This document shows, piece by piece, positions 1 to 64,000 of a stretch of 64,000 nucleotides of DNA (position 1 is its first letter; the number at the start of each line of letters is the position of its first letter). Position numbers and translations under genes: made by a program. Origin of the DNA: Tetradesmus obliquus (lineage: Eukaryota > Chlorophyta > Chlorophyceae > Sphaeropleales > Scenedesmaceae). Location of the stretch: assembly GCA_030272155.1 (NCBI GenBank), contig CP126197.1:4642001-4706000 (forward strand). Reading direction: 5' to 3'. Below the pieces are notes generated by a model that did no database searches, was not told the origin of the DNA, and saw only the letters and a list, made by a program, of their open reading frames with translations.

Positions 1-3000
1 TGTACACGCGTACCGCGGCAAACGGCTCTTCAACCAACTACCAAATAGGTCACAGCAAAAACACCATCGTCCCACACTCACGTGGATGTTGTACCAGCCC
101 TCATACAGCTCATACTCCGGGGCCCAAATGTACGGCCTAGACGTATCAGCCGTTAAAATCCCGTGCTCCATGCTTGTCTTAACATCCCAAGGCGGCCGGT
201 GCATTTCTTGACTGCTGTGCAGAAATGCTATGCAGAGTAACTGTTGAACTGCAGAGTCTGGGTGTCTGAAAGCATCCTGGATGCGTGCAGCACACATGTA
301 CACAACACGGATGCAGGCACACTCACGTGGTTCAATTTGAAACTAGCAATCAATCCACAGCAAGCAATAAAACTACAGGCCCTGCACTGGAGCCGCAAAA
401 GGAGGGAGCACAGCCCCATCAGTTTCTACTGTTTTACTCACGTGGATGTTGTACCAGCCCTCATACAGCTCATACTCCGCGGCCCAAATGTAAGGCCTAT
501 ACGTATCAGCTGCCGGGATCCAGTGCTCCATGCTTGTCTTAACATCCCACCCAGTGCCATTTTTTCATGCTGTGCAGAAATGCTGTGCAGATTAGATTGA
601 CTGATAAACTGCAGAGTCTGGGTGTCTGAAAGCATCCTGGATGCGTGTGACACACATGTATACACCACGGATGCAGGCGCACTCACGTGGATGTTATACC
701 AGCCCTCATACAGCTCATACTCCGGGGCCCAGATATAAGGCCGTGAGGTGTCAGCCGCCAGGATCCAGTGCTCCATGCTTGCCTTAGCATCCCAAGGCGG
801 CCAGGGCATTTGTTTCATGCTGTGCAGAGATGCTTTGCAGATTGACTGTTGAACTGCAGAGTCTGGGTGTCTGAAAGCATTTTGGATACGTGCGGCACAC
901 ATGCGTCAACACAGATGCAGGCACACTCACATGAATATTGTACCAGCCCTCATACAGCTCATACTCTGGGGCCCAAATGTACGGCCTAGATGTGTCGGCC
1001 GCCAGGATCCAGTGCTCCATGCTCGTCTTGACATCCCAAGGCGGCCAGTGCCCATCATCAGTGCGGTTCAGTTCTGATGTGAAGTGCACCACAGGGAACA
1101 GCATGGGCTCTTCGCTGCCTGGGTACAGCGGCATCGGGGGCGGGCTGATGCCTCCGATGCCGACAGCAACTGCAGCAGGAGAGAGAGATGGCAGGCAGAC
1201 AGCGGGGCTCTAACATCAGCAAAATGTGATTGCAGGCAGAAAAGCGGCGGCTGATGCCTTTGTTGCCGCGGAAGCTGCAGCAAGGACAGAGGTTTGGATC
1301 AGCTCCAAGGTGAAGTGCACAACAGGGAACAGCATAGGTTCATCACTGCCTGGGAACAGCGGCATGGGGGGCGGGCTGATGCCTCCGATGCCGACAGCAA
1401 CTGCGGCAGGAGATACAGGCAGGCAGCAGCGGGGCCTCAACATCACGGGAGCGTGAGTGCAGGCAGAAAGGCGGCGGGCTGATGCCTCCGATGCCGCGGA
1501 AATTGCAGCAGAAGGACAGCAGGCGAGCAGCGATGCGGTTCAATTCTGATGTGAAGTGCACGACAGGGATCAGCATGGGCTCCTCACTGCCTGGGAACAG
1601 CGGCATCGGGGGCGGGCTGATGCCTCCGATGCCGACAGCAACTGCGGCAGCAGAGAGATGGCAGGCAGTGTATAGGCAGGCAGCGGCGGGCGTCTGACAT
1701 CAGCGAAATGTGATTGCTGGCAGAGACGGGCTGATGCCACGAATGCCGACGGCAACTGCAGCAGGAGAGTTAGCAGGCCAGCAGCAGCTGGGCCTCAACA
1801 TCAGGGAAGTGTGATTGCAGGCATAAAAGTGGCGGCTGATGCCTTTGTTGCCACGGAAGCTGCAGCAGAAGGACAGCGGTTTGAATTAGCTCTGATGTGA
1901 AGTGCACAACAGGGAACAGCATAGGTTCATCACTGCCTGGGTACAGCGGCATCAGGGGCGGGCTGATGCCTCCGATGCCGACAGCAACTGCAGCAGGAGA
2001 GTGCAGTGGGCAGGCAGGCAATAGCGGGGCCTCAACAGAAGAAAGGTGTGAGTGAGGGCAGAACAGGCGCTGCCTATCAAACGGCGGGCGATGCCGCCAC
2101 TGCTGACGGCAACTGCAGCAGAAGGCCACCAGGCGGGCATCAGCAGGATGCGAGTTACGAACTGCAAGTGCTGACAAGGAAGGCGCTGCCTCTGTGACTG
2201 CAAAGAAGCAACCAGGAGGATGACACAACTGAATGAGTGGGCACCACATGAGGCTCAAGCATACTGCTTTCACCATGCAGGATGCTGAGGGCACAAGCAA
2301 TCTGTGAACACATGCTGGGCTGTGCTGCACTCACATGCTTCAGAGTTGCATGTTGAGAAGCTTGCGCGTGCCCTGGGGAACCCGTCAAGCTTGTAGAAGC
2401 ATACCTGCACACAACAGCATGCAGGATATGCAATTGAGCAGCGCTGCTCCACAGGTAGCGTTTGGAGTCACATGCCGGTGCATGCTGTCAAGGCATGCAT
2501 GCAGTGCTGCTGTGACTGGCTGGACATAGACTGGAAGCATGAATGTCTGCAGCTGTCCAGCTCACTATAGCAGCTGCTGTATTGGAGGGTGTGCCTGCTG
2601 TGTGCCGTACATAGCTGCTGCGTAAATCATCAGCTTGCTGTGACGGCAGTAAAATGCCTTGCTATCTGGCGTTTCGTCAACCTTGCATTGTAAGGACAGC
2701 AGAGCACATGCAGCTTGTGTTGCTTTGGATCAGCTACTCACCAGCCTTGTGGTGCTGAGTTCCTGTGTTGGTACTGCTATTGAACCGGGCATCAGCAGGC
2801 CTGTCCAAGGCAGGATGGTCACACTCACAGACAAGCAGTAGTAGCCCTGTAGAAGGCAAATGCACAAATGTGTGCGTCAGTGTACTTTTGTAGCGTGGTG
2901 AATTGTAGCAGTGTGGCAAGAATCTTCACTCCTGAACAGTAAGGCGGATGGTGTGCATGCGCAGCATACGACATATGCAGCAGCTGCTGTGCATTGTCAT

Positions 3001-3376
3001 GCAAGCACCCGAAGCCCTGCATTCCTTGCCGGCGACTCGCTGCATGCTCTCACCCTAGTTGTTGCTGTCAACTACGCTGACTTCACGTTGTGCATAGCTG
3101 CACAGCAGCTGCTGTGCAGTTGCTTATGCTTTCACCAATCGTGTCTATGAACTACGCTGACTAAACGCTATTCACACTGCTGCTACTCACATCCTCCTTG
3201 TCCTCAAGGTCAAGCACAATCTTGGGTGGAGGAGTGCCCTCTGCAAACTCCCCTAGCACAACCGGCGCACTGTCATTCAGCTGGTACTGAACCCTGAACC
3301 GCGCGGGGTACAGCAGGGTCAGAACAGGCTCCTGCGGCTGCTGCTCCTCTAGTAGCTGAACAGGATGATCGCTGGC

Positions 3377-3407
<31 letters not shown>

Positions 3408-3832
3408 TTGGTGGTGGCAGTGCTGTTGAGCTGTTGAACTTGTGGTGTCTCGCTGCCAGTACTGCTGCTGCTGCTGCTGCTGTTGTTGTTGTCCAGCTGT
3501 AGCAGCTTCCTGCCTTTGGCTGGGTCATTGCCCATGCATGCTTGTGAAACATTGGTACTCCCTGCCACCAACAGATAATGAACAGGCTGCACATGGAGCA
3601 CCGGCTTACTGACTGCATCTGTTCCGGGGATGTGCACAATGCTGGACAGTGCAATTGTGTACATGACATCTGCTGCGAAGTTCCCTGCTGCCATCTGTGC
3701 TGTGCGGCCCCATGCTAGAGGCATGTTCATGTCTTCTGCCCCAGGGGGGAAGAAGGAGATGGAAGGCTGGCATGCTTGCGCTGCTGTGTGCTGTGCTAGC
3801 CAGGCTGCAGCAGCACCCACAACAGCAGGCAT
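1..3832 (-). CDS. Secreted protein A, partial (3' end beyond left edge)
   Basis: Function not recognised. Exons on the minus strand: 3832-3191, 2846-2742, 2404-2335 and 1169-931; later exons lie outside the window. The start at 3832 follows an in-frame stop. Residues 1-20 look like a signal peptide ending AQA before CQPSISF, so the product is probably secreted. A Ser/Asn-rich run (NNNSSSSSSS and similar) sits near residues 115-150 with several N-glycosylation sequons. The protein is clearly paralogous to gene B at 6224-9720: the first intron is at the same place (after Asp, phase 0), and shared words include GYYCL/GEYCL, VCFYKL/VCFIKL and SEAFAVGIGG/TSFAVDLSG. One B exon (8086-7784) corresponds to two A exons split by a phase-1 intron. 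That intron and the next are filled by copies of exon 4 ends. Exon joins are inferred by homology to B. Confidence 0.72.
82..805 (-). repeat. Three donor-end copies of gene A exon 4
   Basis: Segments at 805-687, 560-442 and 203-82 repeat the last ~119 nt of exon 4 (encoding SMEHWILAADTSRPYIWAPE and on to the donor). Each ends in an intact GTGAGT donor, and part of the following intron is also copied. Spacing is 244, 245 and 360 bp, all downstream of the true donor at 931. Confidence 0.87.
1296..1987 (-). repeat. Three acceptor-end copies of gene A exon 4
   Basis: Exon-like starts after CAG at 1987, 1641 and 1400 repeat the first ~105 nt of the true exon 4 (start 1169). Each reads GIGGISPP, then MPL[YF]PGS[DE]EPML and VVHFT, and then diverges. 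Weaker fragments of the same start occur near 2110, 1740 and 1500. All copies lie upstream of the real exon in transcript order. Confidence 0.85.
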
Positions 3833-6223
3833 CAGCAGTCCACGAGCTCATCTTCGAGCAATGAATTGAAGATATGCTTTTCAAATTAAGCAGGAGCTGT
3901 TTGTATGATCTGCACGGGTGATGACGATACCAAGCGAGCATGTACTGCTGCTGAGTGTGCTGCGCTGCTGCTATGCGACAACCAGAACACGTTTCACAGA
4001 ATATTGCTAAATTAAGCATTGAAATATACGTTTTGAGAACAGCCGACGCACCTGTAAGGCAGACAAGGAGCAGGCACGTCTGGCGCCGTGCCTTCCTCCA
4101 TAAGTGCACCATAAGAGCATCCAGCCAATGGCTACATGCTAAGTCTTATCAGATGCGAAACATAAGTGTCAAGCGAAAGTGTGAAGCTGCATCGACGAAT
4201 AAGCGGGAAAAGGCGCCAGTAGGTGAGAACAGAGATGCGCAGGCGTTCATGTATGCATAACGCAACAATTGAACGTGGTGATTTCTCAACAGTCGACGTA
4301 TCATATTCCAGTACTTCACCTTAGTTCATAGGGCTTGACCTAAACACTGCGGTGCTGGCAACGTGCCGCAGGGTGGCGCATGGCCGACAGTTGCGCCGAA
4401 GACAGCAATTGCATATGAGCAAGGGTGCTTGGTGATATCATGGTTCTCTCTCAAAGCGTTAAAACAACGTTGAATTGGCACCAGATGGTTGCAGCCTGAA
4501 GTGCACATCACCGTAATGTGACAAGTTCAGCAGTGCAGTGCAGCTATGCACACATCAGCTCGCATGCTCAAGCAAACAAACCTTGAAGCCTACACTATCT
4601 GCTCTTTTCTACCACCGGTTGGTGAATACTTAACCACAGGGAGATGTCAGGTGTTACATGTCTGGGGTCCAGGTGCTGATGATCAGTGTTGTGCAGGCAG
4701 ACGCCCGGTGACGCACTTCGTAAAGCAGCGTACGAGCTTCCAATCTTGCTGGCAAAGTAGTCCCTGTTGCAAACACACGTTGTCAAGGACCCTGAGCTCT
4801 CTAGGGTGCATTGCTAACAACCATATGTTCGCTCACACACTGTCACAAAACAGATCAATCTATACGAGTTGCACAGCATACGATCCGCCCGCTGCAGCGG
4901 CTCCTGCTGGCACATGTGCACACCCAATGCAACAGCAAGCTCATGCCAGCTGGCATCTGCTTTTGTAAGCAAGCTTGCGGACACCGCACTCAAATCCCAA
5001 AGTATGCAGCCATGTATGCATGCAACGCTTCTGTGCACTGCCTGATCAGTCATCGCATAGCCCCCTTACAAGGAATTGCAGCCTTGCGGTGTAACCATGG
5101 GTGACTGCCGGGCCATATGTGTAGTGAGAAGCAATTGCTGCCTCATGCCTGCCAACACGCCTCACACTATCAAACCCGAGTTGAGTTGCTGAACTCAGAC
5201 GCAGCCAACAACAGCATTGCACTGTCCGTTGCGCTGCACGCAGTGCGTCACAAGCCACGCAATCCAGACAGAGCCACAACCACCTGCAGCTTGAGCAACC
5301 ACAAGGCTAAGGATCTCACAGCTGATGTGGGGGCAACTGTTCAAGCAGTGATGTGTGGCAATCACTGCCTGCTCTGTCTGGTTGGCTGTCCCCTCATTGC
5401 CTGATCATTGCTGCAGGCAGTTTGAGACAGGGCAGTTGAGACCTGCCCTCCGCAAACGTCAGTCACACTCCTTTCAGGCCTGAAGCCAGCACTGACACAA
5501 GCTACTACTACTACGCTAGACAAGCACGCCAACACGCTGATCTAAACAATCAATCGCTGCGTCACGCATGTGCCTCGCCCCGCCTGCGTCCATCAATAAT
5601 ATGCGCACTGCAAGCAGCTGTCGTCAGCCGCTGCTGCTGCTGCTGCTGATGGTCAACTGCAACGCGAGATTCGGCCAGCTGATGCGACACCAAACTGCCC
5701 ACAAGCATCTGTGCGGTGCAGACATACTGTGCCCAGCAAGTGCTCGGCAAAGCAAACATAACCTGCAAACTGCCTGCAAGCAAACTCTAGGAGCTTTGTG
5801 TCGTGCCAATCACCTGCTGTGTTCACCTTAGCCACTGCCCTTGCTGCTGCTGAGCTGCAATGGCATAGGCTGCCGCCTCACAGCGTGCTCGCTGCTGCAC
5901 ACACCGGTTCCCTGCTACAACACCAAAGGCAGCTGCGCCATCCAGCTTTGCTGTGTCAGCGGCTAAGCTGCTCTGCTGCAGCTTGCGGCGCAAAGCAGCC
6001 TGTATGTGCTTTGCACACCTGCGCCTGCTTTGCACCTTGGACTCATTTGCCAGCCTCCTGCGCGGCTGCACTCCCCCGTGTTCAACCAGCTTCCCTTGCC
6101 TGGCGGCTCCCGCCCTCCTCCTCTGTTGCCAGCTCAGCCCGCTGCAAGCCTGCTGCCGTGCTGTGCCGAACAACGCCAGCGCTGCTCTCGCATCCATTCA
6201 TCCATCCATCAAGTCCTGCTGCT
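3833..6223. other. Intergenic, gene B 3' side to gene A 5' side
   Basis: No convincing gene. This 2.4 kb separates the tandem paralogs A and B. It should hold the B 3' UTR and the A promoter. Only short CTG runs (for example near 5630) stand out. Confidence 0.6.
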
Positions 6224-7530
6224 CTACACAAACAGCATCCCAAGGAAAGCAGCCAGCATGGTCACCAGCCCACCAGCAGCGCCCACACTGGATACCCCGC
6301 TTGTCCTGTTCCGGGTCATTGGTGTGCGCATCGGCAGCGCAAGCCCAGAGTCGTTGAACACTGGCTCAGGTGCAGGTGGAGGGGGTGCAGGCGGCTGGAA
6401 CTTCATGTTCTGGCGCCAGCCCCAGGCGCCGAAGAAGATGCCGTTTGCGACAACTTCACCGCACACGTCAGCCAGCACGACCTCGAGGGTGTGGTTGGCG
6501 TTGTCTGCCACCTTGAGGTTCAGCGGAGACTCGCAGTGCACCTGTTGGGGAGTGTGTGTGGGCGCAAGTGGCAGTGGCAGGAGACGGCAATATGTCAGTT
6601 AAGATTCAGGAGCTGAGGTCGCAGTGCACCTGTTAGGAAGTGGCGTAGTTGCGGTGGTTGTGACGAGTAGCGTGTGGCTAGTCACCATGTGGTGAGGCGG
6701 CAATGGCCTTGCACTGCAATACAGCTAGCATGCGCTGCTGCTGTTGCTGCTGCTGGATGAGATCAGGCAGGAACTGTGGGGTCAAGAGCAGCCACACTGT
6801 GGCTGAAACATGCGTCCGAGATGGATCAGCTGTCAGTGCGCCGGCTGGTGCTGTCAGCGATTTTACTACTAAACTGTGCTCATGGCAGCACTGCTGATGT
6901 GCGCCAAACTTCCGCACTCCTCATCTGCTGCTGCTGCCATCCGTACAGTTGCCCTTGCTGCTGCTGCTGCTGCCAATCCAGCCCATCTGCAAAGAGCTCA
7001 AAGACACTGCTCACAACGTCCGCTGCAGCTGCCCGTGGTGTTGCTGCTGTCACTGCTGCCTATATCACAAATCAAACTGCTACAAGCTGAAACATAAAAC
7101 CTAAACCACTCACCAGGTCGGCTGTGTTAGCCACTTGCTGCAGCAACATGCAGCTGCCTTGCTGCTGCTGCCAATGTCGTGCTGCCTACCATTCATCCAA
7201 GGAACTGTAAGCTAAAACCTTAACACACATCCCTTACCAGGTCGGCTGTGTTGGCCACCTTCTGGCCATCCACATAGCAGAACTGCTCGCCATAGCCCTG
7301 GGTATCCCAGGTAAAGGTAGCAGCAGCGCCCAGCTGCACAGGCACATCAGGCCCCTGCAGATCTACAATCTTGCTGCGCACTGTTTGAATCGGCACTGGC
7401 CTGTTGCTGCTGTTGCGCAGCGAGACACCCATGTACTTTGCGCTGCCATCATCATATTGGTCTAGACCAAAGAGGCTGACAAGGTCCGGGTAGGTGGTGG
7501 AGAGGGAGCCCTCAATCCACACCTGTTGTT

Positions 7531-7571
<41 letters not shown>

Positions 7572-9720
7572 GGCGGCGGCGTCAGCGTCAGCGGTGGCAA
7601 CTGTGTCCGATGCACCATGCAACTAGTGAGGGGCATCCTTCGGTTGAATATAGAGCAACAGTGCAGTGCATCTTCTATGCGTGACCGCGCCAAGCAGTGC
7701 AGCAAGCCTGCCTTGCTGCGCTTATGATTCGCATATTGCTTGCTTGCTTGGCACCACAGCAGCAGCAGCAGCAGCATACTCACGTTGTAGTAGCCGTTCA
7801 TGAGTCCTGGTGACTCCATGAAGACTTGCAGGAAGTTGGGCCTTGCAGGGTTCTCCCACTTCACGTACTGGTCAAAGTAATCCAGCAGGTTCTCTCCCTG
7901 GGGATTACGGTCAAACGTGCGGTTGAGCTTGCCCCACACATGGAACACGGTTGAGAAAAGCTGCAGGCTTGGGTTTGCAAAGGTGGGCTTAGGAGTGATG
8001 CCAGAAAGGTCCACTGCAAAGGACGTGTTGCAGCTGTGGAAGGTCACATTGGCGGTAGGGCGGCTGGCGAGCTTGATGAAGCAGACCTGTTATAACAGAG
8101 TAACATAACACAACAATAACACACACGTAGTGAGTGACTGGTGAGAAGCCAACGTTTGTGTTAGTGGGTGTCTTTGTGATTAGCAGGAAGGTTGATGCAG
8201 TCATGGGTGCATGATTGTGCAAGCAAGCGCCTCAATGGAGTTCGGCTCTCGTTGCATGCGTCCTGCTGTTGTGTGTGCTACAGCTGCGCCTGCTGCGGCA
8301 GCCTTGTATCAACTGCTACTGCCGCAGCTTCGCCCCAATGCTGCCTTGCTGCTCAGCTTTGTGCACAGCTGCTGCTGACTGGTTTTCCGTGCTGCTGCAT
8401 CACTTGGCACCAAGCATGATGGGCTGCTGCTGCGCACCTGGCGGGTGATAGATTGAGGTGCAGAGGGCACCGCAACTGTCTGTGCACCCACTGCGGCAAT
8501 GCCTGAGCCAGGCAGAATGTCCATCTTCATCTGCAGGCAGTACTCGCCCTGCAGCAGCAGCAGCAACACACAGCAAACTGCTTCAGGTCCACTGATGCTG
8601 CCACGCTGAGCAAGGCCCTGCTGCACATCGCAACATGCAGTTGGCTGCTGCTTGCTTGTTAATGATGCAACTATTTGTTGTTTGGCTCAGCAAACAGAGC
8701 TGCGCATGTTCTGCTGAAGTCGGTGCAGATGTGTTGACTGATCAGCAAACGCGGCTTCTTGTGGATGATAATATTGACGGCTTCATACACCAGAGCTTGC
8801 AGTCCGTTGGTGAACAATCAGCATCTAAGTTCCAGCAATACGGGCAATGCACGTTATTTGTGGTCCCACTCACATCTGGCAGCTGAGGCACTGCATTCAG
8901 CGTCACATTTGCAGGAGGATCCTGCTTGCTGCCCTTAGTAAAAGGGCCCAGCACGCCACCAGTGCCAGCCAGGGCCCATGTGATAGTGAAGGCAGCCGGC
9001 CTGGTCAACACTCCGTTGACCGCGCCGCCCAAGCATTGGCCGGGCACTGCACCATTCACATTGGTGAAGACAGACACCGGCGCCATGTACAGCATGGGGA
9101 TAGGGTAGCCCGCGAGCGCGACCTTGATCATTTGGTCGGCGGCTGTGTTGCCTGCGTTTGACTGAACTGCCTGTGTCCAGCCTGTGGGCCTGTTCTCACC
9201 ACCTACTGGGAAGTAAGTGATGCCCAGTGCACAGGGGTTGGCTGCACTGGGCCCTGCTGCACCAGCACCAGCAGCTGGTGCGATGGTGGCGCCTGGCATG
9301 GCACCCTGCAGCATCTGTGCGTTTGTTTGAACTGCAGAAGTAACAGTGGCGGGCGTCAGGGGCAGCAGATCGGGGCTGCAGAGCAGTGACACTGGCCGGA
9401 CGCGCGTGAACGCATGGTTGTGCTGCCTGACGCAACTACCCTTGCTGAGCACCACAACATATACTTTGGGATCTAAGACATCCATCAAAGGTGCCCCAGG
9501 TGTTCTGCATGCAGCCCGGCCACGCCCACACTCCCAACGACTCCACCAGAGACCAGTGACACCTTGCGGTTATTGTATAAGAAGCATGTAGATGATATGC
9601 AACATCCATACAAACTTATTTCCTCATCTTTCAGGGATCGACAACTTCTCTTCGGCTGCCTTGCTGCTACTCACCCAGGAGAGCTCCTAGCAGCAGCAGC
9701 ACGGTCCCTACCCGTGCCAT
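6224..9720 (-). CDS. Secreted, probably GPI-anchored protein B (553 aa)
   Basis: Function not recognised. Six exons on the minus strand: 9720-9675, 9472-8874, 8548-8438, 8086-7784, 7522-7238 and 6541-6224. Together they give 1662 nt, exactly in frame. Exon 1 encodes a signal peptide (MARVGTVLLLLGALL). The last exon ends in a Pro-rich stretch, an NRTSG site region and a C-terminal hydrophobic tail (GLVTMLAAFLGMLFV) without a basic end, which fits a GPI-anchor signal. The product is therefore probably at the cell surface or in the wall. It is paralogous to gene A across four exons. The fifth exon (WIEGSLSTTYPDLVSLFGL...) holds a region with conserved-looking VPI and GYGEQFCYVDG words, but I could not assign a family. 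The exon 2 acceptor (TTAG at 9473) was chosen because it fits the phase-1 donor of exon 1. Confidence 0.82.
6611..6640 (-). repeat. Acceptor-end copy of gene B exon 6
   Basis: The sequence AACAG followed by GTGCACTGCGA, which begins exon 6 at 6541, recurs 88 bp upstream at 6629. It is a short copy, in the direction expected from the general pattern. Confidence 0.5.
7114..7140 (-). repeat. Donor-end copy of gene B exon 5
   Basis: The end of exon 5 (ACAGCCGACCTG then GT) recurs 124 bp downstream of the true donor, with a perfect GTGAGT. Nearby intron bases (AAAACC motifs) are copied too. Confidence 0.65.
7534..7570. repeat. CAG/CTG trinucleotide run in an intron of gene B
   Basis: About twelve CAG triplets on the plus strand, equal to CTG on the coding strand. 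They lie just before the acceptor of exon 5 and so form most of its pyrimidine tract. Confidence 0.9.
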
Positions 9721-11018
9721 CTTGTTGAAACCTATTATTGAGTGTCAGATGTGAGTGTTTGTTGAGTTTGAAGCTTAGCACGCTGGAAGAAAGCGAGGCA
9801 CACCGCGCTGAGGTGGGGCGAGGGTGGGCCGTTTTCACATGCAGCAGTGCTAGCGAGTCCGTCGATACGCAAATGCTTGAAGCGTGGGCTGACAGGTGGT
9901 TGTCCCTGCAGCTGAATTCGGTTCTCCTGCCATCTCGCCAAACTGACTCGTGTGACAAACTGACAACAGGTGACCTCGAGCCAAATCCGCGAGCCGAGCT
10001 TGCACTCCCGGTGTGCTACCCTTGAAATACATGTGAACAAAAGCGTGCGATGAGAGCTCACAGTGTTGCATGGTAGCCACCCGTGTCACCCAAGCATGCA
10101 CTGCCCAGCTGGGAGTAGCCAGCAGCATACTGTAAGACACAAACAGCAGCCCATAGCATACGGCCAACGGCTGCAGCTGTGTAGCAGCAATGTCCTCAGC
10201 AGTCCATGAAACAATGATTCGGGTCTCATGGCTGATCCAGTGAAGCTGTGCCATTCATGGTAGGCAGTACAGTCTCTTGCCAGCCTGAATGTGATACATC
10301 CAGGATACACATCATCACAGCCAGGTAACATGTCTTCATTGCTCCACCACGCCATAGCAGCGCCGATATGCAGGCGAACAGCGTGGCGCACACGACACCA
10401 TCAGCACCAGCTACCGCAAGGCACGTCATAAACCTGCAGGCAAACTTGCACCTGGCAGAACGTGTGCATCAGCACACACACAAGATGAATAGAACAGCTT
10501 CAAGCAAGCAGCCTGCTCAGATGTTGCTGCTGCCGGGCAGCCTCGGTAGCTGGCAAGCTTTCAAAGACACTTTTCCTGTTTAGGAATGTAGCCATGCAGG
10601 TGTTGCTTGCAGGAGCCGCACACAGATGCGCAGCTGCAAACAGTACGCCACACAAAGTTCACAAAGGCCTATAATGCTGTTCACTGACGCCAAGGACTGC
10701 TTCCCTACCAGGGTACACCTCTACACTGGAGGCACACACGAGGTGCACATGGCATTGATGTTATGGCTGGAGGGGTCACATGACGATGACACAAAGTGCA
10801 CAGGCTGCACCCCTCCCGCACATCCACACTGCTGTCCTGCAAGCGCCAGCTTGCCAACACATACGCCCTCTCCGCTCAGCTGGATTTCTGCTGGCACCGC
10901 ATGCCCTTTGCAGGCAGGGAACATCAGCAACAGACTGTTCCAGCACACGCACACGCACACACACATGCACAAACTTGAGTGCGGCACACTCCCTCAAACA
11001 CAGGCGGTCCTGCAAGCA
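9721..11018. other. Intergenic stretch with a CA microsatellite
   Basis: No gene supported. It should contain the gene B promoter and the 3' UTR of the LRR gene. A CA-rich microsatellite (ACACGC/ACACAC units) lies at about 10945-10972. Confidence 0.6.
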
Positions 11019-13144
11019 CTAGCTTGCGGACATCCTGCTGAGCAGCGCCATGAGCTGCGTGCCGTTGAGGAACTGCGACTGCTCCGTGGCGTCCTCCTCG
11101 TTCTCTGATGCTGCAGGCCGCGGCGGCGGCGGGCCACACAACTGCCCGTCTTGTTCCTGCAAGCACGCAACAGCAGCAAACAGCGTGTCATAAACCTTTG
11201 ATCCCATTAGGATAAATGACTGTCGACGCCAGTGTAGGTCCACTGCCGACATGTACAATGACAACTCTACGTCATCAGCAGCGCAGCTCAGGTTGCACAG
11301 TTGCTAGCAAGCAACTGCTTGCGAGCAGAATCCACAGCGACCGGCAGGCAGCTTGGCTGAAAGCACAGCAGGTGCTGCATACAATCGCCTGCGGTGATAT
11401 AGTTCAATTGCACTCAGCAATTGCCGGACATTGTTGCGAACATCAGTTGCCGCAAGTGTCCTTGCGCCTGCCTGCCAAGCCCCGCTGCACGCCACAGGCA
11501 AGAACCTCTGGCCACCTTGCACACACATGAGGTCTGCACTACACGCCACATGGCACACACTACTGCTTTGCAGCTGTATAAACAACAAAAGCAACGCACC
11601 TGCAGCAAGCTGTGGATGGAGCCCTGCTGCTGGATGCTTCCCTGCCACACGTCGCTGTCCTGCAGTACTGCTGCCAGCGCCGCGCAGTGCAGGTCCTGGT
11701 TTACCGGGTCTGCAGCCTGCAGCAGTGTGTTGGCCACCTCACTGACAAACCCTACCACTGCCGAGCGCTTGCCCATTTCCTGCTTCACTGCTTCGTCAGC
11801 TGCAGGGTGCAACAGGTGCGCAGAAGGAGCGCGCCAAATTGCAGCAGTCAATGTCAGGCAGTGGACAGCGCAGCGTGGTGAGACGAGGATAGCACAACAG
11901 CATTGGTGCTGCAAGCTGCATGGCAGGCACAGCAGCGCTGTGCAGCACACAACTCAGCTGACTGCTGCGAAGCGCATACCAAACCATCACAGGCATGACA
12001 CAGCTCCTTGATGACCGCAGCGCAAGCTGCCGAAACCACAGCCAACATGTTCATAAGTACAGCACATAGCGCAATTTACATAAACAAGAAACCACACAGC
12101 TCTCCCTGCAACCCTCACCCACCTATCTGCACCAGGGCCTCATGCAGCGGCTGCAGCAGCTGCTCGCTGCCTGCCTGCTGCAGCCCGCAGCCGAGCCCTG
12201 CTGTAAACAGCCCCTGCCACAGCTGCGGCACGCTGCTCAGCAAGCTGCTGCGCAGCATCTCTGCTGCCCTGCACTGCACCGCGCTGCAGCGCTCATGCTG
12301 CAGGCTGAGTGCCACAGCCACCGGCAGCAGCTGCGCATCACACACCGCCTTGTCAATGACCGGGTTGTTGTGCAGCAGCAGCATGTGCAGGTTGGCACAG
12401 GCCCACACCCTGTGGCTGCCTACTGCTGGCTGTGGTGCTTTGCTGCTGCTCTGTGTGAGCTGCGGCTCCGGCTGCAGCTGCAGCACCTGCTGCAGCAGCC
12501 CGAGGTGCTCCAGCACTGCCCGGAAGTGCGGCCTGAAGTCCTGCAAGCCAGCCTTGTCCTGCAAGCGACGCATGAACAGCAGTATCAGCATGCACGTTGA
12601 TGACAAACAGCACAGGCCATAGGCTAAGCCCGGGTGTTCCACGCTGCTTGAGACCTGTGCTGATGCTCACCATTGACCAAGATCTGGCCGCGCATCTCTG
12701 CATGCAGACCCTTTGCCCTCCTCTTCACAGGCATCAACCCCTGAACACACACTCACAGACACATGCATGCCTATGCAAAACCCTGCGCACCTCTACTGAT
12801 GGCATGGAGCCCATCTCTGCATGCAGATCTGTCACCCTCCTCTGCACAGGCATCAACCCCTGAACACACACTCACAGACACATGCATGCCTATGCAAAAC
12901 CCTGCGCACCTCTACTGATGGCATGGAGCACATCTCTGCATGCAGACCTTTCACCCTCCTCTGCACAGGCAGCAACCCCTGAAACACACACTCACAGACA
13001 CATGCATGCCTGTGTGCAAAAGAACCCTGCGCACCTCTACTGATGGCATGGAGCCCATCTCTGCATCCAGCGCCCTGCTGACCACCAGCAGCGCCTCCGC
13101 CAGTGCAGGAATGCTGCTGCGGCCGCCAGGCAGCAGCCCAGACA

Positions 13145-13181
<37 letters not shown>

Positions 13182-15628
13182 CAGGTCAGCACGCTGCAGC
13201 AAAGAATGCCAGGTAGAGATCTACTTCTAAAGCACCAAGACATTGGTTCAACAGCGGATGAAACCAGCTCAGACTACAACAGTCACATGCCAGCAACAGC
13301 TATTGCACCGCAGCCGCAGCCGCCATGCTCCACGTGTCACACCCATGTCACTAACACCGTGCAACAAGCTGCTGTCCTCACCTGACCCCAGACCTCTTCT
13401 GGCGGTGGCAGGTCGTCAGCAGCATCTGCCTCCTCTTCACCGCTGCTGCCTGCACCTCCAGCCTCCTCCTCTTCTGTTTGGAAGTAGCGCCGGAACATGG
13501 CGGAGTGCCTGCAGGGAAAAAACAGTTTCCCGTGAAGACAGATAAAAACAAAGTCAAACGTGAAGTTTGACCGCAATGCATGCCAGCATGGGCGACAATA
13601 AGCGCAGCTTGCATGCAGCTGCACGATGCCGCGTGCCAGTGCATGCAATGAACCGCAACAGCCAAGAACAAGATAAACAGATGCGCGCGTGCATGGATTA
13701 ACACAGATGCAGGCATTGTGTCTGCTAGCCAGGCGCAACAACTGCAGCAACAGCTGCTTGGCAATGATGGACTTGAGCTGCGCAGTTCCACTCACTTGAC
13801 CAAGTCTTTCAGTGATTGCCCATCCCACTGCTCGTTGTCCTGCTGCTCTTCCTGCTGCTGTTGCTGTTGCTGCTGCTGCTGCTGGTGTGCTGCTCTGCCC
13901 CTGCCCTTGGCTGGGGTGCCTGGCTTGCTGCTGGTGCTTGCTGCTGCTGCTGCTGAATCGTCCGGTAGTGGCCCCGTTTCTATCACCAGCTGCTTGCGCC
14001 GCTTATTGAGGTCCGTCTGCAATTACAGCAGGGCAGCAGCAGGTGCAGCGGAGCAACAGCGGCAGTTCGTATGCTGAGAGCAGTGCAAGATGCACAAGCA
14101 GCTGCAAGATGCACAAGCAGTGATGGCCCGTGCATATCTGTACAAGCATACGTGCTGACGAATACAAGGACGGCAAGTGACGTGGCGACATGCTGCGCTG
14201 CAGTGCGACTCCCACACGCACAGGACCCCGGCAGCAGGGCTCTGGCGGCAATGCCAGCTCACCAGCAGCTGCTGTGCGTGGTCTGACAGCGTGTTGCCCC
14301 GCAGGTCCAAATTGATCAGCTCTGGCGCACCACCCTCTTGCAGGACATCCACCAGCGCCTGCAGCAGGAACAAAGCAAGGTGCAGCCTGAAGATATGCGG
14401 CATACGTCAAGCATGTGATGCCTGCTGCTGGCAAGGACGACAGGCTCACAGCAATCTTGTGTGAAAGCAAGGCCTGCAGTACACTAGCCGTGCTGCCACG
14501 GCGTGCCCTACCTCTGCTGCTGCTGCTGCTGCATCATGATCATGAGCCGCACCTGCACGCCCTCGTCGCCTATGTGGTTTGCTGACAGGTTGACGCTGGT
14601 GATGCTGCTGTTGCTCTTCAGCGCCTCAAACAGCTGCAGCAGCAAGGGCGGGCGGTGGGGGGCAGATGAACGACGCATGGAAACCAGGGGCCACAACATG
14701 ATTGTATGGAGAAAAGCAGGCGATATACAACTGGTGCAGAGTAGTTGGCTGTGTGCTGCTCAAGCCAGCTGCACCACTCAACTGCAACGGTGACTGCGGC
14801 TGCGCAGATGACTTTAGCACCTGCTGCAACATGTGCTGCCGCAGCCGCTGCAGCTGCCGCTGTCGCTGCTCTGCTGCTGCTCCTGCTGCTGCTGCTGCAC
14901 CTGCTGCTCACCTTGCGTGCCTTGGCGTCATGCACGTTAGCATTTGCCAGCAGCACCCACATGTCCTCATCGTGCTTGGCGGATTCCAGCGCCTTTTGAA
15001 ACCTGTGCAGCACGCAAGACATGAGCAAGCACTCATGTTTGGGCAATGCTAGGCAGGCACAGCACATGCAGGTGACTGCAAAGATAAGCAGCTGATTGAT
15101 GGCTGCAGATGACGTTTGCAAGCAGCTGTTGCCATGCGCAGGGCCACCAGTGGAGGATGTGCTTCGACAGCAAGGCTGCATGTGCTTGCCCTGATGATGC
15201 AGGCAGAACAAACAGTTCACAGCACTGCATACGCACTCCAACTGTACCATGAACAAGGCAACTTCGTCTTCCACAATCTTGCAACGCCATTAGCAGCCCT
15301 ACCTGCGCTCTGCCTCCTGCTTGTCCACTTTGTCGTGCACAGCCTGCCCCTCGTCGCTGCTGCTGATGGCACCTGCAGCCCCAGAGCCCGCCTTCTTCTT
15401 CTTTTTCCTCTTCTGCAGCGCCAAACACGACGTACGTAAGAAAACAAAGGCCTCACGGTGCTGCAAACAGATCGCAGTGCTTGTGCAGCAGCAGCAGACC
15501 TTCTTCTTCTTTTTGGCACCGCCATCTTGGTGATCAGCCTCACTAGAGGTCTCTTCGTCCTCTGTATGATCATCTTCTGTGTGCTCCTGCTCCTCTTCAA
15601 GCTCCGGCTTCTCCTCTGGTGTGCTCAT
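11019..15628 (-). CDS. Leucine-rich-repeat / helical-repeat protein (579 aa)
   Basis: Eleven exons on the minus strand: 15628-15500, 15412-15303, 15002-14912, 14633-14553, 14358-14263, 14016-13796, 13508-13382, 13145-13035, 12558-12123, 11799-11600 and 11156-11019. Together they total 1740 nt, exactly in frame. Domains in order: acidic/Lys-rich N-terminus (MSTPEEKPELEEEQ, later KKKKK); an RNI/tropomodulin-type LRR segment at about residues 80-170, with the LRR units NSSITSVNLSANHIGDEG and APELINLDLRGNTLSDHA on their own exons; a Gln run ([11 protein letters not shown]) from the CAG repeat in exon 6; an acidic patch (TEEEEAGG...GEEEAD); and a long Leu-rich helical C-terminal half resembling ARM/HEAT-like proteins. 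It is probably a cytosolic or nuclear scaffold. The layout of LRR, acidic patch and helical C-terminus is loosely like RanGAP, but the LRR part is far too short to claim that. Confidence 0.78.
12690..12947 (-). repeat. Donor-end copies of LRR-gene exon 8
   Basis: The end of exon 8 (GCTCCATGCCATCAGTAGAG, then GTGCGCAGGG) recurs with exon-like ends at 12910 and 12791, 125 and 119 bp apart. A third, truncated copy lies near 12700. The intervening intron (TGTCTGTGAGTGTGTGTTCA...) is part of the unit, so these are tandem copies of a junction-spanning block. Confidence 0.88.
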
Positions 15629-16660
15629 CTCGCTACGCCTGGCTGCGATCTGATGTATCTGAAATTATAAAGCTTCAAAAAGATAAATGGAAACTCTTGA
15701 TGACTGTGCACAAAACACTCAAGGTACCTCGACTGTGTAGCAGTGCAGCATGGCAGCACTTGTGTCAGCAGCAAGGTCAATAGGAAGGTTGAAGATTGGC
15801 AGCCGCAGAGTGTACAGGTAATCAAACAGGTCTTAGATGCCTGACAGACAGCTGAAAGCACCCGCCCACTGCGCACCAGCCTCGTGTTATAGTCATTACC
15901 GTGAAGGTTTGGGTTGAACCCCAAGGATGTACCATCATGGAGCACTGAAAGTAGTGCAGTCGGCGATCAAACCGGTTTTAATTTCGTCGTTTGCATGCTG
16001 GAGATGTGTGGTGCTGTAGATGGCCGGGGAGACAGGCTGCCCACGTTCCCCACCACACCGTGTGGTGTGGAGGGCCTTCTGCAGGACCCTGAATATCTGT
16101 GGAACTCTCAGAGTATAATCGTACAGAGCGCACTTGCAAATCAAACCACCCATACTTAGCTTGACGCTGTAGTCTGCACCCAGACTGCATGCTAGTTCTT
16201 TCGCCAGCAGCGCCATCACGGCACACGTGGCTGTACGCTCACGTACTGCAGACCCGGAACCAGCTTGCTTGTCGCCGACGCAAAGGTCTGGGTCCAAGTA
16301 ACTTTAAACAACTAATATCAATTGCTATAGGTGCCGGTGGGAACACTCCTCAAAGCATAGACATCGAGTGACTCAATAACTGTTACCTTGGTTTGAACAC
16401 ACACCCGCCAATTTCAGCATCACCTCGGGAAGAGCTGATACAGAACCGTCATACAAAGTTTTGACATCATTTTACATCTAAGGTTTTTCGCCGGTAGTCT
16501 GTGACTTTCTTGAAAACACCTCCTCGCGACTTCGTGCATTCTCTCGCCAACACGAGCGGCTGCCCGCGATCCAGTAACGAAACATACGAAGCATGATGAT
16601 GGTGCGCATCAACTGCAGCGCAACATACTGCATGCAACACAGCGGCATGGACTGAGTCTG
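15629..16660. promoter_or_regulatory. Divergent promoter region, LRR gene / FtsZ
   Basis: A 1.0 kb gap between divergently transcribed genes, so both promoters should lie here. No TATA box or other motif could be assigned, and no ORF in it looks like a protein. Confidence 0.5.
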
Positions 16661-19068
16661 ATGTGCACCTTGTTTGCACTGCAGGCGCATCGGCAGCTGC
16701 GCAGCAGCAGCACAGGTAGCTGTGCTGCCCTGCATAGTCGTCCCATCTCGCACAGGCGCGTGGGACAGCGCTGCAGGCCTGTGCTGAACGGTGGCAGCAA
16801 CTCTACTGCTCCAAGCAGCCTGCCTGCAGCATTCAAGCGGGGTTTGAGCATGATCTGCCAAATGCTGCATGGCAATGGAACAGACAGTGTAGTGCCAGAA
16901 GAGGCACCTGTAGCAGCAGCACCTCCTGCAGAGGCGCCAGCAGCAGAAGCAGCAGCTGCAGAGCCCCCTGCACCTGCAGCATACAGCGACCCCTTTGCAG
17001 CGCGTGCAGAGCACAACAAAAACGGGCACGCCTTCATCAAAGTGGTGGGCTGCGGAGGTGGCGGCGGCAACGCCATTGCGCGTATGATCAGCACTGGCCT
17101 GCAGGTATGTGCTCTGCTTGTTCAAAACACGTTTGCGATGTGCTGATGATGCTTCTTGCACACAGCAGGTTGCGACAGCAGCAGTGTATGCATGCAACAG
17201 GCGCTCCTGCAAGCAGAGCTTGTCTGCAGTAGCGTATGGTAGGCCTGAGCATGCAGATTGTTTATAACGAGGCATGCTGGTGGGAGCAGCAGTTGCTTGA
17301 GCAACGCATCACCTGCAGCTGCATATGCTGCGGTGGATATGCTTGCACCCCTGGGACCCCCCAGGCTGTGGGCCTGCAGCACAGCAGCGTGGCACTGGCA
17401 CAATCCTGGCAGCAGGTATGCGCGCCCGATTATCTGGTTTTAATCATCCACAGAACATCGAGTTTCCTGAACACGGATGTGCAGCCGTTGGACTCTACAA
17501 TCTGCTGCTTGCCTGCCTGCCAGTCTGCCTGCCTTTTGACGCATCTGCCCATTTCTCACCCTTCTATAACGCCACAGAACGTCAAGTTGCGGGCCGCGAA
17601 CGCAGACAGGCAGCCACTGGACTCCAACATCGGCTGCCTGCCTGCTTGACTTTTGGCACACCTGCCTGTCTTTTCGCACCCCTGAAACGCTGCAGAACGT
17701 GGAGTTCTGGGCCGTGAACACAGACAAGCAAGCCCTGGACTCCATCATTTATTGCCGCCTGCCTGCTCTTTTACACACAATTGCCTTGTTTTCTGCAGAA
17801 CGTGGAGTTCTGGGCCGTGAACATAGACAAGCAAGCCCTGGACTCCAACATCTGCTGCCTGCCTGCCTGCCTCGTGACACATCTGCACACCTTGATTCAT
17901 GTGTCACTCATCCGCAGAATGTCGAGTTCTGGGCCGTGAACACAGACAAGCAAGCCCTGGACTCCAACATCTGCTGCCTGCCTGCGTAGTTTGCTCTGCT
18001 GAAATGCCGCAGAACGTGGAGTTTTGGGCCGTGAACACAAACAGGCAGCCACTGGACTCGAACATCTGCCGCCTGCCTGCCTGCCTGCCTTCCCGCCTGC
18101 ATGCATGCCTTCTCACACAACACATCTGGTTACACATCTGCGCGCCTTTTTTAAATTATGTACCCGCAGAACGTGGAGTTCTGGGCCGTGAACACAGACA
18201 AGCAAGCGCTGGACTCCAACATCTGCCACCTGCCTGCCTTTTTACACACACCTGCCTTGCTTTCTGCAGAATGTCGAGTTCTGGGCCGTGAACACAGACA
18301 AGCAAGCCCTGGACTCCAACATCTGCTGTCTGCCTGCCTTCCCTCCTGCATGCATGCCTTCTCACACAACACATCTGGTGACACATCTGCGCGCCTTTTC
18401 TTGTTTATATATCCGCAGAACGTGGAGTTCTGGGCCGTGAACACAGACAAGCAAGCCCTGGACTCTAACATCTGCCCCAACAAGCTTCAAATCGGCACGC
18501 AGCTCACGCGCGGCCTGGGCACGGGCGGCAAGCCAAGCCTTGGGGAGCAGGCAGCACAGGAAAGCGTGGAACAGCTGGGTCAGGTGGTGGCTGGCGCGGA
18601 CATGCTGTTCATTACGGCGGGCATGGGCGGCGGCACAGGCACTGGCGCTGCGCCTGTGGTGGCGAGGCTGGCTAAGGATGCAGGCATCCTGACAGTGGTG
18701 AGTAATTTGCTGTAAGGAAGCAGCTGGCAGTGTGTGTTTGTGGCAGAATGTGCAACAGGAATGCACAACAGAGGTGAGTGAGTGAGAGGAGAGCTTTGTG
18801 ACAGCAGCTGCGAGGGTGACAGGGATGGGGAGCAGCGCAGACATGCAGCTGGAGCGCAGGATGTCTTCAGCAGCCAGATGGCTGGCCAAGGATGCGGGCA
18901 TCCTGACAGTGGTGAGTCAGTGAGAGGAGAGTGTTATGAGAGCAGCTGGGAGTGTGTGTTTTTGTGACAGGAATGTGCAGCAGCGCAGACATGCTGGTGT
19001 GAAGTTGGTTGAGAAGAGTGTGGAAGCCATCTGTGATGTGTTCAGGGTGTGCTACAGCGTGGGGGTGC

Positions 19069-19118
<50 letters not shown>

Positions 19119-21089
19119 GTGTGTAGGGTGTAGTGACGTACCCTTTTAGCTTCAAGGGCGGCTGTAGGGCCACCCAGGCGGTGGAGGGCATTGAACCGCT
19201 GCTGCTGCTGCTGCTGCTGCCTCTCCTGTGTGTGTAGGGTGTAGTGACATACCCCTTCAGCTTTGAGGGCAGGCGCAGGGCGACGCAGGCCGTGGAGGGC
19301 ATTGAGACGCTACGCCGCAACGTGGACACGCTCATTGTCATCCCAAATGACAAGCTGCTGGATGCTGTGGGCGGAAGTAACACGTCACTGACGGAGGCGT
19401 TTGCGCTGGCTGACACAGTGCTGCGCCAGGGCGTGGGCGGCATCTCAGACATGATCACAATCCCAGGGTGCGTCATCACAACAAACAATGAGGCTGGGAA
19501 GTCAGTTGTGCTTCCGCTGAATATTAATACCTAAGTGCATCAACACACACGCCACCTTTGGTGCCGCCTGGTCTCAACAACAGCTGTTGCAGTTTCCACG
19601 CCTAGCAGGCGCTGATGCAAGACAACCTGCACTAAGCTTGGCCTTGCAACGACCTGTACATCACGCAATGGCGCGCAGGCTGATCAGCGTGGACTTTGCG
19701 GACATCAAGGCGGTGATGCAGAACAAACGAATGGCAACCCCTTCACTTACGTCATGACTGTGTGTGGTGTGCTGTGATCATGCTGCCTCGCAAGCTGATC
19801 AACGTGCGCTTGCGGGCATCAAGGCAGTGATGCAGAACAAACGGATAACACCTCTTTCACTCCTTTTGCAACTGTGTGTGTTGTGCTGCCCTTGTGACAT
19901 GCTGCTCTGCAGGCTGATCAACGTGGACTTTGCGGACATCAAGGCAGTGATGCGCAACAGCCGAATGACATCCCTTGCCACTCCTGTTGCAACTGTGTGT
20001 GTGTTGTGCTGCCCCTGTGACCATGCTGCCTCGCAGGCTGATCAACGTGGACTTTGCGGACATCAAGGCAGTGATGCGCAACAGTGGCACGGCAATGCTG
20101 GGGGTGGGATACGGCGTGGGCCCGGACCGCGCGCTGCAGGCAGCATACGGTGAGCAGGAGCTGTTTTGCACGAGAACAGATGCTGGGGTTGCAGGTGCTT
20201 GCTGTGGTGGATGCCAACAGCAGCTGCGGTTGTACTGCCCTCGTCATTGTTTGTTGGTATCCACATCTTCTGAACTCGAGCCAGTCGGTAAAATGAGGCG
20301 TTGCTGCCCATCCACTATGCACAACTGTGTGTTGTGTGCTGCTGCGCATGCAGGCGCCACCAATGCGCCGCTCATCCAGTCCACCATCGAGCACGCGACT
20401 GGCATCTTGTATAAATCCTTGTTAATTGATCAAGCTGGTTTAGCCACTCCCTTATATTTTGGCCGTGTGTGCTGCATGCAGGCGCCACCAACGCGCCGCT
20501 CATTCAGTCAACCATTGAGCGCGCAACTGGCATCGTGTACAACATCACCGGCAGCAGCAACCTCACGCTGGCTGAAGTCAATGCCATCAGCGAGATTGTG
20601 ACAGCGCTGGCCGACCCATCCTGCAACATCATCTTCGGCTCCGTGATAGATGAGGAGTGCCCGCCCGAGGAGATCCGGGTGAGTTATAGTATGAAAGCAT
20701 GTGTTATAACAGTGTCACTTGGGATGAAGCTGCAGCTGCATCAGCTGTTCTTCTTTCTCTACATCTGGCATCGTGTACAACATCACTGGCAGCAGCAACC
20801 TCACGCTGGCTGAGGTCAATGCCATCAGCGAGATTGTGACAGCGCTGGCCGACCCGTCCTGCAACATCATCTTCGGCTCAGTGATAGACGAGGAGTGCCC
20901 GCCCGAGGAGATCCGGGTGAGTAACGGGTGTTGTAACGGTGTAGCTGGTATGAGGCCGTCACTGCCCAGGCTGGTCCCAAGCCTGTAAAAATGAGCCCGA
21001 TATTCTACCAGCTGGGCTCTGTTTAGTCCGCTGATTCATTTTGCGTGCGCTGGCTGTTGAGCACGACTTCCCTGCTGCTGCTGCTGCTG

Positions 21090-21120
<31 letters not shown>

Positions 21121-21365
21121 AGGTGACCATCATCGCCACAGGCTTCAGCCAGACCTTTGAGGAGCAGCTGCTGTCAGGCAAGGGCGATGCAAAGGCAGGC
21201 CAGAACGCACTGCAGCGCAAGCAACGGCAGCAGCAGCAGCAGCAGGCCAGCGCAGCCACCACAGAGGACGATGATGACCTGGCAGGGCAGCAGCAGCAGC
21301 AGCAGCAGGGCTTGAAGCCTGGCAGGAGCACAGAGCCAAACTTCCGCGGGCGCACGCTGCTGTGA
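16661..21365 (+). CDS. FtsZ: Chloroplast cell-division protein FtsZ (501 aa)
   Basis: Tubulin-like GTPase that forms the division ring inside the chloroplast. Six exons: 16661-17104, 18419-18697, 19238-19467, 20037-20149, 20482-20678 and 21123-21365. They total 1506 nt, in frame. Residues 1-50 are Ser/Arg-rich like a transit peptide. The nucleotide-binding glycine loop is [12 protein letters not shown] (about 127-138) and the tubulin signature is GGGTGTG (about 218-224). After it come [34 protein letters not shown] and the GTPase-activating-domain words [17 protein letters not shown] and [25 protein letters not shown] is nearer FtsZ2 than FtsZ1 of plants. The tail is Gln-rich and ends PNFRGRTLL, at best a degenerate form of the FtsZ C-terminal peptide. 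Introns 1 and 3 are packed with partial copies of the following exon. The start at 16661 is the first in-frame ATG, and an upstream non-coding exon is possible. Confidence 0.96.
17454..18330 (+). repeat. Eight acceptor-end copies of FtsZ exon 2
   Basis: Exon-like starts after CAG at 17454 (degenerate), 17578, 17696, 17799, 17918, 18013, 18170 and 18270 precede the true exon start at 18419. Each carries about 55-60 nt of exon 2 ([17 protein letters not shown]) and then breaks into CTGCCTGCCTGCC. Spacing is 95-157 bp. All retain an AG acceptor, and most keep the reading frame of the exon fragment. Confidence 0.95.
18875..18925 (+). repeat. Donor-end copy of FtsZ exon 2
   Basis: The last ~35 nt of exon 2 (AAGGATGC[AG]GGCATCCTGA then CAGTG and GTGAGT) recur with an exon-like end at 18911, 214 bp downstream of the true donor at 18697. 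The following intron blocks GAGAGGAGAG and CAGCGCAGACATGC also repeat. Confidence 0.88.
19060..19232 (+). repeat. CTG runs and acceptor-end copy of FtsZ exon 3
   Basis: A (CTG) run at about 19070-19115 leads to GTGTGTAG and a 71-nt copy of the start of exon 3 (about 19128-19198, [12 protein letters not shown]...QAVEGIE). A second CTG run and the true acceptor follow at 19238. The unit of CTG run + TAG acceptor + exon start is thus present twice. Confidence 0.9.
19672..19970 (+). repeat. Three acceptor-end copies of FtsZ exon 4
   Basis: Segments near 19679, 19791 and 19915 repeat the first ~50 nt of exon 4 ([16 protein letters not shown]; true start 20037), each followed by the same intron block with GTGTGTTGTGCTGC. 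Period is 112-124 bp. The second copy has a degraded CAAG in place of the CAGG acceptor. Confidence 0.92.
20352..20412 (+). repeat. Acceptor-end copy of FtsZ exon 5
   Basis: CATGCAG followed by ~60 nt of exon 5 start ([12 protein letters not shown]) lies 130 bp before the true exon at 20482. Five of the six differing codons are synonymous. Confidence 0.92.
20766..20925 (+). repeat. 152-bp donor-end copy of FtsZ exon 5
   Basis: The last 152 nt of exon 5 (from GGCATCGTGTACAACATCAC to ATCCGG) recur downstream, again followed by GTGAGT. Five substitutions are visible, all at synonymous third positions. There is no usable in-frame acceptor before it, so it is not a simple alternative exon. Confidence 0.93.
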
Positions 21366-21430
21366 TGCATCCTTGTGGGCGCACGCTGCTGTGATGCATC
21401 ATTGCCGGTGCACGCTGCTGTGATGATGAT
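21330..21430 (+). repeat. Tandem copies of the FtsZ stop-codon region
   Basis: GCACGCTGCTGTGATG, which contains the TGA stop at 21363-21365, occurs three times at roughly 30-bp spacing just past the coding end. A fourth partial match lies near 21508. Confidence 0.8.
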
Positions 21431-23277
21431 CATTGTGCGCTGCTGGCAGTGCTTGCCGAGCCTCCGCCGTGTGCAGTGCAGCGTGCGGAGGCGCAATGCG
21501 GGTAGCACGCTGCTGTGGATATCACCTAGCGGTGGCTGCTGGTGCTGCAGCTGCTGGGCGGGGGCTGCATGAGTACATGCTGGTGGTGTGAGCAGTGCTG
21601 TGCAGTTGTTGCAGTGCCCTGGTAAGGCGTGTGTGTGTGGTGCTGCAGCAGAGAAGTGCAAGAAGAGTGAAGAGGCAGTTGGCGGTGCTCTGCAGCTCTG
21701 CAGCTCCCGTGGGCTCTGGGCGTGCAGGTGCTGCAGTGCTTCTCACTGGATCCAGCTCATCAAGTCTCGTCGCCGGTTCGTCTTCCGGCCAGGCCGGAGT
21801 ATCTTTTTAACAGGAGTTTCAGGCTGGTGCCAGCGGCAGTGGTACTAGCCGGTGAAAGCTACACGAGTAACCTCGCCCGTTGGGGACCCAGTGACAGGCT
21901 GGGCAAAGCAGAACAACAGGAGCAAGCCAGGACCACCAGTGGTCCTTTGGAGACACACCACTACCAAAGCTGTGAAGGGTTGGCTGCAGCGCTGCAGTGA
22001 AGCAGGCGCTGCAGCTGGTGCTGCAGGCAGGTGTTGGCCTTGTTGGGTTGAAGGGTATTGTGGTGATGGTTTGATTGGTGATGGTTGTTGTGCACGGCCA
22101 GTTGCGAGCAGCATGGCAGCGGTGTTGCTGTCAAACACCTGCAGCAGGTGTGATGATGTTTTTGTTCGACCCTACTTGTGCGGGTGCCTCCGGCCTTCTT
22201 TCTTCTTTGTATGGTGTGGAAGGCACCTGCTGTTGCCACAGAGGTGGTTGCACTACTTCCATTTTGGCATATGGGTGTGTCCATTTGATGTGCACACGTG
22301 GAGGGCCATGGCGTTGATGATGCTATGGCTTGATGGGTAACATGATGGTGGAGGGCCTCCGATGCTGCTGCTGCTGCCGCCAACTGCTTCTGCCGCTGCC
22401 AGCATCAGGTCAAGCTGATGCACAGCAACCCATGGGGTGGCACACACACATTTGCAAAAATTACTGCTGGGTGGTTGAATCACCGTTAGCGAATCACCTT
22501 TGTGAGGCGCCTTCTGGTGTTGAAGTCTAGCTGGAGTCTGAATTGAAGCTCTGTAAGCTCTAATTTTGCCTTTCACGGTTCTGCTTTGCTCTGCCATATA
22601 CAGCGCAACTGAGTTCTGAAGTTGCTGGATCCCTCTAGAACAAGCCAATGCCATGGCTGCTCACGCACTTAGTATACTGCTTACATTCATCACAAGTGCA
22701 GCCAACTCAGCAACATCAGCCACATCCCATTCCTGTTGAACGGTACCACCGAGGCTGCTCAAAGGCAGTAGCTCAAAGAGGGGCAACAACTGCACCACCT
22801 CTCAACTCAATGTGAAACCAGGGGCTACGTCAAAAAGCCACATGCACTTCATCCTCTCGCAGCGCAGGCTCAAAGCATACTAGTCCTGAACCATGTGGCT
22901 CACTGCTAGCACGGTCAAACCACATCCTCAACCCAAACTATTATCAAACTAAGCCCACAATGCTCATGCAAATCATGTTGCTAAACTGCAAGCAGGGGCA
23001 GCACCCCGCTCCCACCTCCACCTGCCAACCAGCACTTCTTTGCTTGCTATCGCACAACCTTCAAGCAGCTGCATAAGCAGCAAATCGTGCTGCCTGCATG
23101 CGCCACAGTACATGCTGCTGCATTGCCTTCGAGCAACCTTTAATCGCGCTGGTCAGCACACTTCCACGCTGCATCTATCTTTCTGGCAGCGTACTTAACC
23201 CGCCGGCGCCGCTTACACACGCAGCACACCACACCGAGTAATCGCCAGCAGCAGCAGCGAGAATAGCCGCACTCGTT
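21366..23277. other. Convergent intergenic region, FtsZ / NDUFS7
   Basis: It should hold the two 3' UTRs. A TGTAA motif, the usual chlorophyte poly(A) signal, occurs near 22545. Open frames here are GC/CTG-driven and lack protein-like composition. Confidence 0.55.
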
Positions 23278-25021
23278 TTACTTCTCGAACCACAGCTTGG
23301 TGGTCTGTGTGCGCGCGATCTTCTTCTGCAGCTGCATGATGCCATACAGCAGGCCCTCAGCTGTAGGCGGGCAGCCGGGAACATAGATGTCTACCGGCAC
23401 CACGCGGTCGCAGCCGCGCACCACTGCGTAGCTGTAGTGGTAGTAGCCGCCGCCATTGGCGCAGGAGCCCATGGAGATGACCCAGCGGGGGTCAGGCATC
23501 TGATCATAGACCTGCAGGGCAGGGTGAAGAGCAAGATGCAGCAGGAGCGCAGGCATGACAGCAGGCAGGGAGAGCGTGGCAGGGAGAGCGTGCAGGGGGA
23601 AAGGCAAGCGGCGGCAGCCGTCAGGATGTGAAGTGTGAGGTGACAAGGGTTGGCGTTGATGCTGACAGCTCAACGACACAAACTACTCCTGCAGGCGCGC
23701 AGCCGATACGGATGAATTTTAAATATCGACCCTGCAAGCTCGTTGATGATGCTGCAACATGCACCACACCATGCATGGCTGAAGGTGCTACTGTTGCCGG
23801 ACGCAGCATCAATGCATGCTCTACAGCATGCTCTACAGCACCACCCACGGCCAGCCGGATCTGCGCACCTTGCGCAGCGCGGGCGCCATCTTGTTGGTGA
23901 GCGTGCCCGCCACGATCATGGCGTCACTCTGGCGGGGGCTGGGGCGGAAGATGATGCCAAACCTGCGGCAGCGCGGAAGCAAGAGCGTTGCAGCAGTACA
24001 GATGTCAGTACACAAAGTGACAACAAGTAAGCTGACCAAGTCGCAGGGCCAATAATGTCTGTGCATGCTGCATGCTGCACACACTGCTGCCATGGAGAGC
24101 GGGTACCATTGTGTGCCAAGTGCTGCTGCCGGCACGCTGGCAACCAGCGGGCACCTGCAAGCGTGGCAGCAGCCACTGCCATGTGTGTCCGGTGCCGTGC
24201 ATGCCACACTGCTGTCATGCAGCATGCCACGCTGCTGCCAAGTTGCTGCCATGCAGCATGCCATGCTGCAGCCAAGTTGCTGCCATGCAGCATGCCATGC
24301 TGCTGCCATGTTGCTGCCATGCAGCATGCCTCTGGCACAGTTGCTGCCTGAAATTGCAGACCACAACCCTATCCCAACTACTGCTACAGTACCAGACCTA
24401 CTGCTATAAGGTGTGCTTTGCTACGATGCTGCTCCATGCAAACAGCATGACACGTAGCTGCCACCTGACACCTGTCACATCATGCTATGGCTGCACTGTG
24501 AAGTGCTATGGCTGCACTGTGATGTGCGAATAGTAGGCCAGCCACTCTGAGATGTTGAACCACCCAGCCGCCTGGAGGCAGGGTGATTCAACATCTCGAG
24601 TGGCTGGCTTACTATTCGCACGTCACAGTGCGGCCACAGCACTTCACAGTGCAGCCATGCTATGGCGCACAACCAGCTGGTACCCCCACCTGTCCAAGTC
24701 GTAGCGAGCTGCTCCGGTGTGCATCATCTCCACCGCGCAGCAGGCCAGGCCAAAGGTCATGGGCCACAGAGAGCCCATGCGTGCCCAGTTTATAATCGTA
24801 TCAACTCCTGACACAATGTAGTCCATGCTGCTCTTGGCAGGTGCTGGCGCAGGCTCTGCTGCAGGCGCTGCAGAGGTGGTGAAGGCCTGCTGCTGCTGCT
24901 GCTGCTGCTTGGCGTGCTGAGTCAGCATGCTGGATGCGAACCTGCCGGAGGCTGCAGTCTGGCGCAGCGCTTCTGGCAGGAAGCCAGAGGCGCGTGCGAG
25001 GGAGAGCAGCTGCCCGCTCAT
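23278..25021 (-). CDS. NDUFS7: Mitochondrial complex I 20-kDa subunit NDUFS7 (219 aa)
   Basis: PSST/NuoB-type subunit that carries iron-sulfur cluster N2 and passes electrons to ubiquinone. Three exons on the minus strand: 25021-24690, 23962-23869 and 23511-23278. They total 660 nt, in frame. The N-terminus ([20 protein letters not shown]..., Arg/Ser-rich, then a Gln run and Ala/Pro linker) fits a mitochondrial presequence. The cluster ligands are visible: the Cys pair in GLACCAVEM (about 94-95), MGSCANGG (about 159) and VPGCPPT (about 189). The core runs from [20 protein letters not shown] to [14 protein letters not shown]. The length is normal for the family. Intron 1 contains a near-perfect foldback close to the donor and a short minisatellite. 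No clear exon-end arrays were seen in this gene. Confidence 0.97.
24195..24345. repeat. Minisatellite in NDUFS7 intron 1
   Basis: Repeats of CATGCAGCATGCCATGCTGC and TTGCTGC words with units of about 30-36 bp, four to five copies, all within the intron. Confidence 0.8.
24482..24666. repeat. Long inverted repeat (foldback) in NDUFS7 intron 1
   Basis: Arms of about 85 bp (24482-24574 and 24581-24666) are roughly 90% complementary with a loop of only a few bases. Matching words include GTGCGAATAGTA/TACTATTCGCAC and GAGATGTTGAA/TTCAACATCTC. It starts about 25 bp inside the intron from the exon 1 donor. It could be a MITE-like element or a hairpin RNA source. Confidence 0.9.
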
Positions 25022-25907
25022 GCTGCTGCTGTTAGGCTAGCGCTGCTGCTGTTGCGCGGCTGGATCTGCGAGTATGCGGCAGCATTGAGAGACGTGGCCG
25101 GTAACGAGTGCATGCAGGAGTTGAGTGGATGGGTGCCCATGCATGTAGTGTCTGTGGCCTGTATGGCTGTGCTGCTGATGCTGTGCAGACAGGTGAGTCC
25201 AGTTGCAAAGCCTGCTGCGTACACGCAACCCGAGAGTAGTATTCTGGTAATGTATCTCAGTGCAGCTGAGTCTGAATCGCTGCACAGTCGAACCGCGTAG
25301 CTGATCTGAGTTGGAGGGTGCCACGCACCTGTTGGCACCAGCAGCTGCTCCCTGTAACTCCACCACTGTCAAACCAAGGCTTTACACCGTTTCAGGCGCA
25401 GCAAACGCGAAGTGAAGCACGGACACCAAGCTGGTATGTGCTGTTGGGGTTTGTGAAGCTCGTGCGCAAAACCTGCCAGCGGATCGGCAATTTTGCCTTG
25501 ATAAATTGAGCAGTGTAGCGACGGCCTCGGGTCTTTGTGACGCTGGACAGTGACACATGTTATGGCTCGGCCTTTTGCTCATCGCAGGCTCATCAGTGGC
25601 GCAGCTGCCGAAGTTTCGTTGTGATCGCTTCATTTGTAGTCTTTTAGCGCACGCAGGCGCCCCATTTGAAGTCTGCTTGTGCAGTTTGCACTTGCCACGC
25701 ACTCGCCCCTGCGCGTCTGGTTTTGCTGACAAAGCACGGGGTTTCTGGTACCTTGAACGTAGCATCACCACCACCAACTCGTGCAAAAGATCGCGCTTTC
25801 ATAGAACCCACACCGAATACGAACGCTGCTTGGGGTACGGGGCCTGGGGCACGTAGTTGGAGCTTATAAGTAGTCCTAGAAGACTCTACACGCCGTGTGG
25901 TGTCAAC
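25022..25907. promoter_or_regulatory. Divergent promoter region, NDUFS7 / DCN1-like
   Basis: An 886-bp gap between divergent genes. GCTTATAAGT at about 25863 lies 45 bp before the DCN1-like ATG and may act as a TATA element. Nothing comparable was seen for NDUFS7. Confidence 0.45.
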
Positions 25908-28900
25908 ATGGTGCGTACCTGCTTTGGCATGGCGCCAAGCCTGGACCGTTCAAGTGCAGGACCTCATGTGCTCGTTGTTCTGCTTGCAGAACCGCCTCAA
26001 CAGGCAGCAGAAGGATAAGGTCACGCAGTTCAGGTCAATCACAGGCGCCAGGTGCGGGGCTGTCTCAGCCTGCAGGAGCAGCAACAACGGCAGCAGCAGC
26101 AGTACGGCAAACTGCCTGCTGCAGTGAACTGATCGCTGGTTCGCTATATGCAGTGTCCACCTTAATTCAAAGTTGTTCATGCCACTTTGTATGCAACAAG
26201 CCAGCAGACGGCATGTGCAGCGGGCCCAACAAGGGTTTCCCGCAGACGCTGCTGTGCATGTGCAACCTCCACCACCCGCTGCTGTGCATGCTGTGTTTGC
26301 CGTGCTGCGCTGCTCCCTGCTGCAGCGACAAGCAAGCCTTGGATTGCTTGAAGCAGGCGGGATGGAGCGTAGAAATGGGCATAGAAGTGTTCTTCAGCTT
26401 GGGCATGCAGGGAGGCAGCGTGATGGACACACGCGCCATTGAGCAGCTGTACCTCAAGTACAAAGGTGCGCCGGCAGCAGCTGCTGCAGCGGGGGCGGGA
26501 ACGGACATCTTTATGTCATCTGTTGTTGTTTATCATCATTGTCAGCTAGACATGGCCGGGGTTGCACAGGCAAGCGGGACTGTGTGACAGCACCAGTATC
26601 AGGCCAGCAGGCAGGGTAGCCATGCATTCCCATGGCAGCAGCAGCCTCAAGTGCTTTTGCGTGTATGGCCGTGCTGACCACTGCTGCTCTTTGATTCGCT
26701 CTGCTGCTGCTGCTGCCTGCTGCTGCAGACCCGCAGCAAGACATGATCCTAGCAGACGGCATCAGCAGGCTGTGCGATGACCTGGGGGTGGAGCCCACCG
26801 ACATAGTGCTGGTGCGTATGGCTGCAGCTTGCCTGTTTCTTTGTTTGAGATAAGCGCAATGCAGCGCAATGGTGTGCAGCGAAGCAGGCCGTGGGTAGAC
26901 GTAGCAATGGTGCGTGGCGGCGCTGCTGGCCCTGCCTGTGTCTTCGGGCTGCAGTGCAATGCAGTGCAATGGTGGTTCAGCCAAGCAGGCAGTGGTGTAG
27001 ACGTAGCGTTGGTGCATATGGCTGCTGCTGCTCTGGCGGCCTTTGCATGACGCAGTGCAGTGAGGTGCAGTGGTTTGGATAGTAGAGGTACAGCCAAGCA
27101 AGCACTAGAAGAGACATAGTGCTGGGGCGTGGCTCAGAGGGATGGATGCTTTGCACGATTGCATGTCTGTTGCTGTCTTCCAGGCGGCAGTGCAGTGTAG
27201 CAGCTGGCACAAGCTGTCGACCCTAGGTGACAGCGCATTGAGGCAGAGTAGCGCAGTTGAACTGGCAGGTGGTGCAGCAGCTGCTGCGGTTGTGGCTGTC
27301 GCTGACCAACAGTGTTGTGGACACAGAAGCTGCGGCCACTGTGACACCAACCCTGCTGGTCAGCGACAGCCAGCAGCAACAGCCGCATAGATTGCGAGCT
27401 GGGGTGGTGATATAGTCAGTGCTCTTTTCTGGAGGAGCTGTGTTGCACCGACATATGACTCCTTCTCTTTTGCTGCTCCCTCCGTCTCTCCCTCCATCTC
27501 TTCGTCTCTTCTTCCCTCTCTTCCCTCCTTCCTCATTCTCTCTCTCTTCCTCAGTCTCCCTACCTTAGCTGCCTTTCCTGCATTCGTCTCTGGTATACTT
27601 AAATCCTGCGTCTGTAAACCACTTTCTCACCAGCCTTCTGTCTCTCTGTGTTCTTGTCTTGTCTCTTCCCCGCAGCTGGTGATCAGCTTCCACATGGGCG
27701 CCAACATCATGTGCAATTGACCACACTTCTGCCTCCCTGCACCCCTCCTGCAACCCGTTGGTTGTGTCTGTTCACTGCACATTTTTTTGCCTTTGAGGCA
27801 CCTGTCTTCATCCTCGGCTGCTGATCAGCTCCTATGTGGTGCCTGGACCATCTGTAAACCACTTTCTCACCTGCTTTCCCTCTGTCTGTCTTTCTTCCCT
27901 CCCTGCATCCGCAGCTGGTGATCAGCTTCCACATGGGCGCCAACATCATGTGCACTCCCGCCACACTGCATGCCCACCTCAACCACATCGAGTCAATCTG
28001 TGCACTGCACTTGTCTTCTGCATCCGCAGCTGGTGACCGGCTTTCACTCAGCCGTCGGTTTCTCTTACTTGGTGCCTACACCATTGGTATAGACCACCTT
28101 CGCACCTTGGCTTATATCTCTCTGTCTGTCTTTCTTCCCTCCCTGCATCCGCAGCTGGTGATCAGCTTCCACATGGGCGCCAACATCATGTGCACTGCCG
28201 CCACACTGCATGCCCACCCCAACCACGTTGAGTCAGTCTGTGCACTGCACTTTGTCTTCTGCATCCGCAGCTGGTGATCAGCTTTCACTCGGCCATCAGT
28301 TTCTCTCACTTGGTGCCTGGACCATTGGTAGAACACCTGCTCAGTCGCCTTCTCTTCTTTGTCATCCCCTTCTGCATGCGCAGCTGGTGATCAGCTTCCA
28401 CATGGGCGCTAACATCATGTGCGAGTACTCGCGCGACGAGTGGGTCAGCGGCATGACGCGCATGGCCACAGACAGCCTCGACAAGCTGCGGGCCAAGCTG
28501 CCAGAGCTGCGCGCGGAGCTGCGCGACCCGGCGCGCTTCCAGGAGGTGTACAGCTTCGCCTTCGGGTGGGCGCGCGAGGTGCGGCTTGTGTGTTGTATGC
28601 AACTTGCTTAGTAAAGTGACTGCTGGCTGCCAGCTGTGGCTTTTTGGCTGTTGTTTGGTGCGGCGCTTGTTGCATTGAGCAGGGGGTGTACACCTAAGCC
28701 TTCGGCTGGGCGCGCAAGATGCGGCGGAGTGAACGGATAAATGGACTGGCCAGCTGTCAATGGTGACCTAATTAGCGGCTGTCCTTGTGGGCCGTTGAGG
28801 AGGTGCGGGAACAGGATGGGAGGTAGAAAGAGCGCGTGCCTGTGCCATTGCTGCAGGTGCTGGTTACTCTACCAGTGCGTTAGCGGCCATGCTCAGCGTG

Positions 28901-30140
28901 CTTTGTGTGTCTTTCCTCTTTTGCAGCTGCAGCTGTTTGGTGATATGTGCTCTTATTAACCCTTTTGCCTCCCCTGCCTGCTTGCCTGCTGCTGCACCAC
29001 TGCTGCCATCATCCCGTACCCTGCGGCGGCTGTCCCACCCGCAGAAGGGCCAGAAGTGCCTGCAGATTGAGACCGCGCTGGCAATGTGGCATTGCAACAA
29101 CTGCTCTTGCTGATTCTTCGCCGCCTGCCTGCCTGCCCGCCCGCCTTCTGTCCCACCCGCAGAAGGGCCAGAAGTGCCTGCAGATCGAGACCGCGCTGGC
29201 GATGTGGCAGCTGCTGTACGCAGACGACCGGCACTGGCAGTACATCGACGACTGGTGCGAGTTCCTGCAGACGCACCACAACAGGGCCATCAGCAAGGAC
29301 ACCTGGGTGCAGCTGTTCCAGTTCACGCGGGTGAGCGCTGGATGCTGTAGTTTTGTAACACCGCATGTGCGCGCATGCATAGCACATGTGCTGTAGATCC
29401 ATCAGCAAGGACACCTGGGTGCAGCTGTTCCAGTTCAAGCGGGTGAGTGGGGTGGTGCTGTAAACTTGTAGTTCATGCATGCAGAGTTGTGTTTGTGCTT
29501 TTGTGCTGTAGAATCTGTGATCAGCAAGGACACCTGGGTGCAGCTGTTCCAGTTCACGCGGGTGAGCGCTGGGTGCTGTAGGTGTGTAGTGCATGTATGC
29601 GCAGTTGTGTTTGTGTTTGTGTGCTGTAGATTCTGTGATCAGCAAGCACATCTGGGTGCAGCTGTTCCAGTTCACGCGGGTGAGCAGTGTGTTGGCGTGT
29701 ATCTACTGTTTACTGCTGCAGCAACCGCATGGATGCAGGTGGACAGCACAGTGAGGTTGCGTCTTTGTTCTGCATGCGGAGGGGCTAGGTATGCGTAGTT
29801 TGCTGCAGCTGCTCACAGTCAACATCCGTGCCACCGGCAGACTGTCAGCAGACTGCCTGCTTGTCCAGCACAACCTTGCTGGCTGGCACCCGTTGCGCCT
29901 GCTGTTCTTCACTGGTCTCTTTTCTCTGCCATTTCACGATTGCATCGCCCCATGCCCCTTGTTCGTCAACCTTGTCTTCTCAAGTTTCACTCTTCTCTCT
30001 CTGTTTGATTTGCGCACTGCCCCCTGCAGCTGATCAAGCCCGACTTCAGCAACTTTGACGAGGCGGGCGCCTGGCCGTACCTCATGGACGAGTTTGTGGA
30101 CTTCATGAAGAAGAAGAACAACATGGCAGTGGACAGCTGA
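25908..30140 (+). CDS. DCUN1D: DCN1-like cullin neddylation protein (253 aa)
   Basis: Scaffold-type NEDD8 E3 that helps the E2 UBC12 modify cullins; nuclear/cytosolic. Exons: 25908-25910 (the ATG alone), 25990-26051, 26326-26465, 26729-26811, 28384-28578, 29163-29330 and 30030-30140. They total 762 nt, in frame. The N-terminus MNRLNRQQKDKVTQF matches the family start MNKLKSSQKDKV and is a UBA-like domain (about 1-45). The PONY (cullin-binding) domain fills the rest, with KYKDPQQDMILADGISRLCDDLGVEP, CEYSRDEWVSGMT, ISKDTWVQLFQF and FSNFDEAGAWPYLMDEFVDF. The length is close to human DCN1 (259 aa). Choosing the isolated ATG is supported by the spliced N-terminus. The true exons 4, 5 and 6 are all bordered by tandem junction copies. 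Confidence 0.96.
26885..27130 (+). repeat. Donor-end copies of DCN1-like exon 4
   Basis: Degenerate copies of GACATAGTGCTG + GTGCGTATGGCTGC have exon-like ends at 26909, 27011 and 27124, versus the true end at 26811. Spacing is 98-113 bp. CAATGCAGTGCAATGGTG blocks of intron recur with them. Confidence 0.75.
27455..27566 (+). other. Polypyrimidine tract of about 110 nt
   Basis: Almost pure C/T (CTCTTCGTCTCTTCTTCCCT and similar) in DCN1-like intron 4, just before the first of the exon 5 acceptor copies. It may act as a strong 3' splice-site enhancer. Confidence 0.8.
27670..28310 (+). repeat. Acceptor-end copies of DCN1-like exon 5
   Basis: CGCAG followed by CTGGTGATCAGCTTCCACAT (VISFHMGANIMC) occurs at about 27677, 27915 and 28155, alternating with shorter diverged forms at about 28030 and 28271. 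Spacing is about 115-125 bp. The true exon starts at 28384. The third full copy continues into a repeated block CCGCCACACTGCATGCCCAC also seen after the second. Confidence 0.93.
28696..28735 (+). repeat. Donor-end copy of DCN1-like exon 5
   Basis: CCTTCGGCTGGGCGCGCAAG followed by ATGCGGCG resembles the exon 5 end TTCGGGTGGGCGCGCGAG + GTGCGGC, about 140 bp downstream. The donor GT has decayed to AT. Confidence 0.7.
29033..29090 (+). repeat. Acceptor-end copy of DCN1-like exon 6
   Basis: CCCACCCGCAG plus the first 45 nt of exon 6 (KGQKCLQIETALAMW) sits about 120 bp before the real exon at 29163. The two differences in the exon part (ATT/ATC, GCA/GCG) are synonymous. Confidence 0.94.
29397..29690 (+). 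repeat. Three donor-end copies of DCN1-like exon 6
   Basis: ATCAGCAAG...CAGTTC[AC][AC]GCGG + GTGAG (SKDTWVQLFQFTR) recurs at about 29400, 29520 and 29638, at a 118-120 bp period, after the true donor at 29330. The second copy matches the exon end exactly over about 42 nt. All keep GTGAG donors. Confidence 0.95.
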
Positions 30141-31601
30141 GCGAGAAGGGAGCTGTAAAGCGGTGGGGCCAGGACGGCAGCAGCAGCTGGACTTCCCTAC
30201 AAAGTGCAACAGCATGGCCATGGACAGAAGCAGCCGGCTGCTGCAGAGCCTGGCTCAGGGCAGCAGTGACAGCAGCAGCGACAGTTGGACATGAAGAGGA
30301 GGAGCGGCATGGCTGTTAATGCATGTGTCCAGCTGTACAGCATGTATAGCTTCAAGCTGTACAGCCAGGTGCAGGGCAGCAGTAGCAGCTGCTGCTGCTG
30401 CTGCTGCTGCTGCACTTGCAGCAGCTCTGTTGCAGCAGTCCTGCCTTGGTGCCTGTAGTGGTAGGGATAGCGTGCCAGCTGCAGCAGAAGTGGGGCGCGA
30501 CATCTGGTTGCTAGGGAGCAGCAGCGGCTGTGGCTGTGTGTACGGTTGTGCCTGCTGTCAACTAGCAGAGAAAGATGGTTGGCAGTCCCTGTTGGCCTGC
30601 AGGTAGACCGTGAGCCGGTGTTTAGCGCAGCACCCCGATGGCACAGCAGCATTGCCGCATGCCAATGTTGGCTATTGCAGCTGTGCTGTTGGGCGTTGCA
30701 ATGCTTGGGCTTTCTGTAAAACCCAAGGCAGCCATTGTGCATCGTGTACATCATTAGATCGTGATGGCGTTTGTGTTACGGCTTGTTTGGCAACGTGATG
30801 AGGATGGTTTCACATCGTCAGAGTACGCCAGCTGCAGCTGTGTTGCAATCACTCATTTCAGCAGCTGTCAGCTGCTGCTTCCTGCTCAGGTTATAGGATA
30901 GTGGATTGCTGTGTGGTGCATTTTTTCGATTCTCTTGCTTGCAGGCTCGGCGTCAAGCATGTGTTGTATTGCGTGTGTGATCACACTTGCATGCAGGCTG
31001 CTGTTGACAATGCATTGCATATTCTCCTGGTGTAGCTGACCTTCCGGCTGAGTGCAGCGGCATGCACCATCCGTTATTATAATAATAATAGTCTTCTTGT
31101 AAGCCAAACCTTGTCACCATCCGTTATACCCCCTGAATACATGTGTGACGTGTGCCGTGCGGTGCTGATATTGTATGTTGGTAACGTTTTCTGCTGATAG
31201 TGGGGGTTAATGCTGTGTCGAGTGCTGCGAACAAGCCCTCCATGACACCAGGTGCCCGGCAGCGGCCGTTCGACACGCACAACCTTGGATCCTGGCGAAA
31301 TGACAAAGTCGCTGCCGTCTTTGCCAGGAGGCAAGTATGTTTCAGTGCTGCAACACAGCAGCACATTATTCGTTTAGTTGCTGCAGCATATCTGTCAGCA
31401 GCTTGCGTCGACAGGCCCGTTGACGCAAACATATGATTCTGCCATAAAAAAATCTTTCGCGATCGATGAAGTGCTCTTCAGACATGCATTCATAGCATAC
31501 GTCATTAGCGTGGTCACATTTTCATATTTCTTCTGGTAGCAGGCCTGGCAGCCCCGTACTGTAGCAGTCCCGGCCCTACTATAATCAGGAAGCCTGACGC
31601 C
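30141..31601. other. Intergenic, DCN1-like to gene G
   Basis: No gene supported. It contains the DCN1-like 3' UTR with loose repeats of the terminal CAACA[AG]CATGGC word near 30205, a CTG run at about 30388-30420, and an AT-rich (TAATAA) microsatellite near 31075-31092. Confidence 0.6.
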
Positions 31602-32750
31602 ATGTCTGGCACAGCAAACGCCGTAAGCAGCCACACGACAACAGCAGCAGCTCGACAAGACCGCAGCACGCACAGCAACGGCAGCTCGAAGGCCAAGGGC
31701 CCGTGGTACAGGTGCTGGCTGTGCTGCCTTGCCGGGGCACAGACTCCTCAGGACATCCAGGACCCGTTTGATGCGCAGCAGCACGCACACAGAGTCAGCA
31801 CAGAACACGGCAGAGATGTAGCAGCAGTAGCAGCACCAGCTGGTGCCCCAGGGGCAGTAGCGACCGGCTCTGCAGCTGCACTGCAAGCACCCACCGCAGT
31901 GCCAACTCCTGCTGCAGCCAGAGCCACTCAGCAGCCAGCAGCAGCAGTAGCAGCAGCAGAGCCTGTAGTTCTGAGGTCTGTAGGGGCCACGCGGCCTCTG
32001 CTCGGTGATGCAGAAGACGATGAGCTGGTCCCTGCAGCTGCAGCGCAAATGCAGCAGCTGCAGGCGCAGCAGGGCCTGCAGCAGCAGCACGTGCAGCCAG
32101 CTGCTGGTGGTGCTGCCCCAGTGGATTCAGCTGCAGCAGAATCATTTGGAGGGCTTCGCCTGGGTGCTGCTGCTTTCAGGCAGCATCCGCAGCTCAACAA
32201 GCCACCACCAGTAGCGGCAGCAGCACCAGCAGCGGCATCTGGCAAGCAGCAGTTGCAGCAGCATCCATATCAAGCAGCACCACAGGCTGGCAGCAGCAGC
32301 AGCTTCGGCCTTGCAGACACCACACCCGCCAGAGACAACGCAGCAGCCACACCACCGCATATGCAGCAGCAGCAGCAGCAGCAGGTTGTGCTGTCTGGGC
32401 ACTCTACACCTGGCAGCCTTTCCCCTGTCAGTGGCAGCAGGACCCCCAGGTCCCCCATCAAGGCAAGCCCCTTCTCAATCAAGCAGCACCAGGAGCTTGT
32501 GGCAGAGGAGCTGCGGCAGCACAAGCTGAGGCGCAGGGCAGCAGCAGCACAGCAGCAGCAGCAGCAGCAGCATGCGGACCTGCCAGCGGCAGCAGTAGAG
32601 TCGCCACATGCTGTGAGGCTGTGCCAGCGCAGGGCGTCAACCAGTGACCAAGCCAATGCACAGCAGGAGTTGGGATCTGCAGGGCACAGCAGCAGCAGCA
32701 GCAGCAGCAGCATGGAGCAGCAGCAGCTGATGCCACTATTTAGAAGGAAT

Positions 32751-32783
<33 letters not shown>

Positions 32784-33158
32784 CAGCAGATGCAGGCTGG
32801 CTCGCCTGGCAGTCCTGCTGCTCACGGCGAGCAGCAAGCCCCCTCAGCAGCAGCAGCAGCAGCAGCAGCAGTGCAAGACAGCAGCGGTTTGCCTGCCCTG
32901 CCCGGACTGAAGGTGAAGACAGGCGTCAGGAACAAGGCTGCATTCAGCGCAGCGCCTGCTGTGCCTACTGTGGCAGCAGTGCACGCGCAGCAGCAGCAGC
33001 ATTTCAAGGAGCAAGGAAGGCTGCCAAGTCTCGAGCACTGGAGCAGCGAGCTAGCCTTTGTACCAGCTGCTGGTGCTGGCGCTGGTTTATCAACATCACC
33101 AGCAGCAGGCAGCGGTTCAGTGTCCATGCCAAGCAACATACGCTCCAGCAGCCCTCAA

Positions 33159-33198
<40 letters not shown>

Positions 33199-33521
33199 CA
33201 TACAGGGCCAAGTTACCTCCACGGTCCCCGCAGCCTTCAGCAAGCGCTGCTGCTGCTGCTGCTGGCACTGGCACCCTCAACGGCCTGCCTAGTCTTAGCC
33301 TCAGCGGCAGCAGCAGCGCCGGCGGCAACAGCATCAACCCCTTCATGTCAGCAGGCGGCTTTAGCAGCCTGGGCAGTGGATTGGGTTACAGCAGCATCGG
33401 AGATGGCAGTGGATTGCTGTGGGGCAGCAGCAGCATCAACAGCAGCCATAGCTTGTATCAGACAGCGCCACACACTTCACCAGGAATGGCTCGTACAGTG
33501 CCATCAGTCATCGGGCTCGCC

Positions 33522-33570
<49 letters not shown>

Positions 33571-35159
33571 GGGGTGGTGGTGAGAGCAGCAGCAGCAGTG
33601 GCGGTGGCGGCGGCGGGTCACACAGGACTTCGGGTGCTACGTCACACAGCATTGCAGCATCTGCACCTAACCTGGCCTTGCCAGGGGCCCAAAGCAGCGG
33701 CAGCCCGTTTGAGAAACAGCAGCGCAGGGAGCTGTCGCAGCAGGACAAAGTATCAGCAGCACCGGCAGCACCAGTAGAGTCAGAGGAGATGGAGGAAACA
33801 TGGGATGTACTACCAGTGGTGCTGTCCCCACTGCGTATTCCAAGTCACCAGCAGCGCCCAACAGCAGCAGCAGCAGCAGCAGCAGGCGACTCATCTCCCA
33901 CACCGCCCAGCCCCAAGATGTCAGTGACAGGCGTTTGTAACAGTGTTATTAACAACATGCTGTCGGAGGAGGGCATCCCGCTGGTACCAACCACCAACAG
34001 CGACAGTGATGATGATGATGGGCTGAAACAGCCTTCAAGCAGGGGCCGCCACAGGTCACACTTCCAATATTTGTTTGCTGGCACTCCCAGAGCATCAAAC
34101 CGCATCAGTGCCAGCTTCAGCCAGCGCAGCAGCAGCAGCATCGACAGGCAGCGTGCAGCAGCAGCAGCAGGCACGCCGCGCGCTGTCAGCTTCAGCGGCA
34201 GCCATGCTGCCGTCGCTGCCGCAGCAGCAACTGCTGCGTTCGGCAGCAGCGCAGCACACGCCAGCGCAGGCAACAGTAGCGGCCAGCAGCCGCCATGGCA
34301 TAAGCGCCGCAGCGGCAGCAGCACTTCTGCTTCTGATTATGCCCAATCTTCTTCTGCATCAGGCGCTTCAGGCAAGCCTGCTGGCCTGCCAAGGCCGGGC
34401 AGTGCTGGCCAGCTGGCAGGTCTTAAGGTGAGGTCGCTGAACCCTAGCAGCAGCTCTGAGGAAGAGGAGGCAGCTGGCGGTGCTGGACACAGCAGCTACA
34501 GGCGGGGGGCTATAAGCATGGACGCTCGCCGTGCTGCTGCTGTAGGCATGCGCAACATCAGCAGCAGCGGCAGCAGCAGCAGCAGGGCAGTTGAGGGGCA
34601 TGCAGGAGTGCTGGCAGCAACGGATGAAGGCGGTGGCAGTGGCGGCACCTTCGGCCAGGCACCTGTACAGTTTCCTGCAAGCAGGCAGGGCAATCCTGCA
34701 AGCAGCAACAGCGGCAGCAGCGCTGGCCACAGCAGCAGCATGTACCACACTGCCAGAGGTAGCAGCACGGGCTTTAGCAGCGGAGCAGCGGACAGGAGCA
34801 ATGCTGCTGCAGGTGGCGCGGCTGCACCTGCAGGGCTGCGTGGTACTGTGTACAGTGTCATTTCAGATGTTGATTTGCGTGAGGCAGCAGGCAAGCTAAA
34901 TGCAGCAAAGGCAGCACTGTCAGCATCAGCCAATGATAACGCTGTAGCTATTGATGGTAGAGCAAGCGAAGAAAGTGAGAGCCTAACAGATGCAACAGGT
35001 ACAGGCAGTGTGCTGAATACAGCGGGTGGCAATTTGGCAGGCAGCAGTGCGCTGTTTTCGCGCACTGGATGGGCGTCTCTTGTGCGGCAGCCTAGCGGCG
35101 GTACTCCTGCTGATAGGGCTGCTGCTGCAGCTGCACGTGCGCCAGCTGGCGTGGCTTAA
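31602..35159 (+). CDS. Large intronless Ala/Gln/Ser-rich protein (1185 aa)
   Basis: Not recognised. A single open frame of 3558 nt, far longer than chance, in a region where all other genes are split. Most of it is homopolymer-like (Gln, Ala, Ser and Gly runs from CAG/GCA/AGC repeats) and should be disordered. More complex islands include GPWYRCWLCCLAGAQTPQDI (about residues 33-52, Cys cluster possibly lipid-modified), EEMEETWDVLPVVLSPLRIP, SVTGVCNSVINNMLSEEGIP followed by an acidic SDSDDDDG stretch, and SRGRHRSHFQYLFAGTPRAS. The C-terminal ~100 residues (from LRGTVYSVISDVDLREAAGK) are less repetitive. SP/TP sites suggest phosphorylation. It could be a regulatory or scaffold protein. A short hidden intron cannot be excluded. 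Confidence 0.65.
33530..33572 (+). repeat. CAG run encoding polyglutamine in gene G
   Basis: A CAG tract of about 15 triplets (Q15-16), the longest of several in this gene; others lie near 32560, 33170 and 32755. It is followed directly by a Gly-rich stretch. Confidence 0.9.
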
Positions 35160-37917
35160 GTTAGCTGTGTTGCGAGTTGGCGTGCTGTCATCATGATAAT
35201 GCTGATCAGCATGATGTCACATTGAGCTCGCGGCAGCTGCATGGCAGGAGAGAATTTCGATTGCTCGTGTGCGTTTGTGTTCCTTGACTATGTTTAGTTC
35301 GGAATAAAGAGCTTCAAAGTGAATTGGGCATTGCATGCCAACGAGGCATGTGCTTTGCTGATGCGCCAGCAGTGTGGTTGCTGTCTGCGTCCGGCTGACA
35401 CATCGTTCCTCAGTGGCTGTGGTGGAGTAAAGCAGGGCTGGTGTGGGTGACTCAAGGCAGTCAGCAAGCTTGCGTACTGGATGTCAGTGCAAGTCGTATC
35501 GTGCAGCACTTCTAGTCTTCTAGTTTTGGTGGCGCTTGGGCAGCGTATCTAGCACTGCTCATGCCACAGTGGCGTTGTGGAGATGTTTGTCCTCAGGTTG
35601 GAAGTGACACTTACTTGGAATGTAGCTGCAATGCGGTGATTGTAACAGGCAATATGTTGGTGAATGTGCCTGAATCTGCGGCTTGGTTGGCGCTAGAGTC
35701 AACCAACAAATCAAGAGCTGGTCAGGGCTGGCATGCCGGTGTGTCACACAGTGACATTCACGTGCATGACAGTGCTCTTAGCAACTGCATGCGCAGCTTG
35801 GCACGCACGCATACACTGCTTTTACATCTATCATTGCACTTCACACCATGAAGCTCACAGTGACCTTCATGTGTCAGCGCTTTTCACAGAGAGTTTGCAT
35901 ATGGCATGTAAGCGTGCAGACATCCTGAGCACTCTCAATCAAAATGTGTGTTAAAGTCATCGACTTGCTAGGACTGCTGCTGTGTGTAGCCCTTCACCCA
36001 CGCCCGTAAGAAAAGCACCACCAGGAACAGCACAAAAGCACACAAACATCCAACAATGATTTCACTGCAAGCGCCCTGGCTAGCGGACGGCACACAGCAG
36101 GGCTTACATTACTGCAGGGTTCTGCGGCCACAGCACAGTACACAGCAACAGCAGGGTGCAAAGTAATGACTACATCATGTAGCAGCAAGTCTGTTTCCAC
36201 CGCTGCCGCATGTCAGCTGCAGCCCTCTGAACTCAGGACGCTGCTGGAGCAGCACGCAGCTGTGCAGCGTGTGGCCGAGCCAAATTGCAGCTGCTGCTGA
36301 TGCTGTGCCCAACTCCATGCAGCTCTAGTTAGCCCGCGTCATCTGCTGCTAACACTCAGGTACCCGCGCACAGTTCAGAATTTCACACAGCTGGTGGTAC
36401 GAAATCTCATCGAAACACCAAATGCGCTAGTCCATGCCGCAGCTGGTAGCAGCATGGGACCGTGCATTGTGCGTCGAATGCACAAGTACCCACACATCCA
36501 GAAGCCTAAGGACCAACTCTGCTGCTCACTGCTGGCACATCCTCCTTGCTCATGCACGCCTGATGCAGCAGTCACTGCCATTATTCTGCCAGTGGCAGGC
36601 TGAAAGAGGCTGTATATCACATGCGTGCAACTCGCTGAAACATCAGGCTTCCAAATGCTGTTCATCACAGGCTTGCAGCCCACAACAACCAGATCTGCAG
36701 CAGAAATTCAGCAGCATCAATGCATGCTTGCCATGCGTTTTATGTATGCTTGCTCACCAACTTATCACCAGACAACGTTCTGTTGCAGCTTGTGTACTTT
36801 TGCCTCAGGTGTCAACACATGCGTGCAGCCACATGCAGCATTCCCCAGACAGTAGCAGCATTGCCATCATTGTGATGCCAGCTACAGCCTGGCTCACTGA
36901 ATCAGCACAGATATCTAGGGTCTGTTGGCAACATCTTGCTTCGCAGATCAGAGTTGCCCTGCTGGCACAGCCATTTGGTGGCAATGCAGCAGGTTCTGAG
37001 CAGGGTGACTTGTTTATGCAAAAGGCTGCACTACAGCATCACAATCACATACCTGCGCTGATCAAAGCGTTTCATGGCGCGAGAACAGCTTAACCGAACC
37101 AAACCTTTGCTGGGTAGCGTACTGTCTAGCTGCAAGATGCAAATACCAACAAGCATGCTGTGAGCATACTGTCTAGCTGCAAGATGCAGATACCTACCAA
37201 CCAGCATGCTGTGTATACGCTACTTAGCTCTCAGATGCAGATAACAACCAGCACACTGTGTAGGTGCTGCCTAGCTGCAAGGTGCAGATAACAACCAGAA
37301 GCTTGCTGCAGCTCTGCAGCTGTGCATTCACCACACCATGTGTTATGCTCCAAAAAGCAGCTGGAATCAACCATGATTCACAGGCCATGTGGCCTACAGG
37401 ACGGTCACCAATCTCCTGTTCGTCATCCCTGTGTTGACAATGTGTGTGATGATGGATACCTGCTTGCCGCTGTGCAGGACGTGTGAAACAAACAAGATAC
37501 CTGTTGCATGAATGCTGGTGTGTTGACAATGAGCTTGACCATTGTCGGTGTTGTGCCCAGTAGCTGTCTTCTGTCTGCAACCCGCTTTATAAAAGGTCAC
37601 GCTGTGTGATGGTGCATGAGCTGTGTTGGAACCAAAAAATCATAGCCATAACTGGAAGCAGTGAACCTACTTGTCATGTCACTGCGACACCAAAGAAACA
37701 AACCACTTGCAAGCTGACCCCATGACGACGTAATCAATAACACGTTGATATGATGAACGCGCTGATCTCCTGTGCGAAGAAACATGTGTGCGCTAGCGCT
37801 GTGAAAAAAAGAATCCACTTCTCGCTTGCTGCGTTATAAAGGGCCTGTTTTGGCTTCATCATGAACGCAGAGGACGTATTCTGTCCAGACAGCGCACTCG
37901 GATGCGCTCGAAAGCCA
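35160..37917. other. 2.8 kb without a supported gene
   Basis: Convergent region between gene G and the MFS gene. No homologous or well-structured ORF was seen. TATAAA-like boxes occur at about 37584 and 37832, but no gene follows them. Confidence 0.55.
37105..37315. repeat. Four-copy ~55-bp tandem repeat
   Basis: Units containing CTAGCTGCAAGATGCA, GATA[CA]C and CCAACCAGCATGCTGTG-like words repeat about four times with 10-20% divergence. Confidence 0.85.
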
Positions 37918-40900
37918 TTAGGCAATTGCATCAAGCTGTGATGGCTGTGTCGCTCTGTTATGCTGGCTAGATACCATGTGCAAGTTTAGTGCAGCGCCAT
38001 ACACGCTTGTGGCGGCTGCCAGTGCACACATCACCCCCACCTGTACTGCCCAACCACTGCTCTGCAGAGCACCCCCAACCATATTCCCAACCCCAGCGCC
38101 CAGCGCAAGCGCGATCATGTACATGCACATCGACACATGCGTCGCGACGTGCTTCCCCAGCGCCTCAAGCCTCCGGGCAACGTGGATGTACACCAGCGTC
38201 TCTGTTGCCGCCTGTGTCAGCCCAAACACAAACAGCAGACAAGCCAGGCCAGGCAGGCACCATGCCAGTGGAATGAGCAGTGTACTGCTAGCCCCCATGA
38301 GCAGGCAGGCTGCAGCAGCCAGGCGGTGCGTCTGCTGCTGAGCAGCAGGCCAGCGTGAGAGGTATGCCTCCAGGGCAAATGGACCTGACACTGCACCCAC
38401 AACCTGCAGCAGCGGCAGCAGCAGCAAGGGCAGCAAAGGCAAAGGTTAGCAGCTGTCTGTGCACACAGGCTGAGCGCATCTGTATTTCAACCAGTCACCT
38501 GCTCTGTGTGCAGCAGCCACAGCTTGAAGCCTGCAGCCTGTGCGGCACAAAGCCGCCTGCAAGGCCTAGCCATATAGCTGTGCAGACCTGACTGGCGTTT
38601 GCCTACTGAAACACAAAGCCACACAAAGCATTGACTGCGCAGTGCATGCATCTATTGTCAAAGACAAATCAGCATGTTTCAATATTTCAATACTTCAAAC
38701 CTCCTCACCATGGCCACGTACACAATCCCCACCAGCCATGTGGGTGCGCCCATCACCACCGGCAGCAGCACCATCGCGCCACTGGTCACACTTTGCTCCA
38801 GCAGCACCAGCAGGCACTGGCTGGCCACCACACAATCGCACACAGTGCTGAGGACTGATCCCATGTCCAGCCGCGCCTGCTGCTGCTGCTGCTGCTGCTT
38901 GTCGTGATTAGTGAGTGGCTGGCTTGTTGGTTTCCTGATGGCCTGCTTAGCAGCAGGAGCACGTGCTAGTTTTGTCTGGTCTGCCGCCTCAAGGTCACTT
39001 GCACTGTCCATGTGATAGTACCTTCTTTCCAGCTTGAGCTGACCTGATGAAGCCAGCTCAATACTGCTGCAGGCTACGGCTTTGACCGCAGTAAACGCTG
39101 CTGCTCCTGCTGATGGTGCGATGATGGTCAGGCTCACTGCTCCTGGCGTCTGCGGGTCGCAAGGAAAAGCTGCAATGTAGCACGAGTCATTGCTGTTGGT
39201 GCGCTGCAGCTCATGCGCTGTCTTCAAGGTGCATAGGCTGTTGTCCGAAAGGCTTGAGCTGCTGCTGTCGGTGTGGGTGCTGCTGTCAGCAATGCTGTCA
39301 GCAATGCTGTCAGCAATGCTGCTGCTGCTGCTGCTGCTGCTGCTGTCGGCCCAGGTCCACACAGGCAGCAGCAGCAGCGCCAGCAGCAGCGGCAGCGCAT
39401 TGACGGCTGTCTGCAGCACGAATGCGGCCTGCAGTCCACTCCTGTCAAACACGATGGCACCCAGCACAGGCCCAACGCTGTCACCAGCAGAGCACCCTGC
39501 AACGGCAATGCCAAGCAATGGCGGCGGAAAACGATGAGTTGCAACTGCGTGCGCTGCCAACATGTATTCGCTGTGCACAACAGGAGAGTGCAGAACAACA
39601 TGAAAGCAGTTGTGACAGCACACCAGATGTCGGACGCAGACCAAAAGCTGCTGAAGATCTGTGGTACTGGTGATGATGAAACAGACACTGCGCGCACAGG
39701 CGACGCTCTGCTTTACTGCACAGAGGCAGCGTTGATGCTGCCCCCGCCCGCCCATCTGCTCTGCTTCAACATGGTTACGTTTCATGCTGTGTGAGCACGC
39801 CAACTGTCATGCTGCCAGCGCCCCATCTGCGCTGAGCACCGCTATGCATGTGCAACTCATGTCTCATACGCTCAGCTGCATTGTGTGAGCGTGGCACATT
39901 TCATGCTGCGCAACATCCTGCCCCCACCCACCTGCGCTGAGCACTGCGATACCCAGGGCCAGGTGCTGCTGTGGTGCCAGCTCAACCAGCAGGATGAGGC
40001 AGTACACCATGTACACTGGCGGGCAGGCAGCAGCAGCAGCAGCAGCAGGCTCAAGGTGCCGCACCAAGCAAGTTGCAGCGTTGTTGTACAGCAGAGCCAT
40101 TCAGAGCAACGACAGCCGCGCCATCTGGAGCGTCCTTTGGTGAGAAGCTGCCTTCTGTTTTTTCCCGCATTTTGCTGTTTATCATCCATTCTTTGGCAGC
40201 CATGCACGAATGGCAGCTGTCAGCGCAACTCGCACCTGCTGTTGCTGCTCCGTGAAATGCCCTGCAGGCAGTGATCACAGGCATGCAGGGAAGCACTGCT
40301 GGCAGGGCTGATGAGGCCACGCTTGCGGCCTGCCCTGCAATCACCAGCCACCATTTGGGCCGCAGCGCCATGCCTGAAATAGCTGGAAAGGACTGACACA
40401 GCAGCACCTGCGCAGCAGCAACAGCACAGCACGGAAGTGTGCTGCATGAGGCGCTGCTGTAGAGGCACTTTCAAAAGTATGCACAGCAATGGGAGTTGGT
40501 TGGCGTGACATTTGCTTGAGCTGGCTGCACTCAAATAGTGTGTGGTGTACGCTGACGGGGTAGGGATGAAAAGACTGTGGTGCACGCAACAGACAGCAGA
40601 GTGACTCACCACAACTGCCATGACGCATGTCGCCACGCCATCTATGCCCTGCACATGCAGCGGCAGCAGCAGGAGCAGCAGCAGCAGCAACAGTAGCAGT
40701 TGCCTTGTGGTATTTTGACAACAGAAGCTCAAATAAGTCGTGGTGTGTAACATTCATGCTGCCTTTTGTCAACAAACCACACTGCTTGTGTTGTCCGCCA
40801 GCCAGCAACATCTCACACAGCTTGTACAAGCTCGCCGAATTATCAATGCTGTCAAAGCTTATTGATACACCTCTCACATACGGATGTGCAGAGCCACAGG

Positions 40901-41252
40901 GCACATGCCATGCACTCAGAATTCTCACCAATGCCAGCATCACGGCAGAGCTGCTGGCTCCCTTGGCTGCCATGATAGTCACTCCAGCACACTTTTGAAA
41001 TGTATGAACTGACAACCTGTCAGTCACTCACCAGTGCCAGCATCACGTCAGCACTGCCTGCCCCCCCAGCTGCCAGCACCTGGCCCAGGAAGGCATCAGC
41101 CATGCTGTAGGAGTACATGTCAGCAAAGCCAAGGGTGCACATGGCAGCCAGGGCCAGCGCCTGCAGGGCCTTGTAGCGCGCTGTGTTGGCGGAGGTTTGG
41201 CGGCTGCTGCTGCTGCTGCTGCTGCTGCTGTGTGGGGCTATCACGCTGTGGT
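37918..41252 (-). CDS. Major facilitator superfamily transporter (5' end unresolved)
   Basis: Membrane transporter of unknown substrate. Minus-strand exons: from about 41252 to 41032, then 40648-40610, 40392-40236, 40015-39932, 39496-38709 and 38403-37918; phases match at every join. The last five total 1554 nt. Twelve-helix MFS features: helix 1 around LALAAMCTLGFADMYSYS, the short loop/helix exon GIDGVATCVMAVV, the helix 4-5 motif ITACRAFHGAATA then LAPQQHLALGIAVLSAGCSA and GDSVGPVLGAIVFDRSG. A long Ser/Gln-rich central loop with IADS repeats follows helix 6, then six C-terminal helices (for example VGAVSGPFALEAYLSRW and HVSMCMYMIALALGAGVGN). The order is closest to drug/vesicular-amine-type carriers. 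The exon at 41252-41032 has no in-frame ATG before helix 1 except within it, so either an upstream exon is missed or translation starts at MCTLGF. Confidence 0.8.
39281..39322 (-). repeat. 12-bp tandem repeat in the MFS loop
   Basis: AATGCTGTCAGC repeated three times in exon 5, encoding IADS units in the central loop, next to a CTG (Ser) run. Confidence 0.9.
39825..39842 (-). repeat. Donor-end copy of MFS exon 4
   Basis: GTGCTCAGCGCAG recurs 105 bp downstream of the exon end at 39932. The donor is changed from GT to AT. Confidence 0.6.
40927..40965 (-). repeat. Donor-end copy of MFS exon 1
   Basis: GTGATGCTGGCA[TC]TG + GTGAG recurs with an exon-like end at 40929, 103 bp past the true donor at 41032. 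Confidence 0.75.
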
Positions 41253-41563
41253 AGGTTGCCGTAGGGCGGGTGAGTCACCACCAGCAGCAGATGGCGATCC
41301 TGCAAGTTGGCACGGCAGGTGCAAGTCAGGCAAAACGTTTCTGGTAGCATCACGTGGACGACTGGCTGGCCCTGCAGCCGTCCGGTTTGACTGCAACATG
41401 CCGCATGTTTTGCCAGTTCTCGTCACACTGTGACCAGCAGCACTGCCAGTTGTAAGGCTGCTGTCACCAGTTTGGGTTGCTACCAGACCTGCAGAGCTGC
41501 ATGGGCCCTACAAAGGCCTTTATCAATGCGTCGGTAAGTCTGAAAGGGAACGCGCGGCTGCCC

Positions 41564-41656
41564 AGATCAAGTTCTGATATGCAGTACTGCATGACAGACA
41601 GATGTCCGCAGATCAAGTTCTGATATGCAGTACTGCATGACAGACAGATGTCCGCA
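41564..41656. repeat. 46-bp direct duplication
   Basis: GATCAAGTTCTGATATGCAG and the next 26 bases occur twice head-to-tail at 41565 and 41611 with no visible difference, so the duplication is recent. Confidence 0.95.
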
Positions 41657-42413
41657 CGGGGCCCAAAGCCCCTTGGACCCCAACGAGACAGCGTGTACAT
41701 GTACATCACCACACCAGAAATATTATAGGCATCTTTTGAGCTTCCTTCTACGCATTAGACGCTCACCTGCAACTGAAGCTCTTGTGCGATGACGCTTGGG
41801 CTTGCCGTCAATTGGTCAAAACGCTGCTTACCTCGGCCAGAGCACCGATACTGGTACACTCAGACGCCGAGCACATCGTCATATCAAGGTAGATAGATGT
41901 GGCTCGCATGCAGGATTATCGGGCTGGCCACGCTGTGCCACAACCTCCGCACGACTTCGAAAGGGTGGCCTTGCGAGGCGCTTCTACTGTAGCCAGCCAC
42001 TTCTATGACGAATAATACTACATTAGCACCAGGACTTGCAGCTGCAAGCTAAGTCCCACGGCACACTCTTGAGATCGTGTCATTTTTCTGCAACAGTAAA
42101 ACCTAAAACCTTGCAGGGGCATCCGATCCGCTGATGGTGGTGTAGCCGGTTTGTTTACAGCCCTTTCATTACCGTCATGCAGATTCAGATGCTGGTACGC
42201 TGAAAGGTCGTGCCAAAATCAACAGCGGTGCATTTGCCTGTCACAGCTTCCAGCCGCAAGCTTACGTTGTATGCTGGATGAGTCAGTCATGATGGCTGGG
42301 TGAGTCATAGTGACTGTGGCGCGGCGCCAGCGCTCCTGTACCAAGATGAATTGGCAAACTTTCACTTCACACTGCTTGACGCTCAGCATGTTTCAACTGG
42401 GGTGAAACGTCAC

Positions 42414-42448
42414 CCTCCCCCCCCCCCCCCCCCTTCCCCAAAAAAAAA
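42414..42448. repeat. Poly-C/poly-A homopolymer tract
   Basis: About 17 C in a row, then CTTCCCC and nine A. Such tracts often vary in length or are mis-assembled. Confidence 0.9.
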
Positions 42449-42688
42449 CGCCCTCAACGTCTGGCCAGACGCCCATCGGCCGGCACCGCAGGATGCTCAC
42501 AAAGATCTGTATCTGGATCGCTCCCACAGAACTTGCATCAGCTTCTGCACGTTTTTGTTGCACGCTGTTGTCCATCATCATTGTGTTACCCAACCGATCA
42601 TGCCCCAGCAAAGGCGCCACCCGCAACACCTTTGTAATTTGACATCAAATTACGCTGTGAGGCTTGGTTGCAACCAATTGCTGCTGCT

Positions 42689-43158
42689 TCACGCTTGCAT
42701 TCGCCGCTGAGCCAAGTATGTACGCTCACACAGTGTGTTTGCCAGCAGCCATGTCAGCCTCCCTCCCTCCATCTCAGACTGCAGTAAAAGCAGCAGCAGA
42801 GGTGGCAGCAGAGGCAGCAGCAGCAAAGGCAGCAGCAGGCACGTGCACCATCCTCTCAGATGCTGGCACAAACATGCAGCGGCGGCCAGGCAATGCACAC
42901 ACACATGTGGCTGCACGACAACGTATTCACAGCACACAGCTCGGCTTTGTAAGCGACCGATATCTTATGGGTATCTGCCTTGCACCTATTCCTTGTCAAC
43001 CAAACCCACCAGCACAGGTGCACTTGATGCTGCACAACTGCACACTACAGCATATATTGATGCCCTGCAGCAGTCAAGAGCGCTGCATGACCTTCAATGC
43101 CAGGTCTCTTTGCAGCCCTTTCAAGCCAAGATGGTCTTGGCCTGCAGCGTTGCGACCA

Positions 43159-43206
<48 letters not shown>

Positions 43207-46200
43207 TCACCTTGAAGTATCCGTCCAGGTGGTTCACCATGGTGGCCTTCTCGCGCCCCTTGCCGTAGAACTTGAGCGTGAGGATCAGCCAGCCGCCTGC
43301 ATGCGCAGCAACAGAATGAAACATGTGGGTTGTGCAGCAGCACTGCCAGAGAACTTCAGATTGAGGATCCACATAGCGCGTAGGCATGCTGCTGCACTGC
43401 CGTAGGAGATGGGCCGGCCGCCTGCAGGCGCAGCGTGTGGCCGAGTTCAACTGGCGAGTTGCACTGCTGGCCTGGATACACCTCTGTATACTATCTGGCC
43501 CTTTCGGGGACTTTTGGGGCCTGTTCGGGCCTCTTTCTGTTGAGCCTCACCTGGCTTGAGCTTTGTCAGCAGCGGCAGCAGGTGCTCCCCCACGCGGATT
43601 GGGTGGTCGTTCATGTCGCACACCAGCAAATCAGCCTACACGCAGGATACACAGCAGTTGAACAGCAGTGAGGCTTTGGGTCATGTCCACAGCAGAGGAG
43701 CAGAGTAACAGCTGGCGCGTGACGGCTATCAGCAGTTGAAGCAGCATCAGGCTGCTGCTGTGTTGCTGCCTCCCAACACATGTGCCGTTTCGCCAACAGA
43801 AACTGACCCTCCTGCTTGCACCTCTGCTGCCGCTGAGCATGTGGCTGATCCCCACTGTGCTCACACGCCCCTGTCTGCCTGTCTGCCATGCAGCAGACGC
43901 CTTGACAAGCCCCTACAACAGCACAGACGCTGCACCCAGCTAGCTGACCAGATCCCTGCCTCTCGCAGCGCACCCGCTGCCCTGCCAGCACCTCATCCAC
44001 CTGCTGCCCCAGGCTTGCACTTCTGCCGGCAGGAAAAACTCCACACAAGACACTCCTGCTGCGAGCTGTTGCTAAAGAAACGGCTCATTCCCACTGCATT
44101 GAGTGTGGACACGTATCCCTGCCTGCCACACAGCAGCATCCTTTTTCCACCCCCAGGACACCGCATACAAGCCCGCCAGCATGATGGTGTGCTCACTCCC
44201 CCGCCTCTCGCAGCCAGTGAGCGCACCTGCTGCCCTGCCAGCACCTCGTCCACCTGCTGGCCCACTTCTTGTGCCTTGCCCAGGATCTGGTGCACACGCG
44301 GCCGCGCTGTTACATCAGGGTGCAGAGGCGCTGGGTCAACTGCCAGCACATGATAGCCGCAGCTGTCTGCAAGGTAGCTGGTCCAGCCGCCAGGGCATGC
44401 CCCTATGTCAATAGCCCAGCGGATAGGCTGCTGCTGCTGGTGGTTGCCGTTTGCTGCTGCTGCTGCTGTGAGCTGCGTGGCTTGCTGCTGCTGCTGCTGC
44501 TGTGAGGCGGCAAGGGACTGCTGCTGCAGCAGCTGCTGCCTGTCAGGGGCGTGCTGCAGCCCGATGACCTGCATGGCTTCTGCCAGCTTGTTGATGGCCT
44601 GCAGCATCAAGCAGCAGAGATTGTGAGGGGTTCAACATGAACAGCTAAGCAATACAGAGAAGCCAGATAGAGCAGAGCAATAGAAGTGTGGCAGCAGCGC
44701 AGGCACATCAACAGCGAGAGGCAGCAGCTGTGCATGCCAGCAGGCGACACAAAGTACCGCAGCACGCTGGCGCTGTCATGGCGCTGTCATGGGACCTGCA
44801 GCTGTCTCATGCTGCTGTTGATGTCAGCGCATCTGGTGCGCATGCAGGCTCAACAATAGTAAACTTGTCAACACAGCAGAGCCAGCAGCTCTATGCTGTG
44901 CTGGTCAGTCAAACAAATGTAGATGTGGCCACCCGCATTGCTCACCGTGGCCACGCTCTTGTCAAAGCGTGCTGGTGCCACAGAGGACATCTTCCAGGCC
45001 TGCACTGCTGGCATGTAGCTCCAGCGGATGCAGCTGGGCGACAGCTGCACCACATACAGCACGTGGCTGTACTGCACGGGGTGCATGGGGTGCGGGTAGC
45101 CAGCTGCGCAGATCCTGCGCTGCAGGAGGTGAATGTGCAGGAGGTGCACATGTGGTGTTCAGGCTGCTGCAGCTGAGACCAGGCTGCACAGCCATTTGAA
45201 GCCTGAGGCAATTGCCAGAACCACACGAGCAGATTGTGGCACAGCAACCAGCTGAAAGAACACGTCTGTTGCTGTACACCACAAGGCCCTGCACAGTGCT
45301 TCCGCAGCATACATGCTCACCCGCTAGAAAGCCTGGTAGCATTGTGCTGCCTTGATCAGCTGCCATAGTGTGATGCAACTGCAGCTGGCAGGCAGCTACT
45401 ATATGTTGAGCTCACCCCAATGTCCAGCTGCAGGCTCTTAGGGAACACGTCTATGCGCACAGCTGTCGCGCCAGCCGGGGTGGGCGCAGCCGCCACGGTT
45501 GTGACCAGCTCCTCCCTGCAGGAATCAAAAGCACAGTGTTACCAAGCTGCTGGGTGATGAAAGAGTGATAGATGTGTCGAGCATGTCCCCAAGACACCTC
45601 CCAAACATGACTAGCTTTGCTCTTCACGGAATGAAGAGCACCGCGTGCTGCATGGCTGCCGTAGCAACTGGTGTCGGCACAGGCCACTGCGGCTGCTGCT
45701 GCTGCTGCTATGTCTTGAGCCGCTTGCATGAGCAGCACGCAAAATGACAGGCAGCAGTATGGTGCATGGCGCATAACTTGTACACAGGCCTGCTCACCAG
45801 CTGCCTGCTGCTGCTGCTGTGCTGCGCTCTAGCCAGAACACCCGCATGCACACGCGCCCCACAAAGCAGCGCAGCAGCCACGCATCCAGCTGCTCGGGGG
45901 TGATGTGCACATTCTTGAACAGCACCAGGCAGGGACCTTCAGAGTCTGCAGTTGATGTGGCAGAGGACAGGAGGGTTTGCAAGCCTGAGTCAGCACTGCT
46001 GTGGGCAGCAGGGAGTGAGATTGCTGCAGCATTGGCATCTCTACAGGCATGCTTGCCCGTACTGTTGATCAAGCCATGCTGTGCAAGAGTAGCGTATTTT
46101 GTAAGGAAGATGCATGAGGAAAGTGCTGGGGAGGTGGTATACAAAGCAGCGGCAGCAGCGTTCCTTGTGCAGGATGGCAGTGCCGCTCCCTCACCTGTGT

Positions 46201-46330
46201 ATGGCCCCACCTCCTCTGAATCGTCTGCAAAGTCTGCTGGGAACACGTCATGCCATTGCTGCCGCTCCTGGAAGTATTTCCATACTCTATGGGCGTGCGG
46301 CTGTGTGGCACTTTGCATCACCAGGTCCAT
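42689..46330 (-). CDS. RlmM-like FtsJ-family RNA 2'-O-methyltransferase (479 aa)
   Basis: SAM-dependent RNA ribose methyltransferase. Seven minus-strand exons: 46330-45798, 45515-45416, 45119-44946, 44598-44227, 43635-43551, 43296-43211 and 42778-42689. They total 1440 nt, in frame. The Rossmann SAM motif is WAIDIGACPGGWTSYLAD. The acidic motif VLAVDPAPL follows, then LLVCDMNDHP (catalytic Asp), and WLILTLKFYGKGREKATMVN supplies the conserved Lys. This order and the DMNDHP/CDM word resemble bacterial RlmM (23S rRNA 2'-O-methylation). The N-terminal ~250 residues are less conserved and include a probable THUMP-like or lineage-specific part. Localisation is not obvious; no clear transit peptide. 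The start ATG at 46330 follows an in-frame stop and has a good context (GCAGCCATGG). Exons 4 and 6 have junction copies in the neighbouring introns. Confidence 0.85.
43330..43440 (-). repeat. Degenerate acceptor-end copies of methyltransferase exon 6
   Basis: Two decayed copies of the exon 6 start lie upstream of 43296: GCCTGCAGGCGGC near 43420 and TGGATCCTCAATCTGAAGTT near 43370 (compare WLILTLKFYG). Confidence 0.6.
43974..44015 (-). repeat. Donor-end copy of methyltransferase exon 4
   Basis: GATGAGGTGCTGGCAGGGCA + GCGG + GTGCGCT repeats the end of exon 4 (QQVDEVLAGQQ; true end 44227), 253 bp downstream. Differences include GAC/GAT, which is synonymous, and CAG/CGG at the last codon. Confidence 0.85.
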
Positions 46331-46989
46331 GGCTGCTGCTAACGCTGCTACTGCCCTGATTGCTGCCGCCAATAGCAATGTCTGTTGCTAGTGCCCCTGC
46401 TACTTGAACATCAGCACTGCACAGCTCCACAAAAAAAGCATAGATGTCTGATCAGCTATGAATGGGCATGCAAGGCTTCTCGCGGACCCTGAAAGGCAGG
46501 GCTACTGCGACTGCTGGTGAACCGTTGAAGCTGCGGGTGAAGCCAACAACGAAGCCACACGCTATTTTTGAGCCATGTACCGTCAATGATTGCAAGTCTT
46601 GCTCTGGCATCATCGGTGTGCTTGACTCAGCTTGGCAAAGGTTCCAGTGCGGCGTTCAAACTCCCCATCAAACCCTAGAGCTCAGCTATGTGGCTTGACC
46701 ATCGATTTCAATGATGCACTTGGCCCTCGCGACTGTTAGAAGCACCATCAGCTGCGCGTCCTAGTTCCAGCATTGCGCTGGCTTGCATGTGTTGCCGTCC
46801 CAACGCCCCAACTTGCTTGGCAAGCAACATTCCTTGATCCATTGATTCCGTTCGCCAGAAACACTGTTCATCGTCGTGTTTCTACGCTTAGTCTGCATAT
46901 GCTTGCCATCACATAGTCACCCACCCAGCTGCTGTCAAGCAGCAGCTTGACCAAATTCTAGCCTAAGGAACTAACACGGTTGGTCAAAG
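46331..46989. promoter_or_regulatory. Divergent promoter, methyltransferase / lectin gene
   Basis: 659 bp between divergent starts. No motif could be assigned with confidence. Confidence 0.45.
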
Positions 46990-49900
46990 ATGAACAAGGT
47001 TCACCATTGGTTCAAACTAATTTTGATAACTACACTTTGTTGGCTCCCTCGTCTGACGCATGGCCAAGGTGAGTGTGGCAACAGTCTACCAGCTCTAGTT
47101 TCTTTTTGCTGACTGCTCTTCAGGGTGATGATCTGCAAAGCCTGCCTGTGCCATTGGCCAATTTTGACCAGCATATATGTTATATCACTGATACTAACAG
47201 GCTATCATGTCGAACTGCATGTGGGCAAGAGACATGTGGGACTCCATCCTGCAGCTGCTGCACACTGTAAACCGTGACGGTGTCCTGCTATCCTGCAAAG
47301 GGCTTCACACTGCTCAAGCCGGTGTACTGCTGTCTGTTGACTGCGCTGCAGGCACATGCAGTCCAGGCTTCTACGTAGTTGACCAGTCATGCCAGGCCTG
47401 CCCTGCTGGCAGCTACTGTGCAGGAGGAGCAGCACCGCCTGTCGCTTGTGGCCCTGGTCTCAAGCATATCATTGCCACTGCTCAAGAAGCAGAACAATGC
47501 GGTGAGCAGACACGTATACAGACTGCCGTGGTGACATGCCATCACAGGGAACAGCCACATGCTTGTATGTAGATTAGCATGCACAGCAAAGTACTGCCCA
47601 GGCTTGCAGGAGAGGGCCACGCCTCTTGCAGTGCTCCAGCTGATGCCTGTGTCTGTTGTGGTGCAGTGACAATGCCCGGCCACGGCTATGCCGTTGTGAA
47701 TGGCACCCCTGTCGGTGAGGTGTGCACGCTGGGCACCTACAACTCAGGGGACAACAAGCTGTCCTGCAAGATGTGCCCCAGCGGCCTGACAACAGCTGAC
47801 AAGGGTTCAACAGATGCCAGCCAGTGCGGTGAGTGTTGCTTGCAGGATTCTGCTTCTCGCCTGGCAACCGTGGTGTCTCACAGTGCGCGCATGCCTGTAT
47901 GTGTTTGAAGCAGAAGCAGCATGCAAGACAGCATGCAAGCGTGTGTTGCGCAGCCTTATGAAGCGCGAGCTCTGCAGCTGCTGCTTGCTGGCGGCCATTC
48001 CTGCATGTGACACAGCCTCTCAGCGTGAGCACAGTGTGAGCTGCATGCGACGGTGCGGACGGTGTTGATGGGTTGCCAATGCTTGCAGGCTCTCCGCAGG
48101 GCTACTACATCGCATCAAACATGATGTTTGGCTCAGTCATCATGCCATGCCCGCTTGGCACCTACCAGCCAGTTGTTGTGGCTACCAGTCAATGTCTGCC
48201 ATGCCCCATGGGCTCCATGACAACACGGACTGCATCCACCAAAGCTACCGACTGCAATGGTAGGGTATCCTAGAGCGAGAGGGCAATGCACGTATTTTAG
48301 CATCCACATCCACTCTGCTGATTCAACGCTGTCCAAGCGCCCTGGAGTGCGTCCTGAGCATCCGCGCAGCACGCCTTACTGCCGGTAGGCTTTTCAAGAA
48401 CTGATCGACTGTACGTTTCTGCCTTTGTGTTGTTGCTTCAAAGTGACGCTGCCTGGCTGGTACATATCCGGCTACATCATGGACGGCACAAACAACACCA
48501 TTGAGCTCTACAGCAACACCAATGGCACGGACACAAACATCACAAGCAACAGCAGTGGTGCAAGTGTTGTATCCTATGAGATTAGCCGCTGCCCTGCCAA
48601 CACATACAACAATGGTGGCAATGTGGCAACCGCATGCACACCATGCCGCAATGGCACAATCACAAGGTTTGACCCCAGCCCGTGGTATGGGTACTACACC
48701 TTGTACAATACTGGCAGCTCAGGCAACACGGAAGACATATGTGGTGAGTGTACATGAACTTCAATGCTGTATGAATTAAATTGCTGCTTGCAACACCAAT
48801 GCTAAGCGTTCCATGCGCGTACGCCATGCTGCTGCTCGGTAGCACGGTCAGCGGCATTGCACCCACCCATGACGCCAAACAGCTTACATGTGGACACGTG
48901 TGCGCTTCTGCGGCACAGCACCTCTGGTGGAGCACCTGCCTGTCGTCAACGTGACTGCTGGCGGCCAGCTGCATGAGTCGTACGCAACATACAGTGGCAG
49001 CAGAACCAGATACCTATGGCGCTGGAACGCAGGCCCAGGTGGATTTGATAATGGGCTGCTCTCTGCTAGCCTGCGGGATGCAGAGGCAAGCTGCACCATG
49101 TTGGGCGGACACCTGCCGTCCCTGCACAGCCTTGCGCAGGCTGAGCACCTGCTGGGTGTGCACAACAGCCTGTGGCCACGCAACTCTGGCTGGTCCAGGG
49201 AGGTTGGCCTGTGGCTGGGCTTCTTTACGCACTTGGGCGGGAATGTTGGTGGCTGCGAATATTACACGGAAGAGATTCAAGGCTGGGGCCAGTACAACCC
49301 ATACAACCAGAACGGGTGGATCATGTCAGTGCCCCCTGAAGAGATTGCTCGGCGCAGCCCACGCGCCTGGAGTGACTGGTCGGCACCCGACTACCCCGGC
49401 ATGCTGTTGTGGAGCCCTCGGTGCGAAGGCCGCGTGTTGAATGTGACCAGAGACGTGGACTCTGGCCGCAACATCACCACCTTCCCCTCACCACGGTACT
49501 ACGGCCGCCCGTACGTCTGCGCATGTGAGCTTGGCGAAATGACTCAGCTGCAGGGACCAGGCAGCTGCGTACTCCTGCATGGTGGCTGCTGCCAGCTGCA
49601 CTGGGCGCTGCAATGCTGATTGTTGCTGCCACGCCCAATGCTCGACTTACCTAGGCCCTACCTGGCCTGCTGCTGCTGCTCTGCTGCTGCTGCTACAGTC
49701 AATTACACACCCTCTGAGGTGGCCTCCAGCAGCCATGCCGTGATGCATGGTGATCGCACCTTCACCCTGTTCACTGCCCAGGCGGACTTTGAAGCAGCGG
49801 CATCCATCTGCGCCAGCCATGGCCTGCAGCTTGCCTCTGCGCACGCTGCTGACGACAATGCCGCACTTGCTGGCCTAGCCGCACAGGACCGCAAGTGGTC

Positions 49901-52900
49901 TGGCGGCCACATTGGCGGCAGCATGCTGCTGGGCCTGCGCTACAACGGCAGCAGCTACGCCTGGCAAGACGGCACTGATGTGGACTGGGCCCCTGATGGC
50001 TTTGACTTGACGCAGCCTCCACCTGCTGCGCCTGTGACAGGCTACAGCAGGCACTGTGTGGTGCTGCTGTCAGATGGCAGCTGGGCACCCATCAGCTGCA
50101 CACGCCAGCCTGCCAGCTTTGCCTGCCAGCGCACAGCATCAGCAGTTGCTGCTGGCGAGTGTCCTCCTGGCTTCTATCTGTCAGATGTTGGCGAGTGCAC
50201 TGTTTGCCCAGCAGGCAGCTGGTGTGAGGGAGGAGCAGCACCAGCCACGCCATGTGCAGAGGGCCTGACTACCATTCTTGCCACTGCAAGTGGACCTGTG
50301 GATCACTGCGGTACGTGTTTCAACAGGGTTGCTCTGTATGCCGGTTATCTTGCAGCGCCAGCGCAAGCTGGCGCATTTTGCTGTTGACAGTGTCAGTTGT
50401 ATGGCTGCAGCCATCAATGGTCAGCACTGCACAGCTGCTACGCATGCCATCAGTGCCGCAGTTTTCTTGTCACCTGCTTTTGTTGCTTCCTGCTCACACG
50501 CTGTACATGTGTAACCAGTGACCAAGCCTGGCTTCGGCTATGTCATCGAGGCCAATGCTTCATATGGCACTGTGTGCCCGGTGGGCACCTACAACAGTGC
50601 AGGGAACAAGCTGCCATGCAGTCCTTGTCCTGGCAGCCTGACAACAGCTGCTGCCGGCTCGTCTGAGGTTGCATCATGCGGTAAGCAGAAGATTAATATC
50701 ATGCTCCTGCTGCACTCAGGCACTAACCGGCTTTCAAATATTGTACATGGGTGGCAGCTTGATATATCGTGCCTCCATGCGGTTGTGCGGTGTACAACAG
50801 TTACCGTATGGCATGCGGTGGCGTGCACATATGCAGGTGCTCAGCAAGGCTACTACATAAACAATGGCGGTAACACAACCTCCACAACATCCATCCTTCC
50901 TTGTGCGGTGGGCACGTACCAGCCAGCAGTTGCGGCCGTGGCGCAGTGCATCGTGTGCCCAATGGGGTCCATCACAATGGCAGGTGCATCAACACAAGCA
51001 AAAGACTGCAACGGTAAGGGGCACAGGGCGATGTTTGGCGCATAGCTGCTGAGCTTTCGCTCAAATCCAACCAGCTTGAAGTCAGACACAGAATCATAAT
51101 GCCAAATTCGACGGCATTGTCTTGCAGCAACACAGTCAATGATGCTTGCTGAAACCTGTATGCTCTGCAGTTACTCTACCTGGCTGGTTTGTGTCTGGCT
51201 ACGCAACTGCTGATGACATCAGCAGCAACAGCACCAGCACCCTCAACAATGAGACCATGCAAAGCCCTTCAGGGTATACATTCAACAGGTGCCCAGCCAA
51301 CACATTCAACAATGGCGGCAATCTTGCCGCATCCTGCGCGGCGTGTCCCAACGGCACGGTAACAAAGTTGGACCCTGGCTCAGAATACAGCTACATGTAC
51401 TACTCTTACTACAATTTGCCAGGCAACACAGAGGATATGTGCGGTGAGTACAGCTCTTGCCAACTGCATGTAGAGCTTGTGACGCATCATGCAGTGAGTG
51501 ATCAGCGAATGTAGTGTGTGCGGTGTTGGGGCAATAGTGCCACGCTGTGTCAAATACCTTCGCCATAACTGCGTCACATGTTGTGTTGGGGTTTGGGGGC
51601 TGGTTTTCAAGCATCGGCAGCTTTTGTGTACGCAGTGCGCGCAGGCCAGGAATGAACTTGACGTCAGGGATGGCCTGTGCACTTCTAACAGCACTTGTCA
51701 GCAGGGTAGCATTGTCTTGTAGACTCATAGCCCTCAGAACCAGTACGTCACTTTATAAGTGCTAGAGTTGTTGTGTATATTGTACACCAGGCTCTGCGTT
51801 CCAGTTTCTGCGATGTGTGCATCACAAACACACAGAATCGTTCCATGTTTGTACACACGTGACCTTGACCAGATTGCCGTTGCACCCTCTTTCTCTCAAT
51901 GACACGGCACTTCTTGCACACAGTTCCGCTACTTGGCCACCTGCCTGTCGTCAACGTGACTGCTGGCGGCCAGCTGCATGAGTCGTACGCAACATACAGT
52001 GGCAGCAGAACCAGATACCTATGGCGCTGGAACGCAGGCCCAGGTGGATTTGATAATGGGCTGCTCTCTGCTAGCCTGCGGGATGCAGAGGCAAGCTGCA
52101 CCATGTTGGGCGGACACCTGCCGTCCCTGCACAGCCTTGCGCAGGCTGAGCACCTGCTGGGTGTGCACAACAGCCTGTGGCCACGCAACTCTGGCTGGTC
52201 CAGGGAGGTTGGCCTGTGGCTGGGCTTCTTTACGCACTTGGGCGGGAATGTTGGTGGCTGCGAATATTACACGGAAGAGATTCAAGGCTGGGGCCAGTAC
52301 AACCCATACAACCAGAACGGGTGGATCATGTCAGTGCCCCCTGAAGAGATTGCTCGGCGCAGCCCACGCGCCTGGAGTGACTGGTCGGCACCCGACTACC
52401 CCGGCATGCTGTTGTGGAGCCCTCGGTGCGAAGGCCGCGTGTTGAATGTGACCAGAGACGTGGACTCTGGCCGCAACATCACCACCTTCCCCTCACCACG
52501 GTACTACGGCCGCCCGTACGTCTGCGCATGTGAGCTTGGCGAAATGACTCAGCTGCAGGGACCAGGCAGCTGCGTACTCCTGCATGGTGGCTGCTGCCAG
52601 CTGCACTGGGCGCTGCAATGCTGATTGTTGCTGCCACGCCCAATGCTCGACTTACCTAGGCCCTACCTGGCCTGCTGCTGCTGCTCTGCTGCTGCTGCTA
52701 CAGTCAATTACACACCCTCTGAGGTGGCCTCCAGCAGCCATGCCGTGATGCATGGTGATCGCACCTTCACCCTGTTCACTGCCCAGGCGGACTTTGAAGC
52801 AGCGGCATCCATCTGCGCCAGCCATGGCCTGCAGCTTGCCTCTGCGCACGCTGCTGACGACAATGCCGCACTTGCTGGCCTAGCCGCACAGGACCGCAAG

Positions 52901-55900
52901 TGGTCTGGCGGCCACATTGGCGGCAGCATGCTGCTGGGCCTGCGCTACAACGGCAGCAGCTACGCCTGGCAAGACGGCACTGATGTGGACTGGGCCCCTG
53001 ATGGCTTTGACTTGACGCAGCCTCCACCTGCTGCGCCTGTGACAGGCTACAGCAGGCACTGTGTGGTGCTGCTGTCAGATGGCAGCTGGGCACCCATCAG
53101 CTGCACACGCCAGCCTGCCAGCTTTGCCTGCCAGCGCACAGCATCAGCAGTTGCTGCTGGCGAGTGTCCTCCTGGCTTCTATCTGTCAGATGTTGGCGAG
53201 TGCACTGTTTGCCCAGCAGGCAGCTGGTGTGAGGGAGGAGCAGCACCAGCCACGCCATGTGCAGAGGGCCTGACTACCATTCTTGCCACTGCAAGTGGAC
53301 CTGTGGATCACTGCGGTACGTGTTTTAACAGGGTTGCTCTGTATGTCGGTTATCTTGCAGCGCCAGCAAATGCTGGCGCATTCTGCTGTTGGAAAACAGC
53401 TGTCACGACAGTGCTTTTTGGTATGGCTGCAGCCATCAATGGTCAGCACTGCACAGCTGCTGCACATGCCACCAGGGCTGCTTCATCAGTGCCGCAGTGT
53501 TCTTGTCACCTTGATTTCTGCTGCCTGTTGAAACGCTGTATAACCAGTGACCAAGCCTGGCTTTGGCTATGTCATCGAGGCCAATGCCACATATGGCACT
53601 GTGTGCCCGGTGGGCACCTACAACAGTGCAGGGAACAAGCTGCCATGCAGTCCTTGTCCTGGCAGCCTGACAACAGCTGCCGCCGGCTCATCTGAGGTCG
53701 CGTCATGCGGTAGGTTTGTCACCTACACAACACTCCAGAAGCACTGCTGTACTAGTCCCAGTGTGCGATGTGTTGTGATTGTGTAAAAAGCACAACGGGG
53801 TTGCTACCAGGACTCAGCAGAACACAACAACCACACAACAAGCTGCTGCCTGCAACCGTTGGTGTCTGCAGGGGCTCCAAGGGGCTACTATATGTCCAGC
53901 AACTTTTCAGCGAACGCAACAACCAGTGGTGTTTCACCCTGTGCTGTCGGCACATACCAGCCTGAAGTCGCAGCAGTGACACAGTGCATTAGGTGCCCTA
54001 CTGGCTCGACGACAGTGGCAATCGCGTCGACACAAGGACACCAATGCAATGGTAAGCCTCTTCAATGTTCCAATTACATGCATCATGCATAGGTGACAAT
54101 GAATGAATGAATGAGCTACGCGTGGTGTGTTGAAACTCGCCACCCGCGTAAGTTAAGGGAGGGGGTGTGTGTGACGATGAGGATTAGGTGACAAGTACAT
54201 TATGTTGCAGCCGTATGCGTCAGCCACACATTGATCAATTCAACGTGCTACAGTAGGATGTTGCTGAGACACAACGGCATCAGCTGTGATTGCTGGAGGC
54301 CCCCTTGTATTGTCCAATGTTCCCCGTGCAGGGCTACTGTGTGAGTGACTGCTGATGCCCTGACTGCTCTTCTGCTTGTTGCAGTGACCCTGCCTGGGTG
54401 GTACATGTCTGGGTTTGCCAATCACAGTCAGGTTGACAGCACGATGAACAACACCATGATTTTCCTCAACGCATTCGCATATGTGTACGATCGCTGCCCC
54501 GTTAACACATACAACAATGGCGGCAACCTTGCTACGTCGTGCCTTCCTTGCCCAAATGGCACGATCACCAGATTTGACCCTTCTTTGGGGTATTACATGT
54601 ATGGCAGTGACACTGGCAACACAGAAGATATGTGCGGTGAGACATTTCGCTGCATAGATTCAACGAGCGTGCAGCTTAGCATGTATGGACGTTGTGCAGT
54701 TGAAATTGTTGCGAGTCTGTGAAAGAAGACACACAACACTTCTGACATCAAACATTGATTGTTGTTGTGTGCTTTGCTCCAGGACCCCTGGCGGAGCACC
54801 TGCCTGTCGTCAACGTGACTGCTGGCGGCCAGCTGCATGAGTCGTACGCAACATACAGTGGCAGCAGAACCAGATACCTATGGCGCTGGAACGCAGGCCC
54901 AGGTGGTTTTGACAATGGGCTGCTCTCTGCTAGCCTGCGGGATGCAGAGGCAAGCTGCACCATGATGGGCGGCCACCTGCCGTCCCTGCACAGCCTTGCG
55001 CAGGCTGAGCACCTGCTGGGTGTGCATAACAGCCTGTGGCCACGCAACTCTGGCTGGTCCAGGGAGGTTGGCCTGTGGCTGGGCTTCTTTACGCACTTGG
55101 GCGGGAATGTTGGTGGCTGCGAATACACAGAAGAGATCCAGGGCTGGGGCCAGTACATGTACAACTCGTACAACTCTGGCAACTTGCTGAGCATGCTGTC
55201 ACAGGATCCCAGTACGTCTCCGCTGGTTGCACTGGTGCTTGCAAAGTTAAGCCCACGCGCCTGGAGTGACTGGTCGGCACCCGACTACCCCGGCATGCTG
55301 ATGTGGAGCCCTCAGTGCGAAGGCCGCGTGCTCAATGTAACCAGGGACACTGACTCAGCGCGCAACATCACCACCTTCCCCTCACCGCGGTACTACGGCC
55401 GCCCGTACGTCTGCGCATGTGAGCTTTGCGGAATTGATTAAGCTGTACGGGGCAGGCAGCTGCGCATTTCATCAGCCTGGCTGCCGTCAGCTGCGCTGAG
55501 CACAGAACTGCTGATTGTTGCTGCCACGCCCACTGCTGAACTTACACAAGCCCTACCTGGCCTGCTGCTGCTGATCTTCTGCTGCTGCTGCTGTTACAGT
55601 CAACTACACACCCTCTGAGGTGGCCTCCAGCAGCCATGCCGTCATGCATGGTGATCGCACCTTCACCCTGTTCACTGCCCAGGCGGACTTTGAAGCAGCG
55701 GCATCCATCTGCGCCAGCCATGGCCTGCAGCTTGCCTCTGCGCACGCTGCTTACGACAATGCTGCACTGGCTGGCCTGGCCGCACAGGACCGCAAGTGGT
55801 CTGGCGGCCATCTTGGCGGCAGCATGCTGCTGGGCCTGCGCTACAACGACAGCAGCTATACCTGGCAGGACGGCACTGAGGTTGACTGGGCGCCTGACGG

Positions 55901-56531
55901 CTTTGACCTAACCCAGCCCCCGCCACCTGCACCTGTGACAGGCTACAGCAGGCTCTGCGTGGTGGTGCTGGCGGATGGCACCTGGACACCCATCAGCTGC
56001 ACGCGCCAGCCTGCCAGCTTTGCCTGCCAGCGCACACCTGAAGGGTGGTCATACCAGGCGGTGGCATGGGACAACGCCTATGAGTCACAGTGCCCAACTG
56101 AAACATACATCACAGCATCTGCCCTTGGCCAGCCTGTGAAGATCCTACTACGAACTTACACGCCTGCAAACGGCAGCACATATGCCAACATCAGGGTTGT
56201 GATGGATCCTCAAAACGATTGTGCATTGCAGGCAATGGGGTACAGCTACTGGTCTACTGCGATGATACCTTTGAACCCTGTGGCGCGCCTACCTTCGTAC
56301 ACATACACATTCCCTGCCCCTGGGGATGCTGGCACTTCAGCAGACCACTGCGCTGTCACAGCAGTTTTCAGGCCTGCGTTTGGCACGACTGCACTCCTCT
56401 ATGCCCGCATAGCACAGGTGCATGCGGGGACATTTTTGGAGATCCTTGGCAGAGTACGCCTGGCTAGTGGTGTTGCCCAGCCTGTACGGGGTGCTGTCAA
56501 GTTTTTGTCCAAAGTGACTGGCTCTGTATGA
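46990..56531 (+). CDS. Secreted Cys-rich / C-type-lectin-like modular protein (2023 aa)
   Basis: Extracellular adhesion or wall protein; ligand unknown. Seventeen exons: 46990-47068, 47352-47501, 47667-47828, 48089-48259, 48444-48743, 48919-49524, 49699-50310, 50519-50680, 50837-51013, 51171-51443, 51924-52529, 52704-53315, 53548-53709, 53872-54051, 54385-54636, 54783-55418 and 55600-56531. The sum is 6072 nt, exactly in frame. Exon 1 is a signal peptide (MNKVHHWFKLILITTLCWLP). Module A is GCC2/GCC3-like (CPPGFYLSDVGECTVCPAGS). B is VT[MK]PG.GY.V...CPVGTYNS. C is GYY....C.VGTYQP. D is VTLPGWY...CPANTYNNGG...NTEDICG. E is a lectin-like domain with WSDWSAPDYPGM and ending YVCA. F is a second one (DFEAAASICASHGLQLASAH to SFACQR). 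The order is A-BCDEF-A-BCDEF-A-BCDEF-tail, three units. No transmembrane segment was seen. N-glycosylation sites are frequent. All introns are phase 1. Confidence 0.85.
48936..50320 (+). repeat. Lectin-domain duplication, copy 1
   Basis: About 1.38 kb covering most of exon 6, its intron and exon 7 is repeated 3005 bp downstream with no difference that I could see, intron included. Flanking modules are clearly diverged. Confidence 0.93.
51941..53325 (+). repeat. Lectin-domain duplication, copy 2
   Basis: Matches 48936-50320. After the exon 12 donor the two copies begin to differ (TTTCAACAGG/TTTTAACAGG), and they diverge fully within about 150 bp. Confidence 0.93.
54790..56040 (+). repeat. Lectin-domain duplication, copy 3 (diverged)
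   Basis: The first ~340 bp are almost identical to copies 1 and 2. The middle (QYMYNSYNSGNLLSML...) is different and longer, and the second lectin domain shows scattered changes. It ends in a unique C-terminal tail instead of module A. Confidence 0.9.
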
Positions 56532-57717
56532 AGGCAGTTCCATTCAGTACACGCATCAGGCAAGCAGAGTCTTCACATCTTCACAACGTCAATCTTTGAA
56601 ATGCATTTTGACCTCAGAGATGGTCTTGGTCACGTGATTGCATTACCATCAACCTACAAGTTGTGGTTGTGAGCATAGACTTCCAAGCAGGTCATAAAGG
56701 AGCCTTGGTATTCGTGAAGCTGTTGGGTGGCAATGCTTTGCATGTGCCCTGCCTGGGGTAGGTGCAATCAGTTGTAGCGCATGAAGACCGTAAATCGTTG
56801 CTTCAAATCAAATAAATGCATGTGAGCGTTGGACTGCACTGGCTCTTGTTCTGTTCTTCTTCAGCACACATTCATGGCGCGAATGCATACGGCTTAGCAT
56901 ACAAGACACAGGGGTGTCTTGATACCTAAATACAGTATTTGCATCAATGTGCTCATAAGTGCATCATCATGAAAGTTGTCTTTCAGCTGCATTGTTGCTG
57001 CTCGGCCAACCCAAGTGCTGTGGTGCGCCATGCTGCATGAAGTTGTTTGAGAGTAGCGCCCTTCAAAGGGCTAGCCCAGCGCTGTGGGTGTACCGCCCCT
57101 GCAGCCATCATGATCATAGTTGTTACCTGTGGCATCGAATCATCATTCAAATCTTGCCTCGTTTGATATGTTACGTTCCTGATCATAGTCAGTTCTTGTG
57201 CTCCACAAGGCAAGCATATTGACCCACAGTGTGGTGTTGCTCATGCATCGAGTTCACCAGAACTCTGCATCAGCAATCAATCAGGCAGCTGTTGTACTTG
57301 GTATGGCTCTGTTTGGCACGCGTGTTCATCACCTACGCATGCCTTGCAGCAGCAAAAGGCCATGCTGCTGCCGCACCTTCCAGAAAGACAGCATGCAGCT
57401 GGCCTACGTGGCAGCACTCAGTGTTGTGCAGCAGTTGTTACTGGTGTGTCACAAGTCACGTGCCAGGCACTGCGCCCTGTCAGCAGGTGCTCTGTTTCGC
57501 ATTGCGACTTCGTCGCACATTGATGTGCTGGTACGTACAGCAGCACATGTAACTTATGCCTGCAAGTACATGTGAGCATTGCAGAATGGCTCCATTTCGC
57601 GGCAAAGCCCGCTTCGTGCGAAAACACTTCAGTGCAACAATTGATGGAGTTTAAACAAAGCAATATACTGACAAGCATCTTTAACTTTAAGGTGGAGTCG
57701 AGCTTCTCGTCCTGAGC
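56532..57717. other. Intergenic, lectin gene to SHIPPO gene
   Basis: No gene supported. It contains the 3' UTR of the lectin gene (AATAAATGCATG near 56810) and the upstream region of the next gene. Confidence 0.55.
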
Positions 57718-59755
57718 ATGGGCAGGCCGAAGGGTGCTGCTGTAGTGCTGCACACTGCCCCAGCTTTCTCGTTTGGGCACAGCAGCGCTGCTGGAAAAAC
57801 AGTAGACGAAGCCGGACCTGGTCCTGGTGCATACTGTCCCAAAGGTGCAGCCAGCAGCAGCAGCCTCAGCTGCAAAGGAGGAGGGTTTGGCACCAGCGGG
57901 CGTCTGGCACCATATGGTGGGTGTGGCTTGCTGCCATGCTTGTGATTTGCCTTGCAGTGGCAGCCTGCTGCAGGAGCGTTTCATCCAAAGGCTTGCAGCA
58001 GGCAGTGCACATGGAATTTGGACTGTTATGGCAGCAATCCTCTGCTCAGCTGCAGCATGACGTGCATAGGGTGTAGCATGCGTGCATACAGTCGCATCTC
58101 TTGCGCGTGTTCATCATGATAATCCGTGTTTGCATGCAGTGCATAGAGGTTGATAGTAAGCTACTAGAGCACGCCCAGCAGCATGGCAGCAATTCATTTG
58201 TTGCAGGCAACCAGAACCCTGCTCCTGGAGAGTACAATGTCAGCCTGAAGGTGACCCACAAGCGGGCACTGGCAGCAAGCCTGCAGGGAAGAGAGTCGCA
58301 TGGTGAGCAGCAGCAGCAGCAGCTGCTGCCAGCTACATGCGTAGGCTGCATCAGATACTTACATAGCACACATGAGTGCTGATGGTGTCTGCCGCATGTT
58401 GCAGCAGCTTAGCTTGGCATGGCATGGTCACATCCCATGCCTCAGCCCACAGCATTGTGCGCAGATACTGCATACAGGTGGCAGCAGAGGCAGACCAGAA
58501 ACTAGCTGCAGCACACACCACTAGCTCTGGTTTTGGAGAGGGGCTGTGGTGTCAGGCGCCCCAGCAGTGCTGCTGCGGGTGGTCACATGCACATGCTCGA
58601 GCTCATGCACGCAGGTTTTGTGCAGGGTAGCCTGATTATCGTAAAGTATATTGCTCTGATGGCTCTGCTCTGCATGCCCGCAGACCCTCTCAAGCAGCAG
58701 CAGCCAGGGCCAGGGCAGTACCCGGAGGTGCCTGCAGCCATCACACACCCTGCGCCGCCAGCAGTCAGCATCAGCCACAGGCTGCAAGGCAGCAGGGAGG
58801 CGGAGCGGCGCCCAGCACCAGGTGAGGCACGCGGCAGCACTTGCTTGCAGGAAAGATGTGTGCAACTATCACTTACTAAATTACAGTGCTGGCAGGACTC
58901 CTGCAATCCAGATAGAGATAAAGGCAGCAGTGAGGCAGAGCGGCGCCCAGCACCAGGTGAGGCACGCTGCAGCACTTGCTTGCAGGAGTGACGTGGGCAA
59001 ATGTGCAGGCAAAACTCCTACAACACAGCTAGAGAGAAGGCAGCAGGGAGGCGGAGCGCCGCCCCGCACCAGGTGAGGCACGATGCAGCACTTGCTTGCA
59101 GGAATGATGTGTGCAACTGTCGTAGTGCTGGCATAGTGCTGGCAGGACTCCTATGACACAGCTAGAGATATAGGCAGCAGGGAGCGGCGCCCAGCACCAG
59201 GTGGGCGGGTGCTCGCAGTGCTGCTGTAAGGCCCGCTGCAGCACTTTCTTGCAGGAATGATACTACAGCTGTGCTTGCAGGCTTCAGGAAGAGAAGCAGC
59301 TAGAGATGAAGCCAGTGAACAGCACTGACACGTTGCCAGCAGCGAGAACACCAGGAGTGCCAAAAGCGTCAGCAGCTGATGATCGTGCAACTGCTCCATC
59401 TGCTGCTGCTGTCCTGCAGGCGAGTACCATCCTGAGCTGTTCCGCTCCACCTCGCCGCTGCCTGTGACCATGAAGCACAAGCGCGGCCTGCCAGCAGGCG
59501 ACAGGCCCGACTCGGGGCACGCAGTGCCGGGGCCCGGGGCTTACAGGCCGCAGGATGTGACAGTCAACAGCCGCGGCTCGCCTGTTCATACAATCGCAGG
59601 TACATGCAGCACAAGACAACGGCAGCAGGTGCTGCCCATCAAGTTGCATGCCACCTGCTGCCAGCAGCTGCACTACACGGCACATATCAAGCTACAGCCT
59701 TACCGCTTTGTCACACTATCAAACCTGCAGCAACATGTCATAATGCTTGCTCAGC

Positions 59756-59787
<32 letters not shown>

Positions 59788-61179
59788 GTGTGCAGGCCGG
59801 CAGCGGCCGTCCTCCTGCGCTGCGTCGCTGCCTGGCCCTGCTGATTACTCGCCCTACCTGCAGGGCGCAAGGCGGCCCGCGAGCTTCAGCAAGGCGGAGC
59901 GATACCCTGCCAGCCACTACGAGGTGCGCATTTGGCAGTGTGGGGTGGTGTATGTTGTTTACAACTGGCGTAAACTGTCTGTGCCCGTGCTGTTGCGCTG
60001 TCTCGCCAGCCTAGCAAGTGCTGCACTCTCACGGCTACAACAGGCACCTCAAACGCTCGCAACTTGCCGCCCTTCTGTACTTACTGAAGAACAGCTATAC
60101 GTGTGTGTTGCGCCGCAGGTGCGCCCCTCGCCCGGCAGCTACTTCACGCACTCAGTTGTGAAGCGCCAGGCGGGCCACTGCGTGGAGTCGCTGCGCCGCT
60201 CCGCACCCAGCCTCACCATCGGGGTGCGGCAGCCAGCCAGAGCTGCAGGCAGCGGCAACCCGGGGCCTGGGGACTATGGCGTGCCCAAGGATAGCTGGCT
60301 GCGAAGCAGCAGCCCGTGCTTCACATTCAAGGGCGTGGCGGCGAAGGTGAGTGCGGGCAGCAAGCACACAGTCTGTGTAGGGGTTGTGAGTGTACTGTGG
60401 CGGTGTGATCGGATGCTGCAGCAGATGACAGGAATGCTTGTAGCACCGCGGCACGTGCTGTGCTGGCGGGCATGGTATGCAGCGTCTTCCTGCAAGCACC
60501 AGCGGAGGCGGTGGCTGAACACATTTGAGATCGCGCATCGCTGCTCGCTGGGCTGCTGCTGCAGGACCACTTGTCGCGGAACCCTGCGCCAGGTGCCTAC
60601 AGTCCCGAGCGGCACACAGCGGCCGTCTCAACGCATGTAAATCCGCCGGCTGTATCCATCAGCCACAGGTGCCCGCCTCCCACAAGCCACGACAGGCAGC
60701 CGGGACCAGGTGAACCCCCATGCAATGCAGTTGTACACATACTACTAGTAGACATGCTTTGCGCCCAGGGGTTGCGTGGCGGCATGAAGCACATGGCCGC
60801 ACAGTGTGCGGCAGTGCCTTGGATCTGATGCGCCTCCACGCAGCTAACCCTCACAAGCTGAAGCCCGTACAGAACTGACTCGCTGCATCTCTGCCATGCT
60901 GCTTGTCGCCCTGCAGGCGAGTACAATGCGTCAGACTTCCGCTCCACCTCGCAGCTGCCTGTGACCATCAAGCACAAGCGCGGCCTGGCGGCAGGCGACA
61001 GGCCCGACTCGGGGCACGCAGTGCCGGGGCCGGGCGAGTACAAGCTGCCCAGTAGCATTGGCAAGCATGGCATTACAATGGGTGCTAAGCTTAGGGGTGC
61101 TGCTGCTGCTGATGGCGTGCCGGGCCCTGGGGAGTATGATGTGCATGGCAGCACGCTGGGGGTGGCAGGGCTGAGCTAG
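57718..61179 (+). CDS. Sperm-tail PG-rich (SHIPPO) repeat protein (458 aa)
   Basis: Member of the STPG/ODF3 (CIMAP) family, whose members associate with ciliary or flagellar microtubules. Eight exons: 57718-57916, 58207-58302, 58684-58821, 59420-59599, 59796-59923, 60119-60346, 60565-60709 and 60917-61179. The sum is 1377 nt, in frame. The characteristic PGPG.Y units occur throughout: EAGPGPGAY, NPAPGEY, QPGPGQY, AVPGPGAY, LPGPADY, RPSPGSY, NPGPGDY, NPAPGAY, AVPGPGEY and GVPGPGEY. Exons 4 and 8 share a longer block (FRSTS.LPVT.KHKRGL then AGDRPDSGHAVPGPG), so the gene grew by internal duplication. The ATG at 57718 opens MGRPKGAAVVLHTAPAFSFG. Exon 3 is followed by three copies of its donor end. 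The presence of this gene suggests a motile or flagellated stage, or a retained ciliary gene. Confidence 0.88.
58920..59205 (+). repeat. Three donor-end copies of SHIPPO exon 3
   Basis: GGCAGCAG..AGCGGCGCCCAGCACCAG + GTGAGGCACG recurs with exon-like ends at 58956, 59072 and 59200 (true end 58821). The block CAGCACTTGCTTGCAGGA follows each. Spacing is 116-135 bp. Confidence 0.93.
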
Positions 61180-62676
61180 GCGGCTGCTGTAGCTGCCACG
61201 AGCCGCTATGTTTTCAAGAAAACTTGCCTCTTTCACGCCAGTGCGGCGGCACTAAGTGAGCTTGCGAGTCCGAGGTGACGATGTTGTCTCACTGCTGTGC
61301 AAGCTGAGCAGCCTGCCGTCATGGTGCATGTACAGCATGCTTCACAGCGGTCGTGGATGCCACTGCCGCGAGCAGCTGGGTGTTTCACCAGGCAAGATTG
61401 TGTTCAAGCCGTGGTGGTGGTGGTGTTGGGTGGTGTTGAGTCTGATGTGTCAACGTTGTCGTCCTACTGCTGCGCTAGCCGAGGGAACTTGCCGCCACGA
61501 CATGATCATGGTGCATGTAAAGCAGCTTGCTGTGTGCACACTTTTGGTTTTGGTTACATACGCAACTGCCAGCCAGAGATCACCCTAGGGACTCCCTAGG
61601 CCTACAGAGTTGGAGCACACGCTCCTAGACATTTCAAAACACATAATACGTTCATAATCACAAGATCTGGCAGGCATGTGTCACACACAGCGACATGCCA
61701 GTGCCTTTATGGCGCGCACGTGCAATCAAAGCTGTTGCATGGCTCATCAACTGTACAATATGATGCACACGCCTGCGCAAATGATCCTGCCGCCGCGTGT
61801 GTGTACCGTATGGCATAAAGAAGCTCGACCCCTGACCTCTGCTCACTGAGCTCGCAATCTTTGTGGTGGATGCTAGCAGCGCCTTGCACAAAGCTGTGGC
61901 GGGCAGCAGACGCTGAGAGGACACCAGGTGACCTTGTGCAACGGTGATGCATGCGCTGAAGAGTGCTTGCACTGCGCTGCAATGCTGCTGATGGTGGAGG
62001 CCAGCAAGCATTTGGCAGCTTGCGGGTGGACGCTGCACAAGCTGTCAACAGATCACTTTTGGAGGGACTTGGATGGGATGTAAATCCACATCCCGGGCAC
62101 GAGCAGCTTGGAATAATAAGTGTGTATTGCTGTACAGGCATACGCTGTCAACACAAAAGCTGCACACCCAAGAACATGTACAAACATACAACAGTGTGCC
62201 AAGTGCGAACATGCACATGATGCAACAGCGGCGCATGTACACGCATCGCCACCTGGCAGCGAAACAAGCAGCGGACGCAGCTCCGCATGCTGAATGAAAT
62301 CAATCAAAGTTGAGCTGTGCAGCACCCGCCAACACATCTGCCGGCATGAACAGCACTGGAACTTTCACAACAGAACCCTGCCGCCGTGAAACTCAAATGC
62401 GCTGCTGCATCTGACCCACAGGCTTGGAGCATAGACTGCGAGGGTCAGCCATGAAATGCATGCAGGCTCTGCAAGTACTGCTAATACAAGCTAACACCAG
62501 TCCAAGGCACCCCCACAGTCCCATTCATCATTGCTTTGACATGTTTTCCCGCCACCATTTGTTGGAAAGTCGGTTCACGCCAGTGCGTCACAAGCTGACA
62601 TAGTGCACTCTCTAGACATGCTTAGGCACGGCTCAAGCACTCTGCTGCACCAGCAGAACTCTGAGTACAGCCTCAA

Positions 62677-62714
<38 letters not shown>

Positions 62715-62866
62715 CTAGACGTGAACATCAACACCATGCTCACACAGGCGTTGCTTCATCAGCAATGCAACCGCGCAACATGGTGCCTAAGTCAAGCGGA
62801 GCAAAGCTTCTGACAAGCTCTCTCCCTCACAGCAGCAGCGGCAGCAGCAGCAGCTGCTACAGCAGC
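61180..62866. other. Convergent intergenic region
   Basis: No gene supported. It holds the 3' UTRs of the SHIPPO gene and of the right-edge gene. A CTG run lies near 62680-62715. Confidence 0.55.
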
Positions 62867-63252
62867 CTACCGGGGCCCCCGGGGACTGATCAGCTGCATG
62901 TCTGCCATGTCACGCAGCAGCGACACAGGACTCACAATAGACCTTGCCTGTGTGTCATCCTCATCAGCATCAACATCCAGTTCAGTTGCCTCCTGCTGCT
63001 GCTGCTGCTGCTGCCCGGCTGCTGCTGCTCGCTTCTCTGCGCGCCGCTTGCGACGGCTGTCCCTGCTGCTCTTGCTGCTGGACTGCGAGGGCGGTGCATT
63101 GAGTGCAGCTGTGGCTGCGGTCGAGGTGAACTGTGCACGAACCAGGGCTGACGCGCTATTGACTCCGGCTGCCATTGCGCGGTTGCTCGGCAGGTTTGTT
63201 GGTGGTATCAGCAGGTCGCTGATCACAGCAGCAGAGTGCTGCAGCAGCAGAA

Positions 63253-63308
<56 letters not shown>

Positions 63309-64000
63309 TGGCCCAGAAGAGTGTCAGCTGCCTCTGCCTTGCAGGTATGCAATGCCAAACAGCCGCTGGCGGCAGTTCATTGAGGCTGGTGGTGAGGAAG
63401 CACAGAATGGCAGCTGCAGCTCTCAACTGGCACTGCTAAGCCCGCTGCAGCAGCTGCCTTGCAATGAGCAGCTGGCAAAGCAAGCAAAATGTGACACAAC
63501 AACATAGCATTTCAAGCTGCTGCTGCTGCTACTGCTGCTGCAGGCCAGCGCTAGGGTCTCACCACTGGCATGGTGAGGTCAGCCGCCACGATGTTGGCGC
63601 GCTTCACTTTCAAGCCGTCAGGGTACACACCCGTCGCGTAGTTGATCCTGCGGGCAGAACACGACAAGCTTGCTGTAAACAAAGCAAATAGAGGGCAGCG
63701 TGCTTCCTCAACGAGCAATCCCTAATGAAGGGGACGCGTGGAAGATGAGCAGCATCTGGCTCACAGCAACAGCCACAAGTGCTGGTGGAAGCAAGGGCAT
63801 GCACTGATCTGCAGCGCGGCACAGCTTGCTGTGCCAAGTCTGCACCACCACAGACAAACCAATGCAGGGCTCCCATAAAGCTTGCCTGCTAGCCAAGCCC
63901 ATCCAGATGGTGCAGCACCCACAGCACACTGTCCTTTGCCTCATTTGAGACACCATTAGGCAATGCCGCGAACACATTCTTACACGCAGCAGCATCTGCA
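62867..64000 (-). CDS. Unrecognised protein, C-terminal part (5' end beyond right edge)
   Basis: Two exons are well supported on the minus strand: 63647-63563 (INYATGVYPDGLKVKRANIV..., donor phase 0) and 63238-62867 (HSAAVISDLLIPPTNLPSN..., stop TAG at 62867). A third coding stretch touching the window edge, about 64000-63897, reads KNVFAALPNGVSNEAKDSVL then WVLHHLDG, but I could not find a canonical donor that joins it in frame. The C-terminal exon has a Lys/Arg-rich patch (DSRRKRRAEKR), a Gln run and an acidic stretch (DVDADEDD), which suggests a nuclear or nucleic-acid-associated protein. The family was not identified. Confidence 0.55.
63250..63306. repeat. CAG/CTG run before a 3' splice site
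   Basis: About 16 triplets, CTG on the coding strand, directly before the CAG acceptor at 63239 of the right-edge gene. Confidence 0.93.

Follow-up and report, generated by a model that had tools for sequence, protein, structure and literature searches.

Copies of exon edges, narrowly spaced and in direct orientation, in neighbouring introns of the alga Tetradesmus obliquus

The presence of exon-edge copies in neighbouring introns is real and widespread in Tetradesmus obliquus (an alga for which a passage of PMC5966456 gives a GC content of 57% and a mean intron length of 462 bp), where about one in four of the predicted introns studied holds at least one copy of the edge of a neighbouring exon. 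The sample comprised 304 kb, made up of a 64-kb stretch of DNA (the window) and 14 sites on 13 contigs; the gene models were predictions made in this analysis, and all counts of introns and exons depend on them. Sites are cited by label (S9, S21, L027, L029, L031, L032); for the minus strand, their positions refer to the reverse-complemented sequence. Across this sample, an adjoining exon-edge copy was present in 92 of 319 predicted introns; once 27 of 423 exons that themselves resembled such copies (‘decoys’) had been removed, and the search confined to the intron interior, the corresponding counts were 67 of 291 introns, 46 of 300 donors and 36 of 302 acceptors. Because the copy was also called exonic by the gene model in 53 of 112 events, event counts shift with that model.

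In the first 264 kb, an intron-side copy was found at 56 of 286 donors (19.6%) and 56 of 287 acceptors (19.5%), as compared to 0.5–8.5% of control segments and to 3.5–7.0% of segments from exon interiors. No shuffled segment (0 of 1146) reached the threshold for the copy score, so that chance is excluded as the source of the junction copies; a 40-kb hold-out agreed with these frequencies (10 of 42 donors and 11 of 43 acceptors). Self-BLAST of the window identified 15 local direct-repeat arrays covering 7452 bp (11.6%), and that of ten other 20-kb sites a further 57, with no inverted local copy in either. An earlier note, made from the window’s sequence, had described tandem repeats of fragments that straddle exon–intron borders; the arrays are indeed concentrated at splice junctions, 55 of the 74 short repeat pairs in the 304 kb touching a predicted one. 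A 58-bp satellite in L032 likewise touches a predicted donor.

Window genes with a junction copy correspond to the eight that the earlier note had named: genes A and B (taken to be the minus-strand genes at 0.37–3.5 and 6.2–9.3 kb), an LRR gene, FtsZ, DCN1, a model adjoining an MFS model, an FtsJ-type methyltransferase gene and a SHIPPO-repeat gene, the copies of gene B and the MFS part being weak. Gene A (minus strand) carries a donor-end array at 73..1051 (junctions 931 and 656; offsets 245, 360, 605 and 849) and an array of mixed acceptor- and donor-end copies at 1062..2139 (offsets 103–114, 231 and 355), and gene B a weak exon-edge copy at 7109..7264 (minus strand; offset 124; scores 44 and 45). 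The donor-end array of the LRR gene (12690..13070, minus strand; junction 13035; period 119) consists of the exon copy and two decoys, and the HSP coordinates suggest that it may include one more partial copy. The model at 40.2–41.4 kb, which lies immediately upstream of the MFS model and probably represents the 5′ portion of that gene, has a donor-end copy at 40924..41075 (minus strand; real donor 41031; offset 103; score 48). A donor-end copy was also found in the methyltransferase gene (43967..44264, minus strand; 45 bp at 93%; offset 253) and a donor-end array in the SHIPPO-repeat gene (58786..59203, plus strand; real donor 58822; offsets 135, 251 and 379).

Several loci each lie in FtsZ and DCN1, both on the plus strand. 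In FtsZ, an acceptor-end array of eight copies (17517..18476) precedes the exon starting at 18419, which carries a synonymous TCT where all seven decoys have TCC or TCG. It is followed by a donor-end copy at 18666..18994 (real donor 18698; offset 214), a full tandem duplication across an acceptor at 19087..19311 (exon start 19238; offset 111), an acceptor-end array with three decoys at 19674..20084 (exon start 20037), an acceptor-end copy at 20334..20542 (exon start 20482; offset 128–131), and a donor-end copy at 20524..20922, in which 161 bp are shared at 96% with an offset of 238 and both copies end at GTGAGT. The DCN1 gene contains an acceptor-end array at 27611..28422 (exon start 28384; period about 240), a donor-end copy at 28540..28725 (real donor 28579; offset 140; score 55), an acceptor-end copy at 29030..29209 (62 bp at 97%; offset 118), whose spacer and outer flank are not significantly alike (flank p 0.059), and a donor-end array of an exon edge and three decoys at 29287..29685 (period 112–119), the exon end of which is joined directly in homologues to the exon at 30030. 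A tandem repeat at 26853..27074 lies in a DCN1 intron alone and displays the same spacing (offset 100) without an exon part.

The constant direction noted previously, with acceptor-end copies upstream of the exon and donor-end copies downstream, is geometric and not biological, because a duplication that crosses an exon border can only leave its shortened copy in the intron. The spacing had been described as mostly 95–125 bp, and sometimes 240–360; in the present count, 71 of 133 offsets fall at 100–150, with more near 220–260 and 300–400, a peak at 110–130, a step of about 118 bp, and none below 80 in the 304-kb count. Offsets of a single step vary little (125, sd 16, over 57 rows in which some pairs are counted from both ends), although the length of the copied exon edge (R) does vary. 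The longer R is, the shorter the spacer (F, the offset minus R; r = -0.78), a trade-off that fits a duplication unit with the border placed at random. The offset is alike whether the intron flanks can be aligned (125, n = 30) or not (123, n = 41; p = 0.62), and 8 of 10 intron-only repeat pairs, some of which are decoy–decoy pairs, lie at 97–157. In being direct, near and narrowly spaced, the copies behave as ordinary tandem repeats; they do not behave as whole units with both flanks matching at equal age. Unexpectedly, the shared segment, of which the exon part has a median of 49 nt (85 events; mostly 25–90 bp), stops no more than 15 nt from the splice site in 55 of the 85 events.

The reading tentatively favoured, at somewhat below an even chance, is that junction-spanning duplications of about 118 bp found the arrays and that the exon edge is afterwards re-copied, a close rival being a templated insertion anchored at the splice site. 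According to the favoured reading, local direct duplications with this step would arise in genes of the alga, and one that spans a border would leave the exon whole and put a shortened version of its edge into the intron, the protein being unharmed; of this step, the geometry, spacing and orientation are seen directly. The living exon may then serve again as template for the exon edge and splice site in the intron, through slippage or through gene conversion involving the two direct repeats, while the surrounding intron DNA, having no template, would drift. The product would be units of the form R-F-R′ (R being the exon edge and a few intron nucleotides), from which further slippage could generate (R-F)n-R arrays, and the copies would presumably persist as neutral passengers that lengthen introns.

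Several observations argue for this reading as a whole: (i) the narrow offsets with varying R, their equality with or without flanks, and the lack of inverted copies; (ii) the similarity of matched flanks, which exceeds that of unmatched ones (multi-copy arrays included) with p = 1e-12 for 49 donor and 4e-9 for 35 acceptor events, so that many events took in intron DNA; (iii) the coexistence, out of order, of decoys of unequal similarity (S21 15653 and FtsZ 18419, for example); and (iv) a decoy–decoy identity that also drops on crossing the border, being about 0.85 before it and about 0.71 after it (45 pairs; background about 0.6). The neutrality of the copies is supported by a mild third-position bias in decoy–decoy differences (169:116:205, from 14 hand-chosen arrays whose pairs are not independent). 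Against this reading, few duplications look newborn in having intron flanks that match: among the 18 events that have a single further copy and an exon part at or above 0.95, the intron part is at least 0.85 in 3, 0.70–0.85 in 3 and below 0.70 in 12 (at least 4 of these 12 being end units of longer arrays). Moreover, intron identity in two-copy events stays flat across classes of exon identity (0.68, 0.61, 0.67, 0.61). Slippage further predicts an excess of mismatches at the splice-site end of the decoy, and the rates found in 66 events were instead 0.078 over the initial 8 nt, 0.06 at 8–24 and 0.12 at 32–40. Finally, exon–decoy differences by codon position (78:82:220, 85 events) exceed the twofold third-position level expected for a neutral decoy, an excess that a higher mutation rate at third positions could explain.

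The templated insertion anchored at the splice site is a serious possibility, of roughly one chance in three. An intron end produced by breakage or stalling some 60 nt from the junction would copy 25–90 nt of exon edge, as far as the splice site, and rejoin, converting P-R-F-Q to P-R-F-R′-Q, with its end point set by the splicing machinery or an RNA:DNA hybrid; we know of no established mechanism of this kind. In its favour is the donor profile, in which identity falls from 0.91 at +1 to +3 to 0.55 at +7, close to 0.43 between +11 and +20 and near 0.3 far off (n = 56). The same reading would account for young copies lacking flank similarity (L029 9300, with 54 of 55 positions identical and a stop at the predicted exon end; L031 2487, 45 of 45; S21 13811; S9 19246), for the rarity of copied exon interiors, and for the near-background pyrimidine content of decoy acceptors without flank similarity (0.524, n = 21; real acceptors 0.571, background 0.513). 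It gives no reason, however, for a constant offset rather than a constant spacer, nor for an offset equal to that of events with homologous flanks; flank homology is above the 95% null for 57 of 113 events, the shared segment extends into the intron by over 15 nt in 30 of 85, and decoy acceptors overall are pyrimidine-rich relative to background (0.566, p = 0.008). Somewhat doubtful, and a shade less likely again, is a copying of DNA linked to splicing itself, whereby the first or last 25–90 nt of an exon, together with the splice consensus and hardly anything further, would be inserted in direct orientation about 118 bp off in the neighbouring intron, the splice site setting the end point (for example through nascent RNA held by the spliceosome) and introns being continually lengthened.

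An ordinary tandem duplication across the border followed by neutral decay, with the exon edge visible longer since one of its copies is under selection, would explain the direct orientation, spacing, direction and exon-side ends of the copies, and full duplications do exist (the FtsZ duplication starting at 19087, for example). It is nevertheless improbable. In 60 events with an exon part of at least 0.90, the adjoining intron averages 0.70 (background 0.58; 16 events reach 0.80) where decay predicts about 0.90, and simple tandem duplication plus decay therefore fails, being contradicted for most young events unless intron mutation or indel rates are much higher. A duplicated intron elsewhere in the window has diverged by 18% (with 7 gap columns) against 9% for exon 1, an erosion too slow for neutral decay.

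Decoys might alternatively be kept by selection for a role in splicing (as competing sites, poison isoforms or alternative ends), a proposal of quite low probability. As the earlier note had indicated, the copies usually keep their splice dinucleotides (GT in 43 of 50 donor copies, AG in 29 of 35 acceptor copies), and the conservation step coincides with the splice consensus, while exon–decoy differences are rich in third positions; retention of GT and AG is, however, about equal to that of the copy in general. Offsets modulo 3 show no significant bias (32/48/33, p = 0.12), and the predicted use of decoy donors mostly yields in-frame stops (55 of 66 cases, with 9 frameshifts and 2 clean extensions, as raw counts without a null). 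A coding function, at which the third-position excess first hinted, was weakened by the near-neutral decoy–decoy pattern, which likewise speaks against selection. Checked for splice sites of their own, as mutually exclusive exons would have, donor decoys carry an acceptor-like motif on the exon side in 30% of cases (versus 22% in spacer, n = 23) and acceptor decoys a donor-like motif in 36% (versus 12%, n = 25), a weak and mixed signal. The repeat–spacer–repeat layout could also suggest a mobile element of the introner type, dispersed in the genome and creating long target duplications on insertion, but such an element is very improbable: 12 of 13 spacers searched match a single place in the assembly, as does the FtsZ array at 19674..20084, which argues against a dispersed origin as far as tested, and repeats of 25–90 bp far exceed the 3–9 bp given for introners in a passage of PMC9860276. 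The remaining spacer contains a dispersed piece of about 70 nt.

The earlier proposal of intron expansion holds in that copy-carrying introns are longer (median 294.5 versus 265; 478 versus 260.5 with decoy-like exons removed, a gap due in part to the greater room for finding a copy in a long intron). Its other part, intron birth through AGGT duplication, was not upheld: donor and acceptor surroundings are alike in register above the 99.9% null in 0 of 342 introns, and the FtsZ and DCN1 copies lie in introns whose flanking exons are continuous in homologues. Genome searches for paralogues representing an ancestral state returned repeats, short matches and distant FtsZ-like exons among the 39 of 1067 candidates scored for window positions 11000–30600 and the 39 of 111 scored for L027, fractions at which paralogues may have been missed.

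As the earlier note knew of no described system of this form, so none appeared among the papers listed by the literature searches. Tandemly duplicated, mutually exclusive exons are functional exons used in turn; they share with the algal copies the tandem repetition of exon sequence in a single gene, but the latter are partial exon edges and apparently neutral. In the passages of the sources cited here, the nearest relatives are the following. In the potato RdRp gene, a direct tandem duplication across an intron–exon boundary similarly added splice signals, but did so at one locus and created a new intron (PMC4974935), whereas in the alga copies occur in roughly one in four predicted introns, intron birth was not seen and mostly the exon edge alone is copied. 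The AGGT model, in which an exonic AGGT is duplicated and both sites bound a new intron (PMC3443670), shares the carriage of splice-site sequence by local direct duplication, but not the register signature. Daphnia neointrons, attributed to staggered double-strand breaks, also show direct repeats within introns and copied adjacent exon ends, but their exon repeats of 4–12 bp mark new introns (PMC4202315) and lack the length, narrow spacing and arrays of the algal copies. Direct repeats at or near exon–intron borders have been described as insertion footprints (4–30 bp, mean 11.4) at the two ends of one intron (PMC11782384), whereas the algal copies are longer and place one exon edge inside the intron. 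Introners, dispersed families found in algae too, similarly tie sequence gain to introns (PMC9860276), but those algal copies and spacers that were tested belong to single loci (the one spacer piece excepted), with shared exon parts well beyond the introner target duplications. Partial gene duplications of MSH1 (PMC10487979) were set aside as a different phenomenon.

Taken with the frequency at which copies were here called exonic, these observations are a warning for gene models, and automatic annotation of such genomes may mistake copies for exons likewise. They point to an unusual local process of copying that lengthens introns, and bear on the open questions of intron growth and of the persistence of splice sites that have strong look-alikes nearby. 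Should the sampled frequency apply genome-wide, which is an extrapolation, the alga would carry thousands of natural junction duplications of varied age, as material for testing both mechanisms of duplication and the choice of splice sites.

The idea that exon edges are copied at splice junctions, raised in the earlier note, was borne out across a wider sample: throughout 304 kb, a predicted junction was touched by 55 of 74 short repeat pairs, the rest being intron-only (10), intergenic or mixed (5) or exonic (4) in a classification that leaves out 37 longer repeats. The main sample (264 kb) comprised the window, from a 104.66-Mb assembly of 17 contigs, and ten 20-kb sites on nine contigs; a hold-out of four 10-kb sites on four further contigs brought the total to 304 kb. 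Gene models were predictions of a self-trained gene finder written for this analysis, which recovered conserved proteins, merged or split some genes, and labelled a decoy (a truncated exon-edge copy inside an intron) as exon in 53 of 112 events.

Within the main sample, 72 arrays of local direct repeats occupied approximately 10% of bases, with no inverted copies found among local repeats, and a search from predicted junctions located an intron-side copy at 56 of the 286 donors and as many of the 287 acceptors, above a score threshold that none of 1146 shuffled segments attained. Control segments reached threshold in 0.5-8.5%, and wrong-side copies (donors 11.2%, acceptors 7.0%) were attributed to decoys predicted as exons. 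With the gene model frozen, the hold-out yielded copies at 10 of 42 donors and 11 of 43 acceptors (controls, 0-14%); over all 304 kb, 92 of 319 testable predicted introns contained one. A stricter count dropped 27 of 423 exons as decoy-like and confined the search to the inside of each intron; copies then remained at 46 of 300 donors and at 36 of 302 acceptors, and 67 of 291 introns contained one (hold-out alone, 11 of 37).

The window (GC 54.6-59.1% in 4-kb steps) includes genes for FtsZ, DCN1, a 20-kDa NADH-ubiquinone oxidoreductase subunit, an FtsJ-type methyltransferase and SHIPPO repeats, as well as an MFS protein scoring slightly below the Pfam cut-off. The DCN1 copies from 29401 to 29685 are decoys, since homologous proteins join the first donor directly onto the exon at 30030; the closest proteins (80-89% identical) mostly carry transcript-style labels, and the nearest named proteins are from Raphidocelis and Monoraphidium (62-64%). 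The DNA probably comes from a green alga of the Sphaeropleales. Predicted FtsZ decoy peptides are likewise missing from the best structural homologue. CTG/CAG runs are frequent throughout the window and draw false acceptor calls in gene prediction, a dispersed element of approximately 150 bp (21748-21900) recurs on both strands in at least 16 places at 79-93% among the matches listed, and a 46-bp tandem duplication (41563-41656) has two perfect copies.

A two-copy event is laid out as exon edge plus a little intron, spacer, and copy of that edge, the edge comprising, at the median, 49 nt of exon sequence and 9 nt of intron sequence (85 events; intron part at most 15 nt in 55, longer in 30). 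Many longer arrays start and finish with the edge and have similar spacers; the LRR array, judged by coordinates, stops part-way through a copy. Acceptor copies do lie upstream and donor copies downstream, as the earlier note had claimed, but this constancy fails as an argument since geometry forces it: the real copy is whichever one stays joined to the exon body, and its truncated partner lands in the intron. In the junction search of 304 kb, offsets between copies peaked at 110-130 and recurred near 220-260, with none below 80; single steps averaged 125 (sd 16), with spacers of approximately 68 nt (57 rows). An exception is a long satellite with an offset of 58 at sampled site L032 (approximately 4400-5870), which overlaps a donor predicted on the minus strand. 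Of 13 spacers hand-picked from events with exon identity of approximately 0.93 or more, 12 matched only themselves genome-wide; the other (L025:9878-9949), otherwise unique, holds a dispersed piece of approximately 70 nt found in 16 other places at 85-93%. A near-perfect (99.7%) minisatellite at L022:7326-7967, which corresponds to 17326-17967 in joined site S21, has offsets that are multiples of 32 and contains TTTCAGGTGAGT, and so an acceptor-like and a donor-like site, in every unit.

Founding of the arrays by a junction-spanning duplication would account for the orientation and direction of the copies, for the length of the step and for the exon-side ends. Whole-unit duplication followed by drift predicts an identity of approximately 90% in the intron flanks wherever the exon part retains 90% or more; in such events flanks averaged 70% (background 58%), reaching 80% in 16 of 60. 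When the exon part of a two-copy event had an identity of at least 0.95 (18 events), the intron part fell below 0.70 in 12 (at least four of these being end units of longer arrays) and reached 0.85 in three. Clear young cases with dissimilar flanks are L029 9300, L031 2487 and S21 13811, the last with an additional, older copy. Flank homology nevertheless exceeded the 95% null in 57 of 113 events, whose offsets equalled those of the remainder, and together with the low flank identity beside young exon parts this implies that whole-unit duplication occurs and that the exon edge is kept young, or made so, by some other cause. Three tandem gene copies lie at 48870-56600 of the window: the first two are identical throughout the 612 nt of exon 2 and the 174 nt of intron 1, and divergence of the third amounts to 9% for exon 1 and 18% for intron 1.

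Donor identity holds at approximately 0.9 up to +3 and drops to 0.45 by +8, and acceptor identity declines more gradually from -4. Re-copying of the exon edge, limited to the homology still remaining, may produce this sharp end, and a founding junction-spanning duplication followed by such re-copying is our tentative reading, held at somewhat less than even confidence. A copying process that itself halts at the splice site would also give the sharp end and is, on these data, only slightly less probable; simple slippage turnover is not favoured by the mismatch gradient along decoys.

Exon-decoy differences by codon position (78:82:220 in 85 events) and decoy-decoy differences (169:116:205 in 14 hand-chosen arrays) form a pattern that fits decoys evolving neutrally next to an exon under constraint, apart from some third-position excess beyond what this accounts for. 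GT or AG was retained in 72 of 85 decoys, no better than the remainder of the copy, and use of a decoy donor is predicted to disrupt the reading frame in 64 of 66 cases.

No genome with exon-edge copies on this scale emerged from searches of open papers, which take in few of those in subscription journals. A junction-spanning duplication has been described in potato (PMC4974935); that case is a single duplication, whereas here approximately one quarter of predicted introns carry exon-edge copies.
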